A stretch of 44,594 nucleotides of DNA, from positions 1 through 44,594 of the forward strand of contig JAEEUS010000015.1 of assembly GCA_016290615.1 (NCBI GenBank), written 5' to 3'. Position 1 is the stretch's first letter; every line of letters begins with the position of its first letter. The DNA comes from Lachnospiraceae bacterium (GTDB lineage Bacteria; Bacillota; Clostridia; Lachnospirales; Lachnospiraceae). The notes beneath the pieces were generated by a model, which had not been told where the DNA came from, searched no databases, and saw nothing but the letters and a program-made list of their open reading frames with translations. The position numbers and the translations under genes are program-made. Shown one piece after another: positions 1 to 44,594 of the stretch.

Positions 1-142
1 CGCCATAAACTCCCCATGTGGATATCCACTGCCTCAGCGCCTCGTTAAACGACTCCTCATACATCCCGCCCGCAAAATGCGAAGCGATGACCATAAGTAT
101 GGCTATTCCTCTGAATACCTTTGATGTCCTGTTATCTATCAA
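1..142 (-). CDS. Acyltransferase-3 family membrane protein (N-terminal fragment, cut by window edge)
   Basis: Reading leftward from a TTG at 142 gives 47 codons that run off the left edge without a stop. The N-terminus contains RGIAILMVIASHF, matching the first membrane helix of acyltransferase-3 (OafA/NolL-like) proteins. The conserved His falls at residue 22, as in the complete homologue at 4787. These proteins O-acylate exported or surface sugars at the membrane. The TTG is chosen because a purine-rich AGGGGG lies 9 bases upstream and the frame is closed by a TAG shortly before; no ATG fits. It follows the 665-residue membrane protein by 13 bases and is probably co-transcribed with it. The family call rests on the first helix only. 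Confidence 0.62.
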   Translation of the reverse strand, partial: MIDNRTSKVFRGIAILMVIASHFAGGMYEESFNEALRQWISTWGVYG

Positions 143-155
143 TCCCCTGAACCCC

Positions 156-2153
156 CTAGATCTTAAAATAATCCGCTATCGCATGAAACAGAAGTCTGTT
201 GTCGTTCTCAAGACTGATAACGCTTCCTGATGCGATAAATGTCAAAAATGCATACGCAAGTGATAATGTCATACATATGAAGGCTATCCTGCAGATATGC
301 TTATACTCAAGAATGTGCCTTCCCTTGTCAAGGTAAATGAGCCACAGCACTGCGGATGCCAGAATGAATAGCGGTGCAAAATCGCATGTATATCTGTACA
401 GGACTCCCGCGCCGTTTGCATCAAATCCTGCGACTACTATCGCGCAAACAGCCAAATAAATGATAAGCTGCCTTATCGGACGCTCTATCTTTCTTAATCC
501 GGTAACAAGCATCATCCACAGCGATACCATGAATGCATTGGCCGTAAGTATACCGCCGTAGGTGTATTCACATAAAAATCTGCCCATGTAACTGCCGTCA
601 ACCTTTGATGCCTCCAAAAACGGAAATACCGTATTTATCGTCGGCGGCTGCAAAAGGAAACAGTACAGGCTTCTTATGAGTCTGTCAAAGTTAAACCCTC
701 TGTGGTTCATGTCGTTTGTCGTAAGTGAATAAGTCGCACCGAAGTCAAATATATTTCCAAATCTGGCATAGTTATAAAGACAGACCGGTATTGCCACAAG
801 TACATACGGAAGGCAGAAACAGACAGTATCTATGATGCTCTTTTTTGTAAAAAGCTTTCTGTTTTTTAATCCATCCTCAAATATAAACCATATCAGAGAA
901 GTTCCCGAAAGGATCAAAAGCTGAGGTCTGCATCCGGCAACAAGCGCCATGCATAAGCTTCCAAGAAAGATGAATATCTTCTTTATGATCGTATTGCTTG
1001 CATTGAGTGCATATAGCCACAGACCCAGTCCCATAAATGAAAACGCTACGGCTCCCATTATCGGAATGTTGTATATGTCCGACCTTTGTGTAAGATATAC
1101 GAAATTAGCGGAAAACTGTGTTACAGATATGACTGCAGCATACCAGATATACGGAATGCTCTTTATATATCTTTTCACAAGTCCCGTCACTGTCATAAAT
1201 ACTCCTACTGTAAGAAGTACGTAAAAAGCATACATCGCCTTGTAGTTTGGCAGATCCGCTTTTTTTATGACTCGATAAGGGTAGTATAAAAGAAGTTCCG
1301 GTACTATCCCAAAATACGAATAGTAGTGTCCCTTATAAAAAGCATAATCCATCGAATAGGGAATCCCTTCAGCCAAAAGGGTTATGGTATCATAAGGGTT
1401 TTCAACTTCTAAAAGCTTTGGATCCACATACTGCTCAGTCATCTCGATCGTACCCTTTTCAAGGCTTCGAGCAAGTTCCTGATACTGGGAATGGTGCGGC
1501 CACGGACTGTCTAGAAGCACCTTGTCGGCTTTGTTTATCATCTTTCCAAGAATAAGAAAACAAAACAGCATTAAAAGAGTGACAACAAGCTGCCATGTCT
1601 TTTTATCATCATAAAAGATCTCATGTATTGGCGAGTGCGTATATATAAGATACGCCATGTAAAGGATCATGAATATGAGGATAAGCCTTATGGGTTTTAC
1701 ATCGACAGGTATATGAGCATTTACTCTAATGCTTTTTATATGTGCTGTACACCCTTCTTCTGCTCTTACCTTTACCTGAATGGTATGCACACTGCCGAAA
1801 GGATAGATGTTAGAAAATCCGCTGCGTCTAATACCGTTGCATACGGTATATTCAGGTGTCTGATATTCATATTTGTCACCCTCATCGGTAAGGATAACGG
1901 ATACATATCCCACCTCATAGTTTTCAACATCCATGTCAACATCAACATTGACTACGGGTGCATTTACTGTCACAGTATCCGTGTAATATGTATACTCGCT
2001 ATCAGTTGATACATTCTGGGCAAGAGTAAACGTCTCATAACGTACGCTCCTAAAAGATGACATGTTAAAGACAAATATCTCGATGAGAACGGATATCAGT
2101 GCGGTTATGACAAGAGCCCTTATTAATTTGTTTGAGATCAGCTTTTTAATCAT
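156..2153 (-). CDS. Large polytopic membrane protein, possibly GT-C-like glycosyltransferase
   Basis: A 665-residue integral membrane protein. One hydrophobic segment at about 11-30 is followed by a beta-rich, probably extracytoplasmic stretch to about 150, then roughly ten to eleven further hydrophobic helices (near 155, 187, 310, 338, 365, 392, 445, 545, 575, 600 and 630). The loop at about 215-300 contains DSPWPHHSQYQELA and YKGHYYSYFG. Its size, a long soluble loop between early helices, and clustered acidic and aromatic residues recall GT-C lipid-sugar glycosyltransferases, but I recognise no family signature and the function is open. It lies between the radical SAM gene and an acyltransferase, which suggests cell-surface glycan work. 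No Shine-Dalgarno sequence is visible before the ATG. Confidence 0.6.
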   Translation of the reverse strand: MIKKLISNKLIRALVITALISVLIEIFVFNMSSFRSVRYETFTLAQNVSTDSEYTYYTDTVTVNAPVVNVDVDMDVENYEVGYVSVILTDEGDKYEYQTPEYTVCNGIRRSGFSNIYPFGSVHTIQVKVRAEEGCTAHIKSIRVNAHIPVDVKPIRLILIFMILYMAYLIYTHSPIHEIFYDDKKTWQLVVTLLMLFCFLILGKMINKADKVLLDSPWPHHSQYQELARSLEKGTIEMTEQYVDPKLLEVENPYDTITLLAEGIPYSMDYAFYKGHYYSYFGIVPELLLYYPYRVIKKADLPNYKAMYAFYVLLTVGVFMTVTGLVKRYIKSIPYIWYAAVISVTQFSANFVYLTQRSDIYNIPIMGAVAFSFMGLGLWLYALNASNTIIKKIFIFLGSLCMALVAGCRPQLLILSGTSLIWFIFEDGLKNRKLFTKKSIIDTVCFCLPYVLVAIPVCLYNYARFGNIFDFGATYSLTTNDMNHRGFNFDRLIRSLYCFLLQPPTINTVFPFLEASKVDGSYMGRFLCEYTYGGILTANAFMVSLWMMLVTGLRKIERPIRQLIIYLAVCAIVVAGFDANGAGVLYRYTCDFAPLFILASAVLWLIYLDKGRHILEYKHICRIAFICMTLSLAYAFLTFIASGSVISLENDNRLLFHAIADYFKI

Positions 2154-2165
2154 AAATCAAACAAT

Positions 2166-2206
2166 AAACGCCGAGTCAGAATAAATCCGATCGGCGCTTT
2201 AAAAAC
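2166..2206 (-). terminator. Possible weak stem-loop after the radical SAM gene
   Basis: In the 52-base gap, CGCCGA (about 2170-2175) pairs with TCGGCG across a 16-base loop. Read leftward it is followed by TTTATTGTTT, which is only a modest U-rich tail. It could partially end the metF-radical SAM transcript or just be an intercistronic hairpin. Confidence 0.35.
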
Positions 2207-3186
2207 TACTTTTTCCTTCTCAGAGACTGTCTGGCTCCGTGCATTTCTCTTCCTGCCAGAATGTCAGCAACCGCATCCATGCGAAGCCCCGCATCTATAA
2301 AGTCGCAGAATTTGCAGAACGGCCAGTTCTGTCTGCCTTCGGAAATGCTCTCGCGAACCTTTTTATACATATCCGAATTCCAGGCTTCCTTTACGGATAC
2401 CTTGTTAAGATCGGCCATATTTGTCACTTCAAAGTTATCACAACAGCATATTCCCATTCTTCCGTCAGGGAAGACAAACACGTCTGTAAACGGCATCAGA
2501 CAGGTTTCCGTTATGATCTTTGTGTCGTTCTTCTTATTAGGAGCGCTTCCTGCTCGGTTAGTGAGCACCGCCTCCATATATCTCATCTGTATGAGTATGT
2601 CAACATCCTTAAATTCATCGGGATTAGCCTTTACATACTCATATATCTCTTTTATATTGTCATGTAGCTTCATATCAAGACAGTAATTGTTGATGATGAG
2701 CTGATCCACATATGGCGCTACTTCCTTTACCTTGTCTATCGTAAGGATAAGACCGTTTGTGGACATGAACAGAAATGCCTCGGGAAGCTTTTCCCTGCAG
2801 TATTTGTGAAACTCTATTATACGTGTATCAAGTAACGGTTCATTGTTTCCGTATAATGTCAGATGACCTTTGAATCCCCAGTCAGCCAGCTGATCGATGA
2901 TCTTATAAAAGAGCTCATCCTCCATACGACAGTACGGTCTCTTTTCAGCATGTTTATTGGCTGTGCAGAATGCACATGTGGAATTGCACCTGTTTATTGT
3001 TTCGATATTGAATATCAGCGGCTGCGGTGGTTCCTTGCAGCTGTTGAAATAATCGATATATCCTTTTTGAGATTTTGCCCTGCTGGCAAACTGAAGCTTT
3101 AAGTACGCATTGGAACTGAGCATTGGAAAACGCTTCTGCATCTCCCATCCGAAACGTCCCATAAAGTTGTGTATTCTGACAGGCAT
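2206..3186 (-). CDS. Radical SAM protein with SPASM/twitch-like C-terminal cluster
   Basis: 326 residues. The cluster motif CNSTCAFC has cysteines at 67, 71 and 74 (CX3CX2C), which bind the SAM-cleaving 4Fe-4S cluster. The region NNEP (about 114-117) fits the SAM-binding GGEP position of the core barrel. C-terminal cysteines at 229, 247-249 (a CCC run), 291 and 294 fit an auxiliary SPASM/twitch cluster. Such proteins modify peptides, sugars or cofactors by radical chemistry; no substrate can be named here. No small precursor-peptide gene is visible next to it, so a RiPP role is not supported. A GAGGGAG site precedes the ATG. It sits 17 bases after the 202-residue protein and 52 bases before the large membrane protein. 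Confidence 0.85.
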   Translation of the reverse strand: MPVRIHNFMGRFGWEMQKRFPMLSSNAYLKLQFASRAKSQKGYIDYFNSCKEPPQPLIFNIETINRCNSTCAFCTANKHAEKRPYCRMEDELFYKIIDQLADWGFKGHLTLYGNNEPLLDTRIIEFHKYCREKLPEAFLFMSTNGLILTIDKVKEVAPYVDQLIINNYCLDMKLHDNIKEIYEYVKANPDEFKDVDILIQMRYMEAVLTNRAGSAPNKKNDTKIITETCLMPFTDVFVFPDGRMGICCCDNFEVTNMADLNKVSVKEAWNSDMYKKVRESISEGRQNWPFCKFCDFIDAGLRMDAVADILAGREMHGARQSLRRKK

Positions 3187-3203
3187 AAATTACTCCCTCT
3201 TAT

Positions 3204-3812
3204 CTAGTATTTCTTGGTGTGGAGCCACTCGGCAAGATCCTTGAAATACTTTTCAAGTGCCGGACCGGCTCCGTTGGGGAATCCCACGTTAACAAAATCC
3301 CCGTCCTGGAATGCTATCTCAAGCGCCTGATGATCGTCTCCCTCGACACTTATCTCACCCGGTGCTTCTCTGTATTTTTTGATAGTAGTAGATACCGTAT
3401 ATCTTTCAAGTATGTCCGTGATGTCATCAAGTCTTGATCTGTTTATAGGCTCATCGACACAGGTTATAGTTCCATCCTTTGAAGGATACCAGCAGTTGAA
3501 TAAAAGTGTATCCTTATCGGTAACATATACTTCAAATCTGTAGCTTTCGGTCTCCTCATCAACCTTGTTTCTGAGTACGATCGATCTTATAGCGTTGGGA
3601 TCTACCTTCTTTTTTTCATTGTCATCCTGCGAAGAAAACGGTGTATATGCTTCAGGCTCAGCCTCTTCTGCTGTCTCTTTATCGCCAAGTCCCAGACTTT
3701 CCCAGTCATGAGCATCCTTTTGAGAGTAGTTAAATATCGCACCGAATGCGATAAACACAACTCCGAGGATGATTAACATTATCATCAGTACTTTCTTTGT
3801 TGTTTCATCCAT
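3204..3812 (-). CDS. Membrane-anchored protein of unknown function
   Basis: 202 residues. A single N-terminal membrane segment (about 8-28) is followed by an acidic low-complexity linker (about 38-72, rich in E, D, A and K). The soluble alpha/beta domain (about 75-200) contains VRNKV-like strands and FNCWYPSKDG. There is no lipobox, so it is probably an N-in/C-out anchored extracytoplasmic domain. I do not recognise the family. AGAGGTGATC precedes the ATG. The gene is 20 bases after metF and 17 before the radical SAM gene, so it is likely co-transcribed with both. Confidence 0.7.
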   Translation of the reverse strand: MDETTKKVLMIMLIILGVVFIAFGAIFNYSQKDAHDWESLGLGDKETAEEAEPEAYTPFSSQDDNEKKKVDPNAIRSIVLRNKVDEETESYRFEVYVTDKDTLLFNCWYPSKDGTITCVDEPINRSRLDDITDILERYTVSTTIKKYREAPGEISVEGDDHQALEIAFQDGDFVNVGFPNGAGPALEKYFKDLAEWLHTKKY

Positions 3813-3832
3813 TAAATGATCACCTCTGTAAA

Positions 3833-4702
3833 CTATACATTAATTATATTCTTTATCCCGTCACATATGGTACGGGCAACGCTTGGCTTGTTCATCGTGT
3901 AAAGATGTATGCCGTCAACGCCGTTTGTCAAAAGCTCGATTATCTGACTCATTGCATAAGCCATTCCTGCATCATACATCGCTTCGTTATTGTCGCCGTA
4001 TTTATCGATTATCTTCTTAAACTCAACAGGTAGTATCGCTCCGCAGGTAGAGACCATCCTCTGGATCTGCGCAGCCCTTATCGCAGGCATGATCCCCGGT
4101 GTTATCGGCACATCTATCCCTGCAATCCTCGCATCCTCTAAAAACGAGTAGAAGTGTCTGTTATCAAAGAATAACTGTGACAGCAATACTTCAGCTCCGG
4201 CATCAACCTTCTTCTTAAGATTGTGCATCTCGGATATATGATCGGGGCTTTCAGGATGATCTTCAGGGTAGCAGGCTGCCGCTATGCACAGATCAGTCCT
4301 TGGCTTAAGATATGCTATTAGCTCGGATGCATAGTTAAATACACCTTTGGAAGGTGCATTGGGATTTATATCTCCTCTGAGAGCCAAAATGTTTTCTATC
4401 CCGGCATCTTCAAGTTCCTTGACGAATTCATCTATCTCTTCCTTTGTATAGGCAAGCCCTGTAAGGTGTGCCACAGGTTCGATGTGATAAACCTCCTTGA
4501 TCTTGCGTGCAAGATCGATAGTCTTATTGTTGTTCGAGCTTCCGCCTGCACCGAAAGTAACACTGATATAATCGGGCTTAAGCTCGCTTAATATATCGAG
4601 TGTAGGCTCTATATCCTTAAGCTCGTCATCCTTCTTTGGCGGAAAAATCTCAAAGGATAATACTCCATTTTTCTTGTTCTTGTATATATCCGAAAGTTTC
4701 AT
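3833..4702 (-). CDS. metF: Methylenetetrahydrofolate reductase
   Basis: 289 residues, a normal length for bacterial MetF. It reduces 5,10-methylene-THF to 5-methyl-THF for methionine synthesis or one-carbon flow. The N-terminus has FEIFPPKKD, the conserved beta-alpha barrel strand with the catalytic Glu. SVTFGAGGSS (about 47-56), HLTGL and LALRGD are also typical FAD- and folate-binding blocks. A strong AGAGGAG site precedes the ATG at 4702. A TATAAT on the leftward strand (4747-4752) is the probable -10, back to back with the acyltransferase promoter. No SAM riboswitch or T-box is seen in the short leader. It heads a leftward gene run. Confidence 0.93.
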   Translation of the reverse strand: MKLSDIYKNKKNGVLSFEIFPPKKDDELKDIEPTLDILSELKPDYISVTFGAGGSSNNNKTIDLARKIKEVYHIEPVAHLTGLAYTKEEIDEFVKELEDAGIENILALRGDINPNAPSKGVFNYASELIAYLKPRTDLCIAAACYPEDHPESPDHISEMHNLKKKVDAGAEVLLSQLFFDNRHFYSFLEDARIAGIDVPITPGIMPAIRAAQIQRMVSTCGAILPVEFKKIIDKYGDNNEAMYDAGMAYAMSQIIELLTNGVDGIHLYTMNKPSVARTICDGIKNIINV

Positions 4703-4746
4703 AATCTCCTCTGATGTGATTCACAATATAACAAAACATCGCTTCT

Positions 4747-4752
4747 ATTATA
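4747..4752 (-). promoter_or_regulatory. Putative -10 for metF
   Basis: TATAAT on the leftward strand lies about 45 bases before the metF ATG. The matching -35 (near 4770-4775) is weak. It overlaps the divergent acyltransferase promoter region. Confidence 0.5.
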
Positions 4753-4770
4753 GTGTATATTGCACAAAAA

Positions 4771-4779
4771 TGCTATAAT
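4771..4779 (+). promoter_or_regulatory. Extended -10 (TGC-TATAAT) of the acyltransferase gene; leaderless start predicted
   Basis: TATAAT at 4774-4779 is preceded by TGC, an extended -10, while the -35 position (4751-4756, TAGTGT) is poor. Only seven bases separate it from the ATG at 4787, so the transcript should begin at or within a base or two of the start codon. No Shine-Dalgarno sequence exists. Confidence 0.65.
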
Positions 4780-4786
4780 TAATCTC

Positions 4787-5833
4787 ATGAAACGTTTGGA
4801 TTACTTCGATCTTGCAAAGGGAATAGGAATTTTTCTAGTCGTCCTCGGACATGCGACTTTTGTAAATGAGCATGTCATAACATGGGTCTTTTCATTTCAT
4901 ATGCCTCTATTCTTTATGATATCGGGCATGTTAATGGCTCATAAGAACGAAGAAAATCTTACGATGCGTGAACTTCTTCACAAAAAACTAAAGAGCATAC
5001 TGATCCCCTATCTGTGCTTCAGCATATGCTACAGCGTTATCGATATAATAAGTGTCTTTCTTAAGCAGATCACTCTTTTTGATCTTAAGACCAACCTTGT
5101 TTGTACGGGAACCTTTGCAGGAAGCGGACCGTTGTGGTTTTTAACGACACTGTTTTTTGCTGAGATCCTGTTTTCCCGCCTTCTTAGTCTGCTCGGAGAC
5201 TTCAAGGCTGTTGCCATATCTGTTATTTTATCCATTGTCGGAATATTGACCTGGCATTTCTTTGAGCCCGTATTCAATGCATCAAGAGACGATCTGAGCA
5301 GATTCTTTCTGTTAAGTTTCCCCTTTGAACTTATCCGTTTCGTGATATGCATGAGCTTTATAGCCATTCCCTATATCCTGTACAGACACTTTTTAAAAAA
5401 TATCACAGATAAGAAAGCCATGCCTCTTTTTACAGGGATATTGCTGATGATATCAAATGTCATCCTTTCGCAATTTAACTCAAACATAGACATACATAAC
5501 CTTGACTACGGCAACGTATTCTTATTTATCATAAACGCTTTCAGCGGCTCGTTTGGACTGATCCTTATATGCAGATCACTCCCAACAATCAAGATAATGA
5601 AGCCTGTACTTTTCTGGGGAAGGAATTCACTCACCATAATGGCAACTCATTTAAACTTCTATATCCTCTATCTTGGCGGTGTAGTCGCATATATGATAAA
5701 TCCGTATATCACACGTGCAAAGGAATACATCTTCTTATTTAATATCCTTTTAGTCACAATGCTCATTGAAACGATCCTTATCATTCTTATAAACAGATTC
5801 ATTCCCTGGTCAGTCGGAAAATCACGCAAATAA
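4787..5833 (+). CDS. Acyltransferase-3 family integral membrane protein
   Basis: 348 residues from the ATG at 4787. The start MKRLDYFDLAKGIGIF and LVVLGHATF are the hallmark first helix of acyltransferase-3 proteins, with the conserved His at residue 22. About ten hydrophobic helices follow. The family transfers acyl groups (often acetyl or succinyl) to extracytoplasmic sugars. A TTG nine codons upstream also opens this frame, but it lies before the -10 hexamer and so would not be transcribed. It is the second member of this family in the window. A strong hairpin terminator follows at 5851. Confidence 0.87.
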   Translation: MKRLDYFDLAKGIGIFLVVLGHATFVNEHVITWVFSFHMPLFFMISGMLMAHKNEENLTMRELLHKKLKSILIPYLCFSICYSVIDIISVFLKQITLFDLKTNLVCTGTFAGSGPLWFLTTLFFAEILFSRLLSLLGDFKAVAISVILSIVGILTWHFFEPVFNASRDDLSRFFLLSFPFELIRFVICMSFIAIPYILYRHFLKNITDKKAMPLFTGILLMISNVILSQFNSNIDIHNLDYGNVFLFIINAFSGSFGLILICRSLPTIKIMKPVLFWGRNSLTIMATHLNFYILYLGGVVAYMINPYITRAKEYIFLFNILLVTMLIETILIILINRFIPWSVGKSRK

Positions 5834-5847
5834 ATTTTCGCACTATA

Positions 5848-5882
5848 AAAGGCGGCATCACACGATGCCGCCCTTGTTTATT
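5848..5882. terminator. Bidirectional intrinsic terminator (acyltransferase / purine permease)
   Basis: Perfect 9-bp stem GGCGGCATC (5851-5859) / GATGCCGCC (5864-5872) with an ACAC loop. It is followed by CTTGTTTATTT rightward and TTTTATAG leftward, so it serves both converging genes. Confidence 0.87.
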
Positions 5883-5888
5883 TATTCT

Positions 5889-7310
5889 CTAGACTGCCAG
5901 GAAGAACTTGATAAGGAAGATTGCTGAAATAACATATGTAAGAGCCGAAACCTTCTTAGCCTCTCCCTTTAATACACAGATAAGTGTATAAGAGATGAGT
6001 GCGAGTCCGATGCCGTGTCCGATAGAGCTTGATATCGGCATAGCGATAAGCATTATAGCAACGGGAAGTCCCTGTTCTATATCTTCAAAATCAACCTTCT
6101 TAAGTCCGCATAACATCAGATATCCTACATAGATAAGAGCTGCACTGGTTGCCGGAGGCGGGATAACTGCCGCAATGGGAGCAAGGAACATGCATGCCAG
6201 GAATAATATACCTGTTACGAGTGCTGTAAGACCTGTACGTCCTCCTGCCTCAACGCCTGAAGCAGACTCAACAAATGTTGTAACTGTAGAAGTACCTGTG
6301 CATGAACCTACAACTGTACCAACAGCATCAGAAAGAAGAGCTTCTCTCATGTTGGGCATGTTGCCTTCTTCATCGACCATGCCTGCTCTTGAAGCTGTAC
6401 CTACCAAAGTTCCGATGGTATCAAACATATCTATGATACAGAAAGTGATGACCAGTGTAACGACCGTGAACCAGCCGATCTGTATAAGACCTGCAAAGTT
6501 AAACTTAAACAGTGTAGTTGAGGCCATGTCAGCAAAAGGCGGAACAAAGCTTGCAGTAGCAAGAGATGCAAAAGGATTTGTATCAAAGAATACTGCCTCT
6601 GAGATCCAGTAAACAACAGATGCGATCAGCATACCGATGAGTACTGCGCCTTTAACCTTCTTATGGCTTAAAGTAACGATAGCGAAAAGTCCCACGAACA
6701 TGGTGATTACTGTAAGGACCATCCATCCGTAAGCGCTTCCCATGGTGTCACGAGCATAACTGGGGGTAAGAGCACCGAAGAAATCTCTCATAGCATAGAA
6801 AGGACCGCCTGTCTCTGAATACTGTCCTGCATTTGATCCGACACCGATATTTAAGAGCATAAGACCGATCGAAGGTGCGATTCCGAGTCTGATGCCAAGC
6901 GGTATACCCTCAACTATCTTTTCTCTTATGTTGAGTACCGAAAGGATGATAAATACGATACCTTCGATAAGAACGATACATAAGGCTGCCTGGAATGATT
7001 CGGTATAGCCTAGACCTGTGATACCTACGATATTGACAACTACAACGGCAAAGAAACTGTTAAGTCCCATACCGGGTGCCATGGCAAAAGGCTTGTTTGC
7101 AAGCAGTGCCATGCAGATACAGCCAATACCAGAAGATATGACGGTAGCCAAAAATACCCCGTTCCAAAGCGAACTTCCTACATCAAAATTCGTAAGAAGA
7201 TTGGGATTCAGAGCTATGATATACGCCATTGTCATGAATGTTGTAAGACCGGCGATTATCTCAGTCCTGATGGTGGTATTGTTTTCGTTTAGCTTAAAGA
7301 TTTTCTCCAT
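5889..7310 (-). CDS. pbuG: AzgA/PbuG-type purine (guanine/hypoxanthine) permease
   Basis: 473 residues and about 12 or more membrane segments. The N-terminal TEIIAGLTTFMTMAYII and ANKPFAMAPGMGLNSFFA blocks are diagnostic of the AzgA-like branch of nucleobase permeases. GTCTGTSTVTTFVESASG (about 330-350) is a second conserved block. It likely imports guanine, hypoxanthine or adenine with protons. AAGGAGGAG is best placed for the ATG at 7310; a GTG one codon earlier is also possible. An extended -10, TGC-TATAAT, lies about 40 bases upstream. No purine-riboswitch core is recognisable in the 125-base leader. The substrate is inferred from family only. Confidence 0.88.
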   Translation of the reverse strand: MEKIFKLNENNTTIRTEIIAGLTTFMTMAYIIALNPNLLTNFDVGSSLWNGVFLATVISSGIGCICMALLANKPFAMAPGMGLNSFFAVVVVNIVGITGLGYTESFQAALCIVLIEGIVFIILSVLNIREKIVEGIPLGIRLGIAPSIGLMLLNIGVGSNAGQYSETGGPFYAMRDFFGALTPSYARDTMGSAYGWMVLTVITMFVGLFAIVTLSHKKVKGAVLIGMLIASVVYWISEAVFFDTNPFASLATASFVPPFADMASTTLFKFNFAGLIQIGWFTVVTLVITFCIIDMFDTIGTLVGTASRAGMVDEEGNMPNMREALLSDAVGTVVGSCTGTSTVTTFVESASGVEAGGRTGLTALVTGILFLACMFLAPIAAVIPPPATSAALIYVGYLMLCGLKKVDFEDIEQGLPVAIMLIAMPISSSIGHGIGLALISYTLICVLKGEAKKVSALTYVISAIFLIKFFLAV

Positions 7311-7448
7311 CACGTTCTCCTCCTTTGAATGATTAAGCTAATAAAAATTATAGCACCATCTTTGCAATATAAAAAGTGTTTTAGCCTTTCACTTTTACAA
7401 AAGTTTTTCTTGCTCTTATGAGTAATTAATCAACTGTCAAAAGACAAA

Positions 7449-7480
7449 AAGAAAGTGCCCCTTAATAAGGAGCACCTTGT
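7449..7480 (-). terminator. Intrinsic terminator of the glucuronate operon (after kdgK)
   Basis: Read leftward, GTGCTCCTT pairs with AAGGGGCAC across a 3-base ATT loop (one G-U pair), followed by TTTCTTTTT. It lies about 15 bases after the kdgK stop. Confidence 0.85.
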
Positions 7481-7492
7481 ATGTCAAAAAAA

Positions 7493-8527
7493 TTATCTTT
7501 GCACTCTTCCGCTGCCGTCGCCGCCCATGAGGTTTTCAACCTCTGAGCGTGTGACAAAATTGAAATCTCCGGGAATCGTATGCTTGAGCGCTGAAGCTGC
7601 CACACCGAATTCAAGGGCATCCTGCATGCTCCTTTCATCAAGAAGTCCGCAGATCACTCCTGCCGCAAAGGAATCTCCTCCTCCTACCCTGTCAACGATA
7701 GGAGTTATCGAATATGTCTTTGAATGATAGAATTCTCTGCTCTTTCCGTTCATGATGCATGCAGACCAGCCGTTGTTTGAAGCCGAATACGACTGTCTTA
7801 ATGAGCTTACGATATATTTAAATCCGAATGCATCGGCCATGGCATTAAATACTTCCTCATAGCCTGCAAGATTTAATTCTCCCTTTGTAACATCTGTCTT
7901 AGATGCCTTAAATCCTAGTACCTTTTCCGCATCCTCTTCATTGCCTATGCATATATCAACATACTGCATAAGATCAGTCATAACAGATCTTGCCTTTTCA
8001 CTGCTCCAGAGCTTCTTTCTGAAATTAAGATCCACCGATACCGTAACACCGGCCTTTTTTGCTGCTATTAAAGCCTGCTTTATCAGGTTTGCGGCACTGT
8101 CGCTTATAGCCGGGGTTATACCTGTAAAATGAAACCAGTCGGCATCCTTAAAGATCTCATCAAAATCAAATTTATCAGGTGTTGCCGTAGCTATCGAGCT
8201 TCCTGCCCTGTCATAGATAACATTGCTGGCGCGCATAGCAGAACCTGTTTCCAGAAAATAGATTCCCAGTCTGTCACCGCATCTTGCAATATACTTTGTA
8301 CCCACATTGTATTTTCTGAGGGCAGCGACCGCACTCTCGCCAATTGCCTGGCCTGGAACTGCGGTGACAAATTCCGTGTCATATCCGAAATTTGCCAGTG
8401 ATACGGCTACGTTTGCTTCTCCGCCTCCGTAGCATACATCAAATTCATCGGCCTGTATGAATCTCTCATTATTCGGCGTGGATAATCTTAGCATTATCTC
8501 ACCCATTGTTATAACTTTTTTACTCAT
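7493..8527 (-). CDS. kdgK: 2-keto-3-deoxygluconate kinase (PfkB family)
   Basis: 344 residues. It phosphorylates KDG to KDPG, the penultimate step of hexuronate breakdown. PfkB signatures are present: GEIMLRLS at the N-terminus, YGGGEANVAVSLANFGYD (about 33-50, sugar binding), and DRVGGGDSFAAG (about 288-299), which holds the catalytic base Asp and anion hole. The ATG lies 2 bases after the aldolase stop with AAGAGG in front, so translation is coupled. It is the last gene before the operon terminator. Sugar specificity is inferred from the adjacent KDPG aldolase and UxuA/UxuB. Confidence 0.92.
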   Translation of the reverse strand: MSKKVITMGEIMLRLSTPNNERFIQADEFDVCYGGGEANVAVSLANFGYDTEFVTAVPGQAIGESAVAALRKYNVGTKYIARCGDRLGIYFLETGSAMRASNVIYDRAGSSIATATPDKFDFDEIFKDADWFHFTGITPAISDSAANLIKQALIAAKKAGVTVSVDLNFRKKLWSSEKARSVMTDLMQYVDICIGNEEDAEKVLGFKASKTDVTKGELNLAGYEEVFNAMADAFGFKYIVSSLRQSYSASNNGWSACIMNGKSREFYHSKTYSITPIVDRVGGGDSFAAGVICGLLDERSMQDALEFGVAASALKHTIPGDFNFVTRSEVENLMGGDGSGRVQR

Positions 8528-8529
8528 CT

Positions 8530-9168
8530 CTAACCTCTTATGCTCTTTACAAGTCTTACCGCTTCCTTGGTAAGCTCTGTTATTTTTTCAAAATCTTTCG
8601 AATCGATAAGATCAGCCTTGACCATCCAGCTGCCGCCACATGCAGCGATCTTCTTAAACGAAAGATACTGCTCTAGATTGTCTGCATTTATCCCGCCTGT
8701 AGGCATGAACATTACCGATGTATAAGGCGCTGCCATTGCCTTTATCATAGCAACTCCGCCTGCCTGCTGTGCGGGGAAGAATTTTAAAACCTCAAGTCCT
8801 CTCTTTACTCCCTGTGCAACCTCGGAAGGAGTCATGCATCCGGGAACGATAGGTATATCCTTGTCTATACAGTAATCCACGATCTCAGGATCAAATCCGG
8901 GACTTACGATAAACTTTGCTCCAGCACTTACAGCCCTGTCAACCTGATCTATGGTAAGCACCGTTCCTGCGCCTACCATCATATCGGGATATTCCTGTGA
9001 CATTATCCTGATAGCTTCCTGCGCCGCATCGGTCCTGAAAGTAACTTCGGCACACTTAAGTCCGCCTTCGCATAAAGCCTTTGCAAGAGGCTTGGCATCT
9101 TCTGTTTTATTGATCACAACCACCGGTATCACACCGTAGCAACATAAATCCTGTAATGTCTTATTCAT
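8530..9168 (-). CDS. eda: KDPG aldolase (2-keto-3-deoxy-6-phosphogluconate aldolase)
   Basis: 212 residues, a usual length. It splits KDPG into pyruvate and glyceraldehyde-3-phosphate. The Schiff-base Lys is in LKFFPA (K129) and the catalytic Glu in EVTFRT (E41). GAGTV and PTGGI are the phosphate-binding blocks of this class I aldolase. GGAGAAT precedes the ATG. It is packed between the acetylesterase gene and kdgK. Confidence 0.94.
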   Translation of the reverse strand: MNKTLQDLCCYGVIPVVVINKTEDAKPLAKALCEGGLKCAEVTFRTDAAQEAIRIMSQEYPDMMVGAGTVLTIDQVDRAVSAGAKFIVSPGFDPEIVDYCIDKDIPIVPGCMTPSEVAQGVKRGLEVLKFFPAQQAGGVAMIKAMAAPYTSVMFMPTGGINADNLEQYLSFKKIAACGGSWMVKADLIDSKDFEKITELTKEAVRLVKSIRG

Positions 9169-9181
9169 TTGATTCTCCGTA

Positions 9182-10867
9182 TCACCATTTCATAAGTTCA
9201 CACATCTTGTCATAAAGAAGCTTTGCCGCTTCCTTCTTAGTCTGCGGATGAAGCTCGTTCATAAATCCGAGATCATATATATCCGCTATAGTAGAATTGT
9301 CTATCTTGGCAGCGGCTCTTTCCTGCGCAAGACGCAGATTATCCCATTCAGTCGTATCATATACTGCATCCGGGCCGTCTTCACCGCCAAACTTTGGAAG
9401 CTCTACAAACCCGAAGGCAAGATCATCCTTAAACAGTTCTCTGAGACACTTGACCATCTCTATCATGAGATATTCGTATTCCCACGCATGATTGGCATTG
9501 CTCTCGCCCTGATAGAAAAGCACTGAAGAAAACTTTAGATTCCTTAACGGATATACCATCCTGTTATACTGAGCTGTAGGCTTCCAGTTAAGGAATGTGA
9601 TATCCTCGAATTCATCGTAGCTGCCTGTATTTTCATCATACATGCTTCCACCTATCTTATACTGCCACTTGCCTTCAAGAGATATCTTTTCATCATTAAG
9701 TGAAAGATAATACGGCATCTCTATGATGAATCCGCCGCTTCTGGCATTGGCAATGACACGTACCACTATGGTGTTTTCACCCTCATGAAGAACACCTGCG
9801 GGAATGCGGTATCTTCTCGGAGGATATCTGTAGTCGGTATTTCCGATCTTGATACCGTTAACATATGCTGTATCGGCATCGACCAGTGTACCCAGATATA
9901 CTCTTATCTCCTTATCAAGCCAGTGTTTTGGTATATCTACAGTCTTTAATACCCAGACGCTTCCTCTGTGAGCTTCAAGCTCGTTATACTCAGGTCCCAT
10001 CCAGCGGCCCGGTACAGTGATGAATTTTTCTTCTTCACCGTTTTCAAACAGTGTTGTCTTTTTCTCCCAGTGCTCCTTAAGCCCGATATCTCTGCCATCA
10101 AGCTTTTGAGACCATTCCTGCTGCTTTTTGACTTCAGCCTCGGACATGCTCTTAACCCACGCGCTGTCCTTGTACTTTGCAAGCTGTTTCTCATAGCACA
10201 CCTTGCAGCTGTCATTCTTTGAGCAGTTACAGCTTTCTATGTTCTCTCCCCGCTTAACAGCTTCATCTCTTAAGATCTTTCCTATATTGATTATTCTCTC
10301 TTCACTCAGATATGATTCTATGTGAGTTCCGCCGACACCTGTCTGTATAAGCCCGACGGGTACTCCTGTTCTTTCCTGGTGAAAACGTGCAAAGAAGATT
10401 CCAAGAGCACTCATTAAAAGTATCTTATCCTGAACAGCTTCCTGCCATGATCCCTCGTACAGTTCATCCACCGGACCGTTAAATTCATGTTCCTTTGCGA
10501 CCTCAAACATATGTATCCTCGGAAGATTCATCTGCATGATCTCTTCCTCATACATATCCAGACACCTGCAAAGCGGCAGCTCTATATTTGACTGACCTGC
10601 CAGAAGAAAGACATCTCCGCACATGACATTTGACAGTTCACGTACTGTTTTGCCGTTTTCGCTGATACTTATCTCATATGGTCCGCCGACGTCAACAGCC
10701 GGAAGGTCGATCTTAAAGCATCCGGCATTATCCGCATTACCCGTGACTGTCTTATTGTTAAGCTTTATCTCAATTATGCTTCCAGGTTCGCATTCCTTTC
10801 CCCAGATGCAGTTTTGTTTGTCACGCTGTAATACAAGACCGTCACTTATCAAAGACGATAACTTCAT
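9182..10867 (-). CDS. SASA/SIAE-family carbohydrate O-acetylesterase, probably acting on acetylated xylo-oligosaccharides
   Basis: 561 residues from the ATG at 10867. AGAGGGG is 7 bases before this ATG but only 1 base from the ATG two codons earlier. In the numbering of the longer form (563 residues), the nucleophile Ser is in GQSN (S95), YQGESN is at 454-459, and the catalytic His is in ELHPQ (H542), where relatives usually have D-x-H. An inserted beta-sandwich (about 285-405: WMGPEYNELEA, AYVNG) splits the hydrolase, as in many sialate O-acetylesterases. There is no signal peptide, so it acts inside the cell. The operon points to removal of acetyl groups from aldouronic acids. An unusual Cys cluster (215, 217, 223, 226) lies between the halves. 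Confidence 0.8.
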   Translation of the reverse strand: MKLSSLISDGLVLQRDKQNCIWGKECEPGSIIEIKLNNKTVTGNADNAGCFKIDLPAVDVGGPYEISISENGKTVRELSNVMCGDVFLLAGQSNIELPLCRCLDMYEEEIMQMNLPRIHMFEVAKEHEFNGPVDELYEGSWQEAVQDKILLMSALGIFFARFHQERTGVPVGLIQTGVGGTHIESYLSEERIINIGKILRDEAVKRGENIESCNCSKNDSCKVCYEKQLAKYKDSAWVKSMSEAEVKKQQEWSQKLDGRDIGLKEHWEKKTTLFENGEEEKFITVPGRWMGPEYNELEAHRGSVWVLKTVDIPKHWLDKEIRVYLGTLVDADTAYVNGIKIGNTDYRYPPRRYRIPAGVLHEGENTIVVRVIANARSGGFIIEMPYYLSLNDEKISLEGKWQYKIGGSMYDENTGSYDEFEDITFLNWKPTAQYNRMVYPLRNLKFSSVLFYQGESNANHAWEYEYLMIEMVKCLRELFKDDLAFGFVELPKFGGEDGPDAVYDTTEWDNLRLAQERAAAKIDNSTIADIYDLGFMNELHPQTKKEAAKLLYDKMCELMKW

Positions 10868-10881
10868 ATCCATACCCCTCT

Positions 10882-12873
10882 TTAATATATCGTTCTGCCC
10901 TTTTCATCATCTATACCGCATTTGCGATAGAAATAACTGTTCACTATATCACACCACTCATGCGCATTATCAACCTGCATATCAAATCGTTTCTTTGATT
11001 CCAAAAACGCTCTGTCATCGATCTTTCCTTTGAGGCTGTTCCATTCATCCCGCATCCTTTTTGCTTCTTCGTAGCCTTCAAAATGCGTATCATAGATATG
11101 CTGTATGATCGTCTTGCCGCTGCTCAGTACATGCTTGTACGGCATCTTATGAAAAAACAGCAAAAGCTCTTCCGGTGTTTTTGAAGCATCCCTGTACATT
11201 TCCCTGTTGGGACTGTTATACTGTCCTGCAAAGTCAGTACCGTCTGGTCCTCTTTCAACACCGATACTCTGCCAGTCAGCTCTGTGATATGTTCCCCATC
11301 TGTCATATTCATAGCCGTCAACACTCGGGCCGTAATGATCATGAGGCTTTACCATCCAGCCTATTCCGAGAGGCGCTGTGTATTTTTCATAAGCAGGCCA
11401 CGAACTCATGAGGATATCGCTTATAGTATCTTCTACTTCCTTATCATGAGAGAATGTAAGCTTTATCCATTCCCTTGCTATATCTTCGCTGTCAAGATCT
11501 GTATTGAACGCAAGTCGTCCGAATCCGTAAAGATTTGCTGCAGCAAGATCGTTTCCCGTCCAGTTTTCATCATTTCCGGTATTGGTTACAGCGACCATGC
11601 CTCCGATCTTAACATTGCCGGTCTTTGTGCTTATGATGTTTGCTACCGTAGACTCGGTATCATCTGCTCCGTTCATATATGTCTTGAACGAGAGTATCTG
11701 CTTAAACCACGGTATTAGGTAGCATACATCTATCTGATGGCCTGTATACTCCTGCGCGATCTGAACTTCCAGCATTTGGTTTGTTTTTCTCATACCGCCA
11801 AACAGAGGCGATACGGGCTCCCTTACCTGGAAATCCATCGGTCCGTTCTTTATCTGAAGGATCACATTGTCCGCAAACTGACCGTCAAGAGAACTGAAAT
11901 AATCATAGCCTGCTCTTGCTCTGTCAGTCTTAAGATCACGCCAGTCCTGCTTGCAGTTATATACAAAGCATCTCCATATGATCAGACCTCCGTAAGGTCT
12001 TATAGCCTCGGCTAACATATTCGCCCCGTCTGCCTGAGTCCTTCCGTATGTAAAAGGTCCCGGACGTCCTTCCGAATCAGCCTTTACAAGAAAGCCTCCA
12101 AGATTCGGTATGACATCATACACCTCTTTCATCTTGTTCTTCCACCAGGTGATAACCTTTTCATCGAGCGGATCCGCGCTTTCAGGTTCATACTCTATAG
12201 GCATTGCATAGTTGAGACTTAAAAACAGCTTTACACCGTAGCAGGCAAATATATCCGACAGCTTAGCAACCTTGTCTATAAATCTTTTATTAACAAGATC
12301 CGTTGCCGCTTCCTTTACGTTTACATTGTTTATCGCAACGGCATTTATGCCGATAGAAGCAATAAGCCTTGCATAGTCGCGTGTTCTTTCATTTATAATG
12401 ATATCATTGTTTTCAAAAAAGAACGAATTTCCGGAATATCCGCGCTCTATGGAACCGTCCATGTTGTCCCAGTGATCCAGCATACGTATGGGATTTGACG
12501 GTATCTCTGTAACATCAGTTTTATCGTTAAAAGCATCCGTCCTTACGAGTGCAAGGAACCTGAACACGCCGTATATGACAGCCTGAGGAGTTCCTGCTTC
12601 GATATAAGCTATATCGCCGTCAGCATATATATGATAGCCTTCCGACCCAAGTAATTCCTGACCTGTCTTCTTTATTATTATACCCTTATTGGGAGCGCTT
12701 ATATCTATATCAAGACTTCTTTCAAACATTGATAAACTTGCTCTTGCAAGCTCATCAGAGGCTGTTGATATGACATCATCCTTTTTAAATCCGTCAACAT
12801 ACAGCGTAGTGAAATACTTTCCGTATGCATCTTTATTGGCAGCTTTGTAATCAAGCCAGCACTGAGTCCACAT
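10882..12873 (-). CDS. aguA: Intracellular GH67 alpha-glucuronidase
   Basis: 663 residues, the normal length for GH67. It removes (4-O-methyl)glucuronic acid from the non-reducing end of aldouronic acids. KADSEGRPGP carries the general acid E268. NGPMDFQVREP and QEYTG carry D347 and E375, the paired general base. Spacing matches the Geobacillus enzyme (E285/D364/E392) with a constant offset of 17. There is no signal peptide, so it is cytoplasmic like other GH67 enzymes. Its start overlaps the uxuB end by 23 bases, implying coupled translation. The symbol is shared by convention with agmatine deiminase, which is also in this window. Confidence 0.95.
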   Translation of the reverse strand: MWTQCWLDYKAANKDAYGKYFTTLYVDGFKKDDVISTASDELARASLSMFERSLDIDISAPNKGIIIKKTGQELLGSEGYHIYADGDIAYIEAGTPQAVIYGVFRFLALVRTDAFNDKTDVTEIPSNPIRMLDHWDNMDGSIERGYSGNSFFFENNDIIINERTRDYARLIASIGINAVAINNVNVKEAATDLVNKRFIDKVAKLSDIFACYGVKLFLSLNYAMPIEYEPESADPLDEKVITWWKNKMKEVYDVIPNLGGFLVKADSEGRPGPFTYGRTQADGANMLAEAIRPYGGLIIWRCFVYNCKQDWRDLKTDRARAGYDYFSSLDGQFADNVILQIKNGPMDFQVREPVSPLFGGMRKTNQMLEVQIAQEYTGHQIDVCYLIPWFKQILSFKTYMNGADDTESTVANIISTKTGNVKIGGMVAVTNTGNDENWTGNDLAAANLYGFGRLAFNTDLDSEDIAREWIKLTFSHDKEVEDTISDILMSSWPAYEKYTAPLGIGWMVKPHDHYGPSVDGYEYDRWGTYHRADWQSIGVERGPDGTDFAGQYNSPNREMYRDASKTPEELLLFFHKMPYKHVLSSGKTIIQHIYDTHFEGYEEAKRMRDEWNSLKGKIDDRAFLESKKRFDMQVDNAHEWCDIVNSYFYRKCGIDDEKGRTIY

Positions 12874-14368
12874 ATTTTTTCAATACCTTTCTGACGCTTC
12901 CGTTTCCCTGCATCATCTCTTCATACATTGCTAGTATCTTATCAGCCAGTTTATCCTCATAAAGGTCTACGGCAAATATCTCTTTCCTTTTAAGTATGTC
13001 CTTTACATCCATTGTCTTTAATTCATCAAGCTTCGGATCGGGACTGAGTTCAAACCTATCCCCGTTATCGTCAATGCCCTTAAGATATCTCAGCCATCCG
13101 GCAAGAACAAGAGGTATGAGCGTAAGGCTGTCTGTACTCAGATCAGTCCTTTCTCTGTATGCTTTGATCGTCTCTCCGAATCTTATCGGTATCTTCTGTG
13201 ACGTATCACATGCGATACGCTGAGGCGTATCCGGCATGAACGGGTTGGGAAGTCTTAATTTTAAGACCGCTTCAATAAAGTCTTTTGGCGAGAGAACCTT
13301 CGGATCAACAACTACAGGCATCCCTTCCACGTATCCGAGTTTATATACAAGATCTTTAAGATCTTTATCATCCATCTCGTCATGAATGGTCGTATATCCC
13401 AATAAACATCCGAATACAGCAAGAGCGGTATGAAGAGGATTAAGACAGGTGCATACCTTCATCTTTTCCGTCTTGTCCACTGTCTCTCTGTCGGTAAATA
13501 TAATACCGCCTTTTTCATAGGCTTCTCTTCCGTTTGGGAATACATCTTCAATAACAAGGTATTGCGTCTCCTCCGCATTGACAAACGGAGCAACGTACGT
13601 ATTCTTTGATGTTACTACCTGTAAAAGATCCTCGATACCGTCCTCAAGCAGCATGCTTTCGATCTTTGCATCCGGTCTTGGTGTGATCTTGTCGATCATG
13701 CTTAGCGGAAAAGAGACTCTGCTCTTATCCGAAACATAATCTTTAAACCCCTTTTTACAAGTACCATCCTTTTCCCATTTATCGGCAAATTCAATTACCG
13801 CTTCGTACAGCTTGTCACCGTTATGCGAGCAGTTGTCCATGCTCACCATGGCTACGGGGAGCGCTCCTGCCAAAAAGCGTTCATACAAAAGCCTTGTGAC
13901 CTTGCTCATATATGCCGGTGTCTTATATCCCTTCTCGGTGATGGTAAAGCTGACCATCTGAAGAGAAGGAGCTCTGAAGATCTCTCTTAATCTTTCTATC
14001 TCCTTTTCGTTATCCTCATCAAGCATGCATGACTCCACGACAGAGCCCACCACGGTCTTTTCAACCGTTCCGTCTGCCTTAAGAGTAACAAGTATGCTCA
14101 GATCATCGTGAGGTCTGTTCATCTTTTCAATGATCTCATAGTCATATCCTTCCGCTACTATGAGCCCCGTATCAGTGATCCCTCTATTCAGAAGATCCTG
14201 CATTACATTTGCCTGAAAAGCCCTGAAGATGTTTCCTGCCCCGAAATGTATCCATTTTGGATTTTTAACGGTGTTTGCTCTTACTGCATCCCTGTCATAT
14301 TCAGGCAGCTTGTATCCTTTATCAAGCCATTTCTTTTTATCTATTATCCCTTTACTATTAAGTTTCAT
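12851..14368 (-). CDS. uxuB: D-fructuronate (mannonate) oxidoreductase
   Basis: 505 residues, mannitol-dehydrogenase family. It reduces fructuronate to mannonate with NADH. The N-terminal FGAGNIFRAF (42-51) is the dinucleotide-binding turn. SMDNCSHNGDK (176-186) holds the conserved Asn and Lys of the active site. CLNPLHTALAVFG is the helical C-terminal domain block. Tagaturonate reductase (UxaB) is a close relative, but adjacency to uxuA favours UxuB. ACGAGG precedes the ATG. Confidence 0.92.
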   Translation of the reverse strand: MKLNSKGIIDKKKWLDKGYKLPEYDRDAVRANTVKNPKWIHFGAGNIFRAFQANVMQDLLNRGITDTGLIVAEGYDYEIIEKMNRPHDDLSILVTLKADGTVEKTVVGSVVESCMLDEDNEKEIERLREIFRAPSLQMVSFTITEKGYKTPAYMSKVTRLLYERFLAGALPVAMVSMDNCSHNGDKLYEAVIEFADKWEKDGTCKKGFKDYVSDKSRVSFPLSMIDKITPRPDAKIESMLLEDGIEDLLQVVTSKNTYVAPFVNAEETQYLVIEDVFPNGREAYEKGGIIFTDRETVDKTEKMKVCTCLNPLHTALAVFGCLLGYTTIHDEMDDKDLKDLVYKLGYVEGMPVVVDPKVLSPKDFIEAVLKLRLPNPFMPDTPQRIACDTSQKIPIRFGETIKAYRERTDLSTDSLTLIPLVLAGWLRYLKGIDDNGDRFELSPDPKLDELKTMDVKDILKRKEIFAVDLYEDKLADKILAMYEEMMQGNGSVRKVLKKYVDSVLA

Positions 14369-14395
14369 GTTTTTGCCTCGTTATTCTTATAAATT

Positions 14396-14430
14396 AATTG
14401 TACCAATTTCCCGAGAAAAATTGGTACAAG
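14396..14430 (-). repeat. Perfect inverted repeat between uxuA and uxuB
   Basis: TTGTACCAATTT (14398-14409) and AAATTGGTACAA (14418-14429) form a 12-bp perfect palindrome with an 8-base loop, 7 bases after the uxuA stop. Read leftward it is followed by TTAATTTAT, a weak tail. It could be an mRNA-stabilising or attenuating hairpin, or a protein-binding palindrome. Confidence 0.75.
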
Positions 14431-14436
14431 ATTTCT

Positions 14437-15504
14437 TTATTTATTGCTCTTTACTATTGCTTCCCACAGGCCGTTAAGATATGTCGCTCCAAGCGCCCTG
14501 TCATACAGACCGTATCCGGGCATGGCTACCTCATCCCATATCATCCTGCCGTGGTCTGGACGGATAGGGCCTTCAAACCCTATATCATACAGAGCTTTCA
14601 TTATCTCATAAAGATCAAAGCTTCCGTCGCTTGAAAGATGAGCCGCTTCCTCAAAGTCATCATCCGAATTGAACTTGAGATTTCTGACATGCGCGAAATG
14701 TATCCTTCCCTTGAGCGCCCTTATCATAGCCGGAAGATCGTTCTTTCTGTTTGTTCCGTACGAACCTGCACAGAATGTCACTCCGTTATGGGGATTATCG
14801 ACCATCTTCATCATCCTCTGGATGTTCTCAAGATTGATGATTATCCTGGGAAGGCCGAATACCGACCATGCCGGATCATCTGGATGTATCGCCATGTTTA
14901 TATCATACTCGTCACATACTGGCATGATTCTTTCGAGGAAATACTTAAGATTTTCAAAAAGCTTTTCCTCATCAACACCTTTGTATTTCTCAAAAAGCTC
15001 CTTAATGAGCGCCATTCTCTCAGGCTCCCATCCGGGAAGTATAGCTCCGTTTGCATCTTTGCTTATTGAATCAAACATTGATTCCGGATTAAGCGCATCT
15101 ATAGCTGCCTGGTTGTAGGCAAGTACCGTCGAACCGTCAGGACGCTTTCTTGCAAGCTCGGTTCTGGTCCAGTCAAAAACCGGCATGAAATTATAGCAAA
15201 CAAGATGTATATCTTCTTCGCCAAGGTTTCTTAAAGTCTCAATATAATTGTCAATATACTGATCCCTGTCGGGGCTTCCTATCTTGATGGAATCGTGGAT
15301 ATTTACCGATTCGATACCTGATATATGAAGTCCGGCTTCTTCAACCTCTTTTTTCAGAGCATGAATCTTTTCCTGACTCCACACCTCTCCGGGGGTAGTA
15401 TCATAAAGAGTTGTGATAACTCCCGTAACTCCCGGTATCTGTCGGATCTGCTTAAGTGAAACTGTATCAAATCCGGTTCCAAACCATCTGAATGTCATTT
15501 CCAT
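14437..15504 (-). CDS. uxuA: Mannonate dehydratase
   Basis: 355 residues from ATG 15504, which gives the standard N-terminus MEMTFRWFG; AGAGGAAG lies upstream. The frame is open 16 codons further, but that would overlap the GH2 gene. It dehydrates mannonate to KDG. Metal-binding barrel blocks are visible: GIESVNIHD, MAIHPDDPAWSVFG, FCAGSYGTN, HFAHVRN and PDHGRMIWDE. It takes the product of UxuB and feeds KdgK. Confidence 0.95.
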   Translation of the reverse strand: MEMTFRWFGTGFDTVSLKQIRQIPGVTGVITTLYDTTPGEVWSQEKIHALKKEVEEAGLHISGIESVNIHDSIKIGSPDRDQYIDNYIETLRNLGEEDIHLVCYNFMPVFDWTRTELARKRPDGSTVLAYNQAAIDALNPESMFDSISKDANGAILPGWEPERMALIKELFEKYKGVDEEKLFENLKYFLERIMPVCDEYDINMAIHPDDPAWSVFGLPRIIINLENIQRMMKMVDNPHNGVTFCAGSYGTNRKNDLPAMIRALKGRIHFAHVRNLKFNSDDDFEEAAHLSSDGSFDLYEIMKALYDIGFEGPIRPDHGRMIWDEVAMPGYGLYDRALGATYLNGLWEAIVKSNK

Positions 15505-15523
15505 CTTATTCTTCCTCTTTCTG

Positions 15524-18500
15524 TTATCTGAATATAAATCGCCCAAAATCAAAGTGACTTCCCGGAAGGAAAATAAATGTTACATCATTCACACCTTCTA
15601 CCTCTTCGAGTTCAAATTCATATTCCATATACTCCTCACAATACGGAAACTCTATGATCTGTCTCACCGCACATCCGTCTTTTTCAAACAGGATATGAAT
15701 CGTGTTTTTCTCAAGCAGAGTACGGCCGTATATCTTTATACTTTTTATCGGTGATGAACCGAAGTCCATATTTTTAAATACCAGTGAAACATTATTGCCG
15801 ATATCCTCGACATTTTCCCCGGTAACCTTGAACGCATCACCGTATATCTCATCGGCCTTCGCGGCTTCGTTCATCTGTCTTGCCCTGTTATATCTCTCAA
15901 AGCAAAATCCTTTGATATGTGTCTTATGGTGAAGTTCGATACCAAAGGTCTGTACCCCTTTCAGTACCTCATCCAGTTCAAAGGTTTCTTCCTGATATAC
16001 ATTCCACTTTGACGGCTTATTGTAAACACCCCTGCCGCATATTCTGCTATCCTCAGCGTAAGGGAAACCCTTCCAGAAGATAATCTCTGTTTCTTTGTTA
16101 TCCAATTCGAAGATAGGGATGGTAACCCTCTTTGCACCATTCTCGCCGAAGTCAAGATTGTCATATGCGATAAGGCACATCTGAGTTCTGGATGTGGATA
16201 CACCCTTCTCATTTCCGTTTCCCACATCTCCTTCACTGCGATCATACAATGAGCCCGAAACAAATTCATAGGGATCTGTATACATCTTTCCGAAGCCTTT
16301 GGCTGTCATATCAAGGACGGAGATAACAACTGTCTTTTTGTTCTCATCCTTTACCAGTGCACGAACCTTGAATTCACCGTCTCCCAAAGCTCTTATCTTT
16401 ACCCCGAGTCCGTCGGTGTTCACCTTTTCCACAACCGCTTTTTTTATCTCCACTCCCGCCTCGTTGGTTATCTGCCATGTAATGTCATCAAACACGGCGT
16501 TTGCGGGATGAAGTGTGGCGGTTATGGTCGTCGCAGGTTCATCCGGTGTCAATATAAATCCGTCTGTGCTTACAAGCTCCAGTTTTCTCACAGGGATATC
16601 CGTCTTATTAACAGATGCCTTGACCCGGATATGTCCTCTTTGTCCGTTACTCCTTACTATCGCAAGAAGCTTTCCCGAAAACATCCTTTTTGACTCTCCT
16701 TTGTAAGAGTCGTTATCGGTGCTGTCTCCGTTGTCCAATCCTGCCAAAAATCCCTGCCCTTCGACTGATACATCCACTCTGCAGTTGGCGTTTTCTACCA
16801 GTCGATTTTGTTCGTCGAGGGCTGTGATCTCAACAAAGAAAAGACTGTCTTCACCTTCAGATACCTCAAAGGTATCCTGTGACAGACAAAGCTTTTCAAC
16901 ATCGCCAAAGCTTTCTCTTCTTTCACTTACTAGACATTTCCCTGCCTCGTCATAAGCCTTTGCTTCTATAAATCCGTCACTGTATCCGGTGCGAAAATCC
17001 GCATAAAAGCTTATGCCTTTTTCATGATCTATATATTTTGAGCCCAAAGACTCTCCGTCCTTGAAAAGCTCAACCCTATGCATATTTGAACATACCCTGA
17101 TATCAATAAGCTGTCCGGGATTGAAATCCCAGTACGGCAGAAGATGTATCACAGGTGTCCTGTTCTCTGTCCATTGTGCCTTATAAAGATAATATGCATC
17201 CTTTGGAAAGCAGGCGGTGTCCGCAAGTCCAAAGTACGAATTCTTTGTATGATACGGAGTAGGCTCACCTATATAATCGATACCACTCCATATAAACTGA
17301 CCGAGACTGAAGTTTTTGTCTCTTTCGGTAGCGATACATTGATCCTGAGTTTTTGCTCCCCAGCTTGTTGAACTGTTTCCGAGCGAAGAACATTGCATAT
17401 CATCATCCGAAAGTATTGACTGGCTGAGCGGGAAATGGTATATCCCTCTGGATTGCACAACAGAGGAGGTTTCCGATCCGTATATGATCCAGTCTGGATG
17501 AGCCTTATGATGCTCATCATACAGTCGCTCCGTATAGTTATAACCAATCAGTTTTATCTTATCGGCACATGCCTGTGTATTCTCCCATGCCATATAATTG
17601 GAGCAAAGCGTAGCAGGCGCATGTTTATAGATATCATATTTTTCTACAAGCTCCATAAGATGAAGCATTGTATCCATGCCATCCTTTGAGGCATGTGTAT
17701 CATATATCTCATTTCCCACAGACCACATAATAACGCTCGGATGATTCCTGTCTCTTTCAATCCAGGCTTTTACATCCTTTTCATGCCATTCGTCAAAAAA
17801 GCGTCCGTAGTCAAATGGATTTTTTTCTTTTTTCCAACAGTCAAATATCTCATCGAGAACCAGCATACCCAGCTCATCACATATATCCAGAAATCCCGGT
17901 GCGGGAGGATTATGTGCCACCCTGATCGCATTTGCTCCCATTTCCTTCATAAGCTTTATCTGCCGCCTTGCTGCATCCGGGTGAAATGCATGTCCCAAAG
18001 CGCCAAAATCATCATGAAGACATACACCTTTGAGTTTCGTATGCTCTCCGTTGATGTATAAGCCACTGTCGGAGGTAAATTCCAATTCTCTGAAACCTAT
18101 ATTTATATCATCACTGTCAGAAACTGTATCATCCTTATATAAAATGACTCTGAGCAAATAAAGGTAAGGTATCTTATCGGACCAAAGCCTCGGATCATCA
18201 ATCAAAAGCTCAGATGTCCTGCTCTCTGCGATAAGCACTCCGCTATTATCGTACAATTCCAGTCCGATATCCGGATTGTGCCTGTCAATACTCTCTGGTT
18301 TATTTGCTCCAACAACGTATTCCGGGCAAGATTCTTTATCACAGATGACCGCGTCGACTTCAATTTTCCAATGATTGTCTTCTCTGCTTGTCCCTACCGC
18401 GATTCCATCAGGCAGTATGTACCTGTCCGGCATATCATACAGCAATACATTTCTTACTATTCCGGGACCGGCGTACCATCTGGAATTTGGATTTCTGTAT

Positions 18501-18865
18501 ACAATCCTTACAAGGATGAGATCATCCTCCGAAGATATGTACGGGGTCACGTCTACCCAAAATGAAGTATATCCGTCAGGCCAGTCGCATATATCCGTCC
18601 CGTTTATCCAAACGGAAGCATCCATATATACCCCTTCGAAATACAGGATATAGTTTCTGTCTTCTTCCGGTGTGAAGCCTATTTTCTTTGCATACCAGAA
18701 TACTTTATCTCTATAAAACTCGTCTGTATCATGTATCGCCGCATCATGTGGCACATTGACACATTCAAAATCTGCCCCTATCGTTTCAGGACAATTAAGG
18801 GCATCTTTTGAATACTCCAATGCTTTATAAAACCAGTTTTTATTAAAATCCGATCTGTTTCTCAC
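15524..18865 (-). CDS. Large intracellular GH2 beta-glycosidase (beta-galactosidase-like)
   Basis: 1113 residues with no signal peptide. Order: N-terminal sugar-binding sandwich (about 1-145), Ig-like sandwich (about 155-262), TIM barrel (about 265-560), then Ig/DUF4982-like and extra beta modules to the end. The acid/base is E386 in WSVGNE and the nucleophile E465 in IIYGSETSS. The barrel resembles beta-galactosidases with C-terminal Ig modules; specificity is not readable. In this operon a hexose or arabinose side-chain linkage on glucuronoarabinoxylan is plausible. The start is a GTG with AGAAGG only 2 bases away, so translation may be weak. A stem-loop separates it from the binding-protein gene. 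Confidence 0.88.
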   Translation of the reverse strand: MRNRSDFNKNWFYKALEYSKDALNCPETIGADFECVNVPHDAAIHDTDEFYRDKVFWYAKKIGFTPEEDRNYILYFEGVYMDASVWINGTDICDWPDGYTSFWVDVTPYISSEDDLILVRIVYRNPNSRWYAGPGIVRNVLLYDMPDRYILPDGIAVGTSREDNHWKIEVDAVICDKESCPEYVVGANKPESIDRHNPDIGLELYDNSGVLIAESRTSELLIDDPRLWSDKIPYLYLLRVILYKDDTVSDSDDINIGFRELEFTSDSGLYINGEHTKLKGVCLHDDFGALGHAFHPDAARRQIKLMKEMGANAIRVAHNPPAPGFLDICDELGMLVLDEIFDCWKKEKNPFDYGRFFDEWHEKDVKAWIERDRNHPSVIMWSVGNEIYDTHASKDGMDTMLHLMELVEKYDIYKHAPATLCSNYMAWENTQACADKIKLIGYNYTERLYDEHHKAHPDWIIYGSETSSVVQSRGIYHFPLSQSILSDDDMQCSSLGNSSTSWGAKTQDQCIATERDKNFSLGQFIWSGIDYIGEPTPYHTKNSYFGLADTACFPKDAYYLYKAQWTENRTPVIHLLPYWDFNPGQLIDIRVCSNMHRVELFKDGESLGSKYIDHEKGISFYADFRTGYSDGFIEAKAYDEAGKCLVSERRESFGDVEKLCLSQDTFEVSEGEDSLFFVEITALDEQNRLVENANCRVDVSVEGQGFLAGLDNGDSTDNDSYKGESKRMFSGKLLAIVRSNGQRGHIRVKASVNKTDIPVRKLELVSTDGFILTPDEPATTITATLHPANAVFDDITWQITNEAGVEIKKAVVEKVNTDGLGVKIRALGDGEFKVRALVKDENKKTVVISVLDMTAKGFGKMYTDPYEFVSGSLYDRSEGDVGNGNEKGVSTSRTQMCLIAYDNLDFGENGAKRVTIPIFELDNKETEIIFWKGFPYAEDSRICGRGVYNKPSKWNVYQEETFELDEVLKGVQTFGIELHHKTHIKGFCFERYNRARQMNEAAKADEIYGDAFKVTGENVEDIGNNVSLVFKNMDFGSSPIKSIKIYGRTLLEKNTIHILFEKDGCAVRQIIEFPYCEEYMEYEFELEEVEGVNDVTFIFLPGSHFDFGRFIFR

Positions 18866-18883
18866 AACCTTCTCTTTAAATAG

Positions 18884-18908
18884 AGCGCTCCACCACAGAT
18901 GGAGCGCC
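18884..18908 (-). terminator. Stem-loop after the solute-binding-protein gene
   Basis: GCGCTCCA (18885-18892) pairs with TGGAGCGC (18900-18907) across a 7-base loop. It lacks a long U tail (CTATTT leftward). A hairpin at this position after a binding-protein gene commonly protects its mRNA or partly stops readthrough, raising binding protein over downstream genes. Confidence 0.65.
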
Positions 18909-18947
18909 CATATTATAGTTCACTTCAAATCACTATTAATCATTTAA

Positions 18948-20663
18948 TTAGTCAAGGCTTGTAGCACTACCGTAAGCAGCTTCCCAAGCTGTTGTACGCT
19001 CGTCTATAATAGCCTGTCCGCCTGCTGAAAGGTAATCAGCCATAGCGTTATCCCATGTTGTATCAAAAGCATCTGCTGCTGCAACTACTGCTGTGTCGTA
19101 TACTTCATCTCTCTTAGATGCAAGAGCTTCACCCATACCGTCTTCAGCTGTGATCTGAGCAACCTTAACGTTCTTCTCGTATCTGGGATTTGTCATAGAA
19201 AGCTTAATTGCTGTCTCAACATCCGCAGAATCTACACTTGCATAGCTGTGAGCCATTGAAAGCTCAGTGAGCTTGTCATCTGCAAAATGAAGACCGTTAC
19301 ATGTGATTGTGTAGTCAATATTCTGACCTGAGTTCATGATAGCATCGCCTTCTGCTGCGATTATCTCTATAGCCCCGTCATCAAGTACGTTGTGTGTAAC
19401 ACCTTCGTCACCGATCTGGAGATACTGGATATGCTCAGGATCTGAGATCCAGTCTAAGTAAAGCATAGAAGCAAGAGGCTCATCATTTGTGCTCGGGAAG
19501 AAGATCTTTCTGTCGCCAGCTTCTGAGATACCGAACTTAAGTGTCTTGCCTGCCTTGTTCTCGAAGCAGTCAACTGCAACGTACTTAGCATTGTCGCCTA
19601 CAAGTCTCTTAAGGTTAGCCTGGATGGAATCATCACCGTTTCTGAAAGGATAATCCCAGTTGTGCTGGAATGCACCAACGTAACCAGCCTTCATCATATC
19701 GTCTTCTGTAGCATCGCCTGATCCGTACAGAGCGAAATCTTTCCAAAGAAGACCTTCGTTATACCACTTGTTAAGTGTTCTGATAGCTTCCTTTGTTCCG
19801 TTTTCTGTGAGCTTTCTGTCATCAAATCCGTTTACGTAGAACTCTTTGTCTGTTATAGCGGGATCGATCTCAGACTCGATAAGGAGAGCTGCTCTCCAGC
19901 CTACATCGTAAGAAACTGAGAAAGGAACCATCTTCTTAGCGTCTTTGCCAAGGAGTGTATCTGCGTTATCTCTGAATGCACAGATCATGTCGTAGAACTC
20001 AGCCTTGTTTGTAGGAGCCTTCATGTTGAGGGCATCAAGCCAATCCTGACGAACGAATGTAAGGATACGTCTGGGGTTAGCACGCTTACCCTCTATAGCC
20101 CAAAGTGTTCCGTCATTGATATCCTGATCCCAGTAGATGTTTGACTCACCGAGCCAGTTCCAAAGGTTCTGTGTATCAGCCTTGTAGTTATCAACATATT
20201 CCTTAAGATCAAGAACACCGCCCATGTTAGCGTATGTCTGAATTGTAGGATAAGAATATGTTACGCAGATATCAGGTGCTGTGCCTGCGGCGAGGAGATT
20301 GTTGATCTCATCAACCTCTGTCCAACGAGGTACTGCTACGAACTCAACTTCTACGTTGTGATCCTCGAGCATACCCTTCTTGATATACTCTGTATACATG
20401 TTGTTTGTAGGATCTGATCCGCCGTCATTTCCACGGTCATAAACTTCAACTGTGATGTGTCTTGTCTCTGCGAACTTACCGTCTGTAAGCTCTGAAACCT
20501 CTGCAGGCTCCTCTGTTGCAGTATCATCTGCAGGCTCAGCCACTGTAGTTGTGTCTGTAGCAGGTGTATCTGTTGCAGGTGCCTCAGTTGTCTGTTCTCC
20601 GCATGCAGCCATAGACATTACCATGGTAGATGCAAGAAGTACGGATAAAACTTTTTTCTTCAT
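18948..20663 (-). CDS. Sugar ABC transporter substrate-binding lipoprotein (LplA/LipO type)
   Basis: 571 residues. A lipoprotein signal ends at a lipobox MAAC (Cys21), followed by a Thr/Pro/Ala/Asp-rich tether (about 24-60) and a family-1-like binding fold. WRAALLIESEIDPA and KYVAVDCFENKAG lie in the middle of the mature protein. It partners the LplB/YtcP-type permeases upstream. Together with GH67 and UxuA/UxuB downstream, the likely ligand is an aldouronic oligosaccharide. A strong GGGAGG site precedes the ATG. The gene uses a noticeably narrower codon set than its neighbours (many GCT, GTA, AAC), consistent with high expression. Confidence 0.9.
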   Translation of the reverse strand: MKKKVLSVLLASTMVMSMAACGEQTTEAPATDTPATDTTTVAEPADDTATEEPAEVSELTDGKFAETRHITVEVYDRGNDGGSDPTNNMYTEYIKKGMLEDHNVEVEFVAVPRWTEVDEINNLLAAGTAPDICVTYSYPTIQTYANMGGVLDLKEYVDNYKADTQNLWNWLGESNIYWDQDINDGTLWAIEGKRANPRRILTFVRQDWLDALNMKAPTNKAEFYDMICAFRDNADTLLGKDAKKMVPFSVSYDVGWRAALLIESEIDPAITDKEFYVNGFDDRKLTENGTKEAIRTLNKWYNEGLLWKDFALYGSGDATEDDMMKAGYVGAFQHNWDYPFRNGDDSIQANLKRLVGDNAKYVAVDCFENKAGKTLKFGISEAGDRKIFFPSTNDEPLASMLYLDWISDPEHIQYLQIGDEGVTHNVLDDGAIEIIAAEGDAIMNSGQNIDYTITCNGLHFADDKLTELSMAHSYASVDSADVETAIKLSMTNPRYEKNVKVAQITAEDGMGEALASKRDEVYDTAVVAAADAFDTTWDNAMADYLSAGGQAIIDERTTAWEAAYGSATSLD

Positions 20664-20731
20664 TTTTTACCTCCCTATAAATTTGCAAAAAATTGATATA
20701 TGAATAACGGTCCGCGCCGTGTATTCCAAGG

Positions 20732-21670
20732 TTACTCTTTTACCGCTCCAAGTGTTACACCGTGTATGAAGTACTTCTGAAGGAACGGGTAGATGCAGAG
20801 GATTGGTATCGTAGAGAACATAACGATCGCCGCCTTAAGCGACTCTGACAATCCGGGAGTTGAGAAGCCTTCCTGTGTGGCAACCTCAACCGAGTTGATG
20901 TTGTTGAGGATGTTGTACAAAAGCAACTGCAACGGATAGAAATCCTTGTTCTTCATGTACATCAACGCATCCGAATAACCGTTCCATCTTCCTACGGCAT
21001 AAAACAATGCCAATGTAGCCAAAACAGGCTTTGAAAGCGGAAGATATATACTTAACAATATCTTGAAGAATGATGCTCCGTCTATTTCAGCCGATTCTCT
21101 CAAAGAATCCGGTATTCCATAAAAGAAGCTTCTCATAATGATCATGTTGTAAACGCTTAAGCAGCTCGGTATGATCAGTACAAGCGGGTTATCTAAGAGA
21201 TTTAACTCTTTCATGAGCAGGTAGTTCGGTATCGTTCCTGCGTTGAAGAACATCGTTATCGTTATGATGATGTTGAATACGCCTCTGCCCTTAAGCTTCT
21301 CAAATATAAGCGGATATGCACAGAGCGTTGTCATCGTGAGTGATACAAACGTACATATAACAGTCAATAACGCAGTCCAGATAAATGCTCTTATATATTT
21401 GGGGTCACCCAGAACCGTAGAGTATGCACCGAAATTCAACCCCTTGGGTATGAGATATACCTCATGCTTTACCAAGAAATCCGTTCCTGAAAGAGATCTG
21501 GCGAGCAGATTGATCATAGGGATCAGGCACAAGGCACTTATGAGAATACATATTATGACAAATACCATGTCCACTCTCTTGGTGGTTTTCGATTTTATGG
21601 TTCTTGAGATTTCTTCAGCCCCGTCTTTTTCTTTTGCTTTTCTCTTGTCTATCTTAACGTCTTTAGCCAC
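20732..21670 (-). CDS. ABC sugar permease, YtcP/LplC type
   Basis: 312 residues from a GTG at 21670. A perfect AGGAGG lies 8 bases upstream of this GTG; an earlier in-frame GTG at 21679 overlaps that AGGAGG and so is unlikely. There are six membrane helices. The EAA loop (SLRESAEIDGASFFKI...LPLSKP) contacts the ATPase. The C-terminus HGVTLGAVKE is typical of the YtcP branch. It forms the heteromeric channel with the preceding LplB-type protein. No ATPase gene is present, so a shared MsmK-like ATPase elsewhere is presumed. Confidence 0.92.
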   Translation of the reverse strand: MAKDVKIDKRKAKEKDGAEEISRTIKSKTTKRVDMVFVIICILISALCLIPMINLLARSLSGTDFLVKHEVYLIPKGLNFGAYSTVLGDPKYIRAFIWTALLTVICTFVSLTMTTLCAYPLIFEKLKGRGVFNIIITITMFFNAGTIPNYLLMKELNLLDNPLVLIIPSCLSVYNMIIMRSFFYGIPDSLRESAEIDGASFFKILLSIYLPLSKPVLATLALFYAVGRWNGYSDALMYMKNKDFYPLQLLLYNILNNINSVEVATQEGFSTPGLSESLKAAIVMFSTIPILCIYPFLQKYFIHGVTLGAVKE

Positions 21671-21682
21671 GAATCTCACCTC

Positions 21683-22648
21683 CTACCATATTCCGCGTTC
21701 GCCAAGTCGACGCGCAAGCCAGTTTGCGAACAGCAGGAAGAATACGCCTACAACAGACTGGAACAATCCTACCGCCGTTGTCAGTGAGAACTGCAAACCT
21801 TTGATACCGTGTTTATAAACAAATGTAGATATAACCTCTGCATACTTCATAACAAGGTTGTTTTGTAATGCAAAAGGTCTGTCAAAACTTGAGCCAAGGA
21901 TATTTCCGAGAGCCATAACCAGCAGGGTTACTATAGTGCCTCTGATGCCCGGCAGTGTAATATGCCACATCTTCTCGAATCTGTTGGCTCCGTCAACCGA
22001 AGCCGCTTCATAAAGCTCAGGTGATATACCCGCTATAGCGGCGAGATAAACGATTGAATTCCAACCAAAGCTTTGCCATACACCAAGGAAGATATATGTT
22101 CCAACCCATTTTACCGGATCGTTCAGGAAAGGAACCGCTTCACCGCCAAGTCTCTCGATAAACATGTTTACCAAACCGTTGGTTGGTGTGAAAAGCTGTA
22201 TAGCCAAACCATAAATTATAACCCATGAAAGAAAGTGAGGCATATAAGCAATGGTCTGAACAGTCTTTTTGAATCTCTTAAACGGCAATTCATTAAGAAT
22301 AAGTGCAAATATGATCGGGATCGGGAATCCGATACACAAATCCAGCAAATTAAGCACTACTGTGTTTCTTAATGCATTCTTGAAGTCATTGTTGTTGAAT
22401 GCCTGTATAAAATACTGCATTCCGTGATTAGCCGCCCATGGCATCTCTCCGACTTTCTTTACAATACTGTACTTCTTGAAAGCTATAAGTATATACTTCA
22501 TCGGTACATACTTAAAAACGAGAAGATAAACCATAGGAAGTAACAGCAGCAAATACAACTGCCAGTATCTCTTTATGTATATTTTCCAGTTTGTCTTCTG
22601 TTTCGGTGCTTTTACTTTACTTTTTGAAGCTTTTTCACCGGCGCTCAT
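21683..22648 (-). CDS. lplB: ABC sugar permease, LplB type
   Basis: 321 residues with six membrane helices after a basic N-terminal tail. The EAA loop (ELYEAASVDGANRFEKMW then ITLPGI) is near residues 205-230. LplB-type proteins form the channel with a YtcP/LplC partner, encoded immediately downstream. GGAGGTG precedes the ATG. It begins the transport-catabolic part of the operon and has its own promoter with an overlapping operator. Confidence 0.92.
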   Translation of the reverse strand: MSAGEKASKSKVKAPKQKTNWKIYIKRYWQLYLLLLLPMVYLLVFKYVPMKYILIAFKKYSIVKKVGEMPWAANHGMQYFIQAFNNNDFKNALRNTVVLNLLDLCIGFPIPIIFALILNELPFKRFKKTVQTIAYMPHFLSWVIIYGLAIQLFTPTNGLVNMFIERLGGEAVPFLNDPVKWVGTYIFLGVWQSFGWNSIVYLAAIAGISPELYEAASVDGANRFEKMWHITLPGIRGTIVTLLVMALGNILGSSFDRPFALQNNLVMKYAEVISTFVYKHGIKGLQFSLTTAVGLFQSVVGVFFLLFANWLARRLGERGIW

Positions 22649-22675
22649 CTGACACCTCCGTTAATATCTGCTTTA

Positions 22676-22687
22676 CTAGTATACAAG
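22676..22687. promoter_or_regulatory. GntR-type operator at the lplB promoter
   Basis: CTAGTATACAAG, identical (as reverse complement) to the two copies before gntR. It covers about -5 to +7 relative to the predicted lplB start, so a bound regulator would block initiation. The TNGT...ACNA shape is typical of FadR-class GntR proteins. Confidence 0.8.
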
Positions 22688-22688
22688 T

Positions 22689-22717
22689 ATATTAGCATAT
22701 CGCGTTTGCTTTGTCTA
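22689..22717 (-). promoter_or_regulatory. lplB operon promoter
   Basis: Leftward strand: -35 TAGACA (22712-22717), 17-base spacer, extended -10 TGC-TAATAT (22689-22694). It lies between the gntR terminator and lplB, and the operator abuts the -10. Confidence 0.75.
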
Positions 22718-22720
22718 AAC

Positions 22721-22762
22721 GTAAAAAACAACCAAATTGATATATACAATTTGGTTGTTTTG
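22721..22762 (-). terminator. Terminator after gntR
   Basis: Perfect 13-bp stem AACAACCAAATTG (22727-22739) / CAATTTGGTTGTT (22747-22759) with a 7-base loop. Read leftward it is followed by TTTTTTA. It separates gntR from the structural genes. Confidence 0.88.
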
Positions 22763-22796
22763 CACAAATAAGATTATTTAGTTTAACGTTTAATTG

Positions 22797-23474
22797 TTAA
22801 TCTTTGAAATACTGCGGGTATGCCGCTCTTATCTCAGCCTCGTCGATATGGTATCTTGAAAGATGTTTTTCAACTAACATACTGCAGCTTTCCTTATCCT
22901 TCTTCTTTATAGATTCGAGCATCTGTCTGTGATCACCGACTATCTTTGTATCCTTGACAGTCTTCATAGAAAGAGTCCTTACTCTGTCAAAATGAAGCAT
23001 TATGTTTGAACGCATGGCATGAAGTGTTTCCTTTTTCGCCGCAGAATATATCAGCTTATGGAATTCGTCATCGAGAAGATATATCTTGTCTGTCGCCTGA
23101 GTCTGAAGATAAAACTCCTGCAGTGCCACATTCTCTTCAAGTCTGTCGATATCTGCCTGTGTAGCAAGATCACATGCTTCCTCAATGACTGCTATATCGA
23201 GCGTTTTCCTTAAAAACCTGGCCTCTTCAACAAATGTCGAATCAATGAGTGCCACATAGCTTCCCCTCTGGGGATAGATTTCTATGACAGCCGCCTTGCT
23301 TAGCTCCTGTATCGCTTCTCTTACAGGTGTTCTGCTTACACCTAAAAATCCCGCAATCTCGTTTTCACTGATACCGGTTCCCGGTTCAAGATCAAGAGAA
23401 ACGATGTTTTCCCTGATGGCTCTTAATGCATAGTCTCTTGCTGTCTCTGTAGGTAGCTTTGCAATCTCTTTCAT
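22797..23474 (-). CDS. uxuR: GntR-family (FadR/FCD subfamily) regulator, likely of hexuronate genes
   Basis: 225 residues from the ATG at 23474, which is preceded by GGGGGAA. An ATG 19 codons earlier lies inside the operator region and is rejected. The N-terminal winged helix has ISENEIAGFLGVSRTPVREAI. The C-terminal all-helical FCD domain (about 85-215) binds a ligand, usually a metal-dependent carboxylate; FHKLIYSAAK supplies a typical His. It probably represses this locus and itself until a hexuronate intermediate binds, given the matching palindromes at its own promoter and at lplB. The UxuR name follows Geobacillus usage and is inferred. Confidence 0.88.
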   Translation of the reverse strand: MKEIAKLPTETARDYALRAIRENIVSLDLEPGTGISENEIAGFLGVSRTPVREAIQELSKAAVIEIYPQRGSYVALIDSTFVEEARFLRKTLDIAVIEEACDLATQADIDRLEENVALQEFYLQTQATDKIYLLDDEFHKLIYSAAKKETLHAMRSNIMLHFDRVRTLSMKTVKDTKIVGDHRQMLESIKKKDKESCSMLVEKHLSRYHIDEAEIRAAYPQYFKD

Positions 23475-23495
23475 TTTAAGTTCCCCCGTTTTGTC

Positions 23496-23532
23496 CTTGT
23501 ATACTAGTGTCCCTAAATAACTAGTATACAAG
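23496..23532. promoter_or_regulatory. Double GntR operator in the gntR leader
   Basis: CTTGTATACTAG (23496-23507) and its exact reverse complement CTAGTATACAAG (23521-23532), centres 25 bp apart. They lie about +5 to +41 of the predicted gntR transcript, consistent with autoregulation by roadblock. Confidence 0.82.
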
Positions 23533-23543
23533 TTTCTGTGAGT

Positions 23544-23572
23544 ATTATAAATGCTGACAGGTCATTTGTAAA
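23544..23572 (-). promoter_or_regulatory. gntR promoter
   Basis: Leftward strand: -35 TTTACA (23567-23572), 17-base spacer, -10 TATAAT (23544-23549). The operator pair follows immediately. It is divergent from the GGDEF gene promoter 36 bases away. Confidence 0.8.
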
Positions 23573-23607
23573 GCATCATATTAAACGTTTTCTTTTCAGA
23601 TATCACC

Positions 23608-23636
23608 TTGTTGTAAGCTTTATAATTTGATAAAAT
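23608..23636 (+). promoter_or_regulatory. Promoter of the first LacI-like/GGDEF gene
   Basis: TTGTTG (23608-23613), 17-base spacer, TAAAAT (23631-23636). The downstream TAAAATTATTA is identical to that at the paralogous gene (32056). A GTG lies exactly six bases after the -10. Confidence 0.7.
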
Positions 23637-23678
23637 TATTAAGTGACATATCTTTTGTTCATGAGGCATAGTACAGGA

Positions 23679-25574
23679 ATGAGGAAACGTATCGGATTGA
23701 TAATTGGCGAGACCGCCAACGAATACTGCATGACGTTGATTGACAGCATCTACAAGGAAGTCCTTGAACTGGATTACGATATTTTTGTCTTTGTCAACTA
23801 TGGCATATATGATCACAACATAGCTCTTTACGGAGAAGGAGAATCTTCTGTCTACAAGATCCCCGTCCCCGATTCTTTTGACGGCTTCATAATCGATGAA
23901 ACGCTTTTTAATATAGATAAGATGGGTGAAACAGTGTATGACTATTTCACCAAGAACGTCAAGTGTCCCATCGTCTATCTCAAAAAGAGAACAGAACGCT
24001 TCTACGACATGCTCCTTGCCGACAGGCAGGCCATTAAAGACATCACCAATCATTTCATAAAAGATCACGGCTTTACAAACATCTGTCACATGACGGGCAG
24101 ATGGGAGCTTCAGGATGCCCGCGACAGATTCCGCGGATATGAGGAAGCAATGTCAGAAGCCGGCCTTGATGTCACCGATGACATGATATTCTACGGAGAT
24201 TACTGGTATAACAAAGGAGCTGAAGCGGTCGATTTCTTTACTCACGGCGGCAGTGATCTTCCGCAGGCGATAGTCTGTGCAAATGATTACATGGCTCTTG
24301 CAATATGCAAAGAGCTTACAAAAAGAGGTATACGCGTTCCCGAAGATGTCTGCGTCTCTGGCTATGACAATGAGGAGAGCGGTCAGCACAGCGATATCCC
24401 GATAACGACATTTGACGGGAATATTCCGGAGTTTGGCCGCATGGCTGTTTTGACACTGCATGCGGCGATAAACGGAGAATGTCCTCCGAAGGAGACCTTT
24501 GTTCCGAGCAAGATGATCCTAAGAAACAGCTGCGGATGCCGTATATGTACCGTAAAGGATAAGGTACATTTTGACGTTCAGAGACTGAATCAGAAATATC
24601 AGGGACTGGATATGGTCGTTTATATGTACAACGGCTTCCAGATGTCTCTAGATATAGAGGATATCTTCTCAAACGCAGATGCATACTTCAAGCACAATGA
24701 AGCTTCTTATTCATATATCTGTCTTTGTGAAGATGCTCTAAATGCCACAAAGCGTTCGGTTGAACAGACCAACGAATATACCGACAAAATGATCCTAAAG
24801 AGGATATTTTTCAGGGATGAGAACAACTGCTACGAATCACCGGATCTATCCTTCTCAAGAAGAGATCTTCTTCCAGTGCAGTTTTTTGATACGGAAACAC
24901 CTCATATATACTATGTGCATCCTATACATTCGCAGAACAAATGCTATGGATACATGATGTCCGTATATCCTGAAAATTCTGGTCCCAACAACTATACTCA
25001 GGCTTATCTTTCGGCACTCGGAAACGCTCTTGATGAGTACAACGTGCATAATGAATATATGAACATGGAAGAGATCAAATCCATGTATCTTACCGATTCA
25101 CTGACGGGAATATGCAACCGAAGAGGATTTGAGCAGAACATGAACATGATCCTTGACAGATCTAACAGACGTGAGATCTATCTGAGTGTTGCCAGCATAG
25201 ATATGGATGGTCTCAAATACATCAATGATACATTCGGACATGAAGCCGGAGACAAGTGTCTAAAGGCCATGGGACGGGCTCTTGCATCGGTGATCACTCC
25301 CGATGAAGTTGCAGCAAGGTACGGCGGTGACGAATTTGCTGTAATACTCGCATCAAAGAATCCCGACAGGCATCTTACTTTCGAAACAGATCTTATGAGA
25401 GCGATAGAAAAAGAAAATGCCGGCCTGGATGCGCCATATACGCTCCATGCCAGCATAGGTCTTGTTCATGTAGGTACGGGAAGCTATCCCACCCTTGCCC
25501 CTTATATACAGCGTGCCGATAAGCTCATGTACGATAACAAGGCAAGATACAAGGAAAGCCTTAAAAGAAATTAA
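23679..25574 (+). CDS. LacI-like sensor fused to GGDEF diguanylate cyclase (paralogue 1)
   Basis: 631 residues from ATG 23679. N-terminal periplasmic-binding-protein-like sugar-sensor fold without a helix-turn-helix (about 1-270, ending at NSCGC), a GAF-like middle domain (about 280-450), and a C-terminal GGDEF domain. The active motif GGDEF starts at residue 549, and SLTGICNRRGF is the usual entry block. The inhibitory RxxD site is absent. There is no signal peptide or membrane helix, so it should sense cytoplasmic sugars and make c-di-GMP. The start is chosen because it gives exactly the same length and motif spacing as the second paralogue. A GTG at 23643, six bases after the -10, would add 12 residues in a leaderless mRNA. 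It is divergent from gntR. Confidence 0.88.
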   Translation: MRKRIGLIIGETANEYCMTLIDSIYKEVLELDYDIFVFVNYGIYDHNIALYGEGESSVYKIPVPDSFDGFIIDETLFNIDKMGETVYDYFTKNVKCPIVYLKKRTERFYDMLLADRQAIKDITNHFIKDHGFTNICHMTGRWELQDARDRFRGYEEAMSEAGLDVTDDMIFYGDYWYNKGAEAVDFFTHGGSDLPQAIVCANDYMALAICKELTKRGIRVPEDVCVSGYDNEESGQHSDIPITTFDGNIPEFGRMAVLTLHAAINGECPPKETFVPSKMILRNSCGCRICTVKDKVHFDVQRLNQKYQGLDMVVYMYNGFQMSLDIEDIFSNADAYFKHNEASYSYICLCEDALNATKRSVEQTNEYTDKMILKRIFFRDENNCYESPDLSFSRRDLLPVQFFDTETPHIYYVHPIHSQNKCYGYMMSVYPENSGPNNYTQAYLSALGNALDEYNVHNEYMNMEEIKSMYLTDSLTGICNRRGFEQNMNMILDRSNRREIYLSVASIDMDGLKYINDTFGHEAGDKCLKAMGRALASVITPDEVAARYGGDEFAVILASKNPDRHLTFETDLMRAIEKENAGLDAPYTLHASIGLVHVGTGSYPTLAPYIQRADKLMYDNKARYKESLKRN

Positions 25575-25577
25575 TAT

Positions 25578-27314
25578 CTATTTTTCCAGAATGTATCCGT
25601 CAAACGAAAAATTCTCGATTTCCTTTGTTTCAAGGTCATATGTCATATTTAAACGGGTCACGAAGAAATCTCTTTCTTCGTCGATCCGTATTTTTTCTCT
25701 TCCTTTAAGATCAAGCTCATTAGAATTTGTCTTGTAATTCTCATCTATCCAGTTTATGAGTTCACTCATATCAACAATATAGTACTGTTTTTCTTCACTC
25801 TTATCCATGGTCATGATCTTATATTCATATGTTGAAAGACCCGACCTGTCATCCGTTGAAGAAGCAGAAATTAGTCTGCTGTATTCGGATACGTCTATCG
25901 AGATATTTCTTTCATTGTAATACGGATATATCCTGTTGGAATGCCATTCGTCATACTCGCTGTATTCCTTAATCTCCTCGATCTGAGCATATGTGAATCT
26001 CTTTTCAAGAGCGTTCTTTCCCTTGTATCCGACTCTGTCTATTGCTCTGTATGCGCTCTTTATCGAAGATTTATTCTTATCTGTAAGCTTTTCGTTTTCC
26101 ATCAGGTCTTCGATCCTTTTTGCCTGCGATCTTATTACCACATCGTCATAAGATGTTCCCGGCATGATGACAGCCAGAAATGATACTGCCATGAGCACAA
26201 ACAGTATCCATGAGATCGCATGCTTCTTTCCTCTGTGATGGATCGCATACAGGATAAAATATATGATCTCGACTATGATCAGGACAACCGCGCTGTATCT
26301 GGATATCGTAAATCCGTAATCCTTTATTCTTATTCCTATGCTCCAGCACTGAAGAACGACAAACGGAATGAAAGCATACGGAAGAAAAACGGCCATTCTT
26401 GAAAAGTTCTTTTGCTGCTTTTGTATTTCGCCCTCCCCTTCCCTGTCTGTAAGTGCATGTACCATGGTCCAGATGGGCATGCCTATAGTAAACAGAAATG
26501 CCAGTATGTCAAATACCTGGTTCGACGGAACGGTATCGGTCACAAATATCTTAACTATGTATATATAGATTATCGCAAATGCTATCAGAAGCATCGGCTG
26601 AAGCACGTACAGGATACAGAGTCTTGCGAATTTTCCCGCACGTTCATTCTTCCCGGATATAGCCTTTATGCACATAGGTGTATAGATACCGCCCGCAAGG
26701 AAAAGCTCCAGCTGCCATACAAAATCATCCGTATCATATATGAGTTCATTAAATATGAATACGATTATACCGAGGCCTATCGCAAAAAGACTGTATACCA
26801 CAGAAGCCTTTAAGAGTTCCAGAAAAGCTCCAGTACAATAAACCTCGAAATCCTTTTCAAGCCTTTTAAACATGTGATACACGGCAATTCCTGTCATAAC
26901 TACACCGTATACAAACAGTATCCTGCCGGTTATTTCTGCGACAGTGTCTTTTAAAGTGCCAAAAAGCATCACATCCTCATAAGACAGGATGTACACAAAT
27001 ACAAAGGAAATGCCTGCAGAGATGACATATCCCGGTATCCTGATCCTTAGCTTGTTTTTGAATACCTCCTCATACATGATCGTCTGAAATGAGAGTATCA
27101 GAAAGAAGCCTATGATTCGAACTACCTCTTCCTCATAGTCATCGGCGATCACGTTGTCTCCTGCAAGTATCGCTCCAAGAAACGCAGCTATAATGATCGC
27201 GATCATTGTTGCCGGGTAATCCTTGAAGACTTCATATATACGTTCTCCGAGTCTTGACAGCGCATGCAGTATGCGATTTTGCTTTTTAGATGTTTTGATA
27301 TCCTGTGTATCCAT
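25578..27314 (-). CDS. DUF4153-like polytopic membrane protein
   Basis: 578 residues. A cytoplasmic N-terminal stretch (1-35), about 12 hydrophobic helices to residue 400, and a soluble C-terminal domain of about 180 residues rich in charged and Tyr residues (NRIYPYYNERNISIDVS). This layout matches proteins annotated DUF4153; the function is unknown. It follows the J-like membrane protein by 8 bases and is likely co-transcribed with it. Its 3' end faces that of the GGDEF gene, with only 3 bases between the stops and no terminator in between. Confidence 0.65.
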   Translation of the reverse strand: MDTQDIKTSKKQNRILHALSRLGERIYEVFKDYPATMIAIIIAAFLGAILAGDNVIADDYEEEVVRIIGFFLILSFQTIMYEEVFKNKLRIRIPGYVISAGISFVFVYILSYEDVMLFGTLKDTVAEITGRILFVYGVVMTGIAVYHMFKRLEKDFEVYCTGAFLELLKASVVYSLFAIGLGIIVFIFNELIYDTDDFVWQLELFLAGGIYTPMCIKAISGKNERAGKFARLCILYVLQPMLLIAFAIIYIYIVKIFVTDTVPSNQVFDILAFLFTIGMPIWTMVHALTDREGEGEIQKQQKNFSRMAVFLPYAFIPFVVLQCWSIGIRIKDYGFTISRYSAVVLIIVEIIYFILYAIHHRGKKHAISWILFVLMAVSFLAVIMPGTSYDDVVIRSQAKRIEDLMENEKLTDKNKSSIKSAYRAIDRVGYKGKNALEKRFTYAQIEEIKEYSEYDEWHSNRIYPYYNERNISIDVSEYSRLISASSTDDRSGLSTYEYKIMTMDKSEEKQYYIVDMSELINWIDENYKTNSNELDLKGREKIRIDEERDFFVTRLNMTYDLETKEIENFSFDGYILEK

Positions 27315-27322
27315 AACTCTCC

Positions 27323-28426
27323 CTATTTATCCTCTTCATTAACCTTTTCGTCTTCCTTTACATCTTTGCCGTTAAGTTTTGCCATCTCGTCATCATATTC
27401 TTTCTTAAGTCGGATGAACGAGTCTTTGTCTCCGCCGGCATTGTCGGTATGAAAGACTTTTGCGAGCTGTTTATATCTGGCTGTCAGTTCTTCCTTGTCA
27501 CTGCAGCCGTTAAAATACACCGATCTTAATTCTTCCCTTACATACTCCGGATCAAAGACACTTTTAAGCTTGGGATAAACTCTTAACATGTCATTATACT
27601 CATAAAATGTCATCTTTTCTGCAGGTATCTTCTTAAGCTGCTTGAAACGTCTGTAGTCATTTCCGCTTTCCAGAGTCTCTGTTATCATTTTCTTGTCTTT
27701 TAATGAAACAGAATCAATAAGACCGTCAAGATCACGCATCATGTTCATGTAATGCTCTCTGGCAAGAGTAAGTTCATTGGCAAGTCTTGAATATCTTTCC
27801 TGTCGCTTTTCATCTTTTTTTCTGTCCATGATTATCCACAAAACAGCCGATACTATCGCAAGCAGTATACCTATGATCCACTTTAAGACTACGTGCATGT
27901 AGAGGTAATTAGCCCATATGCAGCCGAATATCCACTCAAGCGTTATAAGGGCGGCTATTCCAACCAGTATGCCCGAGATAAATCCGGTGGTCGAATTTCC
28001 CATATCCCTGATCTTTGCAATGCTTCTCTTTCTTACAGACCACAAAGTATAAATTATCATACATATCAGTACTATGGTCACAGAGATCGCTCCAAACAGT
28101 GATCCGGCTTTAAGCTTAAGTATCTTGAATGCACTTTCTCCGACGATCGCACAGCTTAGCATTATAAGACCGACATTTGTCTTGTGATATCTGGATAACA
28201 ATCCCGTTATGATCTCTGAAATGAGAAGACATACCAAAACTATGACTAGCCACGGCCATTGGGGATGTGAACCTACAAATACATCATTTGCAAAATAAAG
28301 AGCTATGATAAGCGCAGCCGTACCGATATATGCCGATGATCTGAATGTTGTATAAAGTTCGGCTATTATCACATATACCGCTATGATTACTACCATTGAT
28401 ATGATCATAACAAGTGTTGGATTCAT
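27323..28426 (-). CDS. Membrane protein with C-terminal J-like domain
   Basis: 367 residues. About seven to eight hydrophobic helices (1-200), a charged helical stretch (about 205-300), and a C-terminal J-domain-like helical pair (KEELTARYKQLAKVFH to RLKKEYDDEMAKL). The diagnostic HPD loop is replaced by HTD (326-328). DnaJ-type J domains stimulate DnaK ATPase through HPD, so this one may be altered or non-functional. AAAGGAG precedes the ATG. It is the first gene of a pair with the DUF4153-like gene, divergent from the YdjC gene. Confidence 0.72.
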   Translation of the reverse strand: MNPTLVMIISMVVIIAVYVIIAELYTTFRSSAYIGTAALIIALYFANDVFVGSHPQWPWLVIVLVCLLISEIITGLLSRYHKTNVGLIMLSCAIVGESAFKILKLKAGSLFGAISVTIVLICMIIYTLWSVRKRSIAKIRDMGNSTTGFISGILVGIAALITLEWIFGCIWANYLYMHVVLKWIIGILLAIVSAVLWIIMDRKKDEKRQERYSRLANELTLAREHYMNMMRDLDGLIDSVSLKDKKMITETLESGNDYRRFKQLKKIPAEKMTFYEYNDMLRVYPKLKSVFDPEYVREELRSVYFNGCSDKEELTARYKQLAKVFHTDNAGGDKDSFIRLKKEYDDEMAKLNGKDVKEDEKVNEEDK

Positions 28427-28471
28427 CTTTTTTCTCCTTTAAAACAAATAGTACTTTCAAATGCTATTATA

Positions 28472-28480
28472 TGTTATAAT
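28472..28480 (+). promoter_or_regulatory. Extended -10 (TGT-TATAAT) of the YdjC gene; leaderless start predicted
   Basis: TATAAT (28475-28480) is preceded by TGT. The -35 position (28452-28457, TACTTT) is weak. Only six bases (CTGCTT) lie between the -10 and the ATG at 28487, with no Shine-Dalgarno sequence. Confidence 0.68.
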
Positions 28481-28486
28481 CTGCTT

Positions 28487-29383
28487 ATGCATAAATTAGA
28501 TTTTCACGCTGATGATTACGGCGTTTCAATAAATAACTCCAAAAGAATAATCGAGCTTATAAGATCCGGCAGAGCTGACAGCATAAGCTTTATTCCCAAC
28601 ATGGGCTGCTTTAATGAATGCATGGCTCTGTTTAAGGATAACTGGGATGCTTTTGAAAAAAAGCCCCTCATATCCATACATTTAAACCTTATCGACGGTT
28701 ATAAGCTTTCTTCAAAAAACTCCCGTGAGATACAAAACAATACCTGGTTTGATCATTTCATCAGATCTCTAATACCCGGCTCTAAGAAAAAAGCTCTTAG
28801 GGAATACTTTGTATCTGAGATCTCCATGCAGATAAAGACTGTATACGATCAGATATGCACCCTCAAGAACAGTGACGGCAATCCAGTTTCACTTCGTATC
28901 GACAGCCATGTGCATACTCATTCGATCCCGTTAGTCTTTGATTCGCTTATAGAGGCTCTTAAAAATCTCGATCTTTTAGAAAAAACGGAATACATACGAA
29001 ATCCCAGAGAGCCTTTTTTAATGTTCTTTACAACAAAAGGAGTCATATCCAAGGTTCCTTTTATCAACATCATCAAAAACATCATTCTTAATGTTCTTGG
29101 TATATCGGTCAATAAGAAGCTTAACAGACTGGGCATATCATCAGGTATAATGTGGGGACTTATGATGAGCGGAAATATGGATGTTGACCGCGTTAATGCC
29201 CTGCTGCCAAAGATGAACAGTCTTGCCCTTAAAAAGGATCTTCATCTTGAGATACTCTGCCATCCCGGTATCGTACTTGAAGATGAAAAAAGGCCCGAAT
29301 ACGGAAAGGACGACCTAGTCGCTTTCTTTTCAAAAAAACGTGATGTTGAATACGATATGCTCATTAATCACATATCCGTCTAG
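28487..29383 (+). CDS. YdjC/ChbG-family carbohydrate deacetylase
   Basis: 298 residues, typical length. The N-terminal FHADDYG has the metal-binding Asp pair, HLNL adds a His, and DSHVHTH supplies the other metal ligands. EILCHPG is the conserved C-terminal block. Family members remove N-acetyl groups from chito-oligosaccharides or related amino sugars. Its neighbour is a YfhO-type membrane protein, so a role in surface glycans is as likely as chitin use. Its TAG stop overlaps the opposing YfhO stop in the palindrome CTAG. Confidence 0.87.
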   Translation: MHKLDFHADDYGVSINNSKRIIELIRSGRADSISFIPNMGCFNECMALFKDNWDAFEKKPLISIHLNLIDGYKLSSKNSREIQNNTWFDHFIRSLIPGSKKKALREYFVSEISMQIKTVYDQICTLKNSDGNPVSLRIDSHVHTHSIPLVFDSLIEALKNLDLLEKTEYIRNPREPFLMFFTTKGVISKVPFINIIKNIILNVLGISVNKKLNRLGISSGIMWGLMMSGNMDVDRVNALLPKMNSLALKKDLHLEILCHPGIVLEDEKRPEYGKDDLVAFFSKKRDVEYDMLINHISV

Positions 29384-31974
29384 ACTTCCTTTGTCCTTCT
29401 TCTATCTATTATATTTAACAGTACTATGCCGATCACAGCTATCAATGTTATGATAGCCCCTTCTGCCATGCCTTCAGGATGATAGCTCATCTCGATTACA
29501 GCATTTTTATCAACGTCTTTAAGCGGTATGAACATGAATGCTTCATATACACATTCAGGCTCAATCTTTTTACCGTTCACCTTGACTTTCCATCCCTTTT
29601 CATAAGGAAATGTCGTCAGTACACCGCCTTCACCCGTATTTTCAATACCCTCAGGCAGTCTTATCTCAAATCTTGAAGATGAGTGTCTGATCACTTCACA
29701 GTCTCTAATGCTCGCTTCTTCATAGCTTTCCTTTAAAGCCTCTGTATCCTCGCTCACAATACAAGCTGTTCCAAATCTGGCATCTTCCGAATCAGATCTT
29801 ACATATATGTCAAACAGTTCACCTTTTTTGTGATATCCGAGATTTAGAATCTTATATGAACCGCTGTTGCCGTAACCAGATATCTGTCTGTCCTCTTCAT
29901 AAATGACAAGATTCTGAGAGTACTCCTGTATATCATCGATATAAAGATAAACATATCCGTCACAGGCTGCCTTGCACATATGGCACATATAAGGCAGATC
30001 ATCCTTTACAAACATCTGACTCCAGAATATATCGTTTAAAAAGATATGATTCTCTTTAGCGTTTATATCGTTATAGATCTTCTCCTGCAGATCAAAAGCG
30101 CGAAGACCACTGTCTGAAGGCTTTTTATCTGTCAGGCATGCCGCACTCAGCGCATACGGATTTTTGTATACTCCCCCGCCAAGATCTGATAACTTCTCAT
30201 AACCGTCTCTGTATCCGTCCGCTCCTACAAGGTATTTAATCGCAAGCAGTGAATCAGAGGTAAATGTATTGTCATGACCAAAATCCGTGTATAATCCGTC
30301 GTCATTATACCCGAGTTTTTGCAGGAAGTATCGTGTATAAAGAAGTCCTGCCGAACTGTAATGGGTTACACCGTTATAGTTATACATCATGTCGTCATTC
30401 TGCTCTCTTGCAGACATGTTCTCCATGTGATAGAAACTCTTATCCTCTTTTGCTATCTCGACTGCTTTTTTCGTTGTTCCTATGATGTTTTCATACTCAG
30501 CCTGTCCGAGCATGTTTATGGAAGTCTGTATCTTATAGATATAGACACTGTTTACCATAAGCTCTAAAACCTGTACGCAGATAAGGATAACAAGAAGCGC
30601 CTTGGCTATATTCTCGGTAATGTCGGTTCTGTGAAATCTTCCCCTGGTCGTCAGTATCACATACAAAAGGAGCATGATGGCTATCGCGCCTATAAGAAGT
30701 GAATTCGTCACTATGAAGCGGGTGTTTATACAGTAGTGACGGCTCGTAAGCGAAAATACAAATAACGCTATCGTTGCAGCTGCAACTAAAAATACTCTTT
30801 TTATATCCACGCCGTCCAGTCTGTTAAAGCATCTGCATGCACATATGAGACAAATAAAAACGTACATATAGGCTTCTCTGTACGGATAGCCTGAAGGTTC
30901 CATTCCCGCATGCCAGATCAGATTGATCCTGTCAAATGCAAAGGACATTATAAAGACTGCCACCATGCATATCATGCAGAGCTTTTCAACGATCTTTATG
31001 TTGCTGTTCATAAGATACAGCAAAACAAGAAATACAATTAGTACTCCCGCATATATGAGCGGTGTCCCGAATATGGCCTCGATGGGTTCGTAAGCCAGAA
31101 ACCACATTTTTACAAATATGCCGTTAAGGTTAAGATTTCCCTTTGTCGTTTCAAGCCCGAGAATAAAAATGTCTTTGGGACTGCCGATAAGTTCAAGAGC
31201 AGTCGGCAGGATTATCACCGCATCAAGACATACTGCCCAGAATGAACACAGGGCAACTCTTATTAGCTTTCCGCTTAAACCTTTTGGATCAGTTATGAGC
31301 CTGTATGCTGTCCACATGACTATGAATATGCATACCATGAATGCCATGTAGTAATTGCACCACAGCATCAGGGCAAGTACTATGATATAGCCTGTCTTGG
31401 CCTTCTTTTCTATCAGTCTGTCAAGCATCAGAATGACGAGCGGCATGAGAGCAAATACATCCAGCCACATGGGATTTACGCTGTTGCTTATCATGTATGC
31501 ACAGTATGTATAGCTTAATGCAAAGATCATTGTCTTTGGATGAACATCGACATTTTTAAGATGATCTTTCTCTGTTATGTAATGAGATAAAAACAGATCG
31601 CAGCTGCCCGCAGACAGTGTGAGCTTTAACCCTATCATCAGAGTTATTGCCATTGGGATCTTTGTTTCATCAAAGAATCTTAAGATAACAAGAAACGGGC
31701 TTGAAAGATAATACGTGAAAAAGCCTACCGCTGCGGAACCAAGTGCTATGGCAGGCGAATAGATGATATTGTTTTCGCCGGATAAAATGGTCTTATAATA
31801 TGAATAAAAATCGGCGTACTGACGCTTCATGTCATATATTAGCCATGTCTTGTCACCGAACGGAGTGATATTGCATGCAATTACAAAGACGCAAAAGAGA
31901 CAGCCCGCAAAAACAGCTGTCATTAACGCATGTATATATGTATTGTTCAACATATCACGCAGTCTTTTGTCCAT
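29380..31974 (-). CDS. YfhO-family multi-pass membrane protein
   Basis: 864 residues from ATG 31974. About 12-13 membrane helices up to residue 490, then a large soluble domain (about 495-835) with YNYNGVTHYSSAG and SLLAIKYLVG, then one final helix. YfhO proteins decorate cell-wall polymers (in Bacillus, lipoteichoic acid) with sugars from lipid carriers; GDKTWLIYDMKRQYADFY is their conserved first loop with acidic residues. An ATG four codons earlier overlaps the predicted -10 hexamer and so cannot be in the mRNA. The gene is divergent from the second GGDEF gene. Confidence 0.85.
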   Translation of the reverse strand: MDKRLRDMLNNTYIHALMTAVFAGCLFCVFVIACNITPFGDKTWLIYDMKRQYADFYSYYKTILSGENNIIYSPAIALGSAAVGFFTYYLSSPFLVILRFFDETKIPMAITLMIGLKLTLSAGSCDLFLSHYITEKDHLKNVDVHPKTMIFALSYTYCAYMISNSVNPMWLDVFALMPLVILMLDRLIEKKAKTGYIIVLALMLWCNYYMAFMVCIFIVMWTAYRLITDPKGLSGKLIRVALCSFWAVCLDAVIILPTALELIGSPKDIFILGLETTKGNLNLNGIFVKMWFLAYEPIEAIFGTPLIYAGVLIVFLVLLYLMNSNIKIVEKLCMICMVAVFIMSFAFDRINLIWHAGMEPSGYPYREAYMYVFICLICACRCFNRLDGVDIKRVFLVAAATIALFVFSLTSRHYCINTRFIVTNSLLIGAIAIMLLLYVILTTRGRFHRTDITENIAKALLVILICVQVLELMVNSVYIYKIQTSINMLGQAEYENIIGTTKKAVEIAKEDKSFYHMENMSAREQNDDMMYNYNGVTHYSSAGLLYTRYFLQKLGYNDDGLYTDFGHDNTFTSDSLLAIKYLVGADGYRDGYEKLSDLGGGVYKNPYALSAACLTDKKPSDSGLRAFDLQEKIYNDINAKENHIFLNDIFWSQMFVKDDLPYMCHMCKAACDGYVYLYIDDIQEYSQNLVIYEEDRQISGYGNSGSYKILNLGYHKKGELFDIYVRSDSEDARFGTACIVSEDTEALKESYEEASIRDCEVIRHSSSRFEIRLPEGIENTGEGGVLTTFPYEKGWKVKVNGKKIEPECVYEAFMFIPLKDVDKNAVIEMSYHPEGMAEGAIITLIAVIGIVLLNIIDRRRTKEV

Positions 31975-31981
31975 ACATATA

Positions 31982-31990
31982 ATCATACCA
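31982..31990 (-). promoter_or_regulatory. Extended -10 (TGG-TATGAT) of the YfhO gene; leaderless start predicted
   Basis: Leftward strand TATGAT (31982-31987) preceded by TGG. Seven bases separate it from the ATG at 31974. The -35 position is weak; a TTGACA at 31995-32000 is too close to pair with it. Confidence 0.58.
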
Positions 31991-32032
31991 CTTATGTCAA
32001 CTCAATACCATGCATATATTTTAGATTTTGTC

Positions 32033-32061
32033 TTGAACTGAACGATATTTTTCTTTAAAAT
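32033..32061 (+). promoter_or_regulatory. Promoter of the second LacI-like/GGDEF gene; leaderless start predicted
   Basis: TTGAAC (32033-32038), 17-base spacer, TAAAAT (32056-32061). Seven bases later is the ATG at 32069, with no Shine-Dalgarno sequence. Confidence 0.78.
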
Positions 32062-32068
32062 TATTACT

Positions 32069-33964
32069 ATGAAAAAAAGAGTTGCATTGTTCGCAAACGG
32101 CTGGACATCCGAAAATCTTGTTAATTTCATAAACGGGCTCACGGGTGATCTTAAAAAGGATTATTGTGACGTCTATCTATTTACCTGTTACAGTTCCTAC
32201 GGTATGGAACCGTCAGAGCGTAAAGCAGAATCCATGATCTATGCCCTTCCGAAGCTTGATTCATTCGATGCCGCTGTCATATTCGGTCCGGGATTAAATT
32301 TTACCGATGATATCGAAATGATATTTTCTTCGATCGAGGAAGCCAAAATACCGGCCATCAGCATCGGTCTGCCTCACGACTCATTTACCTGCATAAGCGT
32401 GGATAACCATCCGGGAATGTATGATCTGTGCAAGCATATGATCGAGATTCACGAAGCAAGAGATTTTGCGTATATCGCCGGTTCTTTAGAAAATGCGGAT
32501 TCAAATCAGCGCCTTTCTATACTTCGCGAATGCATGAGTGATCACGGTCTTGATCCTGACAGCATAGATATCCATTACACTAACTGGGAAGTCGGTACCT
32601 GCAAAGCCGAGATAGACAAGATAATAGCTTCAGGACACTTGCCCGATGCCATAGTATGTGCCAATGATCAGCTTGCGATGCATTCGATCGTAACACTTAA
32701 GGAAGGCGGAATAACTGTTCCTGATCAGGTTATCGTTTCCGGATTTGACAATCTTGCTGAGGGAGAGAATTTCTATCCTGCCATCACTACCGTGGATCAG
32801 TGCTACGAAAGAGTGGGAAAACAGGCTGCATTAAGACTTTCAGCCATCCTTGAAGGAGATAACAGCATACATACGGATCTTACTGACAGTTCCTTTGTTC
32901 CAAAGGAAAGCTGCGGCTGCAATGATTTTGACGGTGATATGGCAAGACGCCACTATGCATACCTTCGTCCGTATTCTATTCAGAAAAACTACGGCATAAC
33001 AGGCAGACTGTTCTCTCTTGAACAGGCGATCTTAAAATCCCAGAGCTACGACGAGCTGTCAAACAACCTTAAACATATATTCAATAACAGCAACGGTTCT
33101 GAGGGCGACACATTTTACATCATGCTCGATCCCGCATTTGAAGATATCGGAAATGATATCCCTCTTCCCTCATATATATACGGTGATGTATTCGATGTGA
33201 CGGTCGGAAAGTTTAAATCGGTCCCGACAAAGGCTCAAAGAGTATTGCGAAAAGATATCTTACCTGAAAGCGATATCATTCCCGAAAACTGTCTCTTTAC
33301 CATGATACCTCTGTACTACGAGACTTTCCTTTGCGGTTATATCGTTTTCGGAGATGCCTTGGCTTCCATATCAGCCATGGATCTGTATCTTTTCAACAAC
33401 AGGATAAACCGTATCCTCATGTTCCTTAAGAGAAACGTACAGCTTAAAGAGCTTAATATCAAGCTTTCGGAACTCATGGATCAGGATGCTCTTACAAGAG
33501 TAAAGAACCGTACGGCATACGAAAAATACTTAAAGAATCTTGAAGCAGACTTCATAGAAGGCGAGAACAAGCCGTTTGCTGTTATATATTTTGACATAAA
33601 CAATCTTAAGATAATAAATGACATGTACGGACACGAGAAAGGCGATGCGTACATAAAGAATTCCTGCAGACTGATATGCAATACATTCAAGCACAGTCCC
33701 GTATTCAGGATCGGCGGCGATGAATTTGTTTCAATAGTTCAAAACGACGACTATGACAACAGACATGAGCTGCTTGCAGGCATGCGTGATCATATGAAAA
33801 TACTTAAAGAAAAAGGTGATTCGGTTCCATTGACCGAGCGTATCTCGATAGCTTCAGGTATGGCGGAATACGACAGAACACTCGATGAGGACTTTGCTTC
33901 GATATTCAAGAGAGCCGATGAGCTGATGTATGAGAACAAATATAATATGAAAAACCCGGGTTGA
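32069..33964 (+). CDS. LacI-like sensor fused to GGDEF diguanylate cyclase (paralogue 2)
   Basis: 631 residues, collinear with the protein at 23679. A sugar-binding LacI-like sensor without DNA-binding domain (about 1-275, ending at ESCGCN), a GAF-like middle region, and a GGDEF domain with intact GGDEF starting at residue 549. DALTRVKNRTAY is the entry block. No RxxD inhibitory site, no signal peptide and no membrane helix. It likely couples an intracellular sugar to c-di-GMP synthesis. The pocket residues differ widely from paralogue 1, so a different ligand is likely. Its last codons lie inside the stem of the terminator. Confidence 0.9.
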   Translation: MKKRVALFANGWTSENLVNFINGLTGDLKKDYCDVYLFTCYSSYGMEPSERKAESMIYALPKLDSFDAAVIFGPGLNFTDDIEMIFSSIEEAKIPAISIGLPHDSFTCISVDNHPGMYDLCKHMIEIHEARDFAYIAGSLENADSNQRLSILRECMSDHGLDPDSIDIHYTNWEVGTCKAEIDKIIASGHLPDAIVCANDQLAMHSIVTLKEGGITVPDQVIVSGFDNLAEGENFYPAITTVDQCYERVGKQAALRLSAILEGDNSIHTDLTDSSFVPKESCGCNDFDGDMARRHYAYLRPYSIQKNYGITGRLFSLEQAILKSQSYDELSNNLKHIFNNSNGSEGDTFYIMLDPAFEDIGNDIPLPSYIYGDVFDVTVGKFKSVPTKAQRVLRKDILPESDIIPENCLFTMIPLYYETFLCGYIVFGDALASISAMDLYLFNNRINRILMFLKRNVQLKELNIKLSELMDQDALTRVKNRTAYEKYLKNLEADFIEGENKPFAVIYFDINNLKIINDMYGHEKGDAYIKNSCRLICNTFKHSPVFRIGGDEFVSIVQNDDYDNRHELLAGMRDHMKILKEKGDSVPLTERISIASGMAEYDRTLDEDFASIFKRADELMYENKYNMKNPG

Positions 33965-33976
33965 TCCCCGGGTTTT
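33951..33976. terminator. Bidirectional terminator overlapping the GGDEF stop codon
   Basis: Perfect 10-bp stem AAAACCCGGG (33951-33960) / CCCGGGTTTT (33967-33976) with a 6-base loop. The GGDEF TGA stop sits in the loop, so the left arm is coding. It also ends the leftward polyamine operon. Confidence 0.9.
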
Positions 33977-33982
33977 CTTAAC

Positions 33983-34858
33983 TTATTCAGCTATCTGACT
34001 GTAAAGAGAAGGTCGTCTGTCCCTGAAAAGTCCCCAGGATAGTCTGTCTTCATCATATTTATCCAGATCAAAATCAGAATACAGGATCTCTTCCATGTCC
34101 CTGCTGCCGTCAGCGATGATCTCACCAGTGTTATCGGTTATAAACGAGCTGCCGTAAAACTTGAGTGATGATTCCTGGCCGCCGTTTTCCTTGCATGGAG
34201 ACACGTTCTCAAGACCGATGCGGTTTGCAGCTATCACAGGCATCAGGTTTGCGGCTGCATGTCCCTGCATTACTCTTCTCCAGTGCCTGCTCGAGTCCAC
34301 ATCAAGTATTGGTTCGCTTCCTATCGCTGTAGGATAGAGTAACATCTCTGCACCCATAAGTGCCATGCTCCTTGCTGTTTCGGGGAACCACTGATCCCAG
34401 CAGATGCCTACTCCGATCTTTCCGTATCTGGTATCCCATACTTTAAAACCTGTATTTCCTGGGGTAAAGTAGAACTTCTCCTGATAGAAATGATCATCCG
34501 GGATATGAGTTTTTCTGTATTTACCAAGAATGCTTCCGTCTGCGTCAATCATTACTACTGTGTTATAAAGGCTGTTGCCGTCTCTCTCATAAATGCTCAG
34601 CGGAAGAACTACACCACGTTCCTTTGCAACAGGCGCCAGAGCCTTAACGGCATCATTCTGATCAACGGTCTTTGCAAATTCATAGTACTCATATCTTCTC
34701 TCCTGACAGAAATACTGTCTTTCAAACAGTTCCGGAAGAAGTATGATATTGGCACCGTTATCTGCGGCCTCTTTTATCAGCTTTTTTGCTTTTTCAATAT
34801 TTTCGTCTACAACTGTTGAGCAGCTCATCTGAACTGCTGCGACCTTAACATCTCTCAT
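33983..34858 (-). CDS. aguB: N-carbamoylputrescine amidase
   Basis: 291 residues, nitrilase superfamily. It converts N-carbamoylputrescine to putrescine, CO2 and ammonia. The catalytic triad is visible: E43 in LLPELFE, K116 in YRKTHIPD and C153 in GICWDQWFPE. The CWDQW form is typical of AguB. It overlaps the agmatine deiminase gene by 14 bases and is the last gene of the operon. Confidence 0.94.
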   Translation of the reverse strand: MRDVKVAAVQMSCSTVVDENIEKAKKLIKEAADNGANIILLPELFERQYFCQERRYEYYEFAKTVDQNDAVKALAPVAKERGVVLPLSIYERDGNSLYNTVVMIDADGSILGKYRKTHIPDDHFYQEKFYFTPGNTGFKVWDTRYGKIGVGICWDQWFPETARSMALMGAEMLLYPTAIGSEPILDVDSSRHWRRVMQGHAAANLMPVIAANRIGLENVSPCKENGGQESSLKFYGSSFITDNTGEIIADGSRDMEEILYSDFDLDKYDEDRLSWGLFRDRRPSLYSQIAE

Positions 34859-35963
34859 CGTTTCTCCAGGGTATCTGCTGCGTTATGCAGTGAATGTTTC
34901 CTCCGCCCTTTAATATATCCATGGCATATATTCCGATCACTTCCCTGTCGGGGAAGCATTCAGCCAATATATCAAGAGCTTTTCTGTCATTTATATCTCC
35001 AAACTGCGGAACCAGGACATTATCGTTTGATATATAGAAATTAACATAGCTGGCAGCGAGTCTCTCACCTGCTTCTCTTTCATCCTCGCCCTCTTCAAAG
35101 ACAAAGTTTAAAAGATCAGCCTCATCTATGCATACAGGCCTTGACGGGATGGGCAGCTTGTGTATCTTTATTCTCCTGCCTTTTGCATCCGTTTCTTTTG
35201 AAAGTATATCAAACGCCAGCCTGCTGTTTTCATACTGGGGATCATCCTTATCATCAGTCCATGCAAGCACTACCTCGCTGGGTGAGACAAAGCAGCAGAA
35301 ATTGTCTACATGACCGTTTGTCTCATCATTGTATATGCCAAAGGGTAGCCATATGATCTTTTCTACTCCCAGATATCTTTTAAGTTCATTTTCTATGTCA
35401 AGTTTTGACATACGGGGATTTCTTCCGGGACTTAACAGGCACTCTTCAGTTGTTATCAGCGTACCCTCTCCGTCAACATGAATGGAACCGCCCTCCAAAA
35501 CAAAATGACCGGCATCATATATGTCAGCATCGACTGTTTCTGATATAAGTGAAGCCAGCTTCTGATCCTTGTCCCAGCTTGCATAAAGCCCGTCGTAAGC
35601 TCCGCCCCATGCATTGAACTGCCAGTCTATTCCCCGAAGATTATGCTTATTATCAACAACAAATGTTGCTCCGCTGTCTCTTGCCCAGGCATCATCGCTC
35701 TCAGCCTTTATAAGATGTATCCTTCCAGAGTCTTTGAGCATTATGCGTGCTCTGTCATACTCTTCTTTGCTTACTGCCATATATACATCTTCGGATCTGG
35801 CTATGACGGATGCTACTTCACAGAAAGCCTTTCTTGCATTCGATGCATCCTTTCCCCATGAGCCGGGGCGCTGCGGCCATATCATAAAGCATCCTAAATG
35901 TCTGTCATATTCAGCCGGCATATAAAAACCGTCATCAGACGGATAGCTGTTTAAAACCTTCAT
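34845..35963 (-). CDS. aguA: Agmatine deiminase
   Basis: 372 residues. It hydrolyses agmatine to N-carbamoylputrescine and ammonia. The catalytic Cys is C359 in GGGNIHCITQQIP. WARDSG, HFVLEGGSIHVDGEG and NGHVDNF supply the guanidine-binding acids and His. It works directly before AguB in the pathway and overlaps its gene. This symbol is also used for GH67 enzymes. Confidence 0.95.
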   Translation of the reverse strand: MKVLNSYPSDDGFYMPAEYDRHLGCFMIWPQRPGSWGKDASNARKAFCEVASVIARSEDVYMAVSKEEYDRARIMLKDSGRIHLIKAESDDAWARDSGATFVVDNKHNLRGIDWQFNAWGGAYDGLYASWDKDQKLASLISETVDADIYDAGHFVLEGGSIHVDGEGTLITTEECLLSPGRNPRMSKLDIENELKRYLGVEKIIWLPFGIYNDETNGHVDNFCCFVSPSEVVLAWTDDKDDPQYENSRLAFDILSKETDAKGRRIKIHKLPIPSRPVCIDEADLLNFVFEEGEDEREAGERLAASYVNFYISNDNVLVPQFGDINDRKALDILAECFPDREVIGIYAMDILKGGGNIHCITQQIPWRNDERC

Positions 35964-35965
35964 AC

Positions 35966-37111
35966 TCAGCTTAACCTGTTCTTAAAATCCTCGTAACCGA
36001 ATTCTTTTATTATCCTGCAGTCGCCATACATATCCATTGCAGCTATCGCAGGAAGAGGGATCCCGTTAAAAGTGTTGTTCTTTACCATGGAATAAATAGC
36101 CATATCTTCAAATACGAGTCTGTCGCCTATATTTATCTCATGGTCAAATGAATAATCACCTATCACATCACCCGCAAGACATGTATTGCAGGAAAGTCTG
36201 TAATCATACTTCTTTTCACCGGGCTCTCCGCTGTCTTTAAGCGGAGGTCTGTACGGCATCTCAAGGACATCCGGCATATGACATGCCGCGGACGTATCCA
36301 GTATGAGTATGGTCTTGTCATTCTTTACAATATCCAGAACGGTCGTGACATTATAGCCGGCATTTAGAGCTACAGCCTCTCCCGGTTCTAGATAAATCTC
36401 AAGATCATATGTGTCACGCATATGTTCAATGAGTCTTATAAGACGATCGATATCATAGCCTTCTCTTGTGATATGATGTCCGCCGCCCATATTTAACCAC
36501 TTCATTTTATGAAGATGATCACCAAACTTTTCTTCAACGGCTTTAAGTGTTATCTCAAGATCATCCGAATCCTGTTCGCACAGTGTATGGAAATGAAGTC
36601 CGTCTATAAGAGAGATGATCTCATCATCCATATCGCATGCCCTTATTCCCATGCGTGATCCGCTTGCACAGGGATCGTAGATCTCATGATCCTTCTGCGT
36701 TGAACACTCGGGGTTTATCCTCACTCCGAGACTTGATCTTATCCCTGTCTTTTCCATTATCGAATCAGCTACAGGAGCATACTTTAAAAGCTGAGCTTTT
36801 GAATTGAAGATGATATGATCACATATCCTGCAAAGCTCCTCCATGTCCTGCTCCCTGTACGCAGGCGAATAAACATGGTTTTCTTTATGCATCATTTCAT
36901 ATCCGAGCCTGGCTTCAAAAAGACCGCTTGCAGTCGTACCGCTTATATATCTTCCTATCAGATCATACTCGCAGAATGCAGAGAAGCATTTCTGGGCGAG
37001 TAAAATCTTTGCACCGGTCTTATCCTGCACATGTCTTAATATCTTTAAGTTGTCTTCAAGCTTTCCCTCATCTATCACATAGCAGGGAGTGGGCAGTTCG
37101 TTTATCTTCAT
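35966..37111 (-). CDS. nspC: Carboxyspermidine/carboxynorspermidine decarboxylase
   Basis: 381 residues, fold III (alanine-racemase-like) PLP enzyme. PLP Lys is K41 in LAQKCFS. HFHTLCEQ, NMGGGHHIT, EPGEA and the C-terminal SCNTCLAGD with catalytic Cys match CASDC. It decarboxylates carboxyspermidine to spermidine. It lies 2 bases before agmatine deiminase and 6 bases after the dehydrogenase that makes its substrate. Confidence 0.94.
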   Translation of the reverse strand: MKINELPTPCYVIDEGKLEDNLKILRHVQDKTGAKILLAQKCFSAFCEYDLIGRYISGTTASGLFEARLGYEMMHKENHVYSPAYREQDMEELCRICDHIIFNSKAQLLKYAPVADSIMEKTGIRSSLGVRINPECSTQKDHEIYDPCASGSRMGIRACDMDDEIISLIDGLHFHTLCEQDSDDLEITLKAVEEKFGDHLHKMKWLNMGGGHHITREGYDIDRLIRLIEHMRDTYDLEIYLEPGEAVALNAGYNVTTVLDIVKNDKTILILDTSAACHMPDVLEMPYRPPLKDSGEPGEKKYDYRLSCNTCLAGDVIGDYSFDHEINIGDRLVFEDMAIYSMVKNNTFNGIPLPAIAAMDMYGDCRIIKEFGYEDFKNRLS

Positions 37112-37117
37112 TATTTA

Positions 37118-38377
37118 TCAGTCAACAAGTACGGGATTTTCAACGACCTTCCAGGGCAGTCCCCATTTGTTAAGTGCTTCCATATACGGATCGGGATCGA
37201 ATTCCTCAACAGTATAAACACCGGGTCTGTTCCACAGTCCGGTAACGACCATCATTGTGCCGATCATTGCGGGAACACCGGTCGTATATGAGATAGCCTG
37301 TGACTCGACTTCCTTATAGCACTCCTGATGATCGCATACATTATAGATATATATGCTCTTTTGCTGTCCGCCCTTTATACCGGTATAAATGCATCCGATG
37401 TTTGTCTTTCCGACTGTTCTTGGTCCCAAAGACGCGGGATCCGGCAAAAGAGCCTTTAAGAACTGGATTGGCACGATCTTGTGACCCTCAAACTCTATGG
37501 GAGTAGTAGACAGCATGCCGACATTCTCAAGACACTTCATATGTGTCAGATAGCTCTGTCCGAATGTCATGAAGAAACGTATCCTCTTTACACCCGGAAT
37601 GTTCTTTGCAAGTGATTCTATCTCCTCATGATGGAGAAGGTACATATCCTTCATACCGACTCCCTCAAAATCATATTCTCTCTTTATGGACATCGCAGGT
37701 ATCTCGATCCAGTGTCCGTCCTCCCAGTATGAACCGGGAGCAGAGACCTCTCTTAAATTGATCTCGGGATTAAAGTTTGTTGCGAAAGGATATCCGTGAT
37801 CACCGCCGTTGCAGTCGAGTATGTCTATCGTATGTATCTCGTCAAAATAATGCTTTAATGCATACGCAGTAAATACCGAAGTAACACCCGGGTCAAATCC
37901 CGTTCCGAGTATGCCCGTAATGCCGGCTTCCTTGAAGCGGTCCATATATGCCCACTGCCATGAGTAATCAAAGTATGCACTGAAGCCAAGCTCCTTGCAT
38001 CTTTTTTCATAAACAGCTCTCCACTTCGGATCATTTGTATCCTCAGCTTCATAGTTGGCTGTATCTATATAAGGAACTTTGCATGCAACGCACGCATCCA
38101 TTATCGTAAGATCCTGATAGGGAAGAGCCAGATTTAACACGGCATCGGGCTTGTAATCATTGATGAGTGCTATGACTTCATCTACCTTGTCTGCATCGAC
38201 TTTTGCCGTTGATATCTTTGTCTTGGTTTTTGAAGAAAGCTTCTCCTTTAATGCGTCGCACTTTGAAACAGTACGGCTTGCGATCATTATCTCATCAAAG
38301 ACCTCGCTGTTCTGACAGCATTTGTGAATAGCGACAGATGCAACACCGCCGCATCCTATAATAAGTACTCTAGCCAT
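37118..38377 (-). CDS. Carboxyspermidine dehydrogenase (saccharopine dehydrogenase-like)
   Basis: 419 residues. The N-terminal Rossmann turn VLIIGCGGVAS binds NADPH. YDFEGVGMKDMYLLHHEEIES and MTFGQSY are shared with CASDH. It joins putrescine and aspartate-semialdehyde to carboxyspermidine. The operon partners NspC and AguA/AguB support this over lysine metabolism. Its ATG overlaps the preceding TAA stop (TAATG). Confidence 0.92.
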   Translation of the reverse strand: MARVLIIGCGGVASVAIHKCCQNSEVFDEIMIASRTVSKCDALKEKLSSKTKTKISTAKVDADKVDEVIALINDYKPDAVLNLALPYQDLTIMDACVACKVPYIDTANYEAEDTNDPKWRAVYEKRCKELGFSAYFDYSWQWAYMDRFKEAGITGILGTGFDPGVTSVFTAYALKHYFDEIHTIDILDCNGGDHGYPFATNFNPEINLREVSAPGSYWEDGHWIEIPAMSIKREYDFEGVGMKDMYLLHHEEIESLAKNIPGVKRIRFFMTFGQSYLTHMKCLENVGMLSTTPIEFEGHKIVPIQFLKALLPDPASLGPRTVGKTNIGCIYTGIKGGQQKSIYIYNVCDHQECYKEVESQAISYTTGVPAMIGTMMVVTGLWNRPGVYTVEEFDPDPYMEALNKWGLPWKVVENPVLVD

Positions 38378-39234
38378 TATTTGTCCTCCTCCTCTTCAAG
38401 AAGATCTTCTACATACTTTGGAAGCATGAATGCACCTCTGTGCAGATTTACTGTATAATACCAGGTCTCTATATGTCTGTCCTTCCAGCGCTTTGCGTCC
38501 AGATCATCAAGCGGATGATACTTCTTTGACGCGAATCCGAACAACCAATATCCGGCAGGACATGTAGCGATATGTGCCTGGTATACACGGCTTACAGGGA
38601 AGCTCTTTACTACCTTTCTGTGCATGCTCCTGCAGGCTTCCTCATCCTCATCAAAGAACGGGCTGCCGTGCTGATATACCATGATACCATCATCCTTTAA
38701 AGCCTTATAGCAGCTTCCGTAGAATTCCTTTGTAAAGAGTCCTTCCTCGTGACCGAAAGGATCGGTAGAATCATTGACGATTATGTCATATTCGTTCTGA
38801 ACGTTTCTTAAAAAATGAAGTCCTTCCATGTAATAGATATGTACTCTAGGATCACTCAGGCCCGCCGTCTGCTCCGGGAAGTATTCCTTGCATACCTCTA
38901 CCATCATCTCGTCAGGCTCTACAAGATCGATGCACTCTATCTCCGGATACTTTGAAAAGCAGGTGGCAACGCCTCCGTCTCCTCCTCCGAATATCAAAAC
39001 CTTTTTGACATTGGGATGGACCGCCATCGGTACATGAGTAACCATCTCATCATATATGAATTCATCAGCTTCCGAAAAGACTATCTCTCCGTCAGATATG
39101 AGCACCTTTCCAAACTCTGGCGTATCCATGACATCAAATCTCTGATAATCGCTCTGAGCAGAATACAGCTCCTTGTTTGTTCTTATCGAAAGCTTTACAT
39201 TATTTGTATGACACTCCGAAAACCACAATTCCAT
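38377..39234 (-). CDS. speE: Spermidine synthase-like aminopropyltransferase
   Basis: 285 residues with a two-domain SpeE layout: N-terminal beta barrel (ELWFSECHTNNVKLS) and Rossmann methyltransferase-like core (GGGDGGVATC, DSTDPFG). Canonical SpeE transfers aminopropyl from decarboxylated SAM to putrescine. Here several residues that are constant in typical SpeE differ: YDEM instead of YHEM, VEPDE instead of VDIDG/VEIDE, and QHGSPF instead of QTESPW. No speD is present. The acidic C-terminus (LLEEEEDK) is encoded by GAGGAGGAGG, which also serves as ribosome-binding site of the next gene. GGGGGAA precedes its own ATG. Activity is uncertain. Confidence 0.85.
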   Translation of the reverse strand: MELWFSECHTNNVKLSIRTNKELYSAQSDYQRFDVMDTPEFGKVLISDGEIVFSEADEFIYDEMVTHVPMAVHPNVKKVLIFGGGDGGVATCFSKYPEIECIDLVEPDEMMVEVCKEYFPEQTAGLSDPRVHIYYMEGLHFLRNVQNEYDIIVNDSTDPFGHEEGLFTKEFYGSCYKALKDDGIMVYQHGSPFFDEDEEACRSMHRKVVKSFPVSRVYQAHIATCPAGYWLFGFASKKYHPLDDLDAKRWKDRHIETWYYTVNLHRGAFMLPKYVEDLLEEEEDK

Positions 39235-39258
39235 TTTGAGTTCCCCCTTTTTTGTTAT

Positions 39259-40719
39259 TTATCTGATCATGCCGTCCAAGACATTAAGATACTCTGCCTC
39301 AAGATCCTCCGTTCCCTGAAGAGAACATCCCTTCTCCTTGGCGTAGAGAATGTAATCAACTATATCCTCTGTTATGCGCTCTCCCGGAGCAAGTATCGGT
39401 ATTCCCGGAGGATAGCACATGATGAACTCTGCGCATATGGAGCCTATGGATTCCTTTATCGGTACCGATTTCTTTGCGCTGTAGAACGCTGTCTGAGGTG
39501 ATACCACCACTTCCGGCTGGATATAATCCCCTGAGATCGACGGAAGCTGTTCTCTTTCATACAGCCTCTTGATATCCGCCAGAGCATTTACCAGTCGCTC
39601 GATATCACGCATCCTGTCACCTATCGATATATATGCGAGGATATTTCCGATATCACCGAATTCTATCTGGATATCGTACTCATCTCTTAAAAGATCATAT
39701 ACTTCTATTCCGGTAAGACCTATCTCCTGTGTATATACAGAGAGTTTTGTAACATCGTATCCGCATACGCTCGTACCGTTTATGAGTTCCGTTCCGTATG
39801 CGTAGTATCCTCCGATGGCATTTATCTCGCTTCTTGCGTATTCCGCCATCTTTATTACCTTGTCAAAAGACTCTTTTCCTCTCAGAGCCAGATTTCTTCT
39901 GGAGATATCAAGGCTTGAGAGTAAAAGATATGATGCACTTGTTGTCTGAGTAAGGTTTACTATCTGTCTTACATAGTCGGCATTTACTCCGTTGTTTGTA
40001 AGAAGCAGAGAGCTCTGAGTCAGGCTTCCTCCGGATTTATGCATGGAGATCGCAGCCATATCCGCACCTGCTCTCATCGCATCTATCGGAAGACCTTCTC
40101 CAAAGTAAAGGTGGGTTCCGTGCGCCTCATCAACGAGCATCTTCATGCCATATTCATGAGCAAGCTCAGTAAGTTTCTTTAGATCCGAACATATGCCGTA
40201 GTAAGTCGGATTGTTTATGAGTACTGCCTTTGCGTGAGGATGTTTTTTTAGCGTCTCCTCCATGGCCTCTGATTCTATGCCCAGAGCTATCCCTATCCTT
40301 GGTTCTGTCTTAGGCTCAACATAAACAGGTATCGCACCGCATAAAACAAGAGCATTGATAGCGCTCTTGTGCACGTTTCTCGGAAGGATGATTTCCTCAC
40401 CGGGTTTGCAGCAGGACAGTATCATGCTCTGAACAGCAGATGTCGTACCGCCTACCATTAGAAATGCATGTTCCGCACCGAATGCATCCGCCGTCAGTTC
40501 CTCTGCCTCCCTTATAACACTAACGGGATGACACAGATTATCGAGCGGTTTCATCGAATTGACATCCAGTCCGACGCATTTTTCCCCTAAAAGCTCAACA
40601 AGTTCCGGATTGCCTCTGCCTCTCTTGTGGCCCGGAACATCAAACGGCACAACTCTCTTCTTTTTAAATCTCTCGAGCGCCTCATATATCGGTGCTCTCT
40701 TCTGTCTCGAAATATCCAT
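39259..40719 (-). CDS. speA: Arginine decarboxylase (Orn/Lys/Arg decarboxylase family, short form)
   Basis: 486 residues, fold I PLP enzyme lacking the N-terminal wing domain, as in Bacillus SpeA. FDVPGHKRG opens the domain. VDEAHGTH (196-203) stacks and binds PLP, and the Schiff-base Lys is K228 in SMHKSGGSL. Agmatine as product is inferred from the downstream agmatine deiminase; ornithine or lysine specificity cannot be excluded by sequence alone. It is the first gene of the operon and has no Shine-Dalgarno sequence. Confidence 0.9.
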   Translation of the reverse strand: MDISRQKRAPIYEALERFKKKRVVPFDVPGHKRGRGNPELVELLGEKCVGLDVNSMKPLDNLCHPVSVIREAEELTADAFGAEHAFLMVGGTTSAVQSMILSCCKPGEEIILPRNVHKSAINALVLCGAIPVYVEPKTEPRIGIALGIESEAMEETLKKHPHAKAVLINNPTYYGICSDLKKLTELAHEYGMKMLVDEAHGTHLYFGEGLPIDAMRAGADMAAISMHKSGGSLTQSSLLLTNNGVNADYVRQIVNLTQTTSASYLLLSSLDISRRNLALRGKESFDKVIKMAEYARSEINAIGGYYAYGTELINGTSVCGYDVTKLSVYTQEIGLTGIEVYDLLRDEYDIQIEFGDIGNILAYISIGDRMRDIERLVNALADIKRLYEREQLPSISGDYIQPEVVVSPQTAFYSAKKSVPIKESIGSICAEFIMCYPPGIPILAPGERITEDIVDYILYAKEKGCSLQGTEDLEAEYLNVLDGMIR

Positions 40720-40725
40720 AACAAA

Positions 40726-40754
40726 TAATTACCATAATAAATAGGTAGTGTCAA
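40726..40754 (-). promoter_or_regulatory. Polyamine operon promoter; leaderless start predicted
   Basis: Leftward strand: perfect -35 TTGACA (40749-40754), 17-base spacer, -10 TGG-TAATTA (40726-40731; a weak hexamer, or AATTAT one base later). Six bases (TTTGTT) then separate it from the ATG at 40719, leaving no room for a leader. Confidence 0.65.
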
Positions 40755-40828
40755 TGTTAATCAAAAGCCAACAATTCCTTTACTTTTAAGCATTTTCATA
40801 GTATACTTTCTATTTGGTAAAAATCGCT

Positions 40829-40834
40829 TATAAT
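40829..40834 (+). promoter_or_regulatory. -10 of the OFA transporter gene
   Basis: TATAAT 38 bases before the ATG, with a normal 30-base leader containing AGAAAGGA. No good -35 is visible. Confidence 0.55.
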
Positions 40835-40872
40835 ATAAGCTTATTAATGATAAAAGAAAGGACAAACTTATC

Positions 40873-42198
40873 ATGAGTGAACAAACAAAAACATCCGGTG
40901 GATGGCGCACCAACAAGTGGGTACGTGCAGCTATTCCCGCACTTTTGCTCCACTGCAGTATCGGTACCGTTTACTGCTGGTCAATCTTCAGCCAGGAGAT
41001 CGCTGATTACATCGGATTCTCAAAGGGTGCAACAGAATGGGCATTCTCATTCGCGATATTCTTCCTCGGCATGTCAGCGGCATTCCTCGGAAACATCGTT
41101 GAGAAGGACATTCACAAATCTTCCCTTATCGCTACTATCTGCTTCTCGGTAGGTATGGCTCTCACAGGCTTCTTCATCTACTACGGAGGACAGCATACAG
41201 GAAGCGTTGTATCTTTGGTAGGTATATATATCAGCTACGGTTTCATCATGGGTGTAGGACTCGGAACAGGTTATCTTTCACCGGTCAAGACACTTATGCT
41301 CTGGTTCCAGGATCGTAAAGGTCTTGCTACAGGACTTGCAGTTGCAGGTTTTGGTGCAGCAAAGGCTATCGCAAGCCCCATAATGCAGAGCATGCTTGAG
41401 AATCTCGGCGAAGGCGGAATCTACAAGATGTTCATCATCCTTGCATGTGTATACTTCGTAATGATGTTCATCGGTCACCTTCTTCTTGCAAAGCCTGCCG
41501 ACTGGGTAGAGCCTCAGGACAAGAATGCAAAGCCCAGCATCATGGAAGTTATCAAGACAAAGCCCATTACCAACTACATCGGAATCTGGGTAATGTTCTA
41601 TATCAACATCACATGCGGTCTTGCTCTTATATCTCAGGAAAAGATGATCGTTAAGTGTGTAGGCCTTGCAGCTTACGTAGGAATCATCTCAACAATATCA
41701 GCCATCTTCAATGCAGGCGGCCGTCTCGGCTTCTCTTCATGGGCTGATACAATGAAAGACAGAAATACGATCTATAAGATGATCTTCATACTTTCAATAG
41801 TATTCACCGCGCTTGTAATGATCACAGGCGGTATCAAGAACGGCGAAGGCAACGGACTTCTGATCTTCCTCGTACTTGCACTTATCTTCATCGTAAATGC
41901 AGGCTACGGCGGCGGTTTCTCAAACGTTCCCACATTGCTTTCAGATCACTATGGAATGGGTTCTATAAGCGCCATCCACGGTATCACACTTTCAGCGTGG
42001 GCATTCGCTGGTCTTACAGGAAACCAGGTTGCTACATACATTGTTAACCACAGCGGCGAATGGATCGAGCATGACGGCGTTAAAATGAATCCCATCGGAT
42101 ATCAGAACGTTTTATTCTTTACGATCGCACTCTATATCGTAGCACTTGTACTCTGTCTTACACTTGTAAGACCTACCGACAAGAGCAAACAGGCATAA
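40873..42198 (+). CDS. OFA-family MFS transporter (oxalate/formate antiporter-like)
   Basis: 441 residues and 12 membrane helices. HCSIGTVYCWSIFSQEI in helix 1, GVGLGTGYLSPVKTLMLWFQDRKGLATGLAVAGFG and NAGGRLGFSSWAD are diagnostic for the OFA branch of the MFS. Members exchange small carboxylates (oxalate, formate, others); the substrate is not readable here. AGAAAGGA precedes the ATG. The narrow, A/C-ending codon use suggests high expression. It is followed by a strong terminator. Confidence 0.9.
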   Translation: MSEQTKTSGGWRTNKWVRAAIPALLLHCSIGTVYCWSIFSQEIADYIGFSKGATEWAFSFAIFFLGMSAAFLGNIVEKDIHKSSLIATICFSVGMALTGFFIYYGGQHTGSVVSLVGIYISYGFIMGVGLGTGYLSPVKTLMLWFQDRKGLATGLAVAGFGAAKAIASPIMQSMLENLGEGGIYKMFIILACVYFVMMFIGHLLLAKPADWVEPQDKNAKPSIMEVIKTKPITNYIGIWVMFYINITCGLALISQEKMIVKCVGLAAYVGIISTISAIFNAGGRLGFSSWADTMKDRNTIYKMIFILSIVFTALVMITGGIKNGEGNGLLIFLVLALIFIVNAGYGGGFSNVPTLLSDHYGMGSISAIHGITLSAWAFAGLTGNQVATYIVNHSGEWIEHDGVKMNPIGYQNVLFFTIALYIVALVLCLTLVRPTDKSKQA

Positions 42199-42211
42199 AT
42201 AAAGACATAAT

Positions 42212-42246
42212 AAGAGCCCCGGTTTACCAGGGCTCTTTATTTTTTG
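42212..42246 (+). terminator. Terminator after the OFA transporter
   Basis: AAGAGCCC (42212-42219) / GGGCTCTT (42230-42237) stem with a 10-base loop (inner GGT/ACC pair), followed by TATTTTTTG. It may also slow the converging leftward transcript. Confidence 0.87.
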
Positions 42247-42247
42247 T

Positions 42248-42643
42248 CTAGATCAGGCTTTCTCCGTCTCCCATTACTGCAATGTCTACTGCAGTTGCGT
42301 CTTCTATATGGAAGCACATCATCTTGTTTCCTGTCTGCTCATTGTATATGTTTCTAAGATGCGGTGCTCCGTCAAGCATTGCCTCGGCATACTTTTCATC
42401 TGTCTCAAATACAGCCTTTCCTGTATATCTCATCCAGTGACCGTCCTGCTTGCATGCAACTATCTCAACGTTTGGATTGGCAACCATCTGCTTATAAACA
42501 TTCTTAAAATCACCTACACCGAAGATGACCTTTGAATCCATCTCCATGTGAGCTCCCAATGGACGAACCTTAGGCTTGTCACCGTCAATTGTTGCCAAAA
42601 AGAACACTCCTGCTTCATTTAAGAAATCGTTGATCCTGCTCAT
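42248..42643 (-). CDS. Pyridoxamine 5'-phosphate oxidase-like flavin-binding protein
   Basis: 131 residues with a single split-barrel domain. The start MSRINDFLNEAGVFFLATIDGDKPKVRPLG and the block FGVGDFKNVYKQMVANPNVEI match short PNPOx-like FMN proteins of anaerobes. Such proteins bind FMN or F420-like flavins and act as reductases of unknown substrate. AAAGGAG precedes the ATG. It follows the beta-propeller gene by 13 bases, perhaps co-transcribed. Confidence 0.85.
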   Translation of the reverse strand: MSRINDFLNEAGVFFLATIDGDKPKVRPLGAHMEMDSKVIFGVGDFKNVYKQMVANPNVEIVACKQDGHWMRYTGKAVFETDEKYAEAMLDGAPHLRNIYNEQTGNKMMCFHIEDATAVDIAVMGDGESLI

Positions 42644-42656
42644 ACCCTTTTCTCCT

Positions 42657-44594
42657 TTATTCTATATTGTATTTTACTTTTTCCTCTTCAGTTAATGCGG
42701 TATTCGGGAACTGTATCTTTGCTTCCTGTAAAAGTGTCGCATAGTCCTTGTATGTAGTATGGAATAGCTCGTATCTGCTCTCTAAGACAAATCTGTTCTT
42801 ATCCTTTATATATGCCTTGCAGTAAGGTACATATGCTACCAGACCGTATGTATTTGTTTCAAATAAAAATACCTGAGCTCCGTCTCCGACAGCTAACAGT
42901 CCGTCTTCCTTGTCAAATACTACATATTCCATATTTCTGTAGCAGTCAGAAGATACGGCGAACGCACCCTTTTCAATATCCCATATCCTTATCTTATGAT
43001 CATCTCCCTGAAGAACGAGATATCTGCTGCCGTCTATGAATCTTAGGAAGGTATTGTTCTTTGTCTGAAGCGGTATGGTTGCTTTTGTGGAAAGGTCTGC
43101 GGTATCTGCCAGCCTTACATTTCCATCCATGCAGCACATTGCAAGATATTTTCCATCGCCACTCAGTTCAACGTATTTATTTGATGAATAATTTGACAGT
43201 CCTCTGTATTCCTTGTCAAATTCCTTTGCTTCATCAGAAGCGATATCTACAACCTGCAGAGCTCCTCCCTTGGGAGAAATATACAGCTTTGATCCATCCT
43301 CTGATACAACGGCGTTTCCTATACTGTAATCCATATAGGCGCTGTATATGCACTTTCTGTCTGTCAGATCAACAACTGCGACATCGAGACCTCCTCTGAA
43401 TGAAGCATATTTACCGTTATCCGTAACATCCATCGAATAAGGGCTGTCCTCCATTCCAAGACTTGAGTATGTCACACCCTCTGCAGTCGCTTTTACAGGA
43501 TCGATGAACCAAATCTTGTCACCATCGGCCAGAACACAGATATCTCCCGTAAAGGCAATTCCTTTGACAGTACTTTCGCTCTTGTCGAATGTATAGAGCA
43601 GCTTTCCGTCAGAATCATAGAAATAGTGTATGAATATATCATCTACCGACTGAACAGCGTAGCAGTCAATATCATCAGCTACCGCCTCAAGAACAGTAGA
43701 CTCGATCTCTCCGACCTTCTTTAAATCTGATGCCTCATGATATGACACAACATAAACATCCGTCGAACGCATAGCTGAGACAGCTGCCTTTCCGGACATG
43801 AGCATCACGTCTCGTATCTCAAGATCGATCTTTATGTCAAAATCCGTATATACCTTGCCCTCATCGAAATCAACGGGTGCCAGATTGCCTGCCGCATAAC
43901 CGACATATCCTATTCCGCTGTCCTTTGCAAGATTAAGAGTCATTGCCTCGCCCGAGAGTGATACGTCAGCTATCCTCTCTCCTGTAGCCTCATCATAGGT
44001 ATATCCTTTCCTGTCACAAACAGCCACGATATCATTTCGCTCTGCGCCGTCCTTTGTGTATGAGTGGGCTTTTACTATCGCATTAAACGACATCACGTTC
44101 CATGCATTGACTTCCAGTGCGTCAGACCAGAGTATGTTTCCATCCACGCTTACAAGATCTATACGTACATCCTTTACACCGTCATAGAGGAAATCGCTGT
44201 TGCAGGTAAGGACTGCCACATTTCCCTTGGGTGTAGCACACATGTCAAGGATATATCCCTGCGATAGTGATGCTTTTGCACTTTCCTTGCCAAGGAATGA
44301 TACTGTTGCGTTTTCCGTGAAATCCTCGTAATGACCGACTGCAAGTATGCCGCTCTGCTCCACATAAGCACATCTTCCGGAGAATGATTCCTCGGTATCG
44401 TTTATAAAGACTTCCTTTGTCTTTCCTGTCTCCAGATCTATAACGTAAGTCTGAGTGGAGCTTATCGCATATCCGAGTCTGTCTTTCTCATTGATATACA
44501 TGTCACGGATATATTCAAGGTTCTTGTTCTCGCTTATAAGCTCGCCCGAGTAATCATATATGCTGAACGATTCCTCATTTGCGATATATATACC
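42657..44594 (-). CDS. WD40-like beta-propeller protein (C-terminal part, cut by window edge)
   Basis: The frame is open to the right edge: 31 more codons extend past the first internal ATG at 44501, and they continue the repeat pattern (IANEESFSIYDYSGE). So the true start lies outside, and at least 645 residues are visible. Repeats of about 40 residues with D-x-x-x-G-K turns (VIDLETGKTKE, VAVCDRKGY, IRIWDIEKG) suggest two propellers or one large one. The end ALTEEEKVKYNIE resembles the tail of WD40-type effector proteins that carry an N-terminal TIR, kinase or STAND domain. That link is inference only, because the N-terminus is missing. Confidence 0.75.
   Translation of the reverse strand, partial: GIYIANEESFSIYDYSGELISENKNLEYIRDMYINEKDRLGYAISSTQTYVIDLETGKTKEVFINDTEESFSGRCAYVEQSGILAVGHYEDFTENATVSFLGKESAKASLSQGYILDMCATPKGNVAVLTCNSDFLYDGVKDVRIDLVSVDGNILWSDALEVNAWNVMSFNAIVKAHSYTKDGAERNDIVAVCDRKGYTYDEATGERIADVSLSGEAMTLNLAKDSGIGYVGYAAGNLAPVDFDEGKVYTDFDIKIDLEIRDVMLMSGKAAVSAMRSTDVYVVSYHEASDLKKVGEIESTVLEAVADDIDCYAVQSVDDIFIHYFYDSDGKLLYTFDKSESTVKGIAFTGDICVLADGDKIWFIDPVKATAEGVTYSSLGMEDSPYSMDVTDNGKYASFRGGLDVAVVDLTDRKCIYSAYMDYSIGNAVVSEDGSKLYISPKGGALQVVDIASDEAKEFDKEYRGLSNYSSNKYVELSGDGKYLAMCCMDGNVRLADTADLSTKATIPLQTKNNTFLRFIDGSRYLVLQGDDHKIRIWDIEKGAFAVSSDCYRNMEYVVFDKEDGLLAVGDGAQVFLFETNTYGLVAYVPYCKAYIKDKNRFVLESRYELFHTTYKDYATLLQEAKIQFPNTALTEEEKVKYNIE

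Follow-up and report, generated by a model that had tools for sequence, protein, structure and literature searches.

Predicted leaderless starts appear to form a small and labile minority in a rumen Lachnospiraceae genome

Do promoters that directly adjoin start codons give rise to leaderless mRNAs, and do the genes with this layout form a class of their own? The question is raised by a window of 44,594 nucleotides (the whole stretch of DNA analyzed here), for which the first-pass annotation had proposed six leaderless genes. All six −10-like hexamers and start codons are present where it had placed them. The proposal is well supported for an acyltransferase, a YdjC-family, and a YfhO-family gene, plausible for the second of two GGDEF genes (GGDEF2), and weak for an arginine decarboxylase gene (ADC), and it is wrong for the first GGDEF gene (GGDEF1). 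The elements are as follows.

Positions 4771–4789, forward strand: acyltransferase (Acyl_transf_3), predicted leaderless start; TGcTATAAT at 4771–4779 (TATAAT 4774–4779), 7 nt, ATG 4787
Positions 23631–23681, forward strand: GGDEF1; −10 TAAAAT at 23631–23636, likeliest start ATG 23679, GTG 23643 rejected
Positions 28472–28489, forward strand: YdjC-family gene, predicted leaderless start; TGtTATAAT (TATAAT 28475–28480), 6 nt, ATG 28487
Positions 31972–31990, reverse strand: YfhO-family gene, predicted leaderless start; TGgTATGAT (TATGAT 31987–31982), 7 nt, ATG 31974
Positions 32033–32071, forward strand: GGDEF2, plausible leaderless start; TTGAAC, 17 nt, TAAAAT (32056–32061), 7 nt, ATG 32069
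Positions 40717–40754, reverse strand: ADC, weakly predicted leaderless start; TTGACA, 17 nt, TAATTA, 6 nt, ATG 40719

The acyltransferase, YdjC, and YfhO genes each possess a TG-extended −10 located 6–7 nt from the ATG and lack a Shine–Dalgarno (SD) sequence, and their leaderless starts are well supported predictions. SD sites had been reported as absent from all six genes. Indeed, no SD match of at least 4 bases precedes these three starts or those of GGDEF2 and ADC, whereas for GGDEF1 the start itself was misplaced. The proposed split between genes with and without SD sites is less clean than claimed, with 11 of the 31 called window genes lacking a 4-base SD match.

YfhO is the best-conserved predicted leaderless case within the window: the 6–7-nt adjacency of −10 and ATG is retained in G008, G011, G019, and G015 (89–55% amino acid identity), giving five species in total. 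The YdjC layout is identical in the G014 copy (91% amino acid identity; one in-frame TAA), and 30–32 nt separate −10 from ATG in G019 and G011. For the acyltransferase, the comparison covers orthologues above 38% identity that include the 5′ end (n = 5), the G014 and G008 copies being without it. Its promoter is near-identical across five species, with 7–9 nt to the ATG in three of them (9 nt in G011 and G019) and a 35-nt stretch containing an SD-like GGAG in the other two (G015 and G001). This promoter therefore provides a natural comparison between leadered and leaderless expression. No second copy of the promoter core was found at up to 3 mismatches in 1.2 Mb of the own genome.

The GGDEF2 and ADC elements are less convincing. 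Among the orthologues read, the GGDEF2 adjacency is common only to G008 (92% amino acid identity), and the others look operonic or leadered; a leaderless start is plausible here. The ADC promoter matches the −35 consensus at 6/6 positions, but its −10 TAATTA matches TATAAT at only 2/6 (counted by eye). Its adjacency is common, among the orthologues read, only to G014 (99% amino acid identity), and orthologues of 93% identity carry unrelated upstream DNA. A leaderless ADC start is thus weakly predicted, from a poor −10.

How frequent the layout is beyond the window was assessed in a sample of the own genome comprising 788 genes on 50 stretches (960 kb). Twenty own-genome stretches had been taken for motif hits; of these, 10 lie on large contigs and were retained along with the remaining stretches of the same contigs, and the 10 on small contigs (L003–L007, L009, L015, L016, L018, and L020) enter none of the sample counts. 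The sample is not random, since a motif hit had led to most of the large contigs that it includes. An early positional profile that left out all 20 hit-chosen stretches was, conversely, biased against a peak.

In this sample, 16/788 genes have a strong −10 at −12/−13 of an SD-less ATG, where 3.4 are expected if the background is taken at −16 to −25 (Poisson p = 6e-7) and 5.5 if it is taken at −26 to −44 (p = 2e-4). Without the stretches that had initially been selected for a motif hit, the count is 12/612 genes, with 2.8 (p = 4e-5) or 4.9 (p = 0.005) expected; adding weaker −10s to the 788-gene count gives 25 observed versus 17.8 expected (p = 0.06). An SD match is absent in 16/16 of the strong cases, and their −35 matches exceed those of shuffled sequences (3.25 versus 2.57 of 6, p = 0.003). 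When starts were chosen independently of the −10, matches at −12 to −14 occurred in 13/185 genes without an SD match, in 0/186 genes with a 4-base SD, and in 0/417 with a longer SD. The excess of strong −10s at −12/−13 that the first-pass annotation had led us to look for is real in the own genome, and it is small, at roughly 1–2% of genes.

The reading we prefer, with a probability of about 0.72, is that this rumen Lachnospiraceae genome contains a small, functionally mixed, and labile leaderless minority in which ordinary promoters adjoin start codons. Such promoters would be of the sigma-A type, would mostly carry a TG-extended −10, and would stand at a distance that puts the first transcribed base no more than one or two positions from the A of the start codon. 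The resulting mRNA would carry neither leader nor SD. Elsewhere, the AUG of leaderless mRNAs is recognized by the 70S ribosome or by an IF2/tRNA-dependent route, and initiation here would follow one of these two. The layout would apply to ∼1–2% of own-genome genes with no clear functional theme. The state would be labile, with the acyltransferase leadered in two sister species and the ydjC leader longer in two, and yfhO, rarA, and hflX would retain the adjacency across several species.

The most serious competitor holds that AT-rich DNA ahead of the genes yields −10-like hexamers by chance and that the real promoters lie further upstream, producing SD-less leaders. The weak or poorly conserved elements of ADC and GGDEF2 fit this explanation, as do the family-wide spacing counts: across 60 family genomes, TGNTATAAT...ATG spacings show no excess (268 at 6–7 nt versus 275 at 13–14 nt), most such ATGs not being gene starts. 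For the own genome, the corresponding numbers are 10 versus 7. Raw spacing counts of this kind proved of little use, both across the family and in the own genome, where the first 100 of 191 places were listed; in the window plus the stretches examined with it, only 10/27 motif matches at 5–9 nt lie at plausible gene starts. The relatives' samples show no clear peak (4 strong matches in 346 genes of G019 and 3 in 336 of G013). On the four contigs never chosen for a hit, the own-genome excess is not significant (2/196 genes, 0.8 expected, p = 0.19). Because the contigs were partly hit-chosen, we graded the leaderless reading lower and chance matching higher. Against chance stand the −12/−13 excess in the larger samples and the exact −10/ATG spacing of rarA and yfhO, which is conserved although the flanking DNA differs. 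On balance we consider chance matching unlikely, though well worth keeping in mind.

Conservation extends to genes outside the window. The −10 of rarA lies at −12 in 7/18 readable genomes of the genus and at −14 in two more, all nine being without SD, whereas an adjacent −10 is present in 0/28 readable other genera, 25 of which have an SD of at least 4 bases. An SD of at least 4 bases is missing from rarA in 16/18 genus genomes, including 7/9 without an adjacent −10, and loss of the SD alone therefore does not mean that a gene is leaderless. The hflX adjacency is kept in three species, and a further adjacency is shared by a 1182-amino acid gene of G013 and its 59%-identical homologue in the own genome (144 residues compared). 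The genus offers a sequence-based answer: leaderless starts seem to be a genuine though infrequent feature, and some genes conserve them. That they were gained in the genus and then selected for at rarA, hflX, and yfhO is a tentative variant, to which we give slightly less credence than to chance matching. If it were true, the translation conditions of these three genes (IF2/IF3 balance, 70S pool) would differ from those of the SD-led orthologues in other genera.

A further alternative is that start codons were misassigned and that translation begins downstream, behind a leader. This holds for GGDEF1. Its proposed GTG 23643 start is rejected, since the protein is conserved only from ATG 23679 (5 orthologues, 58–75% identity), and its mRNA should therefore carry a leader. 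Residues upstream of the equivalent ATG are unlike in the orthologues, two of the five having a stop in frame among the 12 disputed codons, and the conserved protein start lies 42 nt past the −10 in the window and 45–78 nt past it in the five orthologues. Most likely, the GGDEF1 mRNA has a leader of ∼36 nt and starts translation at ATG 23679. Comparison of the upstream frame, a kind of test that the first-pass annotation had itself named, contradicts the GGDEF1 start only; in the other five genes, alignment with the closest orthologues extends from the ATG onward. Four start codons are also supported by the family domains, whose first residue is 5 (acyltransferase), 5 (YdjC), 10 (ADC), and 22 (YfhO). 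Misassignment is accordingly most improbable as a general explanation. TTG 4760 is ruled out as an alternative acyltransferase start, because the TTG-to-ATG distance is 27 nt in the window and 29 nt in G011 and the frame hence differs.

The leaderless candidates do not appear to share a function. The 16 strong cases include RarA, HflX, an amidase, an amidohydrolase, an AraC regulator, a helicase, ABC and MATE transporters, two phosphoesterases, and one GGDEF protein; one further GGDEF gene has its −10 at −14. The bias toward surface-glycan, c-di-GMP, and polyamine genes that had been suggested is not borne out by this mixture, and a functional translation class of that kind is very doubtful: the acyltransferase, YfhO, and GGDEF2 of the window and the two sampled GGDEF genes would suit it, but the strong cases are of many kinds, GGDEF1 drops out with its leadered start, the leaderless state varies among sister species, and some GGDEF members are expected anyway, the GGDEF2 query having 38 matches within its own genome.

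Local clustering of leaderless genes in the window is likewise not supported. Automatic strong matches number 4/31 in the window (3 without one internal ATG) versus 16/788, with uncorrected p values of 0.005 and 0.03; under an earlier rule, 4/31 versus 13/788 gave p = 0.003, or ∼0.13 allowing for 66 windows.

The premise that leaderless mRNAs are unusual in Firmicutes does not agree with three papers (PMC3160421, PMC5171806, PMC9045289), in which they are predicted in 56/209 Firmicutes genomes and low-frequency leaderless transcripts are described in clostridia. In the 56 genomes, Zheng et al. 2011 (PMC3160421) give a mean of 4.2% of genes. These cases resemble ours in a TAtAAT beside the start codon, accompanied in several low-GC genomes by a TG element, and in a small gene share, and differ in belonging mainly to Lactobacillales and Mycoplasma rather than to rumen Lachnospiraceae. 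In Clostridium phytofermentans, a Lachnospiraceae, 4% of intergenic sense transcription start sites (TSS) are reported as potentially leaderless (PMC5171806), and leaderless mRNAs are reported for 2–3% of transcripts in three solventogenic clostridia (PMC9045289) and for 15 genes in C. difficile (PMC7438776); they are similarly rare there, with denominators that differ from our gene share. The C. phytofermentans genes concerned are described as generally having an RBS and other upstream TSS, whereas the cases here lack an SD and are predicted from sequence; a second TSS may lie upstream of these candidates as well. For Clostridium acetobutylicum, PMC4533764 lists 212 leaderless mRNAs by RNA-seq among genes with detected proteins, far more than here, and partly attributes them to altered start sites or trimming under stress. 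A literature search found no paper pairing "leaderless mRNA" with "Butyrivibrio." In the own genome, leaderless starts seem to be a minor feature that changes readily in evolution, as they are in other clostridia, and look like the same kind of minority rather than a special gene class.

All six −10-like hexamers that the first-pass annotation had reported, upstream of the acyltransferase, YdjC, YfhO, arginine decarboxylase and two GGDEF protein genes, were found in place when the sequence was read. The window proteins match the Pfam families Acyl_transf_3, YdjC, YfhO and OKR_DC_1, and the two GGDEF proteins each combine a periplasmic-binding-like sensor with a GGDEF domain. The contig (C75), covered in full by the window, belongs to an assembly of 2.9 Mb in 165 contigs. 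Six relatives retrieved with the window YfhO protein are Lachnospiraceae MAGs; RUG isolates are rumen genomes.

Across 50 stretches (960 kb in all) from large contigs of the window genome, a simple codon-score ORF caller gave 788 genes, and −10 elements that rank as strong (a perfect TATAAT, or a TG-extended hexamer with one mismatch) were counted upstream of plausible ATG starts lacking a Shine-Dalgarno (SD) sequence of at least 5 bases. Seven such elements lie at −12 and nine at −13 relative to the start codon. These 16 compare with 3.4 expected from positions −16 to −25 (p = 6e-7) and 5.5 expected from −26 to −44 (p = 2e-4), and their −35-like matches exceed those of shuffled sequence; with weaker elements added, 25 stand against 17.8 expected (p = 0.06). 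Removing the stretches first fetched for a motif match leaves 12 of 612 genes (expected 2.8, p = 4e-5, or 4.9, p = 0.005), and on four contigs never picked for a match the count is 2 of 196 (expected 0.8, p = 0.19). When starts were chosen blind to the −10, an element at −12 to −14 preceded 13 of 185 genes without an SD match, 0 of 186 with a 4-base SD and 0 of 417 with a longer one; for the SD-less genes only, the Poisson probability is 3e-4 (exact TATAAT, wide flanks) or 0.006 (one mismatch allowed). Because the background-subtracted share is about 1.6% of sample genes and 0.6% on the unpicked contigs, the leaderless-type layout occurs in roughly 1–2% of genes at most in the window genome. 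Samples from two related genomes gave no clear peak (G019, three strong elements at −12 and one at −13 in 346 genes; G013, two and one in 336). Judged from sequence, transcription of genes with this layout would begin at the ATG, and initiation would follow the leaderless route.

The 16 strong genes encode an amidase, an amidohydrolase, two calcineurin-like phosphoesterases, an ABC transporter, a MATE transporter, a BrkB-family membrane protein, a protein matching PMT_2 below cut-off, an AraC regulator, a RACo-like protein, a DEAD_2/Helicase_C_2 helicase, RarA, HflX, one GGDEF protein and two proteins without a family. The list has no evident common theme, and the proposed bias toward surface-glycan, c-di-GMP and polyamine genes finds no echo in it, though at n = 16 it would reveal a strong bias only. 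Nor are leaderless genes unusual in Firmicutes, as had been suggested; they are a known kind of thing there, since earlier reports give leaderless genes, by prediction, for 56 of 209 Firmicutes genomes (4.2% on average), some of which show TAtAAT signals with a TG extension (Zheng et al. 2011, PMC3160421), potentially leaderless starts as 4% of intergenic sense TSS in C. phytofermentans (PMC5171806), 2–3% of transcripts in three solventogenic clostridia (PMC9045289), 15 genes in C. difficile (PMC7438776) and 212 transcripts in C. acetobutylicum (PMC4533764). A mouse-gut TSS study that includes a Lachnospiraceae bacterium gives 10–15% leaderless TSS for Akkermansia and Bifidobacterium. What is added here is a comparative picture of promoter–start adjacency across relatives: certain genes keep the adjacency throughout part of one genus, with orthologues in other genera mostly SD-led (a contrast seen at rarA alone), and others keep the promoter while the leader changes in length.

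The rarA gene (MgsA_C domain) was found via its G013 orthologue, and its upstream DNA is readable in 18 of 20 genus genomes. TAGAAT or TAAAAT stands at −12 in seven of the 18 and TATAAT at −14 in two, none of these nine having an SD; an SD of at least 4 bases is also missing in seven of the remaining nine. Outside the genus, 39 genomes were searched and loci cut for 29; none of the 28 readable ones has an adjacent −10, and 25 carry an SD of at least 4 bases. The hflX gene has TACAAT at −12 in G008 and G014 as it does in the window genome; inspection by eye did not show it in the other eight orthologues fetched. A 1182-aa protein of G013 without an NCBIfam family and its window-genome homologue (59% identity over 144 residues in the fetched stretch) both have TATACT at −13.

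Upstream DNA of the window genes' orthologues was compared by eye. A TG-extended −10 lies 6–7 nt from the yfhO ATG also in G008, G011, G019 and G015, where protein identity runs from 89 down to 55%, and was not seen in the G013 orthologue (46%) or in more distant ones. In the same promoter (31982–32000), a TTGACA kept in these four sister species and the window lies 7 bp from the −10, too close to be its −35.

The 20-bp promoter core of the acyltransferase has no mismatch in G011, G019 and G015 and one in G001 (proteins 47–66% identical). G011 and G019 share with the window genome a −10-to-ATG gap of only 7–9 nt, while in G015 and G001 the gap is 35 nt and contains CGGAG or TGGAG; G013 has an unlike element, TGtTACAAT, likewise adjacent (6 nt). 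The module between metF and the acyltransferase gene, TCTATTATAGTGTATATTGCACAAAAATGCTATAAT (4744–4779), recurs almost unchanged in four sister species despite the low protein identity. Its inverted ends, ATTATAG and CTATAAT, are perhaps two back-to-back −10s. For YdjC, G014 has the same −10/ATG layout in a copy with one in-frame TAA, the distance is 30–32 nt in G019 and G011, and more distant orthologues showed no adjacent −10.

Automatic calling gave strong matches at 4 of 31 window genes. One of them falls on an ATG inside the 28426 gene and was dropped, leaving the acyltransferase, YdjC and YfhO; the second GGDEF gene is a weaker match. Against 16 of 788, four or three of 31 gives p = 0.005 or 0.03; an earlier counting rule gave 4 of 31 versus 13 of 788 (p = 0.003, or about 0.13 allowing for 66 windows). 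Since this very feature was the reason for choosing the window, we do not take these matches for a cluster of leaderless genes.

For the first GGDEF gene, a leaderless start at GTG 23643 had been proposed. The protein is conserved only from ATG 23679, 42 nt from the −10, and five orthologues have TAAAAT or TAGAAT 45–78 nt before the conserved ATG. The 12 codons from the GTG are common only to two genomes at 97–98% identity and are interrupted by an in-frame stop in two of the five other orthologues. With this spacing and an unconserved upstream stretch, the mRNA should have a leader. The layout of the second GGDEF gene is shared only with G008, the remaining orthologues read looking operonic or leadered; its protein gives 38 matches in the window genome, so GGDEF proteins are abundant there. 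The arginine decarboxylase layout is shared, among the orthologues read, only with G014, and orthologues at 93% identity have unrelated upstream DNA. In three stretches holding such orthologues (L206, L195 and L193), GGGTGGG precedes the start at varying distances, as does, by eye, a terminator-hairpin-like structure.
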